From the NCBI GenBank assembly GCA_026391455.1, contig JAPLEH010000027.1, forward strand, positions 1 to 42,636: a stretch of DNA of 42,636 nucleotides. The letters run 5' to 3'. This document shows, piece after piece, positions 1 to 42,636 of the stretch (the stretch's first letter is position 1; the number at the start of each line of letters is the position of its first letter). Source of the stretch: Bacteroidota bacterium (GTDB taxonomy: Bacteria > Bacteroidota > Bacteroidia > Chitinophagales > Chitinophagaceae). Under the pieces are notes generated by a model. It was not told where the DNA came from, ran no database searches, and was given only the letters and a program-made list of their open reading frames with translations. The position numbers and the translations under genes are program-made.

Positions 1-116
1 GACCGTGGCAAGTCATTTATAAAAAAGTGTTTCCGACCAAAGCTGAAGCCATGCAACATGAAAAATGGCTTAAGTCTGGTGCAGGCAGAGATTTTATTCA
101 ACAAATACCACACTGA
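1..116 (+). CDS. GIY-YIG nuclease family protein, 3' part (copy 1, cut by window edge)
   Basis: Only the last 37 codons are present, reading from position 3 to the TGA at 114-116. The encoded tail is identical to that of the complete gene at 347-589 and covers the end of the GIY-YIG domain (motif QHEKWLKSG near the C-terminus). The family is a small single-domain endonuclease group (UPF0213-like) in which the N-terminal Y-V-L and Y-T-G motifs build the active site; those lie outside the window here. It is the first visible member of a tandem array of at least three copies. Whether the missing part is intact cannot be seen. Confidence 0.85.
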   Translation, partial: PWQVIYKKVFPTKAEAMQHEKWLKSGAGRDFIQQIPH

Positions 117-145
117 GCAGCGGATTCATATCCGCCGCGGCGGAC

Positions 146-170
146 GGCAGTTCAAGTCTGCTCTCCCGTA
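146..170 (+). other. tRNA 3'-end-like remnant (T arm plus acceptor strand), copy 1
   Basis: GGCAG (146-150) and CTGCT (158-162) form a 5-bp stem (one G-T pair) around the 7-base loop TTCAAGT. It is followed by a 7-base strand CTCCCGT and an A that would be the discriminator. Stem size, the TTCAANT loop and the spacing are those of a tRNA T arm. No matching 5' acceptor ACGGGAG, D arm or anticodon arm is found upstream, so this is a remnant and not a functional tRNA gene. The same unit recurs at 619-643. Confidence 0.55.
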
Positions 171-177
171 CTTCAAA

Positions 178-204
178 GCCTCTCTATTTGAGAGGCTTTT
201 TTTT
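178..204 (+). terminator. Rho-independent terminator after T-arm remnant 1
   Basis: GCCTCTC (178-184) pairs with GAGAGGC (190-196) over a 5-base loop, followed by eight T residues. It sits 8 bp after the tRNA-like 3' end, as expected of a terminator behind a tRNA gene. Confidence 0.85.
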
Positions 205-220
205 GAGAATTATTATTGGG

Positions 221-292
221 GAGCAGCGGATTCATATCCGCCGCGGCGGACGGCAGTTCATCCCGATTCCTATCGGAACTGCTCTCCCGTAC
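221..292 (+). repeat. Second palindrome/T-arm unit without a GIY-YIG gene, carrying an insertion
   Basis: This unit repeats the GC-rich palindrome and the T-arm region of the neighbouring units. Its T loop is interrupted by a second hairpin: GCAGTTC (253-259) pairs with GAACTGC (276-282), and inside it CCGAT (263-267) pairs with ATCGG (272-276). The inserted CCGAT/ATCGG hairpin resembles the palindromes near 27651 and 27722. No GIY-YIG gene lies between unit 1 and this one, so a gene was lost or the repeat part duplicated alone. Confidence 0.6.
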
Positions 293-298
293 TATACA

Positions 299-324
299 GC
301 TTCTCAATATGAGAGGCTTTTTTT
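299..324 (+). terminator. Rho-independent terminator after unit 2
   Basis: GCTTCTC (299-305) pairs with GAGAGGC (311-317), with one G-T pair, followed by seven T residues. It is a diverged copy of the hairpins at 178 and 651. Confidence 0.75.
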
Positions 325-346
325 GTTGTTGAGAGTTTTTTTTGCT

Positions 347-589
347 ATGGAATTCACAGTATATGTACTTTATTCAATTAGTGCAAACAAGCATTATACA
401 GGTTTTACGAATAACCTGGAACAACGATTGATTTCACATAACCAGTTGGGAAAAGGCTGGACTGCCAGATTCAGACCGTGGCAAGTCATTTATAAAAAAG
501 TGTTTCCGACCAAAGCTGAAGCCATGCAACATGAAAAATGGCTTAAGTCTGGTGCAGGCAGAGATTTTATTCAACAAATACCACACTGA
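347..589 (+). CDS. GIY-YIG nuclease family protein (copy 2)
   Basis: An 80-residue protein that is a single GIY-YIG domain. The first motif is Y-V-L at residues 6-8 and the second Y-T-G at 17-19, then an Arg in EQRL near residue 27 and the conserved QHEKWLK tail. The fold is a metal-dependent DNA-cleaving domain; the physiological role of these minimal chromosomal members is not established. The start was placed at the ATG at 347 because translation further upstream only reads through the repeat and terminator. The gene begins 23 bp after a terminator T-tract, so it needs its own promoter, which I could not identify. Confidence 0.88.
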   Translation: MEFTVYVLYSISANKHYTGFTNNLEQRLISHNQLGKGWTARFRPWQVIYKKVFPTKAEAMQHEKWLKSGAGRDFIQQIPH

Positions 590-618
590 GCATCGGATTC
601 ATATCCGCCGCGGCGGAC

Positions 619-643
619 GGCAGTTCAAGTCTGCTCTCCCGTA
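619..643 (+). other. tRNA 3'-end-like remnant, copy 3
   Basis: This matches the remnant at 146-170: stem GGCAG/CTGCT, loop TTCAAGT, acceptor-like CTCCCGT and A. Again no 5' half of a tRNA is present, and the space where it would lie holds the GC-rich palindrome. Confidence 0.55.
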
Positions 644-650
644 CTTCAAA

Positions 651-677
651 GCCTCTCTATTTGAGAGGCTTTTTTTT
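651..677 (+). terminator. Rho-independent terminator between GIY-YIG copies 2 and 3
   Basis: GCCTCTC (651-657) pairs with GAGAGGC (663-669), followed by eight T residues. The next gene starts 5 bp after the T-tract. Confidence 0.85.
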
Positions 678-681
678 GGCT

Positions 682-924
682 ATGGATTTCACCGTATACG
701 TACTCTATTCATCAAGTGCTGACAAGCACTATACAGGTTTTACCACCAATCTGGAACAACGATTGATTTCACATAACCAGTTGGGAAAAGGCTGGACGGC
801 CAGATTCAGACCATGGCAAGTAATTTATAAAAAAATACTACCCACAAAAACCGAAGCTATGCAACATGAAAAATGGCTTAAGTCTGGTGCAGGCAGAGAT
901 TTTATTCAACAAATACCACACTGA
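682..924 (+). CDS. GIY-YIG nuclease family protein (copy 3)
   Basis: An 80-residue GIY-YIG domain protein, same length as copy 2. Differences cluster in the first 30 residues and around 52-57; the last 25 residues are identical. Both halves of the signature (Y-V-L, Y-T-G) are intact, so the protein looks functional. The ATG at 682 follows the terminator T-run almost directly. After the stop at 922-924 only the first bases of the repeat unit remain (GAGCAGCGGATT), so this copy marks the downstream end of the array. Confidence 0.88.
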   Translation: MDFTVYVLYSSSADKHYTGFTTNLEQRLISHNQLGKGWTARFRPWQVIYKKILPTKTEAMQHEKWLKSGAGRDFIQQIPH

Positions 925-988
925 GCAGCGGATTTATTATAAGTAACTTTACAATACCCGCTTTTGTTAGAAATTGCTGGCAATACAT

Positions 989-1013
989 AAAAAAAAAGGG
1001 ATCAAAAGACCCC
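989..1013 (-). terminator. Probable terminator of the beta-CASP RNase gene
   Basis: On the minus strand an imperfect 6-bp hairpin (998-1013, loop TTTT, one mismatch) is followed by a run of T residues (997-989). It lies 35 bp past the stop of the minus-strand gene ending at 1048. Confidence 0.55.
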
Positions 1014-1048
1014 AATTCTAAATTCATAATTTTTAATTCTTAATTCTT
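1014..1048. repeat. 7-bp-period array (unit AATTCTN), five units
   Basis: Five consecutive heptamers read AATTCTA, AATTCAT, AATTTTT, AATTCTT, AATTCTT on the plus strand. The array ends exactly at the stop codon of the minus-strand gene at 1048. Similar heptamer arrays lie at 27760 and 32675. Confidence 0.75.
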
Positions 1049-2451
1049 TACTCCAGCCCAATCTCGAAATGCTGCTCCGGTATTTCCACATCCACAAATC
1101 CTTTTTTAATCAGTCGTTTTTTGAAATCCTGCTGCACTTCGTATTCACCATGTACAAGGAATAATTTCTTCACCTGATTAGGATCCTGACAGGATAGCCA
1201 CTGGCTCATATCTTCATAATCACCGTGCGCACTCATACTCCGGATACTGCCGATCTCTGCGTGTACTTCGTGCTGAATGCCATAGATGGATACTTCTTTA
1301 TCTCCATTCATCAACCGGCCGCCGAGTGAACGCGGCTCACAATAACCGGTAAACAGAATTGTGTTGCGGCTATTCTCTATATTATTACTTATATGGTGCT
1401 TCACTCTGCCTGCATCGGCCATACCACTGGCTGAAATAATGGCCATGGGCCCGTTTTGAAAGTTGAGTGCCTTGGACTGTTCCACTGTTTTGATATACCG
1501 CAGTCCTTTGAATCCGAACGGGTCGTTGTCTGTCTCCATGAGCCGTTGAATGGTTTTATTAAAATATGCAGGATAGCGTTTTACTATTTCCGTGGCTTCC
1601 ACACTCAGCGGACTGTCTACAAAATAATCAATGTCGGGCAGCCTGTTCTCCACTTCCAGTTGATTGAGGGCATATAATAATTCCTGTGTGCGTCCCACAC
1701 TGAATGCAGGCATGATCAGTTTTCCTTTTCGCTGCAGACAGGCTTTCTCGATCCAGCGGAGCAACATATCGGGTGTGGTAACGGTATGGTCATGCAGGCT
1801 GTTGCCATAGGTGGACTCCATGATGATATAATCGGCCTGCGGAAAATTCTCCGGCGATTTCAATATCGCATCCCGGTATCGGCCGAGGTCGCCACTGAAA
1901 GTGATATTAGTCCGTTTTCCATTTTCGATAACCCGCAGATGAACGGAAGCACTTCCAATAATATGACCAGCATCCGTATACATCGCCTGCACGCCCTCTG
2001 CTACGTCGAACCACTCACCGTATTGTCGCTCCAGCAAATGCTCGGTTACTTTCTCTGCATCTTCAGTCGTATACAAGGGTTTCAGGTAACTCATCCCCTC
2101 GCTGGCCCTTCGCTTATTTTTATACTTGATATCGTCTTCCTGTATTTCAGCAGAATCTTTTAACAACACCATGGTCAGATCTTTGGTAGCAGGTGTGCAG
2201 AATATCTTCCCTTTAAAACCTTCCGCCACCAGCCTTGGTATCAGCCCGCTGTGATCAATATGAGCATGCGACAGGATCATTACATCCACTTCAGCAGGGT
2301 CAAATCCAAATTCCCTGTTCAGCATATCCGTTTCCTTGCCCATGCCCTGAAACATACCGCAATCGAGCAAAATACGCGTGCCATTCTTCAATGTGAGTAA
2401 ATGTTTGGATCCGGTAACCGTACGGGCAGCCCCGTGAAATGCGATCTTCAT
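1048..2451 (-). CDS. MBL-fold beta-CASP ribonuclease family protein
   Basis: A 467-residue metallo-beta-lactamase-fold protein of the beta-CASP class (metallo-beta-lactamase, beta-CASP and RNA-specificity RMMBL segments), known for RNA endo- and 5' exonuclease activity. Zinc-ligand motif H-A-H-I-D-H is at residues 62-67, with the later Asp in FSGDLG, the MESTYGN motif, and the beta-CASP His in GRVKHH. The C-terminal VHGE segment is typical of the RMMBL part. There is no signal peptide, so it should act in the cytoplasm on RNA. It lies downstream of and codirectional with the DUF4442 gene, 49 bp apart across an 8-bp-period array. The exact substrate cannot be told from sequence. Confidence 0.88.
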   Translation of the reverse strand: MKIAFHGAARTVTGSKHLLTLKNGTRILLDCGMFQGMGKETDMLNREFGFDPAEVDVMILSHAHIDHSGLIPRLVAEGFKGKIFCTPATKDLTMVLLKDSAEIQEDDIKYKNKRRASEGMSYLKPLYTTEDAEKVTEHLLERQYGEWFDVAEGVQAMYTDAGHIIGSASVHLRVIENGKRTNITFSGDLGRYRDAILKSPENFPQADYIIMESTYGNSLHDHTVTTPDMLLRWIEKACLQRKGKLIMPAFSVGRTQELLYALNQLEVENRLPDIDYFVDSPLSVEATEIVKRYPAYFNKTIQRLMETDNDPFGFKGLRYIKTVEQSKALNFQNGPMAIISASGMADAGRVKHHISNNIENSRNTILFTGYCEPRSLGGRLMNGDKEVSIYGIQHEVHAEIGSIRSMSAHGDYEDMSQWLSCQDPNQVKKLFLVHGEYEVQQDFKKRLIKKGFVDVEIPEQHFEIGLE

Positions 2452-2460
2452 TGGTCAGTG

Positions 2461-2492
2461 TTTAATGAGATAATGTGATAATTCGATAATTG
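2461..2492. repeat. 8-bp-period array (unit GATAATKN), four units
   Basis: Consecutive octamers TTTAATGA, GATAATGT, GATAATTC, GATAATTG fill the gap between two minus-strand genes, 8 bp from the stop of the upstream one. The same octamer family occurs at 35799 and 42452. Confidence 0.7.
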
Positions 2493-2500
2493 AATACAGG

Positions 2501-2998
2501 TCAGACGGTGGTGTTACGTTTTGCTTTGAATGACCAGGTGATCACGAACTCGGCCACCACTTCTCCCGCTTCGTTTCGACCGGTGGAGCGCGCTTCCACC
2601 GTACGTGATTCACCAGTCGCTATGCACTCGTCTACGGCCTGCTGAAATTTTTCGCCATCCTCACAAGTGAAATAACTGCGGCCGGATGCTTTCTTAAAAT
2701 ATTCAGAGTTCACTTTTACCACCAGCATAGATACTGCAGGATTTCGTTTGTATATCTGCGCCATGGCCAATGCTCCGGTACTCATTTCTGCCGCCATACT
2801 CAGGCAGGCAAAATACGTGGACCGGAAAGGATTCTGTGAAAGCCATTTGTATGGCACCGACACTACACATTTTTTTTCATCCGCTTCCCGAACCCGCACA
2901 CCAGCCAACCAGGCTGCCGGCAGTTTTGTAAAAAGAAACATCCTGAATTTTACAGGATGTTTCATCAGTTTTAAAAATGATGATGCTGCTGGATTCAT
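2501..2998 (-). CDS. DUF4442 family protein (hotdog-fold thioesterase-like)
   Basis: A 165-residue protein matching the DUF4442 family, whose members have the hotdog fold and are related to acyl-CoA thioesterases such as PaaI. Visible family features are the central region around NPFRSTYFACLSMAAE, which corresponds to the hotdog helix, and a C-terminal strand ending in ITWSFK. The substrate is unknown. Its ATG overlaps the stop of the upstream thioredoxin-like gene by 4 bp (2995-2998), which indicates translational coupling. Confidence 0.8.
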   Translation of the reverse strand: MNPAASSFLKLMKHPVKFRMFLFTKLPAAWLAGVRVREADEKKCVVSVPYKWLSQNPFRSTYFACLSMAAEMSTGALAMAQIYKRNPAVSMLVVKVNSEYFKKASGRSYFTCEDGEKFQQAVDECIATGESRTVEARSTGRNEAGEVVAEFVITWSFKAKRNTTV

Positions 2999-3498
2999 TT
3001 TTCTTCTTTGTATTGTGCAGGATCAAATGCGGCCTTGCACCAGTTCTTTAAAAATTCAATCACTTTTAATTTCCCATATCCTTTACCATCCTCAAGATAG
3101 GCTGAATTTTCTGTATGGATCAGATTTCCTTCTCCATCGAGTATGAGGAACACCGGGAACCCAAAGCGCTGCGGAAACCCGTATTTGGCCAGCACTTCCT
3201 TGTTTTTATTTTCTTTGCTGTAATTCAGGTGATACCGTACATAATTATTTTCGATATAGGTATTGATATCCGGGTCTCCTTTCGTGAACTCATCGAACCG
3301 GGCACACCAGATACACCAGTTACCTCCCACCTGTATCAGCACATGTTTACCTTTTTCTTTCGCTTCTTTTACGGCTGTTGCAATGGCACCATTCGCATCT
3401 TCCACAGGGTTGTATGCGCTGTATTTGGAAAGGTCTTGTCCGCGAGAAATCATCGAAAGGGCCATACAGCCGGTGAGTATCAGAATACGGAGTGTCAT
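2995..3498 (-). CDS. Secreted thioredoxin-family protein
   Basis: A 167-residue protein with an N-terminal signal peptide (about residues 1-20) and a thioredoxin fold. The redox motif W-C-I-W-C has its cysteines at 62 and 65, preceded by VLIQVGGN, with the cis-Pro segment GFPVFL later on. This layout fits the DUF255/thioredoxin_7-like periplasmic group rather than classical thioredoxin. It probably acts in the periplasm as a disulfide reductase or isomerase. It lies 34 bp downstream of the peptidase gene and overlaps the DUF4442 gene by 4 bp, forming one operon. Its target protein is unknown. Confidence 0.82.
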   Translation of the reverse strand: MTLRILILTGCMALSMISRGQDLSKYSAYNPVEDANGAIATAVKEAKEKGKHVLIQVGGNWCIWCARFDEFTKGDPDINTYIENNYVRYHLNYSKENKNKEVLAKYGFPQRFGFPVFLILDGEGNLIHTENSAYLEDGKGYGKLKVIEFLKNWCKAAFDPAQYKEEK

Positions 3499-3532
3499 TG
3501 GTTATGTTGTTTTAAAAATTGTGAATTATAAT

Positions 3533-5125
3533 TTATTGTTTATCGATCTCTACCACACAGGCCACCGCTTTATTATCATTCGCATCCACTTTGAAATATA
3601 CTTCCCCATCTCCGGTATTGCTGAACCTGGCCGAACGGATCAACAGACTTTGCAACGCTTCATTCACTTTACCGATATACGTGGATTGATTGCTACGCGT
3701 GATGGCTTCATTGACCTTGTTGTAATCCAGTTCTTCCCGGCTCACCACTATCGCTATGAAATCTTTATTACCGATATTATCTGCTTCCATGGATTGGGCC
3801 TTGGGGAATAACCGATATCCGGTAATGCCGCAATAGGGTGAATGTTTGGAAACCGTTTCGCCGGCTTTCAGATAGGGGAATAAAACATAACTCGTGCTGT
3901 TCGTATCCTGTCCGAACACATATATATAACATTCGGTAGCATTTTCGATCGACATCTTGAAACGCGTACCCTTGGCAATAGGTGCCGTGGTACGAAACAG
4001 ATTGCCGCCGCTGACACGCAATGGAATATTTTTTCCGCCATCATTATTCACCAGGCCAATGGAGCACTCCAGCGGAATATTGGCCACATTGCTGCGTTTG
4101 GGCATAGGATCAATCCCGTATGCCTCGCGTACATAATTTTTAAAATCGCCATAACGTACCCAGGCCACACCATTTTTACCCCATTCGGATCCCCAACTGT
4201 TCATGATCTGGAAAGCGCCGCCGAATTTCCGGTCATCGTAGCCGATCACACACATGGCATGGCCACCCATTCCCATTTGTGATTCATCCATTCCCTGTGG
4301 TGTCCACAATTCCTGGCCCATCATATCCTGCATAAAGCTTTGCCCCACCATCATGCCGATGGCCACCGGAGCATTTTTATTAAGGTGTTCTTTTATACCA
4401 CGGATACTGATCTGGTCGGGGTTATCACCATTGGTGATACGGGTAAAGCCATGTATTACATTTTGTCGTCCGGAAGCTACCTGCGATGAATTGGGCTCAT
4501 TCTCACAATCCTGATCATTGTACGGATAATCTGCCAGAGGCAATCCTCCATTGCGCTGCATCGATTCCATGGCGCGTTGAATATATGATCCCTGGCATCC
4601 TTCCAGTCGGATCTGATTGTATAAATAAGACGGGCTGAATACGATCCGGTTAGGATCCTGCCCGGAGGCCGCAGCCATCACAATGGTTTGTGCTGCATAA
4701 GCACTGCTCCATGCCACACAACTGCCCTGCTGCCCCTGGTTGCCTCTGGTAGGCGCAAATCGAAGCAGAGATACCGCCTCGGGCAATGGATTCTTACTGG
4801 CATCATCTTCCAGCCCTTCATATACCGATGCTTTGCTGAATTCTTTTTTGTCGAAACTATAGCCGCTTTTGGAAAACAGATTCTGAACCGTTTCCTGAAC
4901 GGCTGCTGGTGTACAAACGCCGGAACGGAACAATAAGAATGCACCTGCTCCCAACACCAGCAAGAGGAATATTCCCCGCCCTTTAAATAACCCCATTAAT
5001 AAAGGGAGCAATGACATCAATCCGCCACCACCACCGGGAAAATTTGGCCGCTTGCCCCCACCTCCCCCATCATCCGAATTGTCCTGATTGGGATCCACCG
5101 GGTCATCTGTCATTCTGATTGGCAT
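3533..5125 (-). CDS. Membrane-anchored papain-like (C1) peptidase with DUF4384 domain
   Basis: A 530-residue protein. A Gly-rich, acidic N-terminus (residues 8-35) precedes one transmembrane segment (about 50-67). The C1 peptidase domain spans about 118-345 with all catalytic residues: Cys136 in GQQGSC, His289 in GGHAMC and Asn309 in IMNSWGSEWG, plus the oxyanion Gln in the Q-G-Q-Q-G run. The C-terminal region (about 355-490) resembles DUF4384, a domain often attached to bacterial caspases and papain-like enzymes. The active domain should face the periplasm. Divergent from the gene at 5262. Substrate and activation are unknown. Confidence 0.85.
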   Translation of the reverse strand: MPIRMTDDPVDPNQDNSDDGGGGGKRPNFPGGGGGLMSLLPLLMGLFKGRGIFLLLVLGAGAFLLFRSGVCTPAAVQETVQNLFSKSGYSFDKKEFSKASVYEGLEDDASKNPLPEAVSLLRFAPTRGNQGQQGSCVAWSSAYAAQTIVMAAASGQDPNRIVFSPSYLYNQIRLEGCQGSYIQRAMESMQRNGGLPLADYPYNDQDCENEPNSSQVASGRQNVIHGFTRITNGDNPDQISIRGIKEHLNKNAPVAIGMMVGQSFMQDMMGQELWTPQGMDESQMGMGGHAMCVIGYDDRKFGGAFQIMNSWGSEWGKNGVAWVRYGDFKNYVREAYGIDPMPKRSNVANIPLECSIGLVNNDGGKNIPLRVSGGNLFRTTAPIAKGTRFKMSIENATECYIYVFGQDTNSTSYVLFPYLKAGETVSKHSPYCGITGYRLFPKAQSMEADNIGNKDFIAIVVSREELDYNKVNEAITRSNQSTYIGKVNEALQSLLIRSARFSNTGDGEVYFKVDANDNKAVACVVEIDKQ

Positions 5126-5261
5126 AAGAAGAATTTTGGTTATAAATGTGTATTAAAAATAGGAATATCAGATGAATTTAAGAGCGCAGAAGTGGCATGG
5201 ATACTCATTTTTTTCCACCAACTGCAACGATTGTAAAGAAGAATCGTCAATTTTGGGAAAT

Positions 5262-6152
5262 ATGAACAGTTGCATGCGGTATAAACTTCTCCTGCTTTTG
5301 ACGGGCTTACATTTGTATATGTTGGCCGGTGCACAAAAAATCACCGGTAAGCTCCGCTTTGAACAAGGAGCACAGTACGAAATAACCCTACAGGCAAAAA
5401 CCACTATTGCCCAGCAGGCGATGGGACAAACCATTGATTTCAACGTAGAAGCCACCGGCATACATAGCTATAAAATAACCAATGCCACGGAAGCCAATAC
5501 AACCATGAATCATAAACTGAACCATGTGCTATTTTCCTTTGATGGGATGGGACAAAAAATGCAATTTGATTCACAAAAAGAAAAAGACCTGAATGGCCCC
5601 TTTGGCAAACCAATACGTGAGCTGCTGGATAAAAAATATGATATCATTATCGATTCAGGAGGTACCACAATGGCCGCTATTCCGGAAAAAATCGTGCTGA
5701 GCAATCCCGACAGCAGGATGGCACTGATAACCAGTATGCTTCGTGATGTAACCGAACTCGTACAACCTCCGCAAAAAGGAAAATTCAGTTTCTTTCATAT
5801 GCTGCCGGGCAAAGAGACCGGTGAGGGAGATGCATGGGTCATCAATTATGAAAATGAATCCGGCTCATTCGAAGATGCGTATAGTATTGCCTCGATCACA
5901 GATAGCGTGATATTACTGAATTATGCAGGCAGTTCATCCACCCTGGTTAAGGCTGAAATGATGGGCAATGAAACCACTACAAAGTTCAACAACAAATCCA
6001 CCGGCCGCATTACAGTAGACCGAGCCACCGGCATCATTAAAGAAAAGATCATTGATACCAATTCCACCGGCACTACAGAGGGGCCCTTTGGTTCCATACC
6101 GGTTACATCCTCCACACATACGGTGATCACTGTCCGGAAAGTAGTGGAATAA
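5262..6152 (+). CDS. Secreted protein of unknown function (possibly DUF6263-like)
   Basis: A 296-residue protein with a signal peptide ending near MLAGA-Q. The ATG at 5262 was chosen over an in-frame upstream start at 5172 because the signal peptide follows it directly and GGGAAA lies just upstream. The mature part is rich in beta-strand-like segments and Thr/Ser, with repeated mentions of hydrophobic-polar alternation and no catalytic motif that I recognise. It weakly recalls the Bacteroidota DUF6263 family; treat that as a guess. Convergent with lysA, with only 4 bp between the stops. Confidence 0.75.
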   Translation: MNSCMRYKLLLLLTGLHLYMLAGAQKITGKLRFEQGAQYEITLQAKTTIAQQAMGQTIDFNVEATGIHSYKITNATEANTTMNHKLNHVLFSFDGMGQKMQFDSQKEKDLNGPFGKPIRELLDKKYDIIIDSGGTTMAAIPEKIVLSNPDSRMALITSMLRDVTELVQPPQKGKFSFFHMLPGKETGEGDAWVINYENESGSFEDAYSIASITDSVILLNYAGSSSTLVKAEMMGNETTTKFNNKSTGRITVDRATGIIKEKIIDTNSTGTTEGPFGSIPVTSSTHTVITVRKVVE

Positions 6153-6156
6153 ATGC

Positions 6157-7383
6157 TCAGGAGTTCAATTCCTGGTTGCGGAGCAGGTCCTGCATGGTAT
6201 CCCGCCTGCGAATGAGGTGCGGAATATTCTCCTTATACAATACTTCTGCAGGGCGGAATCTGGAATTGTAATTGGAGGCCATTTCAAACCCATAAGCGCC
6301 GGCATTGAAGAGCGCCAGTATATCGCCTTCACGAATTTCACTGATCTCCCTTTCGGAAGCGAATGTATCTGTTTCGCACACATTGCCGGTAATGGTATAT
6401 ATTTTCGGTTGCCCATCGGGGTTAGATACGTTTACAATATGATGATAGGCATCGTACATCATTGGCCGGATAAGATGATTCAATCCGCTGTTTACCGCAG
6501 CGAACACCATATTGCCGGTATCTTTCACAACGGTTACCTCTGCCAGTAAATACCCGCACTGACTAACCAGGAATTTTCCGGGTTCGAACCAGATGCTGAA
6601 TTTTCTTCCCGCGCCATGATTGCCCGCAACGGGATGATGATCGAAAGTGTCCTTTATTTTCTGCGCCAGCAGCACCACATCCGTTTCCTTTTCACCGGGC
6701 ATATAAGGCACTTTAAACCCGCCACCCAGGTCTATAACTTCCAGTTCAGGAAAATGCGGAATGAGTTCAAACAATACTTCCATTCCTTTTACAAATATGT
6801 CAGGGTCTTTGATATCACTGCCGGTATGTATATGCAGGGTACGGATTAAAATATTGTATTCACTTACCAGATTTTCGATCTGTGTTAGTTGGTCTACCGG
6901 GATGCCAAACTTGCTGGTATCATGCCCGGTGGAAATTTTCAGGTTACCCCCCGCCATGATATTGGGCCGGATACGGATACCTACCGGGTACGTATGACCG
7001 TATTTCTTTCCGAACTTTTCCAGGTTCGACAGGCTGTCGATGTTAATATGCACTCCGGCAGCCACGGCTTCTTCGATCTCTTCAAAACTGATTCCATTGG
7101 ATGTATATAAAATACGGGCTGGTTCAAATCCGGCAAACAGGGCCAGTTTTACTTCATTGATTGAACTACAGTCCACATTGCAACCAATGGATTTTATGTA
7201 CCGCAGTATATTGATATTGGTGAGCGCCTTGGACGCATAAAAAAAGGATGTATCCATTATGGAAAATGCGGAACGGATTTTTTCATACTGCTCGCCGATC
7301 TTTTCCGCATGGTACACATAGAGCGGTGTACCGAATTCGGCTGCTGCTGCGGCTAATTGTTCGTGCGTCAATGATCCTTTCAT
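6157..7383 (-). CDS. lysA: Diaminopimelate decarboxylase
   Basis: A 408-residue fold-III PLP enzyme that converts meso-diaminopimelate to L-lysine. The PLP lysine is Lys52 in FYASKALTN. Other family landmarks are the barrel motif HIHTGSDI, the phosphate-binding Gly-rich DLGGGF, the FEPGKFL segment and the second-subunit Cys in CETDTF, which contributes to the active site of the dimer. Length is normal for the family. No other lysine-pathway gene is adjacent. The gene lies downstream of scpB on the same strand but a terminator separates them only in the opposite order (the terminator at 7433-7459 is after scpB), so lysA probably has its own promoter. Confidence 0.93.
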   Translation of the reverse strand: MKGSLTHEQLAAAAAEFGTPLYVYHAEKIGEQYEKIRSAFSIMDTSFFYASKALTNINILRYIKSIGCNVDCSSINEVKLALFAGFEPARILYTSNGISFEEIEEAVAAGVHINIDSLSNLEKFGKKYGHTYPVGIRIRPNIMAGGNLKISTGHDTSKFGIPVDQLTQIENLVSEYNILIRTLHIHTGSDIKDPDIFVKGMEVLFELIPHFPELEVIDLGGGFKVPYMPGEKETDVVLLAQKIKDTFDHHPVAGNHGAGRKFSIWFEPGKFLVSQCGYLLAEVTVVKDTGNMVFAAVNSGLNHLIRPMMYDAYHHIVNVSNPDGQPKIYTITGNVCETDTFASEREISEIREGDILALFNAGAYGFEMASNYNSRFRPAEVLYKENIPHLIRRRDTMQDLLRNQELNS

Positions 7384-7432
7384 AATTGCGAATATACTAT
7401 ATCAGTGGATTAACGGCAGTTCGTATAAACAA

Positions 7433-7459
7433 CAATGCTGCTCCGGAGGAACAGCATTG
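7433..7459 (-). terminator. Terminator of scpB
   Basis: CAATGCTG (7433-7440) pairs with CAGCATTG (7452-7459). Read on the minus strand the hairpin is followed by TTGTTT and lies 28 bp after the scpB stop, ahead of lysA. Confidence 0.65.
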
Positions 7460-7486
7460 AAAAAATTTATAGCTGAGATGAGTGAT

Positions 7487-8194
7487 TCAGTTTTCTTCAC
7501 TGCTTCCAGCGTCGTTATTTACGATCAGTTCTCCATCGTCTGTTACCGCCAGTGCCTCCGTTACATCCCCTTCCGTTTCTTCGGGTTTTATTTCTTCATT
7601 CGCTTCTGCCTGCACGTCTTTCATAATGGTGGGTTCCACCAATTGATCGGCCAGTACTTCTTTAATCCGGGGAAGGTCATCAGCAGTGTTGATACCGAAA
7701 TAATCCATAAAGTTTTTGGAAGTGCCGTATACAAGCGGGTGACCGGGCAATTTTTCATTGCGGCCGGTAATGATGATCAGTTCTTTCTCCAGTAATTTTT
7801 GTACCGCATAATCGGAACTCACGCCACGAATCGCTTCGATTTCACCTTTGGTCACGGGTTGCTTATAGGCGATAATAGACAGTGTTTCGAGCGATGCTGC
7901 AGAAAGACGTTTCAGGAATTTATCACCATTCAATTGGGCAATGGTTTTGTGATAATCTTTTTTGGTAAGGAATTGCCAACCGCCACCGCTCTGCCTCATT
8001 TCGAAGGGATAGAATTCAGCCGCATATTTTTCCGTGATCCCTTCCACGGCTGTTTCCACCTGATCGAGGGTGATTTTATCTTCCATGAAGCCAAATGCAT
8101 TATTTGCCAGATCGGTCAGTTCCAGAGAAGTAAGCGGTTTATCACTCGCAAAGATCAGCGCTTCAATATGGGGTATCAGGTTAGCTATTTCCAT
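7487..8194 (-). CDS. scpB: SMC-Scp complex subunit ScpB
   Basis: A 235-residue protein made of two winged-helix domains (about 5-80 and 95-165). The hallmark segment SAASLETLSIIAYKQPVTKGEIEAIRGV and the following VQKLLEKELI match ScpB. It works as a dimer bridging the kleisin ScpA on the SMC ATPase in chromosome organisation and segregation. The last 60 residues form an acidic, probably disordered tail rich in Glu and Asp. scpA is not in the window, so the subunits are not co-transcribed here. A promoter-like TAATTTCG (8225-8218, one mismatch to TAnnTTTG) lies 24 bp upstream. Confidence 0.92.
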   Translation of the reverse strand: MEIANLIPHIEALIFASDKPLTSLELTDLANNAFGFMEDKITLDQVETAVEGITEKYAAEFYPFEMRQSGGGWQFLTKKDYHKTIAQLNGDKFLKRLSAASLETLSIIAYKQPVTKGEIEAIRGVSSDYAVQKLLEKELIIITGRNEKLPGHPLVYGTSKNFMDYFGINTADDLPRIKEVLADQLVEPTIMKDVQAEANEEIKPEETEGDVTEALAVTDDGELIVNNDAGSSEEN

Positions 8195-8305
8195 TTCTTA
8201 GTTCAAAACGATTTTGACGAAATTAATATTACTGACAGGAATGCGAAAACACACTTATTAACATTCCGTAACCCAGTTTGCCCTGTTGGTGTGAAGAAAT
8301 AACGA

Positions 8306-9202
8306 TTATCCCTGTAATGCGGCTGCACCACTTACAATCTCGGTAAGTTCGGTGGTAATGGCGGCCTGCCTTGCCCGGTTGTAGGAAATTTTCAGCGCGC
8401 GCAGCATTTCGTTGGCATTTTCGCTGGCCTTATCCATCGCGGTCATACGGGCTCCATGTTCAGATGCATTGGAATCAAGTACCGCTTTAAATAATTGTGT
8501 ATTGAGGATCTTGGGCATCAGTTCAGCAATAAGCAATTCTTTGGAAGGATCGTAGATGAAATCAGCTTTCATCGCTGCTTTTTTATCTGTGCCTGAACTG
8601 GTTACGGTTTTGGGAATAGGAAGAAAACGTTCTACTACAAATCGCTGAGTGGCTGCATTCTTAAACTGGCTGTAAACGATCTCCACCACATCAAATTGCT
8701 TTTCTTCGAATGCTTTCATAGCGGCTTTTGAAGCCTGCTGTACGTTTTCGAAGGTCAGTTTCAGGAAGATATCTTTATAGGTAGCGTCTGCTTTATAATT
8801 GCCTTTTACAAAATGCTCATACCCTTTTTTACCAATATTCCAGATAGTGAGATTGCCTTTCTTGTATTGTTCGGAATACTTTTCTGCGATAGTGGCCTTG
8901 GCCAGTTTGATGGTATTGGCATTGAATGCACCTGCCAGTCCGCGATCACTCGTAATAACGATCAGCAATACTTTTTCAGCCGTTCTTTCTTCTGCCAGTT
9001 TCATTCCGGATCCGCCTTCGCTGTTGCTGACAATATTACTCAGCATATCCTGCAATTTCTGTGCATAAGGGCGCATCTGAATGATGGCATCCTGGGCCCG
9101 GCGCAGTTTTGCAGCACTTACCATTTTCATGGCTTTGGTGATCTGCTGGGTACTCTGTACTGACTTAATCCTGTTGCGAACCTCTTTTAATTGACCGGCC
9201 AT
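8306..9202 (-). CDS. atpG: ATP synthase F1 subunit gamma
   Basis: A 298-residue protein, full length for the family. It forms the rotating central stalk of F1. The N-terminal helix segment GQLKEVRNRIKSVQSTQQITKAM and the C-terminal helix with ARMTAMDKASENANEM are the signature regions that form the coiled coil inside the alpha3-beta3 ring; the middle holds the ITSDRGLAGAFN motif. Normally atpG follows atpA in an operon, but here the gene upstream on the same strand is a lipoprotein, 189 bp away, and a TAnnTTTG box lies in between. It appears to be an independently transcribed orphan. Confidence 0.93.
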   Translation of the reverse strand: MAGQLKEVRNRIKSVQSTQQITKAMKMVSAAKLRRAQDAIIQMRPYAQKLQDMLSNIVSNSEGGSGMKLAEERTAEKVLLIVITSDRGLAGAFNANTIKLAKATIAEKYSEQYKKGNLTIWNIGKKGYEHFVKGNYKADATYKDIFLKLTFENVQQASKAAMKAFEEKQFDVVEIVYSQFKNAATQRFVVERFLPIPKTVTSSGTDKKAAMKADFIYDPSKELLIAELMPKILNTQLFKAVLDSNASEHGARMTAMDKASENANEMLRALKISYNRARQAAITTELTEIVSGAAALQG

Positions 9203-9297
9203 AGTAGTAATTTGAAATTTAACATTCGGCGGCTCAGCCTGTTGCCGGCTGCGGATGAAGCGGCGGGCAAGGCTTATCAGCCCAACTTTTCAGGCCG

Positions 9298-9305
9298 CAA
9301 AAGTA
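9298..9305 (-). promoter_or_regulatory. Promoter -7 box for atpG
   Basis: TACTTTTG on the minus strand is a perfect match to the Bacteroidota TAnnTTTG element. It lies 95 bp upstream of the atpG start. No TTG was found at the usual distance for the -33 element, which lowers confidence. Confidence 0.5.
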
Positions 9306-9391
9306 CGGGCAATGGCCTGAAATTCCATGCTTTTTTTATAGAATCAGCAGCCCCGAACAGCGTCTGTTACTTATTTGTGCAAAAGCCGCTT

Positions 9392-10105
9392 TTACTGGTT
9401 TCTGGAAAGGGTAAATTCCCGCCGGAGCCGGTAAGTAATGGAGATTTTGCCCCTTGGCCGACGGCGTTGCAAGAGCGGGCGCACATTTTCCCGGGCCAAT
9501 TCGAGCTGTACTGGCCCGTTTGTAAGCCCGGCCAATTCGCTGGCACTAATCACAATACGGGCGTTTTTAGCCGTATCGATCCGCTCAATTCCCTCTCCCG
9601 CGTAGGAGGTATCCGTAAGCGTAATATGTATCAGGTCATTGGTGTCGAGGCCCTCGAATTCCAATACCAAAATACTGTCTGTAACCACCGGGGGCAACTG
9701 ACTGGTAAGCGTGAGCGGACGAAAAGTAAAACTGTCTGAAAAAGGTTGGTTCCCCCGGTCGTTGAACTGAAACCGGTGCATACCTGCAAAATCGGCAAGG
9801 CTGCGCTGTGTTTCGTAAAATGTACCCGGTATCTCCAGGGTAGTACCCGGCAGGTTTGTCCCGTCAAACATGATAACAGATGGGGTATCCAGTTTAAGGG
9901 AATAACCAAACTCATCAAATTCACGGAAATTGGCTAAAATGGTCACGCTATCATTCCCCTCTGCTGCGTTTACCTGAAAATCGTAATATATATTCTCCGG
10001 TGATACTTCATTGGTGGATAGGGCTTCCTTTTTCTGTTTGCACGACACAACAATCAGTACGGCCAGGATACAAAAAAAACCACCCTTCTTTTTCATAAAA
10101 TACAT
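9392..10105 (-). CDS. Lipoprotein of unknown function
   Basis: A 237-residue predicted lipoprotein: a Lys-rich start, hydrophobic core and lipobox ending LIVVSC with Cys22. The mature part looks beta-rich and has no motif that I recognise. The C-terminus is very basic (RRRRPRGK-like stretch near 215). GGAGGA lies 8 bases before the ATG at 10105, which supports this start over an internal ATG three codons later. It follows the gene at 10199 on the same strand with a 93-bp gap and precedes atpG. Function unknown. Confidence 0.75.
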   Translation of the reverse strand: MYFMKKKGGFFCILAVLIVVSCKQKKEALSTNEVSPENIYYDFQVNAAEGNDSVTILANFREFDEFGYSLKLDTPSVIMFDGTNLPGTTLEIPGTFYETQRSLADFAGMHRFQFNDRGNQPFSDSFTFRPLTLTSQLPPVVTDSILVLEFEGLDTNDLIHITLTDTSYAGEGIERIDTAKNARIVISASELAGLTNGPVQLELARENVRPLLQRRRPRGKISITYRLRREFTLSRNQ

Positions 10106-10198
10106 TCAAATAGTCCTCCGGAGGGCAAGGTACGCCAACAATTTTCAAATTGTACAGCCTTCCGGGCATGTTCGACTTTAGCGGGTAGCGGGCCGGGT

Positions 10199-10822
10199 TC
10201 ATTCCCTATGTTTCCGTGCATTTGCCTTCAACCGGTTGTAGGCATCTACCATATCCCCGAATCGTTTGGTTTTTCGGATCACCGCTTCCATTTCGGATTT
10301 GATATCTTCATCGCAAAATATAGCCCGTAAGCTCTTTCGCCCGGTAAGCAATCGGGCAGTAAGGGTATCTCCACCCTCCTTTTTTACCACGTAGTAATAG
10401 GTATTCAACCGGCGCCCCCACCGCAACAATTTATACATAGCGGCATATTCTCCATTTTTTTCACGGAATAAAAAGGCCTGGCTAAAGGTTTTCTTTTCTG
10501 CTTCCGTTACCAGTTCGCTGGTTGCTTCCTGTAGTTTTAATGACTCAAAATGCCCGTCGCACAAAAGCCCTTTGCCATGTGTATTTCGGTAATACCCCCG
10601 GATCTGACCGGGATCAAATACCCGCAATGAATCGCCCGGAAAAAGTACCGCTATACGGGAATACCCGTCCCGGTAATTCCCTGCCGGCCGCAGGCCCGTT
10701 TTCCGCGGATCCTGAACCATCCGGCAGGGAAGGGTGTCGTTGTTGAGGGTAATAATATAATCCTGTGCCCGGAGGGCAAATGAACTGAGTAATGCCGTGA
10801 TACATAAAATGAATTTTTCCAT
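10199..10822 (-). CDS. Secreted protein of unknown function
   Basis: A 207-residue protein with a signal peptide (about 1-19, ending LRA-Q). The mature start DYIITLNNDTLPCRM resembles the N-terminus of many Bacteroidota secreted proteins of unknown role, in which a short beta segment follows the signal peptide. The C-terminal third is helical and basic. No catalytic residues recognised. It is transcribed away from secA, with their starts 188 bp apart. Confidence 0.72.
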   Translation of the reverse strand: MEKFILCITALLSSFALRAQDYIITLNNDTLPCRMVQDPRKTGLRPAGNYRDGYSRIAVLFPGDSLRVFDPGQIRGYYRNTHGKGLLCDGHFESLKLQEATSELVTEAEKKTFSQAFLFREKNGEYAAMYKLLRWGRRLNTYYYVVKKEGGDTLTARLLTGRKSLRAIFCDEDIKSEMEAVIRKTKRFGDMVDAYNRLKANARKHRE

Positions 10823-10878
10823 ACAATTTTTTTTGAAATCCTTAATTGTCAGGGTTTTCTGCCCTGCCAGTATTACAT

Positions 10879-10886
10879 TATCTTTG
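10879..10886 (+). promoter_or_regulatory. Probable promoter -7 box for secA
   Basis: TATCTTTG is a perfect TAnnTTTG match. It would give a leader of about 120 bases ahead of the secA ATG. A TTG occurs at 10846 but is further away than the usual spacing, so the -33 element is not confirmed. Confidence 0.5.
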
Positions 10887-11010
10887 CAGCCCGCCTAACG
10901 GTGGGTCAGATACTGTCAAATTGGCCAATAAAAATATCTAGCACCTTTTTTGACATCCTGAAAATTCGTTTATTTCAACAATTTGACATATACCCAATAA
11001 CACGCATTTT

Positions 11011-14000
11011 ATGTTCGGATTCATTTCTAAAATCTTTGGCGGCAGCAAGTCAGAGAAAGATGTAAAAAAGATCGAACCTTATGTGGGCAAGATCAACGAA
11101 TTCTTCAATAGCTATCAATCACTCACCAATGACGAACTGCGTGGAAAAACAGCCGCATTTCGTGCCCGTATAAAGGAACACCTGGCTGAGATTGATAAAG
11201 AAATAGCCGATAAAAATGCAGAAGCGGATAACCTTCCGTTCAATGATCTGCTGGGCAGAGATGCCATCTACCAGGAAGTAGATAAGTTGAAAAAAGAGAG
11301 GAATAAAAAAATTGAGGAGGCGTTGGAAAAAATTCTTCCCGAAGCCTTTGCCGTTGTAAAAGAAACAGCCCGTCGTTTCAAACAATATCCCGACATGACC
11401 TCCACGGCCACGCAACTGGACAGGGATCTGAGTGTAAAAAGGGATTATATCACCATCAACGGCGACCAATCCGTTTTCAACAATACCTGGAGCGCAGCGG
11501 GAGGACAAGTAACCTGGAACATGGTTCATTATGATGTACAGTTGATCGGTGGTGCCGTACTTCATCAGGGAAAAATTGCCGAGATGGCCACCGGTGAAGG
11601 TAAAACACTCGTATCCACCCTGCCTGCTTACCTCAATGCATTGCCCGCAGAAGGTGTTCACATTGTAACCGTGAATGATTACCTCGCCCGTCGTGACCAG
11701 GAGTGGAACGGACCTATATTTGAGTGGTTGGGACTTACCGTTGATTGTATCGACAAACACCAGCCCAATAGCGAAGAAAGAAGAAAAGCATACCTCGCAG
11801 ATATCACCTATGGTACCAACAACGAATTTGGTTTCGACTATCTCCGGGATAACATGGTGCATTCCCCCGAAGAAATGGTACAACGCAAACACCATTTTGC
11901 GATGGTGGATGAGGTGGACTCCGTATTGATTGATGATGCACGTACCCCACTGATCATTTCCGGCCCCGTTGCCAAAGGCGACGATCAGCAATACCATATA
12001 CACAAGCCCCGTATTCAGCAATTGGTACAGGAGCAGGAACGCATTGTACGTAACTGTCTTAATGAAGCTAAAAAGCGCATTGCCGAAGGTGATGATGATC
12101 CTAAGAGCGGCGGACTTCAATTATTCCGCGCACACCGCGGTCTTCCCAAATACGGGCCGGTGATCAAATTCCTGAGTGAGGCTGGCAATAAAGTGAAGAT
12201 GCAAAAGGCAGAAAATTATTACCTGCAGGATCAGCAGCGCAATATGCATATCGTGGATGAGGAACTGCTGTTTCATATTGATGAGAAAAACAATTCCGTA
12301 GAACTTACCGAGAAAGGCCTTGCGATGATCACCCGCACAGGTGAAGACCCGGAGTTCTTTGTGCTTCCGGATATTGGTGTAAAGCTGGCAGAAGTGGAAA
12401 AAAGCAATGCTTCTGCTGATGAAAAACTGCACCAGAAAGAGATCATCCTGAATGAATATTCACAGAAAGCAGACCGCATACATACAGTACAACAATTACT
12501 GAAAGCGTATGCACTTTTTGCCAAGGACGTGGAATATGTGATCATTGATGGTGCCATCAAGATCGTAGATGAACAAACCGGTCGTATCATGGAAGGGCGC
12601 CGCTACAGCGACGGTCTCCACCAGGCCCTTGAAGCAAAAGAAAATGTAAAGATCGAAGCAGCAACGCAAACATACGCTACCATTACCCTGCAGAATTATT
12701 TCCGTATGTATCACAAACTTTGTGGTATGACCGGTACGGCGGAAACAGAAGCCGCTGAATTGTGGAGTATTTATAAACTGGATGTGGTAACCGTACCCAC
12801 CAACCTGAATATGATCCGTAAGGATAAACAGGATTTGGTGTACAAAACCAAAAGGGAAAAATATAAAGCGGTGATCGACGAGATCGAAGCATTACGCAAT
12901 GCAGGCCGCCCCTGCCTGGTAGGTACTACTTCTGTGGAGGTGAGTGAACTGCTGGGCCGCATGCTGCAACAGAAAAAAATTCCGCACAACGTACTCAATG
13001 CCAAACAACACGCGAAAGAAGCACAGGTGGTGGCGGAAGCCGGTCTTCCCGGTGCAGTAACCATTGCCACCAACATGGCGGGCCGCGGTACGGATATCAA
13101 ACTGGGCCCCGGTGTAAAAGAAGCCGGAGGGTTGGCCATTATCGGTACAGAAAGACATGAAAGCCGTCGTGTGGACAGACAGTTGCGCGGTCGTGCCGGT
13201 CGCCAGGGAGACCCGGGTTCTTCCCAATTCTATGTATCGCTGGAAGATGACCTGATGCGTATGTTCGGTAGTGAACGTATCGCTTCGCTGATGGATAAAC
13301 TCGGATACAAAGAAGGCGATGTGATACAGCACAGCATGATCAGCAATAGTATTCAGCGTGCGCAAAAGAAAGTAGAAGAAAACAACTTCGGTATCCGTAA
13401 ACGCCTGCTGGAATACGATGATGTAATGAACCATCAGCGGAATGCGGTTTACAAACGCCGTAACCATGCGCTGCTCGGTGAACGCCTGGCACTGGATATC
13501 GATACCGCTTTCTCTTCACTGGCAGAAGGATTGATCGATTCTTTCCGGGAGCAGGAAGATTTTGATGGCTTTAAAATGGCCTGTATCATGAATTTCGGTC
13601 TGGAAACCCGTATGACCGAAGACGAATTCAAACGTGGCGATATCAATTCACTCATTGAAAGATTGTATTCCGAAGCCTCCGACCGGTATGCTGAGCATAA
13701 ATCTGTATTGCAAAAACAGGCTTTACCGGTTTTTGGTGAAATCCGTACCAACCAGGGCAGTCATATCGAAAATGTTGTAGTACCTTACACCGACGGACGC
13801 AAACAGTTGAATGTAATCACTCCGCTCGATAAAACGATTCAGACCGAAGGAAAGGAGTTGACGAATGCACTCGAGCGCACCATTACCCTGGCCGTTATTG
13901 ACGATGCCTGGAAAGAACACCTTCGCGCGATGGACGACCTGAAACAAAGTGTGCAAACAGCCTACCTCGAACAAAAGGATCCGCTCGTTATTTATAAAAT

Positions 14001-14343
14001 GGAAGCGTACAAATTGTTTGACGGCATGAATTCGGAAGTGAATAAAGATATCGTGTCTTTCCTTTGCCAGTCTTCCATTGTAGTGCAGCAGGAAAATGCG
14101 CCCCTCAAAGAAGGCCGTCAGCAGAAGACCGATATGAGCCGTATGCGTGCCAATAAAGATGAAGTGGACAATGCAGGCCAGGACTATGCCGCCAATGAGC
14201 GCGACCGCTTTGAACCCGGTGGTGGTCCGGAAGTAGCGGTGAAAACCGAACCCATTAAGGCTGCTCCAAAGATCGGTCGTAATGATCCCTGCCCTTGTGG
14301 TAGCGGGAAAAAGTACAAACAATGTCATGGCAAAGATGCCTGA
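11011..14343 (+). CDS. secA: Preprotein translocase ATPase SecA
   Basis: A 1110-residue SecA, the motor that drives unfolded preproteins through SecYEG. The nucleotide-binding Walker A is MATGEGKT (residues 192-199) and Walker B/DEAD-like VDEVDSVLIDDART follows near 302-315. NBD2 carries TNMAGRGTDIKLG and the RQLRGRAGRQGDPG arginine-finger motif. The C-terminus ends with the zinc-binding SEC-C motif (CPCGSGKKYKQCH), which binds SecB or ribosomes in other species. The length exceeds E. coli SecA by about 200 residues because of insertions typical of Bacteroidota. A perfect terminator follows. Confidence 0.97.
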   Translation: MFGFISKIFGGSKSEKDVKKIEPYVGKINEFFNSYQSLTNDELRGKTAAFRARIKEHLAEIDKEIADKNAEADNLPFNDLLGRDAIYQEVDKLKKERNKKIEEALEKILPEAFAVVKETARRFKQYPDMTSTATQLDRDLSVKRDYITINGDQSVFNNTWSAAGGQVTWNMVHYDVQLIGGAVLHQGKIAEMATGEGKTLVSTLPAYLNALPAEGVHIVTVNDYLARRDQEWNGPIFEWLGLTVDCIDKHQPNSEERRKAYLADITYGTNNEFGFDYLRDNMVHSPEEMVQRKHHFAMVDEVDSVLIDDARTPLIISGPVAKGDDQQYHIHKPRIQQLVQEQERIVRNCLNEAKKRIAEGDDDPKSGGLQLFRAHRGLPKYGPVIKFLSEAGNKVKMQKAENYYLQDQQRNMHIVDEELLFHIDEKNNSVELTEKGLAMITRTGEDPEFFVLPDIGVKLAEVEKSNASADEKLHQKEIILNEYSQKADRIHTVQQLLKAYALFAKDVEYVIIDGAIKIVDEQTGRIMEGRRYSDGLHQALEAKENVKIEAATQTYATITLQNYFRMYHKLCGMTGTAETEAAELWSIYKLDVVTVPTNLNMIRKDKQDLVYKTKREKYKAVIDEIEALRNAGRPCLVGTTSVEVSELLGRMLQQKKIPHNVLNAKQHAKEAQVVAEAGLPGAVTIATNMAGRGTDIKLGPGVKEAGGLAIIGTERHESRRVDRQLRGRAGRQGDPGSSQFYVSLEDDLMRMFGSERIASLMDKLGYKEGDVIQHSMISNSIQRAQKKVEENNFGIRKRLLEYDDVMNHQRNAVYKRRNHALLGERLALDIDTAFSSLAEGLIDSFREQEDFDGFKMACIMNFGLETRMTEDEFKRGDINSLIERLYSEASDRYAEHKSVLQKQALPVFGEIRTNQGSHIENVVVPYTDGRKQLNVITPLDKTIQTEGKELTNALERTITLAVIDDAWKEHLRAMDDLKQSVQTAYLEQKDPLVIYKMEAYKLFDGMNSEVNKDIVSFLCQSSIVVQQENAPLKEGRQQKTDMSRMRANKDEVDNAGQDYAANERDRFEPGGGPEVAVKTEPIKAAPKIGRNDPCPCGSGKKYKQCHGKDA

Positions 14344-14371
14344 TAAATAATCGCAAAGAACTATTACGTTA

Positions 14372-14400
14372 AAAAACACCGGCTTGTCCGGTGTTTTTTA
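14372..14400 (+). terminator. Terminator of secA
   Basis: AAAAACACCGG and CCGGTGTTTTT form a perfect 11-bp stem over a 5-base loop, ending in T residues. It starts 28 bp after the secA stop and is symmetric enough to work in both directions. Confidence 0.9.
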
Positions 14401-14514
14401 TTACCGTTCAATCAGGGGGAGGTACCGGCCAATAAGTTTTACGGGTAAATAAAAGCGGGGGTGAAAAAAAGGACTAGGTTTACCAACCATTATTTAAAAC
14501 CTAAAACCATTAAC

Positions 14515-14937
14515 ATGAAAAAGTTACTTCCTGTAATTGCTTTACTGATCCTCTTCACTGCCTGTAAAGATAAAAAAGAAAAAAAGGCTGATGATCCCGG
14601 TACCACCAACACTACCACCACACCTCCTTCAGATCCGGGTACCACTACCACCACCACTACGACTACCACCACTACGGGTGATATGCCTAAATTTTCTGAT
14701 CCTGCCGTTCAGAAATATGTAGAAGACTATGCTGCATTTGTAACCGGATATGTGGAAGCTTATAAAACCAAAGACATGTCCAAGATACAGGCGCTGAGCA
14801 CAAAAGCCAGTGAATGGGCTGGTAAATCAGCAGAGATGGCTACAAAGCTTGCCGGAAATGCAGAAGAAGCCACCAAATTCAGCCAGTATTTAGCTAAACT
14901 GTCGCAGGATATGACTGCCGCAATGACTGCCAAATAA
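14515..14937 (+). CDS. Small lipoprotein with Thr-rich linker
   Basis: A 140-residue predicted lipoprotein. The ATG at 14515 was chosen, rather than an upstream GTG, because the lipobox (LLILFTAC, Cys16) then sits at the normal distance. After a Lys-rich stretch comes a low-complexity Thr/Pro/Gly linker (about 30-56) encoded by near-repetitive ACC/ACT codons, a region prone to length change. The rest (about 60-140) is an Ala/Lys-rich amphipathic helical domain with regular heptad-like spacing. Function unknown. It stands alone between two terminators. Confidence 0.8.
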   Translation: MKKLLPVIALLILFTACKDKKEKKADDPGTTNTTTTPPSDPGTTTTTTTTTTTTGDMPKFSDPAVQKYVEDYAAFVTGYVEAYKTKDMSKIQALSTKASEWAGKSAEMATKLAGNAEEATKFSQYLAKLSQDMTAAMTAK

Positions 14938-14958
14938 TTGGAACGATTATTTTCCTTC

Positions 14959-14996
14959 AAATCCCTCCTGTATGAGTACGGGAGGGATTTTTATTT
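14959..14996 (+). terminator. Terminator of the Thr-rich lipoprotein gene
   Basis: AAATCCCTCC (14959-14968) pairs with GGAGGGATTT (14981-14990) and is followed by TTATTTT. The loop contains a small inner GTA/TAC stem. Confidence 0.88.
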
Positions 14997-15029
14997 TAAC
15001 TTTAGCAAGACCTAAACTTCCAGTCGTAC

Positions 15030-15878
15030 ATGTATCATACTACCAAAAAGAAAGTACACGGCTTACTCCATCCCGAAATAGTGGGTGATAAACATTGGGA
15101 TAAGATCATTAATATCTTTATCATCATACTAATCATCCTCAATGTGTTTGCCGTTATTCTGGAAACCGTAGACTCGCTGAAAGATCGGTATGCTGCCTTT
15201 TTTTATTACTTTGATCTTGTCTCTGTAATCATTTTTACGGTGGAATATGTAATGAGGGTATGGAGCAGTAATCACGAAGAAAAATACAAACACAGTGTAT
15301 GGGGCCGTTTAAAATACATGGTATCCCCGGGAGCGTTAATCGACCTGGTGGCCATTCTCCCCTTTTTCCTGCATTTGTTCTTTGGCTTTCCATTCGACCT
15401 CCGGGAGATCCGGATGCTCCGCCTTATGCGGGTATTACGTCTGTTCCGGCTCACCGCCTATACCAAGTCGGCCCATATGATCACGAATGTTTTTCGCAAG
15501 CGTAAGAACGAACTGGGATTGAGTTTTATCCTGGCCCTGTTTCTGATCATTATTGCTTCGTGTATCATGTATTTTGCAGAACATAAATATAAAGACACCC
15601 AGTTCACGAGCATACCGGCTACCATCTGGTGGTCAGTGGTATCGCTCACCACCACGGGTTATGGCGATATGTATCCCATGACAGTCATTGGAAAAGTAAT
15701 GGCATCGATGATCATGCTAACGGGTGTGGCATTCTTCGCATTGCCAGCAGGCATTATCACAGCAGGATTTATTGATGAATTCCGGCTCAACCGGATAAAA
15801 AAAACACACCGGTGCCCAAGTTGCGGAGAAGTGATTGAACTGGATGATCATGATAAAGACCACCATGAACATCATTAA
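15030..15878 (+). CDS. Voltage-gated potassium channel with metal-binding-like tail
   Basis: A 282-residue six-transmembrane channel. S1 is about 24-45, S2 about 56-76, S3 about 100-118. S4 (125-140) carries six arginines at every third position (125, 128, 131, 134, 137, 140), a textbook voltage sensor. The pore follows, with K+ selectivity filter TTTGYGD at 207-213, and S6 at about 222-246. The cytoplasmic end has CPSCGE (262-267), half of a zinc-ribbon, then a Asp/His-rich end with seven histidines in the last 15 residues or so. It should set or sense membrane potential by K+ flux. A TAACTTTA box (14997-15004) is a near promoter match. Confidence 0.92.
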   Translation: MYHTTKKKVHGLLHPEIVGDKHWDKIINIFIIILIILNVFAVILETVDSLKDRYAAFFYYFDLVSVIIFTVEYVMRVWSSNHEEKYKHSVWGRLKYMVSPGALIDLVAILPFFLHLFFGFPFDLREIRMLRLMRVLRLFRLTAYTKSAHMITNVFRKRKNELGLSFILALFLIIIASCIMYFAEHKYKDTQFTSIPATIWWSVVSLTTTGYGDMYPMTVIGKVMASMIMLTGVAFFALPAGIITAGFIDEFRLNRIKKTHRCPSCGEVIELDDHDKDHHEHH

Positions 15879-15892
15879 TAAAGTCAGGATGT

Positions 15893-16714
15893 TTATTTCA
15901 ACACCACCCGAAAACCCTGGTTGCTGAAAGAAGCCATACTATTATTGCGACCTATATCCACTGAATTGAAAAAGCCACAGGCATTGCTGCTGCACCACCA
16001 GCTTCCTCCGCGTGCCATGGCAACCTCGTTATTATCTTTTACCGTTCCTCTTCTGTCGCTGCAATATTCAAATACATTTCCGTACATATCATACAAACCC
16101 CAGGCATTGGGTGAAAAAGTTCCCACCGGGCTGGTATACATATAGCTGTCCGTCTGATCGGCCTTGTTGTGATCATTGCCATGCCAGATATTGGCGTATC
16201 GGATGATCTTATTATCAGTTTTACCAAAGAAAAAACGGGTGGTGGCCCCGGCACGGCTGGCCACTTCCCATTCATCGAGGGTGGGCAGACGCACATCAGC
16301 CCATTTGCAATATGCCTGTATATCGGTAAAGGAGATGCAGGTAACGGGATGGTTCATTTTATTTTCAATGCCTCCCCTGCTTTTCCCATTGGGAAAACGC
16401 CAGTAAGCTGTACTGTCCTGTATCCATTCGAATTCTTCCAGCGGTGGTTCAAAGACCATGGCATTGTGGGCAATTTCAGCAGTGGTAATATAGCCGGTGG
16501 CACTTACAAAGGCCGCAAATTCTGCATTGGTCACTTCATATTTACTGATATAGAAAGAAGCAATATCTACTGTGTGGGGCGGATTTATCAGATGCCCCCT
16601 TTCACCCAATTGATATTTACCGGAAGGGATTTTTACAAAGCGAGCGGAATCTGCATCCCAATGCGCATAGCTGTGATTAGTGCAAAGCAAAAAAAATAAC
16701 ACAAAATATTTCAT
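15893..16714 (-). CDS. Secreted FGE-sulfatase (SUMF1) domain protein with both active-site cysteines
   Basis: A 273-residue protein: signal peptide about 1-17, then a formylglycine-generating-enzyme fold. Family landmarks are KYEVTNAEFAAFV, HPVTCISFTDIQAYCKW, RLPTLDEWE, WGLYDMYGNVFEY and the end FSNQGFRVV. Most SUMF1-domain proteins of Bacteroidota lack the catalytic cysteines. This one has Cys241 and Cys246 in GGSWWC-SSNA-C, the same position and 5-residue spacing as the copper-binding pair of true FGE. No sulfatase gene is in the window, so a role in sulfatase maturation is only possible. It follows the 417-residue gene by 6 bp (same operon). Confidence 0.85.
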   Translation of the reverse strand: MKYFVLFFLLCTNHSYAHWDADSARFVKIPSGKYQLGERGHLINPPHTVDIASFYISKYEVTNAEFAAFVSATGYITTAEIAHNAMVFEPPLEEFEWIQDSTAYWRFPNGKSRGGIENKMNHPVTCISFTDIQAYCKWADVRLPTLDEWEVASRAGATTRFFFGKTDNKIIRYANIWHGNDHNKADQTDSYMYTSPVGTFSPNAWGLYDMYGNVFEYCSDRRGTVKDNNEVAMARGGSWWCSSNACGFFNSVDIGRNNSMASFSNQGFRVVLK

Positions 16715-16720
16715 ACCCGT

Positions 16721-17974
16721 TTATTGATCTTTTCCCTCCATTTTCCATTGATAATAATCAGCCGCCAATTGTAAAATTATTTCCTCATTTTTCCTGGTGC
16801 GGATTACATAACTATTTTCCACTGCGTTTTTTTTCCAGAATGTTAGAAAAGGCGGGTAACTGTTGATCAGCATAAACTGACAAAGTACCGACATATAAAA
16901 GTACCTGTTGAACAGTTTCAGACTGTCTGATTTCAGTATATCCGGAACGATCTGCCAGGTATGCAGTAGTAATACCAGCGAATAGGCCGGGTTCCTGCCG
17001 TATATCATTTTATCCCTGTATCCATTGAGGAGGTACCAGGCAACCGAGTCCCGTTTTACTTTCAAAGCGGTAATCTGCCTGTCGCTGAAATTGCCGGGCT
17101 GTTCAGTGATATATTTATCTGGCAGTAAAAAAATTTTTGTGCCAAAATCCTGCGTAAACCCACATATCTGGTTGTATTTTTCTGGATATCTTTCACAATA
17201 CATCAGCAATTCACGGGCATTGAGCCGGTTAAAAACCGAATCGCTTAAACGTGACGTTGTCCTTAACTGGTTGTCTGCCCGTTTCAGCGAATCATACAAT
17301 AATTTTGTAGTAGCGGTGTAAGGGTCATTTTCGAATGGCAGCCGGTGAATATAATTCTTGATCAGTGTCCGGATTTTTTCCTTGTTCTTTACAGAGTGTG
17401 GTACTTTTATCACTCCCAAATCTTCCAGCTTTTTATAAATATCTGATTGAAGATAGGCAGGAAAAGAATCTCGTTCCATCCAACCCATGAGCAAGGTAAG
17501 AGGTGCCGATTCTAACGCTTTTTTTTCTTCATAATAATCCATCAGCGCATCCGCTACCATCTCTGAAGCGGGCATCCGGCTGATTATATTATGCCAGTAA
17601 AATAAATCATTTTTCTTTTCAAACAGATCCTCCCGCAGCATCCACGCAATCGTATCCGGGTATTTCCTGAACACATCCAACTGTCGTTTACTGTAGGTGT
17701 ATTCGCCCAGAAAGTAATATTGACCGGTGTTCTCAAATATATAATTTCTGGTATTCTGTATGTACCCGCCACCCCATCTGCCGCAAAGTTGTATATCCCG
17801 CTCGCCCGTTTTCAGGCAATAATTTACCTTCTCCCGAACAGTAAGCCTGTTCCAGATACTGTCGGCCAGCGGGATTACCATCTTTTTATTCGAAGGCTCC
17901 CGGTCCTTAGTACCGGTTTGTGCGTAACTGATGGAGGAAGCAAACAACAGGTATAACAAAGGGGCGCAACGCAT
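16721..17974 (-). CDS. Secreted protein with an internal duplication, function unknown
   Basis: A 417-residue protein with a signal peptide (about 1-18). Two segments align: residues 36-113 and 243-315. Both contain D-S-x-x-N-R-L near the start, then a Tyr-Cys pair, a Q-[LI]-C-G motif, and a [YF]S-x-RQ-[LI] stretch leading to an A-W-[MY]-L end. Conserved cysteines in both copies suggest a disulfide within each unit. Between and after the repeats the protein is helical. I recognise no family. It is the first gene of a two-gene unit with the FGE-like protein, 6 bp apart, so the two may work together in the periplasm. Confidence 0.78.
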   Translation of the reverse strand: MRCAPLLYLLFASSISYAQTGTKDREPSNKKMVIPLADSIWNRLTVREKVNYCLKTGERDIQLCGRWGGGYIQNTRNYIFENTGQYYFLGEYTYSKRQLDVFRKYPDTIAWMLREDLFEKKNDLFYWHNIISRMPASEMVADALMDYYEEKKALESAPLTLLMGWMERDSFPAYLQSDIYKKLEDLGVIKVPHSVKNKEKIRTLIKNYIHRLPFENDPYTATTKLLYDSLKRADNQLRTTSRLSDSVFNRLNARELLMYCERYPEKYNQICGFTQDFGTKIFLLPDKYITEQPGNFSDRQITALKVKRDSVAWYLLNGYRDKMIYGRNPAYSLVLLLHTWQIVPDILKSDSLKLFNRYFYMSVLCQFMLINSYPPFLTFWKKNAVENSYVIRTRKNEEIILQLAADYYQWKMEGKDQ

Positions 17975-18003
17975 ACAATTTTCGTGGCTTTAATAACTAA
18001 ATA

Positions 18004-18037
18004 TAAAAAAAACCGGGCACTTTGCAGCACCCGGTTT
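18004..18037 (-). terminator. Terminator of the amidohydrolase operon
   Basis: AAACCGGG (18010-18017) pairs with CCCGGTTT (18030-18037). On the minus strand the hairpin is followed by T residues (18009-18004), 23 bp past the stop of the gene ending at 18060. Confidence 0.85.
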
Positions 18038-18059
18038 ACTATCTAATCAGTATATCGTA

Positions 18060-19391
18060 TTAAAACCCTTTTTTGGGCTTCAACTCATATTTCTCCTCAT
18101 ACTTTTCATTGAGTAATTTATGCTTATCGGTAAGATCAATCTTGCGGCCCTGTATAAAAGCATCTGTTACATTGCTGGTACGCATATCAAGAATATCGCC
18201 ATCGCTGATGATGATATTCGCATCTTTTCCGGCTTCAATGCTTCCTGCCTTATCGGCCACGCCCATGATCTTTGCAGCATTGAGCGTAATGGCAGACAAT
18301 GCTTCCTCTTTCGTTAATCCATATGCAGCAGCCGTCCCTGCGTTGAATGATAAATTCCGGCCACGTGTTTGTGCATCATCATCCGATATGGAAAACAGTA
18401 CCCCTGCTTTTTGCAATTGGGCCGCAGTTTTATACGGCTGATCCACATCATCATCTTCAGCAGTTGGCAGGCTATGCGGTTGCTGGAGTATCACCGATAC
18501 ATTATGCTGTTTCAGCAAGGGTGCCAATTGATAACTTTCACTTCCGCCCACGATCACCATATCCATATTGAATTCCTTTACAAAATCCAGCGCCACTAAT
18601 ATTTGCTTGGCTGTATTGGCATGCACATATAATTTTTGTGTGCGGTTGAACAATCCTTTTACGGCTTCGTATTTCAGGTTGGTTTCTTCGTGGGTAGTGA
18701 CTGCATTATAAGCTTTCGCTTCGCGTAAAAAACTTTTGAAGCTCTCGATCTTCTCCAGTCCTTCTTTTACAGGATCAGAAGGAGGCGCCTGCGGGCCACC
18801 ACCTCCACCGCCACCAAATCCGCCAAAGCGGGGACGGGGCATCAGGGTGGGCAAGTATACATGTATACCGGCATCTGTTTTTACCGCAGCATCTTCCCAG
18901 TTCCAGGCATCAAGTTGTACAACAGATGATGATCCTGCTACAAAACTTCCCTGCGGCACCACATTGGCCATCAGTATGCCATTGGAGCGGAGTGTATTGA
19001 TTACTTTCGAATCCGTATTGTATGCTACCAATGAACGTACATTGGGATTCATATCACCGATCTCCCGTACATCCTGCGATGCACGAACCGCGCCGATCTC
19101 CACCAAACCAAGTGAACTCGTTGGTAAGATCAGCCCGGGGTATACATGTTTGCCTTTGGCATCGGTTACATTCGCATTATCGGCCGGCACAGCAATATTA
19201 GCTCCCACTTCTTCGATTTTTCCATCTTTTATTTTAATGACACCATTTTCGATCACTTTACCATTACCTACATGTATGATTGCATTCTTAATGTACATAA
19301 TGCCCTTCTGGGCTTTGGCAGGTGATACCGTTTCCTGTGCGTGAGCGATGGTACCCAGGCCCAGTATTAACAGGAGAATTATTTTTTTCAT
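18060..19391 (-). CDS. Secreted amidohydrolase-like protein lacking the HxH metal site
   Basis: A 443-residue protein with a signal peptide (about 1-18). It has the composite beta-sandwich of amidohydrolases at the N-terminus (VIENGVIKIKDGKIEEVG) and the C-terminal AGSIEAGKDANIIISDGD signature. At the place of the metal-binding H-x-H, after YPGL, the sequence reads ILPTSSLG, so two ligands are missing; the later region keeps SDDD. A Gly-rich run (FGGFGGGGGGG) sits mid-protein. It may be an inactive partner of the protein encoded upstream, from which it is 34 bp away. The start at 19391 fits the signal peptide; ATGs at 19397 and 19418 are alternatives. Confidence 0.8.
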   Translation of the reverse strand: MKKIILLLILGLGTIAHAQETVSPAKAQKGIMYIKNAIIHVGNGKVIENGVIKIKDGKIEEVGANIAVPADNANVTDAKGKHVYPGLILPTSSLGLVEIGAVRASQDVREIGDMNPNVRSLVAYNTDSKVINTLRSNGILMANVVPQGSFVAGSSSVVQLDAWNWEDAAVKTDAGIHVYLPTLMPRPRFGGFGGGGGGGPQAPPSDPVKEGLEKIESFKSFLREAKAYNAVTTHEETNLKYEAVKGLFNRTQKLYVHANTAKQILVALDFVKEFNMDMVIVGGSESYQLAPLLKQHNVSVILQQPHSLPTAEDDDVDQPYKTAAQLQKAGVLFSISDDDAQTRGRNLSFNAGTAAAYGLTKEEALSAITLNAAKIMGVADKAGSIEAGKDANIIISDGDILDMRTSNVTDAFIQGRKIDLTDKHKLLNEKYEEKYELKPKKGF

Positions 19392-19425
19392 ACTCATTTT
19401 TTTATGCGTGTTTTTCATAGTACTA

Positions 19426-22400
19426 TTAATTATTCGACATGTCATCGGTGTCCACCACCAGCAAACCATGACTATGACCATGATCGCTGCAGGTATGCAT
19501 CAGTTGATAAGTGGGTTGTGCCGGAATGACCGGAGCACCGCTTCTTTTTTCTCCATTCATTTTTCTTATCAGGCGAAGCCGCTCGGCATCCACGGCTTTT
19601 TGCATTTGTTCATCTTTCACACGGTCGAAGTAAACCGTACCATCCACGATCGTGTATAATGATTTGGCATAGATACTCAGGGGGTGATCGCTCCATACCA
19701 CCACATCACCATCCTTGCCCGGTTTCAGGCTGCCCACTTTATCATCCACATGCAGCATTTTAGCAGGATTGAGGGTTACCATTTTCAGGGCTTCCTCTTC
19801 AGTAACGCCGCCATACTTTACGATCTTGGCCGCTTCCTGATTGAGCCGGCGGGCCATTTCCGCATCATCACTGTTGATGGCAACGGTTAAACCCACTTTC
19901 TGCATAATGGCCGCATTATAAGGAATGGCATCTTCCACTTCCATTTTATACGCCCACCAGTCGGAGAAGGTGGAAGCATAAGAACCATGCTTCAGCATTT
20001 TATCTGCCACTTTATAACCCTCCAGTATATGCGTAAATGTATTGACGGTGTATCCCATTTTATTGGCCACTTCCATTGCCCCGTTGATTTCACTCTGCAC
20101 ATAAGAGTGGCAGGTAATGAAGCGTTTCTTTTCGAGTATCTCCACCAGGGCATCGAGCTCCAGGTCACGCCGGGGCATTACCAATCCCTTTTTGCCTGCC
20201 TGTCCGGCAGACAGGTCCTTTGCATCATTGTATTCTTTCCAGGTCTTCTGGTAATCTTTCGCACGGGTAAAGGCATCGATCAGTACCTGCTCCACACCCA
20301 TTCGTGTATCGGGGTAACGGTTGTTTCCGGCATTAAAGGCAGAACGTTTTACGTTTTCACCCAATGCAAATTTGATGAAGCCGGGAGAACCTTTGAATTT
20401 AAGGTCTTCTGCATTGGCACCCCAGCGAAGTTTGATGAGTTGTGTTTGTCCGCCGATCACATTCGCCGATCCGTGCAGGATATGCGAAGTGGTAACACCG
20501 CCGCTCAACTGGCGATAGATATTCACATCATCGGGGTTGAGGTTATCCGTAATGCGTACTTCGGAAGTCACCGACTGTCCGCCTTCATTGATAGAGGCTG
20601 CAGCAATATGTGAGTGTTCATCAATAATGCCGGGTGTAACGTGTTTGCCCGTACCATCGATCACGCGGGCAGTGGGATCAGACAATCCTTTTCCCACAGC
20701 CGCCACTTTACCATTTTTCAGCAACACATCTGTATTTTGCAATATGCCATCTTTCTCATTGGTCCATACCGTGGCATTCTTTATGAGGATCGTTTCCTGT
20801 TTGGGTTGCTGTCCTTCTTCCCAACCAAAGGGCTGAAAGGGATATATCACTTTACCTATCGAAGGCATATCCTTCTTCTTCGCGCTGTCTTGTTTTTCTT
20901 CGGAGAGTTTCACCAATACGGCTGTCCAGGTAAGCGGATTACCCAATGAATCCGTACCGGTACCATTCCATTCGTTTCCATTGTTCATACCACTCAGGCG
21001 AGTGGCCGTTACCGGCAATGTTTGTTCGCCACCACCTCCGCGTGGGAAGCCGCCACCGGGGAATCCTCCACCGGCACGTCGGGTGCTGTCCATCGGTTGT
21101 CCGTTATTTCCGCCGGGACGCTGACGGCGCATCATGGGTGCAAAGCTGATCTTTACCTGTTTGCCATCGAAACTGAATTTGGAATTCAAGGTATCTTTTG
21201 CAAACATGGTTACTGTAGATGCATTCTTCACATCCAGTGTATATTGTTCATCGCCATTGGGCGTATTTACCGTAAGGGTATAGGTGCCTGCTACGCTGGC
21301 TGCATCTTCCTTCACCACATATTTAATACCTTGTACCCAGTTTTGCAGGATGATTGTTTTTTCATTGAAGATTGGGCCATTCGTAATTATGAAATTGGCC
21401 AGCTTACCAGTTTCCAGACTGCCGGCTTTATCATAAATACCCAATGTAGTGGCGGGCGTTTTGGTCAGGGCATCCAGTACTTTGTTTTCGCTCAACCCAT
21501 ATTCCATGGCTTTGCGAATACTGCTCCAGAATTGGCTTACACTGCGCAGATCGGCGGTAGTAAGGCAAAAAGGAATACCGGCTTTTTCAAAAGCAGCCGG
21601 AGAAGCAGGCGCCAGTTCCCAATGTTTCATATCGCTCAGTGATACAAAGCGTGCATCATTGGGATCTTCCACATCCTGTGCCTGCGGATAGTTGAGCGGC
21701 ACTATAAAAGTCGCATTCGATGCTTTCATATCATTGATCCGCTGGTATTCATTTTGTCCGGCTTTGATGATATACTGCACACCAAACTCATCACCGATTC
21801 TGTCAGCACGGAGATCATTCCATTTATCATTGGCTTCAAAGATTTGCGGCAGGTCCTGGTTATCATTCCAGGCTTTCAGGCTCAGGTTGAATCCTTCAGC
21901 GGCTGGTTTATTTTTATACCATTGAGCATCGAGGTAAGTTTGGCGCAACAGCGCGATCATACCCATCATGGAACCGGGATAGGCCTGCGTGGATGTTCCT
22001 TTATTGAAGGAATAATGCGCAGCAGCCCGCTCTTTGATGATGACCAGGTTTTCTTTTTCATTGGCGAGTGATACCACCGCACCGGTACCCCGCGCTATAC
22101 CATCGCGAACATGGGATAATACCAATCCAAAACCTGCTTCACGCAAAGGTTTTGCTTTCGCATCATCTACAGAAAATTGTTTGTAGGCATCCACATCACT
22201 TTTAATGGCCTGGTTCCAGCCATAAGGTCCTTTCACCGCTGTTTCCAATTGAGGTTGTTGCAGGGGATTGAATCCACCGCCGCCCGGGCCACCGGTGCGC
22301 TGAGCAGCAGCGATTCCATAATCTGCATACAGGTCAATAAAAGAGGGATAGAAAAATTTCCCCTTGCAATCCACTTCCACCGCCCCGGCCGGTACTTTGA

Positions 22401-22617
22401 TACCGGTACCCACGGCAAGGATCTTTCCGTCTTTGATGACGAGAGTGGCATTGGTAATCGTTTGGGAAGCATGTTGAATAATAGTAGCATTGGTAAAAGC
22501 ATAATACCCATGTCGCGGATCGGCCACCCCGTTTTCAGGAAAAGTGGGTTGCGAGAAGGACAATAGGGATAGAAATAACAGGGGAATAGCCCCGGCGATC
22601 AGTTTCAGATTTCTCAT
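19426..22617 (-). CDS. Large secreted protein with two amidohydrolase domains
   Basis: A 1063-residue protein. The ATG at 22617 begins a clear signal peptide (ends LLSFSQ). Domain 1 (about 30-440) has the amidohydrolase entry FTNATIIQ and end DKAGSLETGKLANFII, but the H-x-H site is replaced (FIDLYADYG). A Gly/Pro/Arg-rich linker region follows (near 520-560). Domain 2 (about 615-1030) is complete: His668 and His670 in DEHSH, a His in FTHILEGY, the Asp in INSDDAEM, and the end VGSLKPGKDGDVVVW. The probable role is hydrolysis of an amide or cyclic imide in the periplasm; imidazolonepropionase or dipeptidase-like activities are both possible. Domain 2 is the likely catalytic unit. Confidence 0.85.
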   Translation of the reverse strand: MRNLKLIAGAIPLLFLSLLSFSQPTFPENGVADPRHGYYAFTNATIIQHASQTITNATLVIKDGKILAVGTGIKVPAGAVEVDCKGKFFYPSFIDLYADYGIAAAQRTGGPGGGGFNPLQQPQLETAVKGPYGWNQAIKSDVDAYKQFSVDDAKAKPLREAGFGLVLSHVRDGIARGTGAVVSLANEKENLVIIKERAAAHYSFNKGTSTQAYPGSMMGMIALLRQTYLDAQWYKNKPAAEGFNLSLKAWNDNQDLPQIFEANDKWNDLRADRIGDEFGVQYIIKAGQNEYQRINDMKASNATFIVPLNYPQAQDVEDPNDARFVSLSDMKHWELAPASPAAFEKAGIPFCLTTADLRSVSQFWSSIRKAMEYGLSENKVLDALTKTPATTLGIYDKAGSLETGKLANFIITNGPIFNEKTIILQNWVQGIKYVVKEDAASVAGTYTLTVNTPNGDEQYTLDVKNASTVTMFAKDTLNSKFSFDGKQVKISFAPMMRRQRPGGNNGQPMDSTRRAGGGFPGGGFPRGGGGEQTLPVTATRLSGMNNGNEWNGTGTDSLGNPLTWTAVLVKLSEEKQDSAKKKDMPSIGKVIYPFQPFGWEEGQQPKQETILIKNATVWTNEKDGILQNTDVLLKNGKVAAVGKGLSDPTARVIDGTGKHVTPGIIDEHSHIAAASINEGGQSVTSEVRITDNLNPDDVNIYRQLSGGVTTSHILHGSANVIGGQTQLIKLRWGANAEDLKFKGSPGFIKFALGENVKRSAFNAGNNRYPDTRMGVEQVLIDAFTRAKDYQKTWKEYNDAKDLSAGQAGKKGLVMPRRDLELDALVEILEKKRFITCHSYVQSEINGAMEVANKMGYTVNTFTHILEGYKVADKMLKHGSYASTFSDWWAYKMEVEDAIPYNAAIMQKVGLTVAINSDDAEMARRLNQEAAKIVKYGGVTEEEALKMVTLNPAKMLHVDDKVGSLKPGKDGDVVVWSDHPLSIYAKSLYTIVDGTVYFDRVKDEQMQKAVDAERLRLIRKMNGEKRSGAPVIPAQPTYQLMHTCSDHGHSHGLLVVDTDDMSNN
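20195..20214. repeat. GC-rich palindromic repeat inside the coding region
   Basis: CCTGTCCGGCAGACAGG with flanking CCTG forms an imperfect palindrome within the amidohydrolase gene, encoding LSAGQAG in frame. Related palindromes occur between genes at 27675-27715 and 33128-33144. Confidence 0.6.
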
Positions 22618-22858
22618 ACAGTTAATTTTTTTAATCCGCCATAGCAATGCCCAACCGGGAAGTGTATGGCATTTCAGTAACATCAGTGAAAGTTAGTCAT
22701 TACTGATGAAACAAATTCAAAACGATAATACTTAAAAAATGGTTTACCTGCGATCCGCTTTTATGAGCGGTCAGCCTCGCTTTTGACGTGAAAAACAACC
22801 CGCCCTTTCCCCCGGGCACAGATATTATTTGAGCGGCATAAATACCCCCAAATAGTTT

Positions 22859-22866
22859 TACTTTTG
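22859..22866 (+). promoter_or_regulatory. Promoter -7 box for deoC
   Basis: TACTTTTG matches TAnnTTTG perfectly, 19 bp ahead of the deoC ATG. AAGAAGGAAAA follows and may serve as ribosome binding site. Confidence 0.55.
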
Positions 22867-22885
22867 AAAGAAGGAAAACCCCATT

Positions 22886-23839
22886 ATGGCTGTACAACAT
22901 AAAAAACCGGCCCCGGCTGCCACGGTTCGCAATAATTATTTTCACTCCTCCCCCCCCATCGACCAGGTGGGCGTGGAAGAAAGGGCGTCCCGGTTCACCA
23001 AGCGAAGCATCAAAAAAGAATCGAAAAAGAACGGACTGCTGCTGGTGCTGAATATGATCGACCTTACCACCCTGGAAGGAAAGGATACAGACGGAAAAGT
23101 AAAACAGCTCTGCTATAAGGCCATGCACCCGCATGATGCCTATACTACTTTGACCGGTGAAGAACTTCCCACGGTGGCGGCTATCTGTGTATACCCCTCC
23201 ATGGTAAAAGTGGCGAAGAAGGCCCTGGGTGATTCAGGTATTAAAGTAGCATCGGTGGCTACCGCTTTCCCCAGTGGACAGGCCCCGGCTGACATTAAAA
23301 TCCGCGATACCAAATATGCCGTGAACGAAGGCGCTGATGAAGTGGACATGGTGATCAGTCGTGGTAAATTTCATGCAGGAGAATACAATTTTGTTTTCGA
23401 TGAGATCGCGGCCATCAAAGAAGCCTGCGGCGATGCCAGGCTGAAAGTGATCTTAGAGACCGGCGAACTCGGCACCCTCGATAAAGTGCGCCGTGCCAGT
23501 GATATTGCCATGGAAGCGGGCGCTGATTTCATCAAGACCTCCACCGGAAAGATACAACCGGCCGCTACCATGCCCGTAACACTCGTGATGCTCGAAGCCA
23601 TTCGTGATTTTTATTATAAGACCGGCAAAATGATCGGCATGAAACCGGCGGGTGGTATTTCCAAATCCAAACTGGCCCTGCATTACCTGGTAATGGTAAA
23701 AGAAGTATTGGGCGAAGACTGGCTCAACAATGAATGGTTTCGCTTCGGCGCCAGCAGCCTCGCCAACGATGTGCTGATGCAACTGGTAAAAGGCAAAACC
23801 GGATTGTACCAGGCAGCGAATTATTTTTCGGCAGACTAA
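22886..23839 (+). CDS. deoC: Deoxyribose-phosphate aldolase
   Basis: A 317-residue class I aldolase that splits 2-deoxyribose 5-phosphate into glyceraldehyde 3-phosphate and acetaldehyde. The Schiff-base lysine is Lys217 in FIKTSTGK and the second active-site lysine is Lys253 in GMKPAGGI; the EVDMVI motif (152-157) supplies the Asp. The protein is longer than the short bacterial type (about 220-260 residues) because of an N-terminal extension of about 45 residues, as in the eukaryote-like class. The adjacent aldehyde dehydrogenase could oxidise the acetaldehyde formed. Confidence 0.95.
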   Translation: MAVQHKKPAPAATVRNNYFHSSPPIDQVGVEERASRFTKRSIKKESKKNGLLLVLNMIDLTTLEGKDTDGKVKQLCYKAMHPHDAYTTLTGEELPTVAAICVYPSMVKVAKKALGDSGIKVASVATAFPSGQAPADIKIRDTKYAVNEGADEVDMVISRGKFHAGEYNFVFDEIAAIKEACGDARLKVILETGELGTLDKVRRASDIAMEAGADFIKTSTGKIQPAATMPVTLVMLEAIRDFYYKTGKMIGMKPAGGISKSKLALHYLVMVKEVLGEDWLNNEWFRFGASSLANDVLMQLVKGKTGLYQAANYFSAD

Positions 23840-23840
23840 T

Positions 23841-23880
23841 ACAAATTAGAAAATGTGAGGATGTGGGAATGTGAAAATGA
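23841..23880. repeat. 8-bp-period array (unit GNRAATGT), about five units
   Basis: Octamers GAAAATGT, GAGGATGT, GGGAATGT, GAAAATGA follow two bases after the deoC stop and fill most of the deoC-ALDH gap. Confidence 0.7.
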
Positions 23881-23904
23881 TGTTACACGGATAAAAAAAA
23901 TACT

Positions 23905-25404
23905 ATGGCAATTACGAAGAAAAAGGCGGCAAAAAAAAGCAATACGGTAAAATTAAAGTTTGATACCAGCTGGACCTACGATCCTGCTCCGGAAAGTAAA
24001 AGTGCGGCTACGATTGCAAAGCAATACGATCTCTTCATCAATGGTGAATGGCAAAAGCCGCAGAGCAAAAAATATTTTGACACCATCAATCCGGCCACCG
24101 AAGAAAAACTGAGCGAAGTGGCCGAAGCCGGCGAAGCCGATGTGGACAAAGCCGTGAAAGCAGCCCGCAACGCGCATGAAAAAGTATGGAAAAAAATGCC
24201 GGCTAAAGAAAGGGCCAAATATATTTTCCGTATCGCCCGCATCATGCAGGAGAAAGCGAGAGAGCTCGCCATCATCGAATCACTCGACGGAGGCAAACCC
24301 ATCCGCGAGAGCCGCGACTTCGATATACCCACCGCCTCCAATCATTTCTTTTATTATGCCGGATGGGCCGATAAACTCGAGTATGCATTTCCCAACCGGC
24401 AAACCGCTCCATTGGGTGTGGCCGCACAGATCATACCCTGGAATTTTCCATTGCTGATGGCAGCCTGGAAAATCGCACCCGCCATTGCCACCGGTAATAC
24501 CGTGGTGCTGAAATCCGCAGAGACCACTCCCCTCACCGCGTATAAATTAGCAGAGATCATTCGCGAAGCCGATCTGCCTCCCGGTGTGGTGAATATCATT
24601 TCAGGGGCGGGTGCCACCGGCGCTGCTATGGTGAATCATCCGGATGTAAACAAGATTGCATTCACCGGCTCCACCGATGTGGGCAAGATCATTCAACGGG
24701 CCATTGCCGGTACTAATAAAAAAGTAACACTCGAACTCGGTGGCAAAGCCGCCAATATCATTTTTGAAGATGCGCCCATCGACCAGGCGGTAGAAGGTGT
24801 GATCAATGGTATCTTTTTTAATCAGGGCCATGTATGTTGCGCCGGCTCCCGTTTATATGTACAGGAATCCATAGCCAAAATAGTGATCCGTAAATTAAAA
24901 GACCGCCTCGAATCACTCATCGTGGGCGATCCGCTGGATAAGAACACCGATATTGGCGCCATCAACTCCAAAGCACAACTCGATACCATTCATAAATACA
25001 TCAGCATCGGAAAAAAAGAAGGGGCTGAAATGTACGAGAGCTCCTGCCGCATTCCCGGCAAAGGATTTTTTTGCCGCCCCACTTTATTTACCAATGTGGC
25101 ACAGAGCAACCGCATTGCCCAGGAAGAAATTTTCGGGCCGGTATTATCCGTGCTCACCTTCCGCACCGATGATGAAGTGATCGAGAAAGCTAACAACTCC
25201 CCCTATGGACTCAGCGCCGGTGTATGGACCGACAAAGGATCAAAAATTTTCAACATGACCAAACGCATGCGCGCCGGTGTGGTATGGGCCAATACCTTCA
25301 ACAAATTCGATCCCACCTCCCCCTTCGGTGGTTACAAGGAAAGTGGTTTTGGAAGAGAGGGGGGATTGCATGGGTTGTTGCCGTACGTGGAACTGCGGAG
25401 TTGA
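23905..25404 (+). CDS. Aldehyde dehydrogenase
   Basis: A 499-residue NAD(P)-dependent aldehyde dehydrogenase with every key residue: Asn180 in PWNF, the cofactor motif FTGSTDVGK (253-261), the general base Glu277 in LELGGK and the nucleophile Cys311 in NQGHVCCAGSR, then the EIFGPVLSV segment. The N-terminus has a Lys-rich extension of about 35 residues. Placement after deoC suggests that it oxidises acetaldehyde or another aldehyde from deoxyribose breakdown. The deoC gap is 65 bp. The protein end is directly followed by a 9-bp-period array. Confidence 0.93.
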   Translation: MAITKKKAAKKSNTVKLKFDTSWTYDPAPESKSAATIAKQYDLFINGEWQKPQSKKYFDTINPATEEKLSEVAEAGEADVDKAVKAARNAHEKVWKKMPAKERAKYIFRIARIMQEKARELAIIESLDGGKPIRESRDFDIPTASNHFFYYAGWADKLEYAFPNRQTAPLGVAAQIIPWNFPLLMAAWKIAPAIATGNTVVLKSAETTPLTAYKLAEIIREADLPPGVVNIISGAGATGAAMVNHPDVNKIAFTGSTDVGKIIQRAIAGTNKKVTLELGGKAANIIFEDAPIDQAVEGVINGIFFNQGHVCCAGSRLYVQESIAKIVIRKLKDRLESLIVGDPLDKNTDIGAINSKAQLDTIHKYISIGKKEGAEMYESSCRIPGKGFFCRPTLFTNVAQSNRIAQEEIFGPVLSVLTFRTDDEVIEKANNSPYGLSAGVWTDKGSKIFNMTKRMRAGVVWANTFNKFDPTSPFGGYKESGFGREGGLHGLLPYVELRS

Positions 25405-25501
25405 AGAAGTGACATAGGTTACATAGGTTGCATAGGTTGAAGAAGTTGCATAGGTTACATAGGTTGAAGAGGTTTCAGAAGTTAGAGAAGTTTAATAGTT
25501 T
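25403..25501. repeat. 9-bp-period array (unit RCATAGGTT), eleven units
   Basis: Eleven nonamers, mostly variants of ACATAGGTT, GCATAGGTT and GAAGAAGTT, begin within the stop codon of the aldehyde dehydrogenase gene and run to 15 bp before the four-helix-bundle gene. The complementary word (AACCTATGN) forms the arrays at 25924 and 30331. Confidence 0.85.
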
Positions 25502-25516
25502 TTAATCCGTATTTAG

Positions 25517-25903
25517 ATGGCAGTTATTAAAAGGTTCGAGGATATTATATCCTGGAAAGAGGCAAGGCAGTTGAATAAGATTCTTGGGGAAATGATTGAT
25601 AAGAAAAAGTTTAAGAATAGCTTCAGGCTTATTAATCAGATAGAAGGTTCGGCTGGTTCCATAATGGATAATATTGCGGAGGGATTTGAGCGCAGGGGGA
25701 ATAAAGAATTCATACAGTTCTTATACATTGCAAAAGCTTCCTGCGGTGAACTCCGCTCGCAATTATATCGCGCACTGGACAGAAATTATATCACAGAAGA
25801 GGAGTTCAACACGCTGGCTGAACATGCAGGACGCATCAGCAACCTGATTCAGAAACTGATCAATTATCTGGTAACAACGATACAAAAACCAACAAATAAC
25901 TGA
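25517..25903 (+). CDS. Four helix bundle protein (23S rRNA intervening-sequence family)
   Basis: A 128-residue all-helical protein of the four-helix-bundle family first described from proteins encoded in 23S rRNA intervening sequences (TIGR02436). Markers are the opening F-E-D-I-x-x-W-x-x-A-R-Q, the central QIEGSAGSIMDNIAEGFERRGNKEFIQFL region and the SCGELRSQLYRAL stretch. Members form homopentamers; the cellular role is unknown. It separates two aldehyde dehydrogenase genes that otherwise look like one operon and is flanked by 9-bp arrays in inverted orientation, so it seems inserted. No rRNA sequence is nearby. Confidence 0.9.
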   Translation: MAVIKRFEDIISWKEARQLNKILGEMIDKKKFKNSFRLINQIEGSAGSIMDNIAEGFERRGNKEFIQFLYIAKASCGELRSQLYRALDRNYITEEEFNTLAEHAGRISNLIQKLINYLVTTIQKPTNN

Positions 25904-25923
25904 TCTGTAGCTGACAAGAAAAA

Positions 25924-25968
25924 AACTTATGAAACCTATGTCACTTATGCAACTTATGTAACAAATTA
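25924..25968. repeat. 9-bp-period array (unit AACYTATGN), five units
   Basis: Nonamers AACTTATGA, AACCTATGT, CACTTATGC, AACTTATGT, AACAAATTA begin 20 bp after the four-helix-bundle stop. They are the reverse complement of the words at 25403-25501. Confidence 0.78.
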
Positions 25969-26016
25969 TAACAACAGATCTCATAACATATAGATAACCC
26001 GTTGAACTACGAACTC

Positions 26017-26967
26017 ATGGAAAAACTGATAAAAAAATCCTCCCTCGCCATCTCCGAAAACGGATTGGAAAAGAAATCCGGGGGGAAACGTGTGGAAGTG
26101 CTGAAAACCTACAAGATCTATATCGGTGGACAGTTTCCCCGTACCGAATCGGGACGCTATTATATACCGGAGAATGCAGCCGGAAAAAAACTGGCCAATG
26201 TATGCCTGAGCTCACGAAAAGATGTGCGGGATGCCGTGGTGGCAGCGAGAGGTGCCGTGAGCGGATGGAGTGGAAGGGCGGCATTCAACCGCAGCCAGAT
26301 ACTATACCGCATTGCGGAAATGCTGGAAGGAAGAAAGGCGCAATTCATAGAAGAACTCATGGCGCAGGATACCAGCAAGGCAAAAGCAGAGAAAGAAGTA
26401 ACGCTGGCCATCGATCGCCTGATCTATTATGCCGGCTGGTGCGATAAGTTTCAGCAATTATTCAGTGCGGTAAATCCGGTAGCTTCTTCGCATTTTAATT
26501 TTTCGGTACCCGAGCCCACCGGTGTGGTATCCATCATTGCGCCGCAAACAGATTCATTGATCGGTCTGGTGTCGGTGATCGCACCCGTGATAGCCGGAGG
26601 CAATACCTGTGTGGTACTGGCTTCCGAAACAAAGCCGCTCTGTGCGGTTACGTTTGCAGAAGTATTGAACTCATCGGATGTACCGGGCGGGGTGGTGAAT
26701 ATTCTCACCGGCAAACCGGCCGAACTCGCCAGTTGGATGGTGGACCATATGGATGTAAATGCCACGATCTATTGTGAAAACAATGCGGCGGTACAGCAAA
26801 TGATACGGGAGAAATCCGCATCGAACCTGAAGCGGGTATTCTTTTATGATCAAACCAACTGGATGAATCCCGATAGCCAATCCCCCTATTTCATCATGGA
26901 TACGCAGGAGATCAAGACCACCTGGCATCCGGTGGAAAATATTGCCGGGGCCGGCGGCGGATATTGA
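26017..26967 (+). CDS. Truncated aldehyde dehydrogenase-like protein without catalytic cysteine
   Basis: A 316-residue protein similar to the N-terminal two thirds of aldehyde dehydrogenases. It retains the start IYIGGQFPRTESGR, the helix region of AFNRSQILYRIAEMLE and PTGVVSIIAPQ, and GGVVNILTG. It then diverges: there is no G-S-T-x-x-G cofactor motif, no E-L-G-G-K and no catalytic Cys region, and it ends in a Gly-rich tail. A start at the TTG at 26002 is possible; ATG 26017 is preferred. It cannot be an active dehydrogenase by itself and may be a partner of the active enzyme, like the inactive second domain of ALDH16-type proteins. Confidence 0.82.
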   Translation: MEKLIKKSSLAISENGLEKKSGGKRVEVLKTYKIYIGGQFPRTESGRYYIPENAAGKKLANVCLSSRKDVRDAVVAARGAVSGWSGRAAFNRSQILYRIAEMLEGRKAQFIEELMAQDTSKAKAEKEVTLAIDRLIYYAGWCDKFQQLFSAVNPVASSHFNFSVPEPTGVVSIIAPQTDSLIGLVSVIAPVIAGGNTCVVLASETKPLCAVTFAEVLNSSDVPGGVVNILTGKPAELASWMVDHMDVNATIYCENNAAVQQMIREKSASNLKRVFFYDQTNWMNPDSQSPYFIMDTQEIKTTWHPVENIAGAGGGY

Positions 26968-27043
26968 CGGCGGTGAACTGCTGATTACCAGGGTTTCAGA
27001 AATATTTAAGGGGGCGGTACAACCTTTAAGCCTCTGAATCATC

Positions 27044-27051
27044 TATTTTTG
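27044..27051 (+). promoter_or_regulatory. Promoter -7 box for the SPOR-domain gene
   Basis: TATTTTTG matches TAnnTTTG and lies 27 bp before the ATG at 27079. Confidence 0.5.
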
Positions 27052-27078
27052 GACAGATTTTTGCCCGAAATACCACAC

Positions 27079-27561
27079 ATGAAAAAATTATTTTCCTTAA
27101 TAGCCATTTTTGCTTCCGCTATCTGTTATGCACAGAATCCGGCATCGCCCTCGAATGCACCGGATACGGCTGGAAAAAAAGTACTGGATTCCAATTCCGT
27201 AATCGTACACAAAGATCCGCGGCTGGACCTGCTGATCAAAACACAGGCACAGATCAATGATATCACCAGTCGCGATGGCCGTCGTACCGATAAAGGCTTT
27301 CGCCTGATGATCATCAGTACCAATAGCCGGGATGAAGCACTCGCGGCTAAAACAAAGGTTTATACCTATTTCCCCGAATTGAAAGCCTATCTCTGGTATC
27401 AATCCCCCTACTTCCGCGTTAAAGCCGGCAACTTCAAAGACCGGAAAGATGCCGAAGAATTTCAGAAACGAATGAATACCTATTTCCCCAAAGGCGTTTT
27501 CATTATGAAAGATGTGATCGAAGTGAAACCGGGTAAGGAGAATGAGGAAAGCGATAAGTGA
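27079..27561 (+). CDS. Secreted SPOR-domain protein
   Basis: A 160-residue protein with a signal peptide (about 1-18, ending ICYAQ). After a low-complexity stretch the segment from about 80 to 150 resembles the SPOR fold: GFRLMIISTNSRDEA begins the first strand, then YQSPYFRVKAGNFKDRKDAEEFQ, the most characteristic part. SPOR domains bind denuded peptidoglycan glycan strands, so a cell-wall role in the periplasm is likely. The ATG at 27079 was chosen over an in-frame start at 27049 because it begins the signal peptide. Monocistronic as far as visible. Confidence 0.85.
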   Translation: MKKLFSLIAIFASAICYAQNPASPSNAPDTAGKKVLDSNSVIVHKDPRLDLLIKTQAQINDITSRDGRRTDKGFRLMIISTNSRDEALAAKTKVYTYFPELKAYLWYQSPYFRVKAGNFKDRKDAEEFQKRMNTYFPKGVFIMKDVIEVKPGKENEESDK

Positions 27562-27759
27562 TGTACGGTGTGAGATGTACGGTGTACGCGGTTTACTTTG
27601 TTTTAGAATTTAGGTTTACGGTTTTAGATTGCCCTCCATTCATAATTCTAAACCCGATAGCTATCGGGTTACGGCCTGCCTGCCATACCTATCGGCAGGT
27701 AAACCGGTAGGCAGGTTTTAGACCCGATAGCTATCGGGTTACGGTTTTAGATTGCCACC

Positions 27760-27794
27760 ATTCTACATTCTTAATTCTACATTCTTAATTCTAC
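27760..27794. repeat. 7-bp-period array (units ATTCTAC/ATTCTTA), five units
   Basis: Five heptamers alternate ATTCTAC and ATTCTTA. The array lies 50 bp ahead of the M20 peptidase start and belongs to the same word family as that at 1014-1048. Confidence 0.8.
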
Positions 27795-27832
27795 GAACTT
27801 TCGGACTTCCCGACTTGTATTATCAAATTGTC

Positions 27833-27840
27833 TAATTTTG
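27833..27840 (+). promoter_or_regulatory. Promoter -7 box for the M20 peptidase gene
   Basis: TAATTTTG is a perfect TAnnTTTG match ending 4 bp before the ATG. A TTG at 27815 is a bit closer than usual. If used, the transcript would be leaderless or nearly so. Confidence 0.45.
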
Positions 27841-27844
27841 CCAG

Positions 27845-29023
27845 ATGCCCGAAAGAATAAAAGCACTCGCAAAACAATACGCACCTGAATTCATTGAGAT
27901 ACGACATCATCTGCATGCCCATCCGGAGCTGAGTTACCAGGAATTTGAAACCTCCCGCTTTGTACAGAATAAACTGACTGAATTTGGTATTCCCTTTCAG
28001 GTAATGGCCACCACGGGAGTAGTGGGATTGATCAAAGGAAAAAATCCGGATAAGCGCATTATCGCGTTGCGGGCGGATATGGATGCCTTGCCGATAAAAG
28101 AAGAGAATGAGGTGCCTTATAAATCAAAGAACGAAGGCGTAATGCATGCCTGCGGACATGATGTGCATACCACTTGTCTGCTCGGTGCTGCGAAAATATT
28201 GAACGAACTGAAAGACGAATGGGAAGGTACCGTAAAACTTGTCTTTCAGCCGGGCGAAGAAAAAAATCCCGGTGGTGCATCGCTGATGATAAAAGATGGC
28301 GTACTCGAAAATCCGCGCCCGCAGGGTATACTGGCATTGCATGTGCATACGATGATGGAAGTGGGCAAACTGAGTTTCCGTGGCGGACAGGTAATGGCCA
28401 GTGCCGATGAATTGTACGTCACCGTAAAAGGAAAAGGAGGACATGCCGCATCTCCGCATTTGGTGGTGGATCCGATCCTGATCAGTTCACACCTGGTAGT
28501 GGCATTGCAGCAGCTCATCAGCCGCAACAATAATCCGTTCAATCCTTCGGTATTATCCATATCATCATTCAACGGAGGCAATACCACCAACGTAATACCC
28601 AATGAAGTAAAACTGATGGGTACCTTCCGCGCTATGAATGAAGAGTGGCGTTTCAAAGCACATGAACTGATCACCACGCTTTGTACTAATCTCGTTACCT
28701 CCATGGGCGGCACTGTTGACCTGCATATAGATGTTGGTTATCCGTCTGTATTGAACAATGAACAACTGTCGGCGAAAGCCATGGCAAAGGCTGCGGAATA
28801 TGCGGGTGCAGACAATGTAAGCGAAACAGAATTGCGTATGGGTGCTGAGGATTTCGGTTATTATGCACAGCAGATACCCGCCTGCTTCTACCGCTTAGGC
28901 ACCATGAATAAAGAAAAAGGCATCACTGCCGGGGTGCATACCCCCGTATTCAATATCGATGAAGATGCCATAGAAGTGGGCATGGGCATGATGGCCTGGC
29001 TGGGCAGTGTGGTGGAATATTGA
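27845..29023 (+). CDS. M20 family amidohydrolase/peptidase
   Basis: A 392-residue M20D-type metalloenzyme (hippurate hydrolase, N-acyl amino acid amidohydrolase group). Metal-site residues are visible: RRADMDALP-type motif ALRADMDALP, Cys103 and His105 in HACGHDVHT, the catalytic Glu138-Glu139 in FQPGEE, and a later His in ALHVHT. The lid (dimerisation) domain covers about 180-295, with GKGGHAASPH as the marker. The C-terminal MGAEDFGYYAQ is typical. No signal peptide, so cytoplasmic. The substrate within the family cannot be chosen from sequence. Confidence 0.92.
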   Translation: MPERIKALAKQYAPEFIEIRHHLHAHPELSYQEFETSRFVQNKLTEFGIPFQVMATTGVVGLIKGKNPDKRIIALRADMDALPIKEENEVPYKSKNEGVMHACGHDVHTTCLLGAAKILNELKDEWEGTVKLVFQPGEEKNPGGASLMIKDGVLENPRPQGILALHVHTMMEVGKLSFRGGQVMASADELYVTVKGKGGHAASPHLVVDPILISSHLVVALQQLISRNNNPFNPSVLSISSFNGGNTTNVIPNEVKLMGTFRAMNEEWRFKAHELITTLCTNLVTSMGGTVDLHIDVGYPSVLNNEQLSAKAMAKAAEYAGADNVSETELRMGAEDFGYYAQQIPACFYRLGTMNKEKGITAGVHTPVFNIDEDAIEVGMGMMAWLGSVVEY

Positions 29024-29059
29024 AAAGAAACGATTGTATAGTATAGCTTGAAGTATAAG

Positions 29060-29584
29060 ATGAAGAAATATGCGACCCCATTCGGGCTACTACAACCAGA
29101 TACTGCACGGGCCACCCGGTTAGTTATGATCGTACTGTTTACTATTTTGCAACTTAAAACGGTTGCTGCTACTTCACCTGTTCCATTCACTTTTACACGC
29201 GATACAACGGGTATTACAACTTGTGATTCCCTGATCGGGAAATTACCTCCCGTATTGTTTAAAGAAACCTTTGTACGCTTAAATAACAAAGCAAAGCAAA
29301 CACTGGATGCTATTGCAACCAGATTGAGATTATACCCCGATTGCAAAATAGCCGTTTGGGCGGGTTGCTCCACATTGGAAAGTCAGATGCTACCCGATTG
29401 GCGCCGCGTGGAAAATGTAATTCTCTATCTCACCGAAAAACACAAGCTATCTAAAGACCGCTTTGTTTATTTCTATATATCCGAATACGAAGATTGTAAT
29501 ATAGTGGGCTTACGTGCATTACTACCGGATGATTTAATACCGAATGATATGCCGCCACCGCATCCGAATCTGAAAAGACAATAA
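29060..29584 (+). CDS. Exported protein with degenerate OmpA-like domain
   Basis: A 174-residue protein with a hydrophobic export signal around 20-38. From about 75 to 150 it resembles the OmpA C-terminal peptidoglycan-binding domain: LNNKAKQTLDAIATRLRLYPDCKIAVW, then WRRVENVILYLTEKHKLSKDRF, which keeps the Arg that contacts diaminopimelate. The usual T-D-x-x-G stretch is replaced by AGCSTLES, so binding may be altered. The upstream in-frame TTG at 29048 is less likely than the ATG at 29060. Follows the M20 gene by 36 bp. Confidence 0.65.
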   Translation: MKKYATPFGLLQPDTARATRLVMIVLFTILQLKTVAATSPVPFTFTRDTTGITTCDSLIGKLPPVLFKETFVRLNNKAKQTLDAIATRLRLYPDCKIAVWAGCSTLESQMLPDWRRVENVILYLTEKHKLSKDRFVYFYISEYEDCNIVGLRALLPDDLIPNDMPPPHPNLKRQ

Positions 29585-29624
29585 GCAACTTACTTTAGAG
29601 CACGATATAAAAAATTCCGACCAC

Positions 29625-29927
29625 ATGAAATCAACCTTATCATCCGTAAATACGGTACTGATCATTATCCTTTTCTTAGTCCTTACCAGCAGCAAAATCC
29701 CCTGGCTATTCTTTACTGCATTTGTATTATTACTGGCCCGGGGCATTCATTGGTTCGTATTGGAAATGAATACCCCTGTTGCAGTGAATGAAGATCAGCC
29801 TAAGAGTAATGTACCTAAACTGGTAGTGCTGCGTTGCCTGTTAATATTGCTGCCATTATTGTATACCACTGCAGTGATGTATATATTTTTTTCCAGAAAA
29901 GAATGGTGGTACATTTATTTCCAATGA
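29625..29927 (+). CDS. Small membrane protein of unknown function
   Basis: A 100-residue protein with three predicted transmembrane segments (about 9-22, 26-45 and 66-89) and a short polar loop (48-64). No conserved motif recognised. It follows the OmpA-like gene by 40 bp on the same strand. TACTTTAG (29591-29598) is a near promoter match. The ORF is plausible by its clean membrane pattern, but a function cannot be proposed. Confidence 0.6.
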   Translation: MKSTLSSVNTVLIIILFLVLTSSKIPWLFFTAFVLLLARGIHWFVLEMNTPVAVNEDQPKSNVPKLVVLRCLLILLPLLYTTAVMYIFFSRKEWWYIYFQ

Positions 29928-30013
29928 CCATTGTAAAAAAAATACAACCAGTTATCAGTTTCAACCTATTGTTGTCCGGTAAAACTATTTATTAGTTTGG
30001 AAATCAATTCAGA

Positions 30014-30086
30014 CCCCTCCCCAAGCGCTACGCGCGTTTCTTTCATCCGCACGTTGTGCGAACTCAGAAACCCCAAAGGAGAGGGG
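30014..30086. repeat. Nested inverted-repeat element with two inner hairpins
   Basis: Outer arms CCCCTC (30014-30019) and GAGGGG (30081-30086), an intermediate pair GTTTCT (30036-30041) and AGAAAC (30066-30071), and hairpins GCG-CTA-CGC (30025-30033) and CGCAC-GTT-GTGCG (30048-30060). Confidence 0.6.
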
Positions 30087-30330
30087 CTAGAACCCGCTCT
30101 GGGTCAATGTTTCTGGGCTTTGCAAAAACTTTCCACGGACAATAATGGCTACAACCGGCAAGCTGCAAGCTGTTTACCCCTTTGGGGCAAGTAAACAGCC
30201 AGCTACCAGCCGCGAGCTATCAGCTGCGAGCACAAGGGGCAAGCGGCAAGCCAACTGCAAATTGTCAACCGCCAACTGTATTCAACCTCTTGAACCTGCC
30301 TTCGGCTACGCTCAGGCAGCAGTCCTTAAC

Positions 30331-30410
30331 AACCTATGAAACCTCTTGAACCTCTTAAACCTCTTGAACCTATTGAACCTATGCAACCTATGGAACCTCT
30401 TCAACCTTTC
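30331..30410. repeat. 9-bp-period array (unit AACCTMTKN), eight to nine units
   Basis: Consecutive nonamers such as AACCTATGA, AACCTCTTG, AACCTATTG and AACCTATGC end 14 bp before the prmC ATG. Two further units lie at 30285-30302. Same word family as 25403-25501 on the other strand. Confidence 0.88.
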
Positions 30411-30423
30411 CCTATTTTCGCAC

Positions 30424-31281
30424 ATGACCATCCGTGAAGCATCCTTCTACATATTCAATCACCTGAAACCGGTTTACGGGGAGGGGGAAGCATCCCAATT
30501 GGCTGATATGGTAATGGAACATATCACAGGGTCGGGTAAGACGGAACGGATGCTGTATAAAAACGAACCCATTCTGCCTGCAGAAGAAGCCCGTGTAAAA
30601 GATTATACCGAACGATTGAAGCAACAGGAACCCGTACAATATATTCTCCGCGAAGCCTGGTTTGGCAACCAGAAATTCTATGTGGATCCGGCAGTATTGA
30701 TTCCACGGCCAGAGACGGAAGAACTGGTGGACTGGATCATACAGGATCATCGGACGGCCGCATCGCCACTTCGTATACTCGATATTGGTACCGGCAGCGG
30801 ATGCATACCCATTACGCTTAAAAAAAATATGCCGAATACAGAAGTATGGGCCATTGATATCAGTGTAGGTGCTTTGCTGGTGGCACAACAGAATGCTGAC
30901 AAGATCGGTGCTGCTGTACAATTTCAGCAACTGGATATACTCGATAAAGGCAACTGGCCATCCCTGCCAATATTCGATATCATCGTGAGCAATCCTCCTT
31001 ACATACCCGAACACAATAAATCTTCCATGCATCCCAATGTACTGGAACATGAGCCGCATATTGCCCTCTTTGTGCCGGATACAGATGCATTAGTTTTTTA
31101 TAAAGCCATTGCTGATTTTGCCGCCACGCATTTAGCCCCCAACGGTCAACTGTATTTTGAGATACACGAAGACCTGGGGCAAGCGGTGCTGGAAATGCTG
31201 ACTGGCAAAGGGTTTGAAGCCCAACTGAAAAAGGATATGCAACAAAAAGACCGGATGGTGAGATCCGGTCTTGCAAAATGA
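30424..31281 (+). CDS. prmC: Release factor glutamine methyltransferase
   Basis: A 285-residue SAM-dependent methyltransferase that modifies the GGQ glutamine of peptide release factors. The N-terminal helical domain spans about 1-80, with PVQYILREAWFG as a family marker. The Rossmann domain contains DIGTGSGCIP (SAM loop) and the catalytic VSNPPYIP. The ATG at 30424 is the true start; reading further upstream only translates the 9-bp repeats. The coding end (codons near 31249-31270) also forms a hairpin that can terminate exbD from the other strand. Convergent with exbD, 16 bp between the stops. Confidence 0.93.
   Translation: MTIREASFYIFNHLKPVYGEGEASQLADMVMEHITGSGKTERMLYKNEPILPAEEARVKDYTERLKQQEPVQYILREAWFGNQKFYVDPAVLIPRPETEELVDWIIQDHRTAASPLRILDIGTGSGCIPITLKKNMPNTEVWAIDISVGALLVAQQNADKIGAAVQFQQLDILDKGNWPSLPIFDIIVSNPPYIPEHNKSSMHPNVLEHEPHIALFVPDTDALVFYKAIADFAATHLAPNGQLYFEIHEDLGQAVLEMLTGKGFEAQLKKDMQQKDRMVRSGLAK
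31244..31270 (-). terminator. Terminator of the exbB-exbD unit, inside the prmC coding end
   Basis: GACCGGAT (31249-31256) and ATCCGGTC (31263-31270) form a perfect 8-bp stem. On the minus strand it is followed by TTTTT (31248-31244), 27 bp after the exbD stop. On the plus strand there is no T-run. Confidence 0.75.
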
Positions 31282-31297
31282 GGTGTGTTTATTACCG

Positions 31298-31696
31298 TTA
31301 GTTTACATTCGCCACTACTTTGGCCGTATCTTTTTTGGCCACGCGCATGATGCGAAATACTTCGCCATAATAGGCCGATGTATCGGCATTGATCACCACA
31401 GTAGGCGTATCTACAAAAGCCCGTTGCTTTCTGATCTCGTAGCGGAGCAATGAATCAAATGACTCTGAAGGAACGGGTTTTGTACCAATATAGTATTGCT
31501 GATTCTTATCAATGGACACCGTAATGTTTTGTTTGGCCTTGGTGTCCTTCGACCCCCGGGGGAGCCCCACTTTTACCACATTGGGATTTCCTAACGTGGC
31601 CACGATGAGGAAGAACATCAGCAATATGAACAGAATATCGTTGAGAGAATCTGTGGATACCTCTGATTCGTTTTTATGTCGTTTCCTGATTTTCAT
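31298..31696 (-). CDS. exbD: Biopolymer transport protein ExbD/TolR family
   Basis: A 132-residue protein with one transmembrane helix (about 18-38) that contains the essential proton-carrying Asp20 in SLNDILFILL. The periplasmic domain (about 50-130) has the ExbD/TolR fold (VSIDKNQQYYIGTKPV, then VVINADTSAYYGEVFRIM). With the ExbB-like protein upstream it would form a proton-driven motor that energises TonB- or Tol-type systems. Start 9 bp after the exbB stop region, in one operon. No tonB or second exbD follows, which is different from the usual Bacteroidota arrangement. Confidence 0.9.
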   Translation of the reverse strand: MKIRKRHKNESEVSTDSLNDILFILLMFFLIVATLGNPNVVKVGLPRGSKDTKAKQNITVSIDKNQQYYIGTKPVPSESFDSLLRYEIRKQRAFVDTPTVVINADTSAYYGEVFRIMRVAKKDTAKVVANVN

Positions 31697-31705
31697 AGTG
31701 TCAGT

Positions 31706-32401
31706 TTAGCGGGTGGGTTCCTGTAAAATGTCGAGGAAATCGGCGGAAGCGGCTTCCATTTTATTAGCGGTCTTCTCAATTTGTGTATTCAGGTAACTGT
31801 ACCCGAGGTAGGCAAACAAACCAATTACGAGACCGGTAATCGACGTAATGATCTTGGTATAGAGACCACCGGAGATGGTGCTTACTTCAAACTGGTTGGA
31901 AGCGGTAATGCTGGAAAACAACTGCATCATACCCACCAGGGTACCGATGAATCCGAAGATGGGCGCTGCTTTGGAAACGACCGAGAGCAGGGCCAGGTTC
32001 TTTTCCAGTTTATAGGTTTCGAGCACTCCCACATTCTCCATGCTTTTTTCGATGCTGTCGATGGGTTTACCGATACGCTGTATGCCCTTGTCGATGATAC
32101 GGGCCACGGGGTTATTGGTGTTTTTGGCAAAACTGCGGGCGGCAGAAATGTTGCCACTGATGATATTATCGCGGATAATATTCATAAAATTATCATCGAT
32201 ACGGGAAGCATTGCGGATAGCGATCACCCGTTCGGCAAAAATATACACGGCAAGGAGGAGCATTACGGCCAGCGGGATCATGATCCAGCCCCCCATTTTC
32301 AGTAATTCAAAAAAACTTAAGTGTCCATCGTGGTTAGTATCGCCGGCAGCGAACTGTGTCGCCTTTTGCAAACTGTCTGCAATCTGTAAAAGATCATTCA
32401 T
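31706..32401 (-). CDS. exbB: MotA/TolQ/ExbB proton channel protein with an N-terminal EF-hand loop
   Basis: A 231-residue inner-membrane protein. Transmembrane helices are about 36-56, 140-162 and 177-200; the MotA/TolQ/ExbB core with APIFGFIGTLVGMMQLF and the ITSITGLVIGLFAYL helix is intact. Just ahead of the first helix, residues 21-32 read D-T-N-H-D-G-H-L-S-F-F-E, a canonical 12-residue EF-hand calcium loop (ligands at 1, 3, 5, 9 and 12). That is unusual for this family. The ATG at 32401 was chosen; upstream codons lack family similarity. TACTTTTA (minus, 32427-32420) is a possible promoter box. Confidence 0.88.
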   Translation of the reverse strand: MNDLLQIADSLQKATQFAAGDTNHDGHLSFFELLKMGGWIMIPLAVMLLLAVYIFAERVIAIRNASRIDDNFMNIIRDNIISGNISAARSFAKNTNNPVARIIDKGIQRIGKPIDSIEKSMENVGVLETYKLEKNLALLSVVSKAAPIFGFIGTLVGMMQLFSSITASNQFEVSTISGGLYTKIITSITGLVIGLFAYLGYSYLNTQIEKTANKMEAASADFLDILQEPTR

Positions 32402-32674
32402 AGTTTTCTTCTTTTGGTGTAAAAGTAGGTCTTGACCTGTTAATTTGATTTTCGCGTTTATCAACAACTCTGGATAACATTCCTTTTGATACTATCCGAT
32501 TGTTGTGGCGCTTTCTGTTTACAGAGCATTGAACGAGAAAAATAGTGCCACGTTGTACCGTTGGCGGAAGTTTTTGAGTTCTTTAACGAAAAACGTCAAT
32601 GATTCGTGAAAATAAAAACCGGGAGGTGGTGGGCTTCCCTCTGGGTGGTGTTATTTTATGTGCGGAAGTTGCTC

Positions 32675-32709
32675 AATTCAGAATTATGAATTATTAATTA
32701 TGAATTATT
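32675..32709. repeat. 7-bp-period array (units AATTATG/AATTATT), five units
   Basis: Heptamers AATTCAG, AATTATG, AATTATT, AATTATG, AATTATT in the long gap after the exbB-like gene. Confidence 0.8.
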
Positions 32710-32754
32710 CCCGTACCCGGCTGCTTCACAAATTTTCCCTGCATTATCCTTGCG

Positions 32755-32998
32755 TATTGCACAAAGCATCCCTACGGGACGCTGGCCTCTGCACGCTTAT
32801 ATGCGTGCTACCCACACAAAGCCTCGCTGAGGCTTATTGCTACCAGCGGTCGACACCATTGGGTTCCATACTCTAACAATGCTAAATTATCACTTCAAAA
32901 TACCCCTTACAGTATGCACATAGCATCCCTATGGGACAAGTGCCCCCGCTCGCTTACATGCGTGCCACCCACACAAAGCATGGCTGAGGCTTATTGCT
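32755..32998. repeat. Pair of diverged ~87-bp direct repeats
   Basis: Copy A (32755-32841) and copy B (32913-32998) share GCATCCCTA, the GCGTGC-ACCCACACAAAGC block and GGCTGAGGCTTATTGCT-like ends. Copy A has a perfect GCCTC-GCT-GAGGC hairpin that is degenerate in B. Confidence 0.75.
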
Positions 32999-33225
32999 GA
33001 CAACAGGAGCTACTATTTGGTGCTATTATTCAATAATCAGGCATACGCAAAAAGAACATCCAGGATTATCGATGTATTTGCCCCAGCGGGGCATTGCGTG
33101 GGTAACCACTGACCATAAATGGAAACCGCCTGCCAGCGGCAGGCTGCGTGCTATACGCCATGACATAACCTATCTTGAAAGGAGTAGCATGTAATTAGCT
33201 CTCCCGGAATCATTTACTGCCAACC

Positions 33226-33252
33226 AAAAAAAATGCCCCGTAAGGGGCATAA
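33226..33252 (-). terminator. Terminator of the stomatin-like gene
   Basis: ATGCCCC and GGGGCAT form a 7-bp stem over GTAA. On the minus strand it is followed by a run of T residues, about 75 bp after the stop at 33327. Confidence 0.82.
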
Positions 33253-33298
33253 ATAATATTTCCAGCAAACAATAAAACTGGTTCAATGGGATTCTCCA

Positions 33299-33329
33299 CT
33301 TTCAACTATCAACTTTCAACTATCCACTA
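33299..33329. repeat. 7-bp-period array (units CTTTCAA/CTATCAA), four units
   Basis: Heptamers CTTTCAA, CTATCAA, CTTTCAA, CTATCCA run into the stop codon of the minus-strand gene at 33327. Confidence 0.78.
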
Positions 33330-34271
33330 TTTCTTCTCGGTTCCCGCCTGCTTCACCATCAGCGCCTGAATTTGTTTCATGGTCATTTCCATACCATCGG
33401 GGCTTCCGTCGAGGAAGATGACGTTGCCTTTGCCATATTCTGCAAAGTTCTTGATGGCTTCGGTCCACATGCTGAATAAGATCACGTTGGTATCTAGGTT
33501 GGCTTGTTTCATTTGTTCTGCAGCTTCGGACATACCGGCAGCCACTTCTTTACGGAAGAGGGCCACACCCTGTCCGCGGAGACGGGCGGCTTCTTTCTCT
33601 GCTTCCGCTGATATTTTAATAGCATTACCATCTGCTTCGGCGGCTTTGGTCTTGGTGATGAGCAGGGCCTGTCCTTCATTCTCAGCAGCGGCTTTCAGGT
33701 TATTAGAGGCCACCACTTTACTCATGGAATCGAGGATCACTTTATCGAAGGTGATATCGTTGATCTGCAGATCTTGGAGGTGATAACCCCAGGTCTCGAG
33801 GGTATGATCGATCTCGGCTTTTACATATTCCACGATCTCTTTGCGCAGCGCGAGTATCTCTGCCTGTTTTTTAGTAGCCACAAAAGAACGGATATTTCCT
33901 TCGATGGTGCGGATGAGGGCCTGCATCAGGTCTTTATCCGCAAAGAATTTAAACGCTACTTTTTTAATCGTTTCTTCTTCGGCATTCTGTACTGAGTACA
34001 GTAACATGCTTTTGAAATATACATTGGCCTGATCGGATGTTACGGCCTGAAATTCCAGTTCCACGGAACGGTTCTGTATCGACACTTTCCGGTATACCTG
34101 TTCGATAATCGGAAATTTGAATCGCAGACCGGGGGTAGCGATGCGCTGGTATTTACCAAACATGGTAATGACACCGATATAACCCTGGTTGATGGTGAAA
34201 AGTCCGCTGAAAAAAATAAATACGATAACCAGTACCCACCAGTATTGGGATAAAAGATTGGCAAAGTCCAT
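33327..34271 (-). CDS. SPFH/Band 7 (stomatin-like) membrane protein
   Basis: A 314-residue protein with one N-terminal membrane helix (about 10-27), then the SPFH domain (about 28-190; markers NQGYIGVITMFGKYQRIATPGLRFKFP and the VQNRSVELEFQAVTSD region) and a long Ala/Glu/Lys-rich helix (about 200-260, coiled coil). SPFH proteins oligomerise into membrane-associated cages that organise microdomains or regulate membrane proteases. There is no adjacent NfeD-type gene, so the partner is unknown. It ends in a 7-bp array and a terminator. Confidence 0.9.
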   Translation of the reverse strand: MDFANLLSQYWWVLVIVFIFFSGLFTINQGYIGVITMFGKYQRIATPGLRFKFPIIEQVYRKVSIQNRSVELEFQAVTSDQANVYFKSMLLYSVQNAEEETIKKVAFKFFADKDLMQALIRTIEGNIRSFVATKKQAEILALRKEIVEYVKAEIDHTLETWGYHLQDLQINDITFDKVILDSMSKVVASNNLKAAAENEGQALLITKTKAAEADGNAIKISAEAEKEAARLRGQGVALFRKEVAAGMSEAAEQMKQANLDTNVILFSMWTEAIKNFAEYGKGNVIFLDGSPDGMEMTMKQIQALMVKQAGTEKK

Positions 34272-34309
34272 AATAGAAGGTTTTGAATGTAATTTACGAT
34301 TTAACAGCC

Positions 34310-34405
34310 ATTATTGATTACTAATTAATCATTATTATCATAAGTGAACAGAAAATCACTGTATTGACAATCACACCAATAATTAATAATCAGTAATTAA
34401 TAATA
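34310..34405. repeat. Two short 7-bp-period arrays of ATTATTN/AATAATN type
   Basis: Heptamers ATTATTG, ATTACTA, ATTAATC, ATTATTA (34310-34337) and AATAATT, AATAATC, AGTAATT, AATAATA (34378-34405) lie between pepT and the stomatin-like gene. AT-rich composition makes the period less certain here. Confidence 0.5.
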
Positions 34406-34430
34406 CGGCAGCATCCGGTACGAAGGAAAA

Positions 34431-35681
34431 TCACACTGCCTTTTCTTCCCATATCTGTGCCAGGTGTACCATCATCTGTACAGCTTTGTTCATATCCTGT
34501 ACGCTGATATGTTCCAGTTTGGAATGGATGCCCTGTTCACCGGCAAAGAGGTTTGGACAGGGTAAGCCCATGAAGGAGAGCCGGCTTCCGTCGGTACCTC
34601 CCCGTATGCTTTCCATTTTGGGAGTGAGGCCCGTGCGCAGAATAGCTTCTTTGGCATATTCCACCACATGTGGATGGAGATCCAGTATCTCTTTCATGTT
34701 GCGGTATTGTTCCGTAACACGAAACTCGAAACTGGCTTTGGGGTAAGTGCGCATCCGCTCTTCGATCTGTGTGCGCAGGTAATCTTCTTTTTTGATGAGT
34801 CCGGCTGTTTCAAAATCGCGGATAATAAAATCAAGGGTGCATTTTTCAGCAATGCCCTCTACACGTACGGGATGAATAAATCCCCGTTTACCATCGGTGG
34901 ATTCGGGAGAGAGCCGGTCTTTGGGTAATGCAGCCAGTATTTCTCCGGCAATCTTGAGTGCATTGATCATTTTGCCTTTGGCATAGCCGGGATGGGAGAT
35001 CACCCCATGTATGATCACCTGTACCCCATCGGCACTGAAAGTTTCATCTTCGAGGGCACCGGCATCGCCGCTGTCGAGCGTATATCCGAAATCGGCACCC
35101 AGTTTTTTCATATCCACTTTGGCCGTTCCTTTACCCACTTCTTCATCGGGTGTGAAAAGTAATTTGATAGTCCCGTGTTTGATAGCCGGATGCGTGGTGA
35201 GATAATTTGCAAGGTCCATGATTTCTGCCACACCTGCTTTATCATCTGAGCCAAGTAAGGTGGTACCAGATGCGGTAATGATATCATTACCTATCTGTGT
35301 TTCCAGATAGGGATATTCGCTCATGCGCAATACCTGTGTGATATCATCGGGCAATACGATATCCTTGCCCTGGTAGTTGCGGTGCAGGATGGGTTTTACT
35401 CCGGTACCGCTGCAATCGGGCGCGGTATCCATATGCGCACAAAAACAGATCACTGGCACCTTCTTATCTGTATTGGAAGGAATGGTGGCATATACATACC
35501 CCCATTCATCCATATGCGCATCGGCAATACCCATGGTCTGCAATTCGGATGCAAGCAGGCGACCGAGGTCTTTTTGCTTTTCGGTTGTTGGATAGCTGTC
35601 CGAGAGCGGATCACTCTGGGTATCAATCTGTACATACCGCATGAACCGTTCTGCAGCAGTGAAAGCGTATTCGGAAAACAT
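34431..35681 (-). CDS. pepT: Peptidase T
   Basis: A 416-residue M20B tripeptidase that removes N-terminal residues from tripeptides. Metal-site residues: His83 and Asp85 in CAHMDTAPD, the bridging Asp in LLGSDDKAGVAEI, the Glu pair in FTPDEEVGKG, and the late His in GIHSKLEH. The opening RFMRYVQIDTQSDP and the end segment RGGTDGSRLSFMGLPCPNLFAG are highly characteristic. Cytoplasmic. The region just upstream of the ATG is a 7-bp-period array, so the ribosome binding site is formed within or beside repeat sequence. Confidence 0.95.
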   Translation of the reverse strand: MFSEYAFTAAERFMRYVQIDTQSDPLSDSYPTTEKQKDLGRLLASELQTMGIADAHMDEWGYVYATIPSNTDKKVPVICFCAHMDTAPDCSGTGVKPILHRNYQGKDIVLPDDITQVLRMSEYPYLETQIGNDIITASGTTLLGSDDKAGVAEIMDLANYLTTHPAIKHGTIKLLFTPDEEVGKGTAKVDMKKLGADFGYTLDSGDAGALEDETFSADGVQVIIHGVISHPGYAKGKMINALKIAGEILAALPKDRLSPESTDGKRGFIHPVRVEGIAEKCTLDFIIRDFETAGLIKKEDYLRTQIEERMRTYPKASFEFRVTEQYRNMKEILDLHPHVVEYAKEAILRTGLTPKMESIRGGTDGSRLSFMGLPCPNLFAGEQGIHSKLEHISVQDMNKAVQMMVHLAQIWEEKAV

Positions 35682-35689
35682 AGTTTTAT

Positions 35690-35757
35690 GAGCTTTGAGC
35701 TACAAGCTGCGAGCTACGAGCTTTGAGCTGCGAGCCGTCAGCTACAAGATTCAAGCA
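35690..35757. repeat. 7-bp-period array (units GAGCTAC/GAGCTTT), nine units
   Basis: Heptamers such as GAGCTTT, GAGCTAC, AAGCTGC and GAGCTGC run for about 65 bp, starting 9 bp from the pepT ATG. The same word family appears near 30151-30260. Confidence 0.85.
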
Positions 35758-35798
35758 GATTTAATTATTAATTCAATTCACCAGTTTATCGACATCTC

Positions 35799-35846
35799 CA
35801 CATTAGCACATTAGCAAATTATCACATTATCTAATTAGCTAATTAA
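35799..35846. repeat. 8-bp-period array (units CACATTAG/CTAATTAG), six units
   Basis: Octamers CACATTAG (twice), CAAATTAT, CACATTAT, CTAATTAG, CTAATTAA end directly at the FKBP stop codon (35847). On the sense strand of that gene the word is CTAATGTG. Confidence 0.85.
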
Positions 35847-36302
35847 TTATGGCATAATGATAATCGGGCTTCCGCCAACAATTTCCACAAGTTCGAGATC
35901 GAAGACAAGGTCCTGACCGGCGAGGGGGTGATTGGCATCGAGCATCACCACTTCTTCCTGAATTTCGGTAACCACTACCTGAAATTGCTGACCATTCTGA
36001 TCGCTCATACCCAATGGCATACCTACTTCAATTTCCATGTCTTGCGGAAAGCGTTCTTTCGGCATTGGAATGATCATTTCCGGATTTTTGGGGCCATATG
36101 CTTCATCCACAGGTATATGAATTGTTTTCTTCTCTCCCACTGCCATTCCGGTCACACCTTCATCAAAACCTTTGATCACCATTCCGCTGCCTACTTTAAA
36201 CTCAAGGGGTTCCCGGCCTGCGGATGAATCGAAGGTTTCTCCGGATGTCAATTTACCATGATAGTGAACTTTAATAGTATCACCACTTTTTACCTGTGCC
36301 AT
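35847..36302 (-). CDS. FKBP-type peptidyl-prolyl isomerase, SlyD-like
   Basis: A 151-residue protein with an N-terminal FKBP segment (VKVHYHGKLTSGETFDSS), an inserted flap region (about 72-125, PMPKERFPQDMEIEVG onward) and the C-terminal return to FKBP (NHPLAGQDLVFDLELVEI). This is the SlyD/FkpA-slyD architecture, combining prolyl isomerase and chaperone function in the cytoplasm. The metal-binding His-rich tail of E. coli SlyD is absent. Divergent from namZ. Confidence 0.93.
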   Translation of the reverse strand: MAQVKSGDTIKVHYHGKLTSGETFDSSAGREPLEFKVGSGMVIKGFDEGVTGMAVGEKKTIHIPVDEAYGPKNPEMIIPMPKERFPQDMEIEVGMPLGMSDQNGQQFQVVVTEIQEEVVMLDANHPLAGQDLVFDLELVEIVGGSPIIIMP

Positions 36303-36433
36303 TACTTTTTATTTAGTTAAAGGATAAAAAACAGGGTGCAAGGTAGGCTAAATCGGTCAATGCAACCGTTTAAATATTTGAACCAGTCTCTAATAAGATT
36401 TTGTGTATTTTGAACAGGAAATAACCCATTGAT

Positions 36434-37708
36434 ATGAAGCGCATACATTGTTTTTTCATTGTGATAGCATTGCTGGCTGCAGTTCCCCTGCCCTCCATGG
36501 CACAAGTAACCCAGGCCCCTGCAAAAGTATTGGCCGGGGCAGACCGAATCAATGTGTATCTGCCACTCATCAAAGGACGGAAAGTGGGCATTTTTGCCAA
36601 CCAAACCTCCATGGTGGGCAGTACACACCTGGTGGACACATTGTTAAAACTGGGTATTGATATACGGGTAATATTCGGGCCGGAGCATGGCTTTCGTGGT
36701 ACGGCAGATGCCGGCGAAAAAATAGGCAACAATACCGATCCGAAAACGGGTATTCGCATTGTTTCGTTGTATGGCAGCAAACGAAGACCATCTGCGGAAG
36801 ATGTAAAGGATGTGGATGTGCTGCTATTCGATATACAGGATGTCGGTGTTCGCTTTTATACATTCATCTCGTCGCTCGAAGAATTTATGGAAGCGGCCAT
36901 GGATCTGGGCAAACCCCTGATGATACTCGACCGGCCCAATCCCAATGGCCATTATGTGGATGGACCGGTGCTGGATAAAAAGTATAAATCCTTTATTGGC
37001 ATGCAGCCGGTACCCGTGGTGTATGGTATGACCATCGCGGAATATGCTATGATGATCACCGGAGAAAAATGGCTGAGTGAAAAAGCCAATGCGAAGTATG
37101 CGTATTATCAAAAGGCACAAAATTCACCCGACACCCCTTTTCATTTTCAGGTGATCAAATGCAAGAACTACGACCATAATACAAAATATGTTTTGCCGGT
37201 AAGACCCTCCCCCAACCTGCCTACTATTCAATCCATCTATCTCTATCCTTCCACTTGCTTTTTTGAAGGCACCGTATTGAGTGAAGGCCGCGGTACGGAC
37301 AAACCCTTTCAGGTGTTTGGCCACCCTTCCCTGCCCAAAACGCTGTATGCTTTTATGCCCAATCCCAATGAAGGCGCAAAGAGTTCAAAACTGTACGGCC
37401 AGCAATGTTATGGATGGAACCTGTCCGGCACTCCGGGTGAAGTATTGAAACTGGTGAACAACCGTATTCAATTGCAATGGCTTTTGGAAGCATACAAGTT
37501 ATTCCCCGAAAAAGATAAATTCTTTCTGCTGCCCAAATCAGGCACGATGGAAGGTTCATTTTTTAATAAACTGGCAGGCAACAATGATCTCTGGCAACAG
37601 ATCGTAGCTGGTAAAACAGAAGATGAAATCCGGAAAAGCTGGGAGCCGGGATTGACTGCTTTTAAACAGATACGGAAGAAGTATTTACTGTATGATGATT
37701 TTGAGTAA
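36434..37708 (+). CDS. namZ: DUF1343 protein, exo-beta-N-acetylmuramidase NamZ family
   Basis: A 424-residue secreted protein (signal peptide about 1-23, ending SMAQ). It matches DUF1343, the family of NamZ, which releases terminal N-acetylmuramic acid from peptidoglycan fragments. Family markers are VGIFANQTS (52-60), GPEHGFRG with Glu84 and His85 as candidate catalytic residues, DIQDVGVRFYTFI, LDRPNPNG and EGRGTDKPF. It would act in the periplasm in cell-wall recycling. The rest of a recycling pathway is not in the window. Confidence 0.92.
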   Translation: MKRIHCFFIVIALLAAVPLPSMAQVTQAPAKVLAGADRINVYLPLIKGRKVGIFANQTSMVGSTHLVDTLLKLGIDIRVIFGPEHGFRGTADAGEKIGNNTDPKTGIRIVSLYGSKRRPSAEDVKDVDVLLFDIQDVGVRFYTFISSLEEFMEAAMDLGKPLMILDRPNPNGHYVDGPVLDKKYKSFIGMQPVPVVYGMTIAEYAMMITGEKWLSEKANAKYAYYQKAQNSPDTPFHFQVIKCKNYDHNTKYVLPVRPSPNLPTIQSIYLYPSTCFFEGTVLSEGRGTDKPFQVFGHPSLPKTLYAFMPNPNEGAKSSKLYGQQCYGWNLSGTPGEVLKLVNNRIQLQWLLEAYKLFPEKDKFFLLPKSGTMEGSFFNKLAGNNDLWQQIVAGKTEDEIRKSWEPGLTAFKQIRKKYLLYDDFE

Positions 37709-37797
37709 CGCCGTCTGGAATAATTCGATAGTAAGAAATTAACTTCTATATACCAGAACCAGGAATATGTACGTTCTATAATATAAACGCCATCGCC

Positions 37798-38634
37798 ATG
37801 AAATACGTTTTTACATTTTTGCTATGCATGCTTTTTGCTACTGGTAATCATGCCCAATTAACGGTAAATGAAAAATACGAACGTGCAGACAGTTTACTAC
37901 AGGCCGGCAATATGCAGGAAGCCTATGATCTTTTCAAAGAGATCAGCCCCTTAATAAACCCGAAGGATACATTATACAATTATGTCGCCTGGTATTATAC
38001 GACTGCCGCGTCTGCAATGGAAAGCAAATTCCGTATAAAGGAAAACTTTTCGAAATCCCTCGAATATGGGCTAGAAGCACTGGCGCTTATCCGCAAATAT
38101 AAGGAGCGCTTTGACGCACGATTTTCGGAAAGAGAACAATGGATGATCAAAAACATCATCGTGTCCTACCATGGCTTGGGTAAACTGGAAGATGCAAAAC
38201 CCTTTCGGGCGCTGTTGTATGAAGGGTACCGGAATAAAACCCTGCCAAAGGGTATTGACCAATATTTCAACTTTGATTTTTTCGTACTGGACGACAAAAA
38301 TGTGTGGGGTTATGAATGGTTTGAAGAATTGCCCAAAGACCGGTTTTCCAAAAGTTTTACCAAGATCGTTTATTATGTATACAGCCGCAAACCAGATGGA
38401 ACAGATAATGAACAATTATATCGATTACATGTATTGATGTTTCATAAAATAGATGAAAAGTCGCCCGACTATGTGCTCACTCTTAAACGTACTGTGGGCC
38501 AATCCGAATCATCGCGCACACTCTATGACTATTTCTATACCGCTGATATCGATTATGTGAAGTTGAAAGCGGATATTAAAACCGTTGTAAAAACAGTCAA
38601 CCTGACCGATGCTGTCAAAACGCCCGGTAATTAA
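37798..38634 (+). CDS. Secreted protein with TPR-like N-terminus, function unknown
   Basis: A 278-residue protein with a signal peptide (about 1-19, ending HAQ). Residues about 24-125 are helical with TPR-like pairs (YERADSLLQAGNMQEAYDLFKEI, then KSLEYGLEALALIRKYKERF). The second half (about 150-270) is predicted beta-rich with many aromatic residues and no motif that I recognise. It lies alone between namZ and the sensor kinase on the same strand, with gaps near 90 bp. Confidence 0.72.
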   Translation: MKYVFTFLLCMLFATGNHAQLTVNEKYERADSLLQAGNMQEAYDLFKEISPLINPKDTLYNYVAWYYTTAASAMESKFRIKENFSKSLEYGLEALALIRKYKERFDARFSEREQWMIKNIIVSYHGLGKLEDAKPFRALLYEGYRNKTLPKGIDQYFNFDFFVLDDKNVWGYEWFEELPKDRFSKSFTKIVYYVYSRKPDGTDNEQLYRLHVLMFHKIDEKSPDYVLTLKRTVGQSESSRTLYDYFYTADIDYVKLKADIKTVVKTVNLTDAVKTPGN

Positions 38635-38706
38635 ACAGAATTTACTCACACTTAGCTTTTTCACCATTGAAAGGTAGCTGTATTTGACACACAGCGTGGG
38701 ATTCAT

Positions 38707-38714
38707 TAATTTTA
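38707..38714 (+). promoter_or_regulatory. Possible promoter of the sensor kinase gene
   Basis: TAATTTTA (one mismatch to TAnnTTTG) lies 20 bp after TTG at 38684-38686, the normal -33/-7 spacing. It ends 3 bp before the ATG, implying a leaderless transcript if used. Confidence 0.4.
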
Positions 38715-38717
38715 ACC

Positions 38718-41700
38718 ATGCGCTTCCGGCTCCTGCTCCTTCTTTGCTCACTGTTATGTATAACCGCTTTTTCACAGGGTGGTAAATTCAGTTTTGTCAA
38801 TTACAACACGTCACAGGGGTTGCCGGATAACAATATACAGTCACTTAAACAGGATAGCCGTGGTTTTCTCTGGGTAGGTACCCTGGAGGGGCTCAGCCGT
38901 TTCGATGGCAAAACATTCAAGAACTATTTTGCCGGCAAATCCGACACGGTGGTAAAAGCCAATGATTTCAGCAATATCTATGAATATAAACCGGGACACC
39001 TGGTGATGAACAATTACACACGGGTGATCTGTTTTAATACTTTCACCGAAAAATTTTACCTGCCCGATTTCCCGGCCAAAAACAATATTTCAATCCGGCG
39101 AACGCCCGGACAAAAAGGGTTTTACTTAATTTCCGTCAACAAAGCCTATATACTCGATGAAGGATTGCGTATCACAGACAGTATTTATAGCCCCCCGGTG
39201 TCGAATCTCAACGTACACCTGGGCCTAGTCTACCTGGTCGGCCGCAAGGAAATACTGGTGCAGTACGGCGTGGATTTTTTCCTGTACACACCTGCCACCC
39301 GCCATTTTGAAAAGATACCCGTACAAATCAAAAACACCAACAATTCATTTGCCTTTTTTCGCTATTACGATCCGGAAAAACAGGAATTATATTTCAGCGA
39401 TTATTTGCTCGGGCTCTACCGTTATTCGCTGGTGACCCGGATAACCGAAAATCCGGTAAGAGCTGCTGACGGTTCCCTTTATGTGAGCAGTTTTGTATAT
39501 GAGGTGGTAAAACAACGGGATGGTTCGCTATGGTTTCTCACCGAATATGGAATCAATATCATAGATCCGGGGGGTACTACTGTAAATAAAATCCAAACGA
39601 TACCCGGCAAAAACAATTCGCTGATCAGCAATGTTTGTTTTACGAGTTGTACCGACAGGGAAAATAATTTCTGGATCGGCACCACGAATGGTATCAGTAA
39701 ATTAAGTGCCAGTTCACAAATGATGCGAAGCTGGTCAGAAGGTTTTGCCACCAGTCTTACCGGAGGTCTTATGAGTGTGGTGAAAGGCCCCGATGATATG
39801 ATCTATGCCTCGGTGTATTTTGGCAAAGCCTACCAGCTCAATCCTGCAACCGGTAAAACCACCGAATGGAACCATCCGCTGAATAAATACAACTGGAATC
39901 TGTTTGTTCGGGGCAATGAAATTATCCGCACCGGTACCGGCAATGAATTACTCAGTTACAACACAGCCACCGGCCAGTTGAAAGTGCTTGACTTCCTGAA
40001 ACCTTATTATCCCGATGTGGAACTCGTAGTTATGGGTTTTGTACATAGCAATGGTGATGAATGGTATAGTGCCAACCGCGGTGGAGGATTTGTGCGAAAG
40101 CTTGCAGGCACCAATACCTATAAAACCTATCGCAAAGATGATGGCATTCATCATTTCAGCAATGGCTATTATACGAGTCATACGGAATCACCAAACGGGG
40201 ACCTCTGGTTCGGCGTAAACAAAACTTCCTATTTACTCCACTGGATCGCAGCTACCGGCAAATTTGAAGAGATTGATTTTGCCACCACTTCAGGTACACA
40301 AAACAGGGTCTTTACCGGTATCAACGCCGTTGCACATGATGCACAGGGTAATATTTGGGTGGCATTCAACGGCGCGGGGCTGGTAAAATACATGCCTGCC
40401 ACCCGCAGTTCTGTTATCTACACCATCAATGACGGCCTGCCAACGAATTTTATCAGCGGACTCGTGTTTGACAATAACAACCGCTTATGGCTGAATACCT
40501 TCAAAGGACTCAGTTGTTTTCTCGTGAAAGAAAACAAATTCGTAGTCTTTAAAAAAGAAGAAGGATTGCCCGATGATTATTTTTCTGACTACTGCATTTA
40601 CTTCGACAAAGAAAAAAATGAGTTATGGACCGGGTCAAACAGTGCACTCATTGCACTCAACCCCGATGAGATACTCAAGATCAGCCGGGAAGGATTCCCT
40701 GTATATGTAGATGAGATCTATATCAACAGTATCCGGTACAGAGATACATTGCAAAACGGATTATCGCTCGGCGCCGGAGAAAATAACCTGCAATTCCATT
40801 TTACAGGTGTGGACCTGAGCAAAGGGAAGGATATTGATTACAGTTATAAACTGATCGGCGCCGATGCAGACTGGATCAACACTGGTACCAGTCAATCAGC
40901 CTCCTACAGCAACCTGAAACCGGGCCACTATACCTTCCGGGTACGAGCAAGGCACCGGGGTGATAACCGTTGGAATGATATTCAAGAACCGTTGCAATTC
41001 ACCATTGCCACTCCCTGGAATAAAACCTGGTGGTTCCGGGCCATTCTGATTCTGGTGATCAGTCTCGTACTTTGGTATATGATCCGCTCGTATTACCGGC
41101 GGCGGCTGGAGAGACAAAAAAACCTGCTGGAAAAACAACAGGCTATTGAAAAGGAACGGACACGTATTGCCACAGATATGCATGATGATTTCGGAGCTTC
41201 CCTTTCTCGGATAAAATTTTTAAGTGAAAAACTGCAACTGCTCACTCCCGCCGACCCATCCGAAAGAAACGATCTGGAGAAAATTTCGCTGTACAGCGAT
41301 GAAATGGCAGAAAAAATGAATGAGATCGTATGGGCCCTCAACCAGCGGTATGACTCACTCGGCGACCTGGTGAGCTTTTGCCGCGCCTATGCCTCTGAAT
41401 ACCTGCAGGATAAAGATATACGACTCCATTTTTCGGAAGGCGAACCCAGCGAAGAAAAGATACAGGGAGAAGTACGCCGTAATACCTTTCTGGTAATGAA
41501 AGAAGCATTACGAAATATCGTAAAACATGCGGGAGCTACAGCAGTGTCCATCCATTTTTCAAAAGGCAATGCCGGGAAAGAACTGCGCATGATCATTTCC
41601 GACAATGGTAAAGGAATTGACCTGAATAATGTGCGCCCCTTTGCCAACGGACTGGAGAATATGAAGAAACGAATGGCTGATATTAATGGTGAATTCTCCA

Positions 41701-41747
41701 TCAATACCGAAAACGGAACCCGTATTATCATCACCGTGCCGGTATAA
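38718..41747 (+). CDS. Two-component sensor kinase with beta-propeller sensor and Y_Y_Y domain
   Basis: A 1009-residue protein. The signal peptide covers about 1-20. A periplasmic sensor built of propeller repeats follows (about 25-660; units such as LPDNNIQSLKQDSRGFLWVGT, FWIGTTNGISKL and LPTNFISGLVFDNNNRLWLNT). Next are a Y_Y_Y domain (about 680-765), a transmembrane helix (about 771-790), a HisKA_3 helix with phospho-acceptor His822 in ATDMHDDFGASL, and a HATPase domain from about 925 (NIVKHAG, SDNGKGI, GLENMKKRM). It senses an external ligand and phosphorylates the regulator encoded 72 bp downstream. Classical hybrid systems of this architecture link sensing to polysaccharide use, but here no such genes are adjacent. 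Confidence 0.93.
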   Translation: MRFRLLLLLCSLLCITAFSQGGKFSFVNYNTSQGLPDNNIQSLKQDSRGFLWVGTLEGLSRFDGKTFKNYFAGKSDTVVKANDFSNIYEYKPGHLVMNNYTRVICFNTFTEKFYLPDFPAKNNISIRRTPGQKGFYLISVNKAYILDEGLRITDSIYSPPVSNLNVHLGLVYLVGRKEILVQYGVDFFLYTPATRHFEKIPVQIKNTNNSFAFFRYYDPEKQELYFSDYLLGLYRYSLVTRITENPVRAADGSLYVSSFVYEVVKQRDGSLWFLTEYGINIIDPGGTTVNKIQTIPGKNNSLISNVCFTSCTDRENNFWIGTTNGISKLSASSQMMRSWSEGFATSLTGGLMSVVKGPDDMIYASVYFGKAYQLNPATGKTTEWNHPLNKYNWNLFVRGNEIIRTGTGNELLSYNTATGQLKVLDFLKPYYPDVELVVMGFVHSNGDEWYSANRGGGFVRKLAGTNTYKTYRKDDGIHHFSNGYYTSHTESPNGDLWFGVNKTSYLLHWIAATGKFEEIDFATTSGTQNRVFTGINAVAHDAQGNIWVAFNGAGLVKYMPATRSSVIYTINDGLPTNFISGLVFDNNNRLWLNTFKGLSCFLVKENKFVVFKKEEGLPDDYFSDYCIYFDKEKNELWTGSNSALIALNPDEILKISREGFPVYVDEIYINSIRYRDTLQNGLSLGAGENNLQFHFTGVDLSKGKDIDYSYKLIGADADWINTGTSQSASYSNLKPGHYTFRVRARHRGDNRWNDIQEPLQFTIATPWNKTWWFRAILILVISLVLWYMIRSYYRRRLERQKNLLEKQQAIEKERTRIATDMHDDFGASLSRIKFLSEKLQLLTPADPSERNDLEKISLYSDEMAEKMNEIVWALNQRYDSLGDLVSFCRAYASEYLQDKDIRLHFSEGEPSEEKIQGEVRRNTFLVMKEALRNIVKHAGATAVSIHFSKGNAGKELRMIISDNGKGIDLNNVRPFANGLENMKKRMADINGEFSINTENGTRIIITVPV

Positions 41748-41819
41748 AATCAGGCAAAATGAGGTCTATACAACAAAATACCTATATGCTTGTATCCGCT
41801 TACCTGTAAATTTGTATGA

Positions 41820-42461
41820 ATGCCAGCCATCAAATTAGTCATAGTAGAAGACCTCGAGGAAGTTTCGGAAGGATTAAGTGAATTCATTCGCCGCGACCCG
41901 GCGTTGCAATTACTGAGTACATTCCGTACCGCCGAAGCGGCTTTACTCGAACTGCCCCTGCTGAAACCGGATATTGTGATCATGGATATCAACCTGCCCG
42001 GTATGACCGGCATTGAGTGCATCCGGCAAATGAAGAAGACATCCACACCTATTCAGTTCATGATGTTTACCGTATATGAAAACAATGATCAGGTATTCGA
42101 AGCACTGAAAGCAGGCGCCAGCGGTTATCTGCTAAAAAAAACACCGCCTTTGCAAATCATAGAGGCTGTAAAAGAATTGCACAATGGCGGGTCGCCCATG
42201 AGTGCGTCCATAGCCCGTAAACTGGTCACCATTTTCCAGGAACAGCAATCCGGCTCCGGCTCTGAAGCCTCGGTATTAACGCCCCGTGAAAAAGAAGTAT
42301 TAGAATACCTGGCCAAAGGCATGCTGTATAAAGAAATCGCCGATCAATTGGGCATCAGCTTTCATACCGTTCGCCAGCATATTGGAAAAATCTACGAAAA
42401 ACTCCACGTACAGAATAAAACCGAAGCGATCAATAAAGTGTATGGGAATAGGATAATTTGA
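41820..42461 (+). CDS. NarL/FixJ-type response regulator
   Basis: A 213-residue regulator. Receiver domain about 3-122 with phospho-acceptor Asp56 in DIVIMDINLPG, acidic pair Glu10-Asp11, the conserved Thr in FMMFTVYEN and Lys in YLLKKTPP. The LuxR-type helix-turn-helix spans about 148-207 (LTPREKEVLEYLAKGMLYKEIADQLGISFHTVRQHIGKIYEKL). It is the partner of the kinase just upstream (HisKA_3 kinases pair with this class). The last codons run into an 8-bp-period array. Confidence 0.95.
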   Translation: MPAIKLVIVEDLEEVSEGLSEFIRRDPALQLLSTFRTAEAALLELPLLKPDIVIMDINLPGMTGIECIRQMKKTSTPIQFMMFTVYENNDQVFEALKAGASGYLLKKTPPLQIIEAVKELHNGGSPMSASIARKLVTIFQEQQSGSGSEASVLTPREKEVLEYLAKGMLYKEIADQLGISFHTVRQHIGKIYEKLHVQNKTEAINKVYGNRII

Positions 42462-42499
42462 TAATTAAATAATTAGCTAATTTGCTAATGTGCTAATCA
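42452..42499. repeat. 8-bp-period array (units GATAATTN/GCTAATGT), six units
   Basis: Octamers GATAATTT, GATAATTA, AATAATTA, GCTAATTT, GCTAATGT, GCTAATCA start inside the last codons and stop of the response regulator gene. In the sense orientation the word is the same as at the FKBP gene end. Nothing is recognised from 42500 to the window end. Confidence 0.88.
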
Positions 42500-42636
42500 C
42501 TATTGTCCGGGGAAAAGTACTTCATTTTCTTGAATGTTTGATAACGAGTCTTTTGCGATTTATAAAATAATGGTTTTGATTGGGTAGGTGCCTAATCAGA
42601 AGAGCGTACCCTTTTGGACACTAGGCTCTCTATAGT

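Follow-up and report, generated by a model that had tools for sequence, protein, structure and literature searches.

Tandem arrays in the window

The 42,636-nt window, meaning the whole stretch of DNA that was analysed, carries short degenerate tandem arrays with units of 7, 8 or 9 nt in the gaps between its genes (Table 1). Arrays in the window were called with Tandem Repeats Finder (TRF), and part of them entered a separately scored set. All 11 arrays positioned in the initial annotation were recovered with the period given there and nearly the same coordinates, and the eight that it had placed near a stop codon do lie there. TRF added three further arrays, at 27562-27588, 32681-32708 and 34378-34404 (all period 7).

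Table 1. Arrays and associated caps in the window, with strand and neighbouring genes. "Outward" refers to the direction in which the G-rich strand reads from the gene.
Feature	Position	Strand	Context
7-mer array, outward AAGAATTAAGAATT	1014..1048	-	Abuts stop of gene 1048-2451(-)
8-mer array TAATGTGA	2463..2491 (TRF 2463-2490)	+	Within 49-bp gap; 11 bp to start of 1048-2451(-), 9 bp to stop of 2501-2941(-); breaks polarity rule by nearest gene, though both flanking genes are close
Distal cap GAATACAG	2492..2499	+	3' side of G-rich strand of array 2463..2491
8-mer array AATGTGAG	23852..23879	+	12 bp past stop at 23839; outward; under scoring threshold and left out of counts
9-mer array CATAGGTTG	25409..25492 (TRF 25413-25474)	+	Begins 4 bp past stop of 23905-25404(+); outward
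9-mer array	25923..25962	-	19 bp past + stop, G-rich strand pointing back; polarity exception by nearest gene
Short 7-mer array TGTACGG	27562..27588	+	Immediately 3' of stop at 27561; outside scored set
7-mer array CATTCTA	27759..27794	-	52 bp ahead of start at 27845; outward
Cap CTGTATTC (= GAATACAG on minus strand)	30276..30283	-	Adjoins short 9-mer tract
9-mer array AACCTATGN/AACCTCTTN	30331..30407	-	16 bp ahead of called start 30424 (alternative ORF start at 30346 possible); palindrome 30296-30319 on distal side
7-mer array AATTATG	32675..32708 (TRF 32681-32708)	+	Genes distant, 273 and 618 bp
7-mer array ACTATCA	33295..33330 (TRF 33298-33330)	-	Overlaps stop of 33327-34271(-); outward
7-mer array AATAATT	34378..34404	.	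Outside scored set
7-mer array GAGCTAC	35689..35735 (TRF 35697-35735)	+	7 bp from start of 34431-35681(-); outward
8-mer array CACATTAG	35799..35845	-	1 bp from stop of 35847-36302(-); outward; same gap as 35689..35735, facing it, different family
8-mer array GATAATTT/GCTAATGT	42452..42497	+	Contains TGA stop of 41820-42461(+)

Abundance in the genome

The arrays were confirmed as real and genome-wide in a sample of 1.24 Mb of the 5.5-Mb genome (G000), comprising 723 gaps and 254 kb of gap DNA. These gaps held 135 degenerate arrays of period 7, 8 or 9 (59, 48 and 28, respectively), and 1-4 arrays for each of the other periods from 3 to 13. Dinucleotide-preserving shuffles of the gaps gave about one array per period, which we attribute to a single run of N present in real and shuffled sequence alike, and coding DNA scaled to equal length gave at most 1.3 per period. 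Shuffles were nearly array-free, and the equal array frequency in composition-matched sequence that would have spoken against the initial annotation did not occur in this genome sample.

The scored set for periods 7-9 comprised 190 arrays in gaps vs 13 in coding DNA; 174 of the 190 were flanked by genes on either side within the fetched sequence and entered the analysis, five of them with equal G and C and hence ties. The recurrence of words at unrelated loci, suspected from the window, was borne out by ten unit families with at least two members, which take in 171 of the 174 arrays. Additionally, the pattern ATTAGCAN, allowing up to two mismatches, had 193 matches in the whole genome and its reversed control none. 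Genes in the G000, G184, G228, G010, G001, G028 and G022 sets were called with our own small gene finder, so start codons are less certain than stops.

Strand polarity

The main result is that the strand of an array with more G than C mostly reads outward from the adjacent gene, regardless of the direction in which that gene is transcribed. Within 20 bp of a gene, and counting one array per gap end, this polarity was followed 56:8 at stop ends (control fraction 0.463) and 21:1 at start ends (control 0.678). Likewise, 130 of 169 arrays lie closer to the 5'-neighbouring ORF whatever the orientation of that ORF (49/60, 34/48, 31/41 and 16/20 by gap type), and exceptions by nearest gene numbered 39 of 174, plus the five ties. 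Among the 44 scored of 46 multi-array gaps, the first and last arrays faced each other in 28, ran parallel in 16 and diverged in none. Stop flanks without arrays have no such G skew (-0.02), and start flanks without arrays still have an outward G skew (+0.13).

Placement at gene ends

Arrays within 5 bp of a stop end numbered 57 vs 18.8 expected from 200 random placements (sd 4.0, maximum 30). This is far above chance, so the lack of enrichment at stop codons that would have spoken against the initial annotation did not occur here. Start ends had no excess (14 arrays within 5 bp vs 15.1 expected). Arrays were present in 19 of 67 convergent gaps, compared with 65 of 420 gaps between tandem genes and 13 of 128 between divergent ones.

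The suggestion that the arrays place stops in all frames holds for part of them: a stop codon is present on the outward strand in 54 of the 57 stop-end arrays, although in overlapping cases it can be the gene's own, and 27 of the other 117 arrays have no stop codon in any frame. A mechanism special to 3' gene ends, also proposed from the window, gains no support: the same strand polarity holds at start ends, and 4 and 6 arrays abut start codons (within 5 bp) in G184 and G228, respectively. For annotation, it is relevant that arrays can be mistaken for regulatory motifs, contribute stop codons and extend over gene ends.

Orthologous gaps and other genomes

In the second half of the window, none of three orthologous gaps had an array in common with G010/G001, genomes that are only about 70-80% identical to this one in DNA. 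The orthologue of gene 23905-25404 in G001 is followed by a different, 7-mer array. The product of gene 41820-42461(+), whose stop lies in an array, aligns with those of G010 and G001 to residue 212/213. Of 13 array-abutting genes for which a homologue was available, 12 stop within two codons of that homologue's end. As directional tracts not shared with the compared congeners, the arrays reach the gene edge without shifting the gene end.

The same sense of polarity was found in the other Bacteroidota G184, G228 and G028 and, by G-C skew, across a set of at least 113 named loci analysed with simple longest-ORF calls; the word ATTAGC itself had no preferred orientation at the stop ends of these loci (28:27). 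Polarity was weak in G001 (11:6) and only 8:4, with 3:3 at start ends, in a small unbiased sample (40 genomes fetched, of which the 34 with at least 8 kb were scanned). Presence throughout the phylum was considered and rejected: five of the 34 scanned genomes had arrays, and ATTAGCAN matched in 28 of 296 genomes, with no more than two hits in 24 of these. Single matches mean little, since the reversed control gave hits in several genomes too.

Unit make-up, caps and palindromes

Each family has its own palette of units, from which the units of an array seem to be picked almost independently. Adjacent units were identical about as often as in random draws in each of four families (13/151 vs 10.9, 12/119 vs 10.8, 8/94 vs 6.7 and 2/47 vs 3.9), and, with units this degenerate, the arrays do not look like fresh microsatellites, as had been noted at the outset. 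One position of the 9-mer holds A (0.52) or C (0.42), and such a transversion pair does not resemble mutational drift; in these unit profiles the anchor letters are fixed by the search itself, and conservation is readable only at the other positions. Strings of two units common to several loci exceeded random expectation in two families (67 vs 45 and 101 vs 47). Copying of array blocks between loci was tried as an explanation and rejected: shared 3-unit strings numbered 3, 4, 0 and 0 vs pool nulls of 1.9, 1.3, 0.2 and 0.1, a slight excess in the first two families. Units with AGCT were counted on both strands because AGCT is its own complement. By eye, the first 8-mer unit past a stop is often TAATTAGC.

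Two major families in this genome often end distally in a cap, AATACA or AACAGCC, found at the 3' flank of the G-rich strand in 41 of 72 arrays vs 10 of 72 at the 5' flank, and within 40 bp of a gene in 19 of 33 vs 0 of 33. The cap is not a common feature elsewhere: AATACA was present in 7 of the 138 distal windows of the named loci and in 2 of the 138 proximal ones, and G028, G001 and G184 had no recurrent distal word besides array words. Palindromes lie distal to some arrays, those of the GAGCGTAG type in 12 of 32 GGTT arrays.

Candidate explanations

The reading that we tentatively prefer is that the arrays may be footprints of end-directed DNA synthesis or repair in gaps, which would lay down 7-9-nt units with fixed polarity, replacing non-coding sequence up to the point where purifying selection on the ORF edge halts it. 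Such overwriting would account for the accumulation of arrays at stop codons, for a polarity common to both gene ends and independent of transcription, for orthologous gaps without arrays and for conserved protein ends. Growth might start at the gene edge and run outward, or start at the cap and run inward; composition along the arrays had no overall gradient from which to read a direction (31 positive and 48 negative of 98). On this reading, the majority of arrays would be by-products and not regulatory sites. The enzyme searches count against it: G000 had no RVT_1 match; Ku, the gene needed for Ku-dependent end joining, had no match in G000 or G228 and is found in 3 of 15 genomes; and neither Y1 transposase nor Y-family polymerase genes had a clear relation to arrays.

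It is possible, if rather unlikely, that the arrays are instead polar sets of binding sites for DNA- or RNA-binding proteins, insulating genes or ending transcripts and kept by selection. The motif-like degeneracy of nearly independent units is consistent with this, as are the enrichment at stops and in convergent gaps (19/67) and the report that in Xanthomonas G4-forming repeats coincide with transcript starts or stops more often than control repeats do (PMC4692102). However, about ten motifs with three spacings would need many factors of one polarity, no array was common to the three orthologous gaps, and array-free stop flanks lack the skew. Furthermore, the arrays in sense RNA would be rich in G at 3' ends and in C at 5' ends, so one role at the RNA level could not account for both.

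Ordinary slippage is unlikely as well. Short duplications would expand at 7-9 bp through the polymerase footprint and then decay, selection setting position and polarity. According to Mrazek et al. 2007, as cited in PMC4679880 and PMC4692102, one survey found heptamers to be the most frequent of these repeats in most genomes, and a polymerase contact of 7 nt was put forward; additionally, unit identity declines slightly with lag here (0.81 to 0.74 for 9-mers). Slippage does not account for the same families at unrelated loci and offers no evident reason for polarity at both gene ends, and the excess of alike neighbouring units that it should leave was not found. Recent slippage, hairpins and inverted-repeat ends are all made less likely by adjacent units being no more alike than random, together with the unpaired state of facing arrays described below.

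An unrecognised telomerase-like polymerase that heals intergenic breaks by adding 7-9-nt G-richer units to 3' ends is a doubtful candidate; the arrays would then be internal telomere-like scars and the cap the template run-off end. Telomerases and DRT-type systems encode a reverse transcriptase, and G000 had no RVT_1 match, although a divergent or unassembled gene would escape this search.

More improbable still are mobile or foldback elements with arrays as their inverted ends, or REP-like intercistronic hairpins. Facing arrays in 28 of 44 scored gaps and the distal palindromes could point this way, and in G001, G184 and G228 (three pairs each) true pairs bound better than swapped ones (p 0.17-0.32). 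Only 6 of the 28 facing pairs were of one family, however (3.8 expected, p=0.16), and some gaps hold barely more than the two arrays. In G000 (27 pairs, p=0.5) and G028 (6 pairs, p=0.53) pairing was no better than with swapped arrays, so the complementary inverted ends of MITEs, foldback elements or hairpins are lacking there, and a hairpin or terminal inverted repeat was rejected. Y1 transposase genes had no clear relation to arrays. Finally, it is highly improbable that stop codons in arrays merely make ORFs seem to end inside them, frequent as these codons are in stop-end arrays (54/57), since in 12 of 13 cases the homologues stop at the same point, and enrichment also holds for arrays that begin at -1 to +4 bp relative to the stop (16 vs 5.3 expected).

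Relation to known repeat systems

Cyanobacterial STRR are families of short tandem heptamers. Telomerase and DRT10 likewise synthesise short tandem repeats (PMC12632851), and the strand polarity here may be likened, in our own judgement, to G-rich telomere ends. Unlike the products described in that source, the arrays are internal to chromosomal gaps, in a genome with no RVT_1 match. As with REP/RAYT palindromes (PMC3733652), palindromes lie among the arrays, but those next to the Y1 transposase gene of the C9 tiles are other palindromes, and the arrays do not adjoin that gene.

The TAACTGA direct repeats are intergenic heptamers that occur in five Bacteroidetes too (MacGregor 2015, PMC4679880), and one array of this genome (C23 26511) contains TAACTGA words. 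Those repeats have one exact unit and lie, in their main genome, mostly just upstream of start codons (PMC4679880), whereas the arrays here have many degenerate units, are enriched at stops and have no excess at start ends.

The closest likeness is to the G-rich heptamers GGGAATC and GGGGA(C/T)T of Xanthomonas and Nostoc, for which Rehm et al. 2015 (PMC4692102) described the same polarity: they lie on the non-coding strand upstream and the coding strand downstream of ORFs and overlap stop codons. Both sets consist of short tandem units mostly in gaps, overlap stop codons, are scarce between divergent genes and include facing pairs (in xanthomonads for the published set). Both also lie nearer the 5'-neighbouring ORF regardless of its orientation (averages of 28 and 160 nt in Rehm et al., medians of 32 and 185 here). 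Of the published repeats 83% were common to two species, vs 0/3 gaps here, but the congeners compared here are more distant. The arrays differ in having many families and periods of 7, 8 and 9, mostly without G-tracts; the commonest units lack GGG and a few, such as AAGTCGGG, contain it. Judged from unit sequence, they are thus not of the G-tract, quadruplex-capable kind, and quadruplex formation is unlikely as a general reason for the polarity.

The expectation that such arrays would be new therefore needs to be narrowed: earlier publications on other bacteria already cover heptamer arrays in gaps, their proximity to stop codons and this polarity (PMC4692102, PMC4679880), and what this genome adds is many families mostly without G-tracts, the periods 7, 8 and 9 and the distal caps. 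The pattern was known earlier for one repeat in two other bacterial groups. A polarity blind to transcription, present in unrelated bacterial groups and in many families, points to a common DNA process shaping gaps.

Abundance of arrays in intergenic gaps

All 11 arrays to which the initial annotation had assigned positions were present in the window with the periods it gave. Chance and generality were assessed in a 1.24-Mb sample of the source genome (G000), window included, in which 900 genes were called with a simple coding model. A periodicity scan of 254 kb of gap sequence (723 gaps, each 30 bp or longer) yielded 59, 48 and 28 degenerate segments with periods 7, 8 and 9, respectively, and 1-4 segments at each other period from 3 to 13; the high counts at periods 14, 16 and 18 are multiples of 7, 8 and 9. 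That array frequency exceeds chance was borne out, with about one segment per period (up to 15) after shuffling of the gaps, and coding DNA scaled to equal length gave at most 1.3. Lowering the threshold brought the number of period 7-9 arrays in gaps to 190, with 13 in coding DNA. Arrays took up approximately 3.6% of gap DNA.

Position and strand polarity

The proposed enrichment near stop codons also held across the sample: 57 arrays lay within 5 bp of stop ends, against 18.8 ± 4.0 expected from 200 random placements of arrays within their own gaps. Start ends showed no excess under the same null and distance (14 vs 15.1 expected). Among gaps of at least 60 bp, arrays were found most often in convergent ones (19/67), followed by tandem (65/420) and divergent gaps (13/128). 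In two other genomes, arrays within 5 bp of stop and start ends numbered 6 and 4 (G184) and 3 and 6 (G228).

The G-richer array strand mostly points away from the nearest gene (outward). With one array counted per gap end and array-free gaps as controls, arrays within 20 bp in G000 were 56 outward, 8 inward and 1 tied at stop ends (control fraction 0.463) and 21:1 outward to inward at start ends (control 0.678). All 174 G000 arrays gave 79:28 at stop and 51:11 at start ends, with 5 ties. Families clustered by unit, with G content unused, were similarly consistent, with orientation majorities of 36:7, 27:4, 21:11, 16:1, 12:1, 11:1, 8:4, 4:0, 3:1 and 2:1; choosing the sign separately for each family tilts these ratios towards the majority. 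In G000 gaps with multiple arrays, the first and last faced each other in 28 of 44 cases, shared a direction in 16 and pointed apart in none.

Outward-to-inward counts elsewhere were 12:2 (G184), 12:0 (G228), 20:2 (G028), 11:6 (G001), 1:0 (G010) and 1:1 (G022). Scored by G-C skew, 113 loci among the matches listed, mostly Bacteroidota as judged from 80 of the 113 names, gave 98:24 at stop and 81:26 at start ends, with 16 ties; an unbiased 34-genome sample gave 5:1 and 3:3. The word ATTAGCA scored alone in the 113 loci gave 32:9 at start and 28:27 at stop ends. By eye, this core occurs there in both orientations and the skew is carried by the degenerate positions.

Anatomy of units and caps

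Variation among units is confined to restricted sets. In the 9-mer, whose anchor letters ([AG]GTT) were set by the search itself so that only the remaining positions are informative on conservation, A accounts for 97% at two more positions, another position is almost unconstrained, and another is split between A and C (0.52/0.42).

A recurrent sequence was found on the distal side (away from the gene) of many G000 arrays. AATACA flanked TAAT-type arrays distally in 25/46 and proximally in 9/46, and GGTT-type arrays in 11/32 and 0/32 (background windows, 218/6,496); AACAGCC flanked TAAT-type arrays in 10/46 and 4/46 (background 25/6,496). GAGCGTAG palindromes accompanied GGTT-type arrays distally in 12/32 and proximally in 7/32 (background 1/6,496). 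Relative to the G-rich strand, 41 of 72 arrays had AATACA or AACAGCC on the 3' side and 10 had it on the 5' side; the corresponding numbers were 19 and 0 among the 33 arrays no more than 40 bp from a gene, and 6 and 2 among the 14 arrays against the gene-polarity rule. With these caps more often 3' than 5' of the G-rich strand, direction in the TAAT- and GGTT-type families seems to be a property of the tract itself. This cap pattern did not extend to the other genomes examined. In G228, CTGTCATCCTGA occurs on the distal side of 4 of 12 arrays (loci L202-L211) and seems to belong to a dispersed repeat of greater length.

Arrays and other features by location (G000, genome containing the window; G112, another genome; C, contigs; L, loci)
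Location	Feature	Remark
Window 25409	9-mer array	7-mer array after the same gene in G001
Window 27650-27760 and 30296-30319	Among arrays, palindromic repeats ACCCGATAGCTATCGGGT, CTGCCTGAGCGTAGCCGAAGGCAG	Recur beside other arrays in the sample
Window 32750-33150	Large gap with repeated blocks, e.g. CACAAAGCATCCCTACGGGACGC, GCGTGCTACCCACACAAAGC	Unlike the arrays
G000 C59 55,964-56,682 (L011)	Gap of blocks: 8-mer array, AATACAGG cap, 9-mer CTTTGTGTG tract	Repeated several times
G000 C9 70,960-71,140 (L024)	Tandem palindromes (GCTCCTAACGGAGC) adjoining a Y1 transposase (RAYT-like) gene on one side	Distinct from the arrays
G000 C32 98,859-100,267	Y1 transposase match <1 kb from Y-family DNA polymerase match	
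G112 C3 218,797-220,071	Y1 transposase match <1 kb from Y-family DNA polymerase match	Genome distant from G000

History and distribution

None of three window gaps with scored arrays shared its array with the orthologous gap in G010 or G001, the closest genomes found (only approximately 70-80% DNA identity). In one of the three, G001 carries a 9-mer array of its own, and one gap that is array-free in the window holds a 7-mer array in G010. Array-abutting genes with a homologue in the fetched loci ended within 2 codons of it in 12 of 13 cases (controls 87/118): the arrays fill non-coding DNA as far as the gene edge. Distribution is patchy: of 296 genomes from this phylum, 28 matched one pattern, few of them richly, and 5 of 34 genome samples scanned contained arrays.

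Possible mechanisms

The best fit, we infer, is a tract-building process halted at ORF edges, in which each tract would have a direction of its own. General selection on composition did not show at array-free stop flanks in G000 (outward G skew -0.02) but did at array-free start flanks (+0.13). Recent slippage is disfavoured because neighbouring units are not alike beyond random draws: adjacent identical units occurred at about random frequency in four G000 families. In these families, 3-unit strings common to different loci numbered 3, 4, 0 and 0 (random 1.9, 1.3, 0.2 and 0.1), and shared 2-unit strings were above random in two (67 vs 45 and 101 vs 47). Hairpins or inverted repeats do not fit in G000 and G028, judged from the pairing of facing arrays and, in G000, from their family match.

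No candidate enzyme emerged among the four types searched. Reverse transcriptase (RVT_1) had no match in G000; Ku was present in 3 of 15 genomes, with no match in G000; and Y1 transposase (16/20 genomes) and Y-family polymerase (17/20) bore no clear relation to the arrays.

Comparison with known repeats

DRT10 produces tandem-repeat cDNA (PMC12632851), and MacGregor 2015 (PMC4679880) described repeats of TAACTGA from Beggiatoaceae, from Cyanobacteria and from five Bacteroidetes. A precedent for such arrays closer than these and the heptamers described next was not found in the open-access literature. Rehm et al. 2015 (PMC4692102) were unable to assign a function to the G-rich heptamers of Xanthomonas and Nostoc, which follow the same polarity rule as the arrays of G000.
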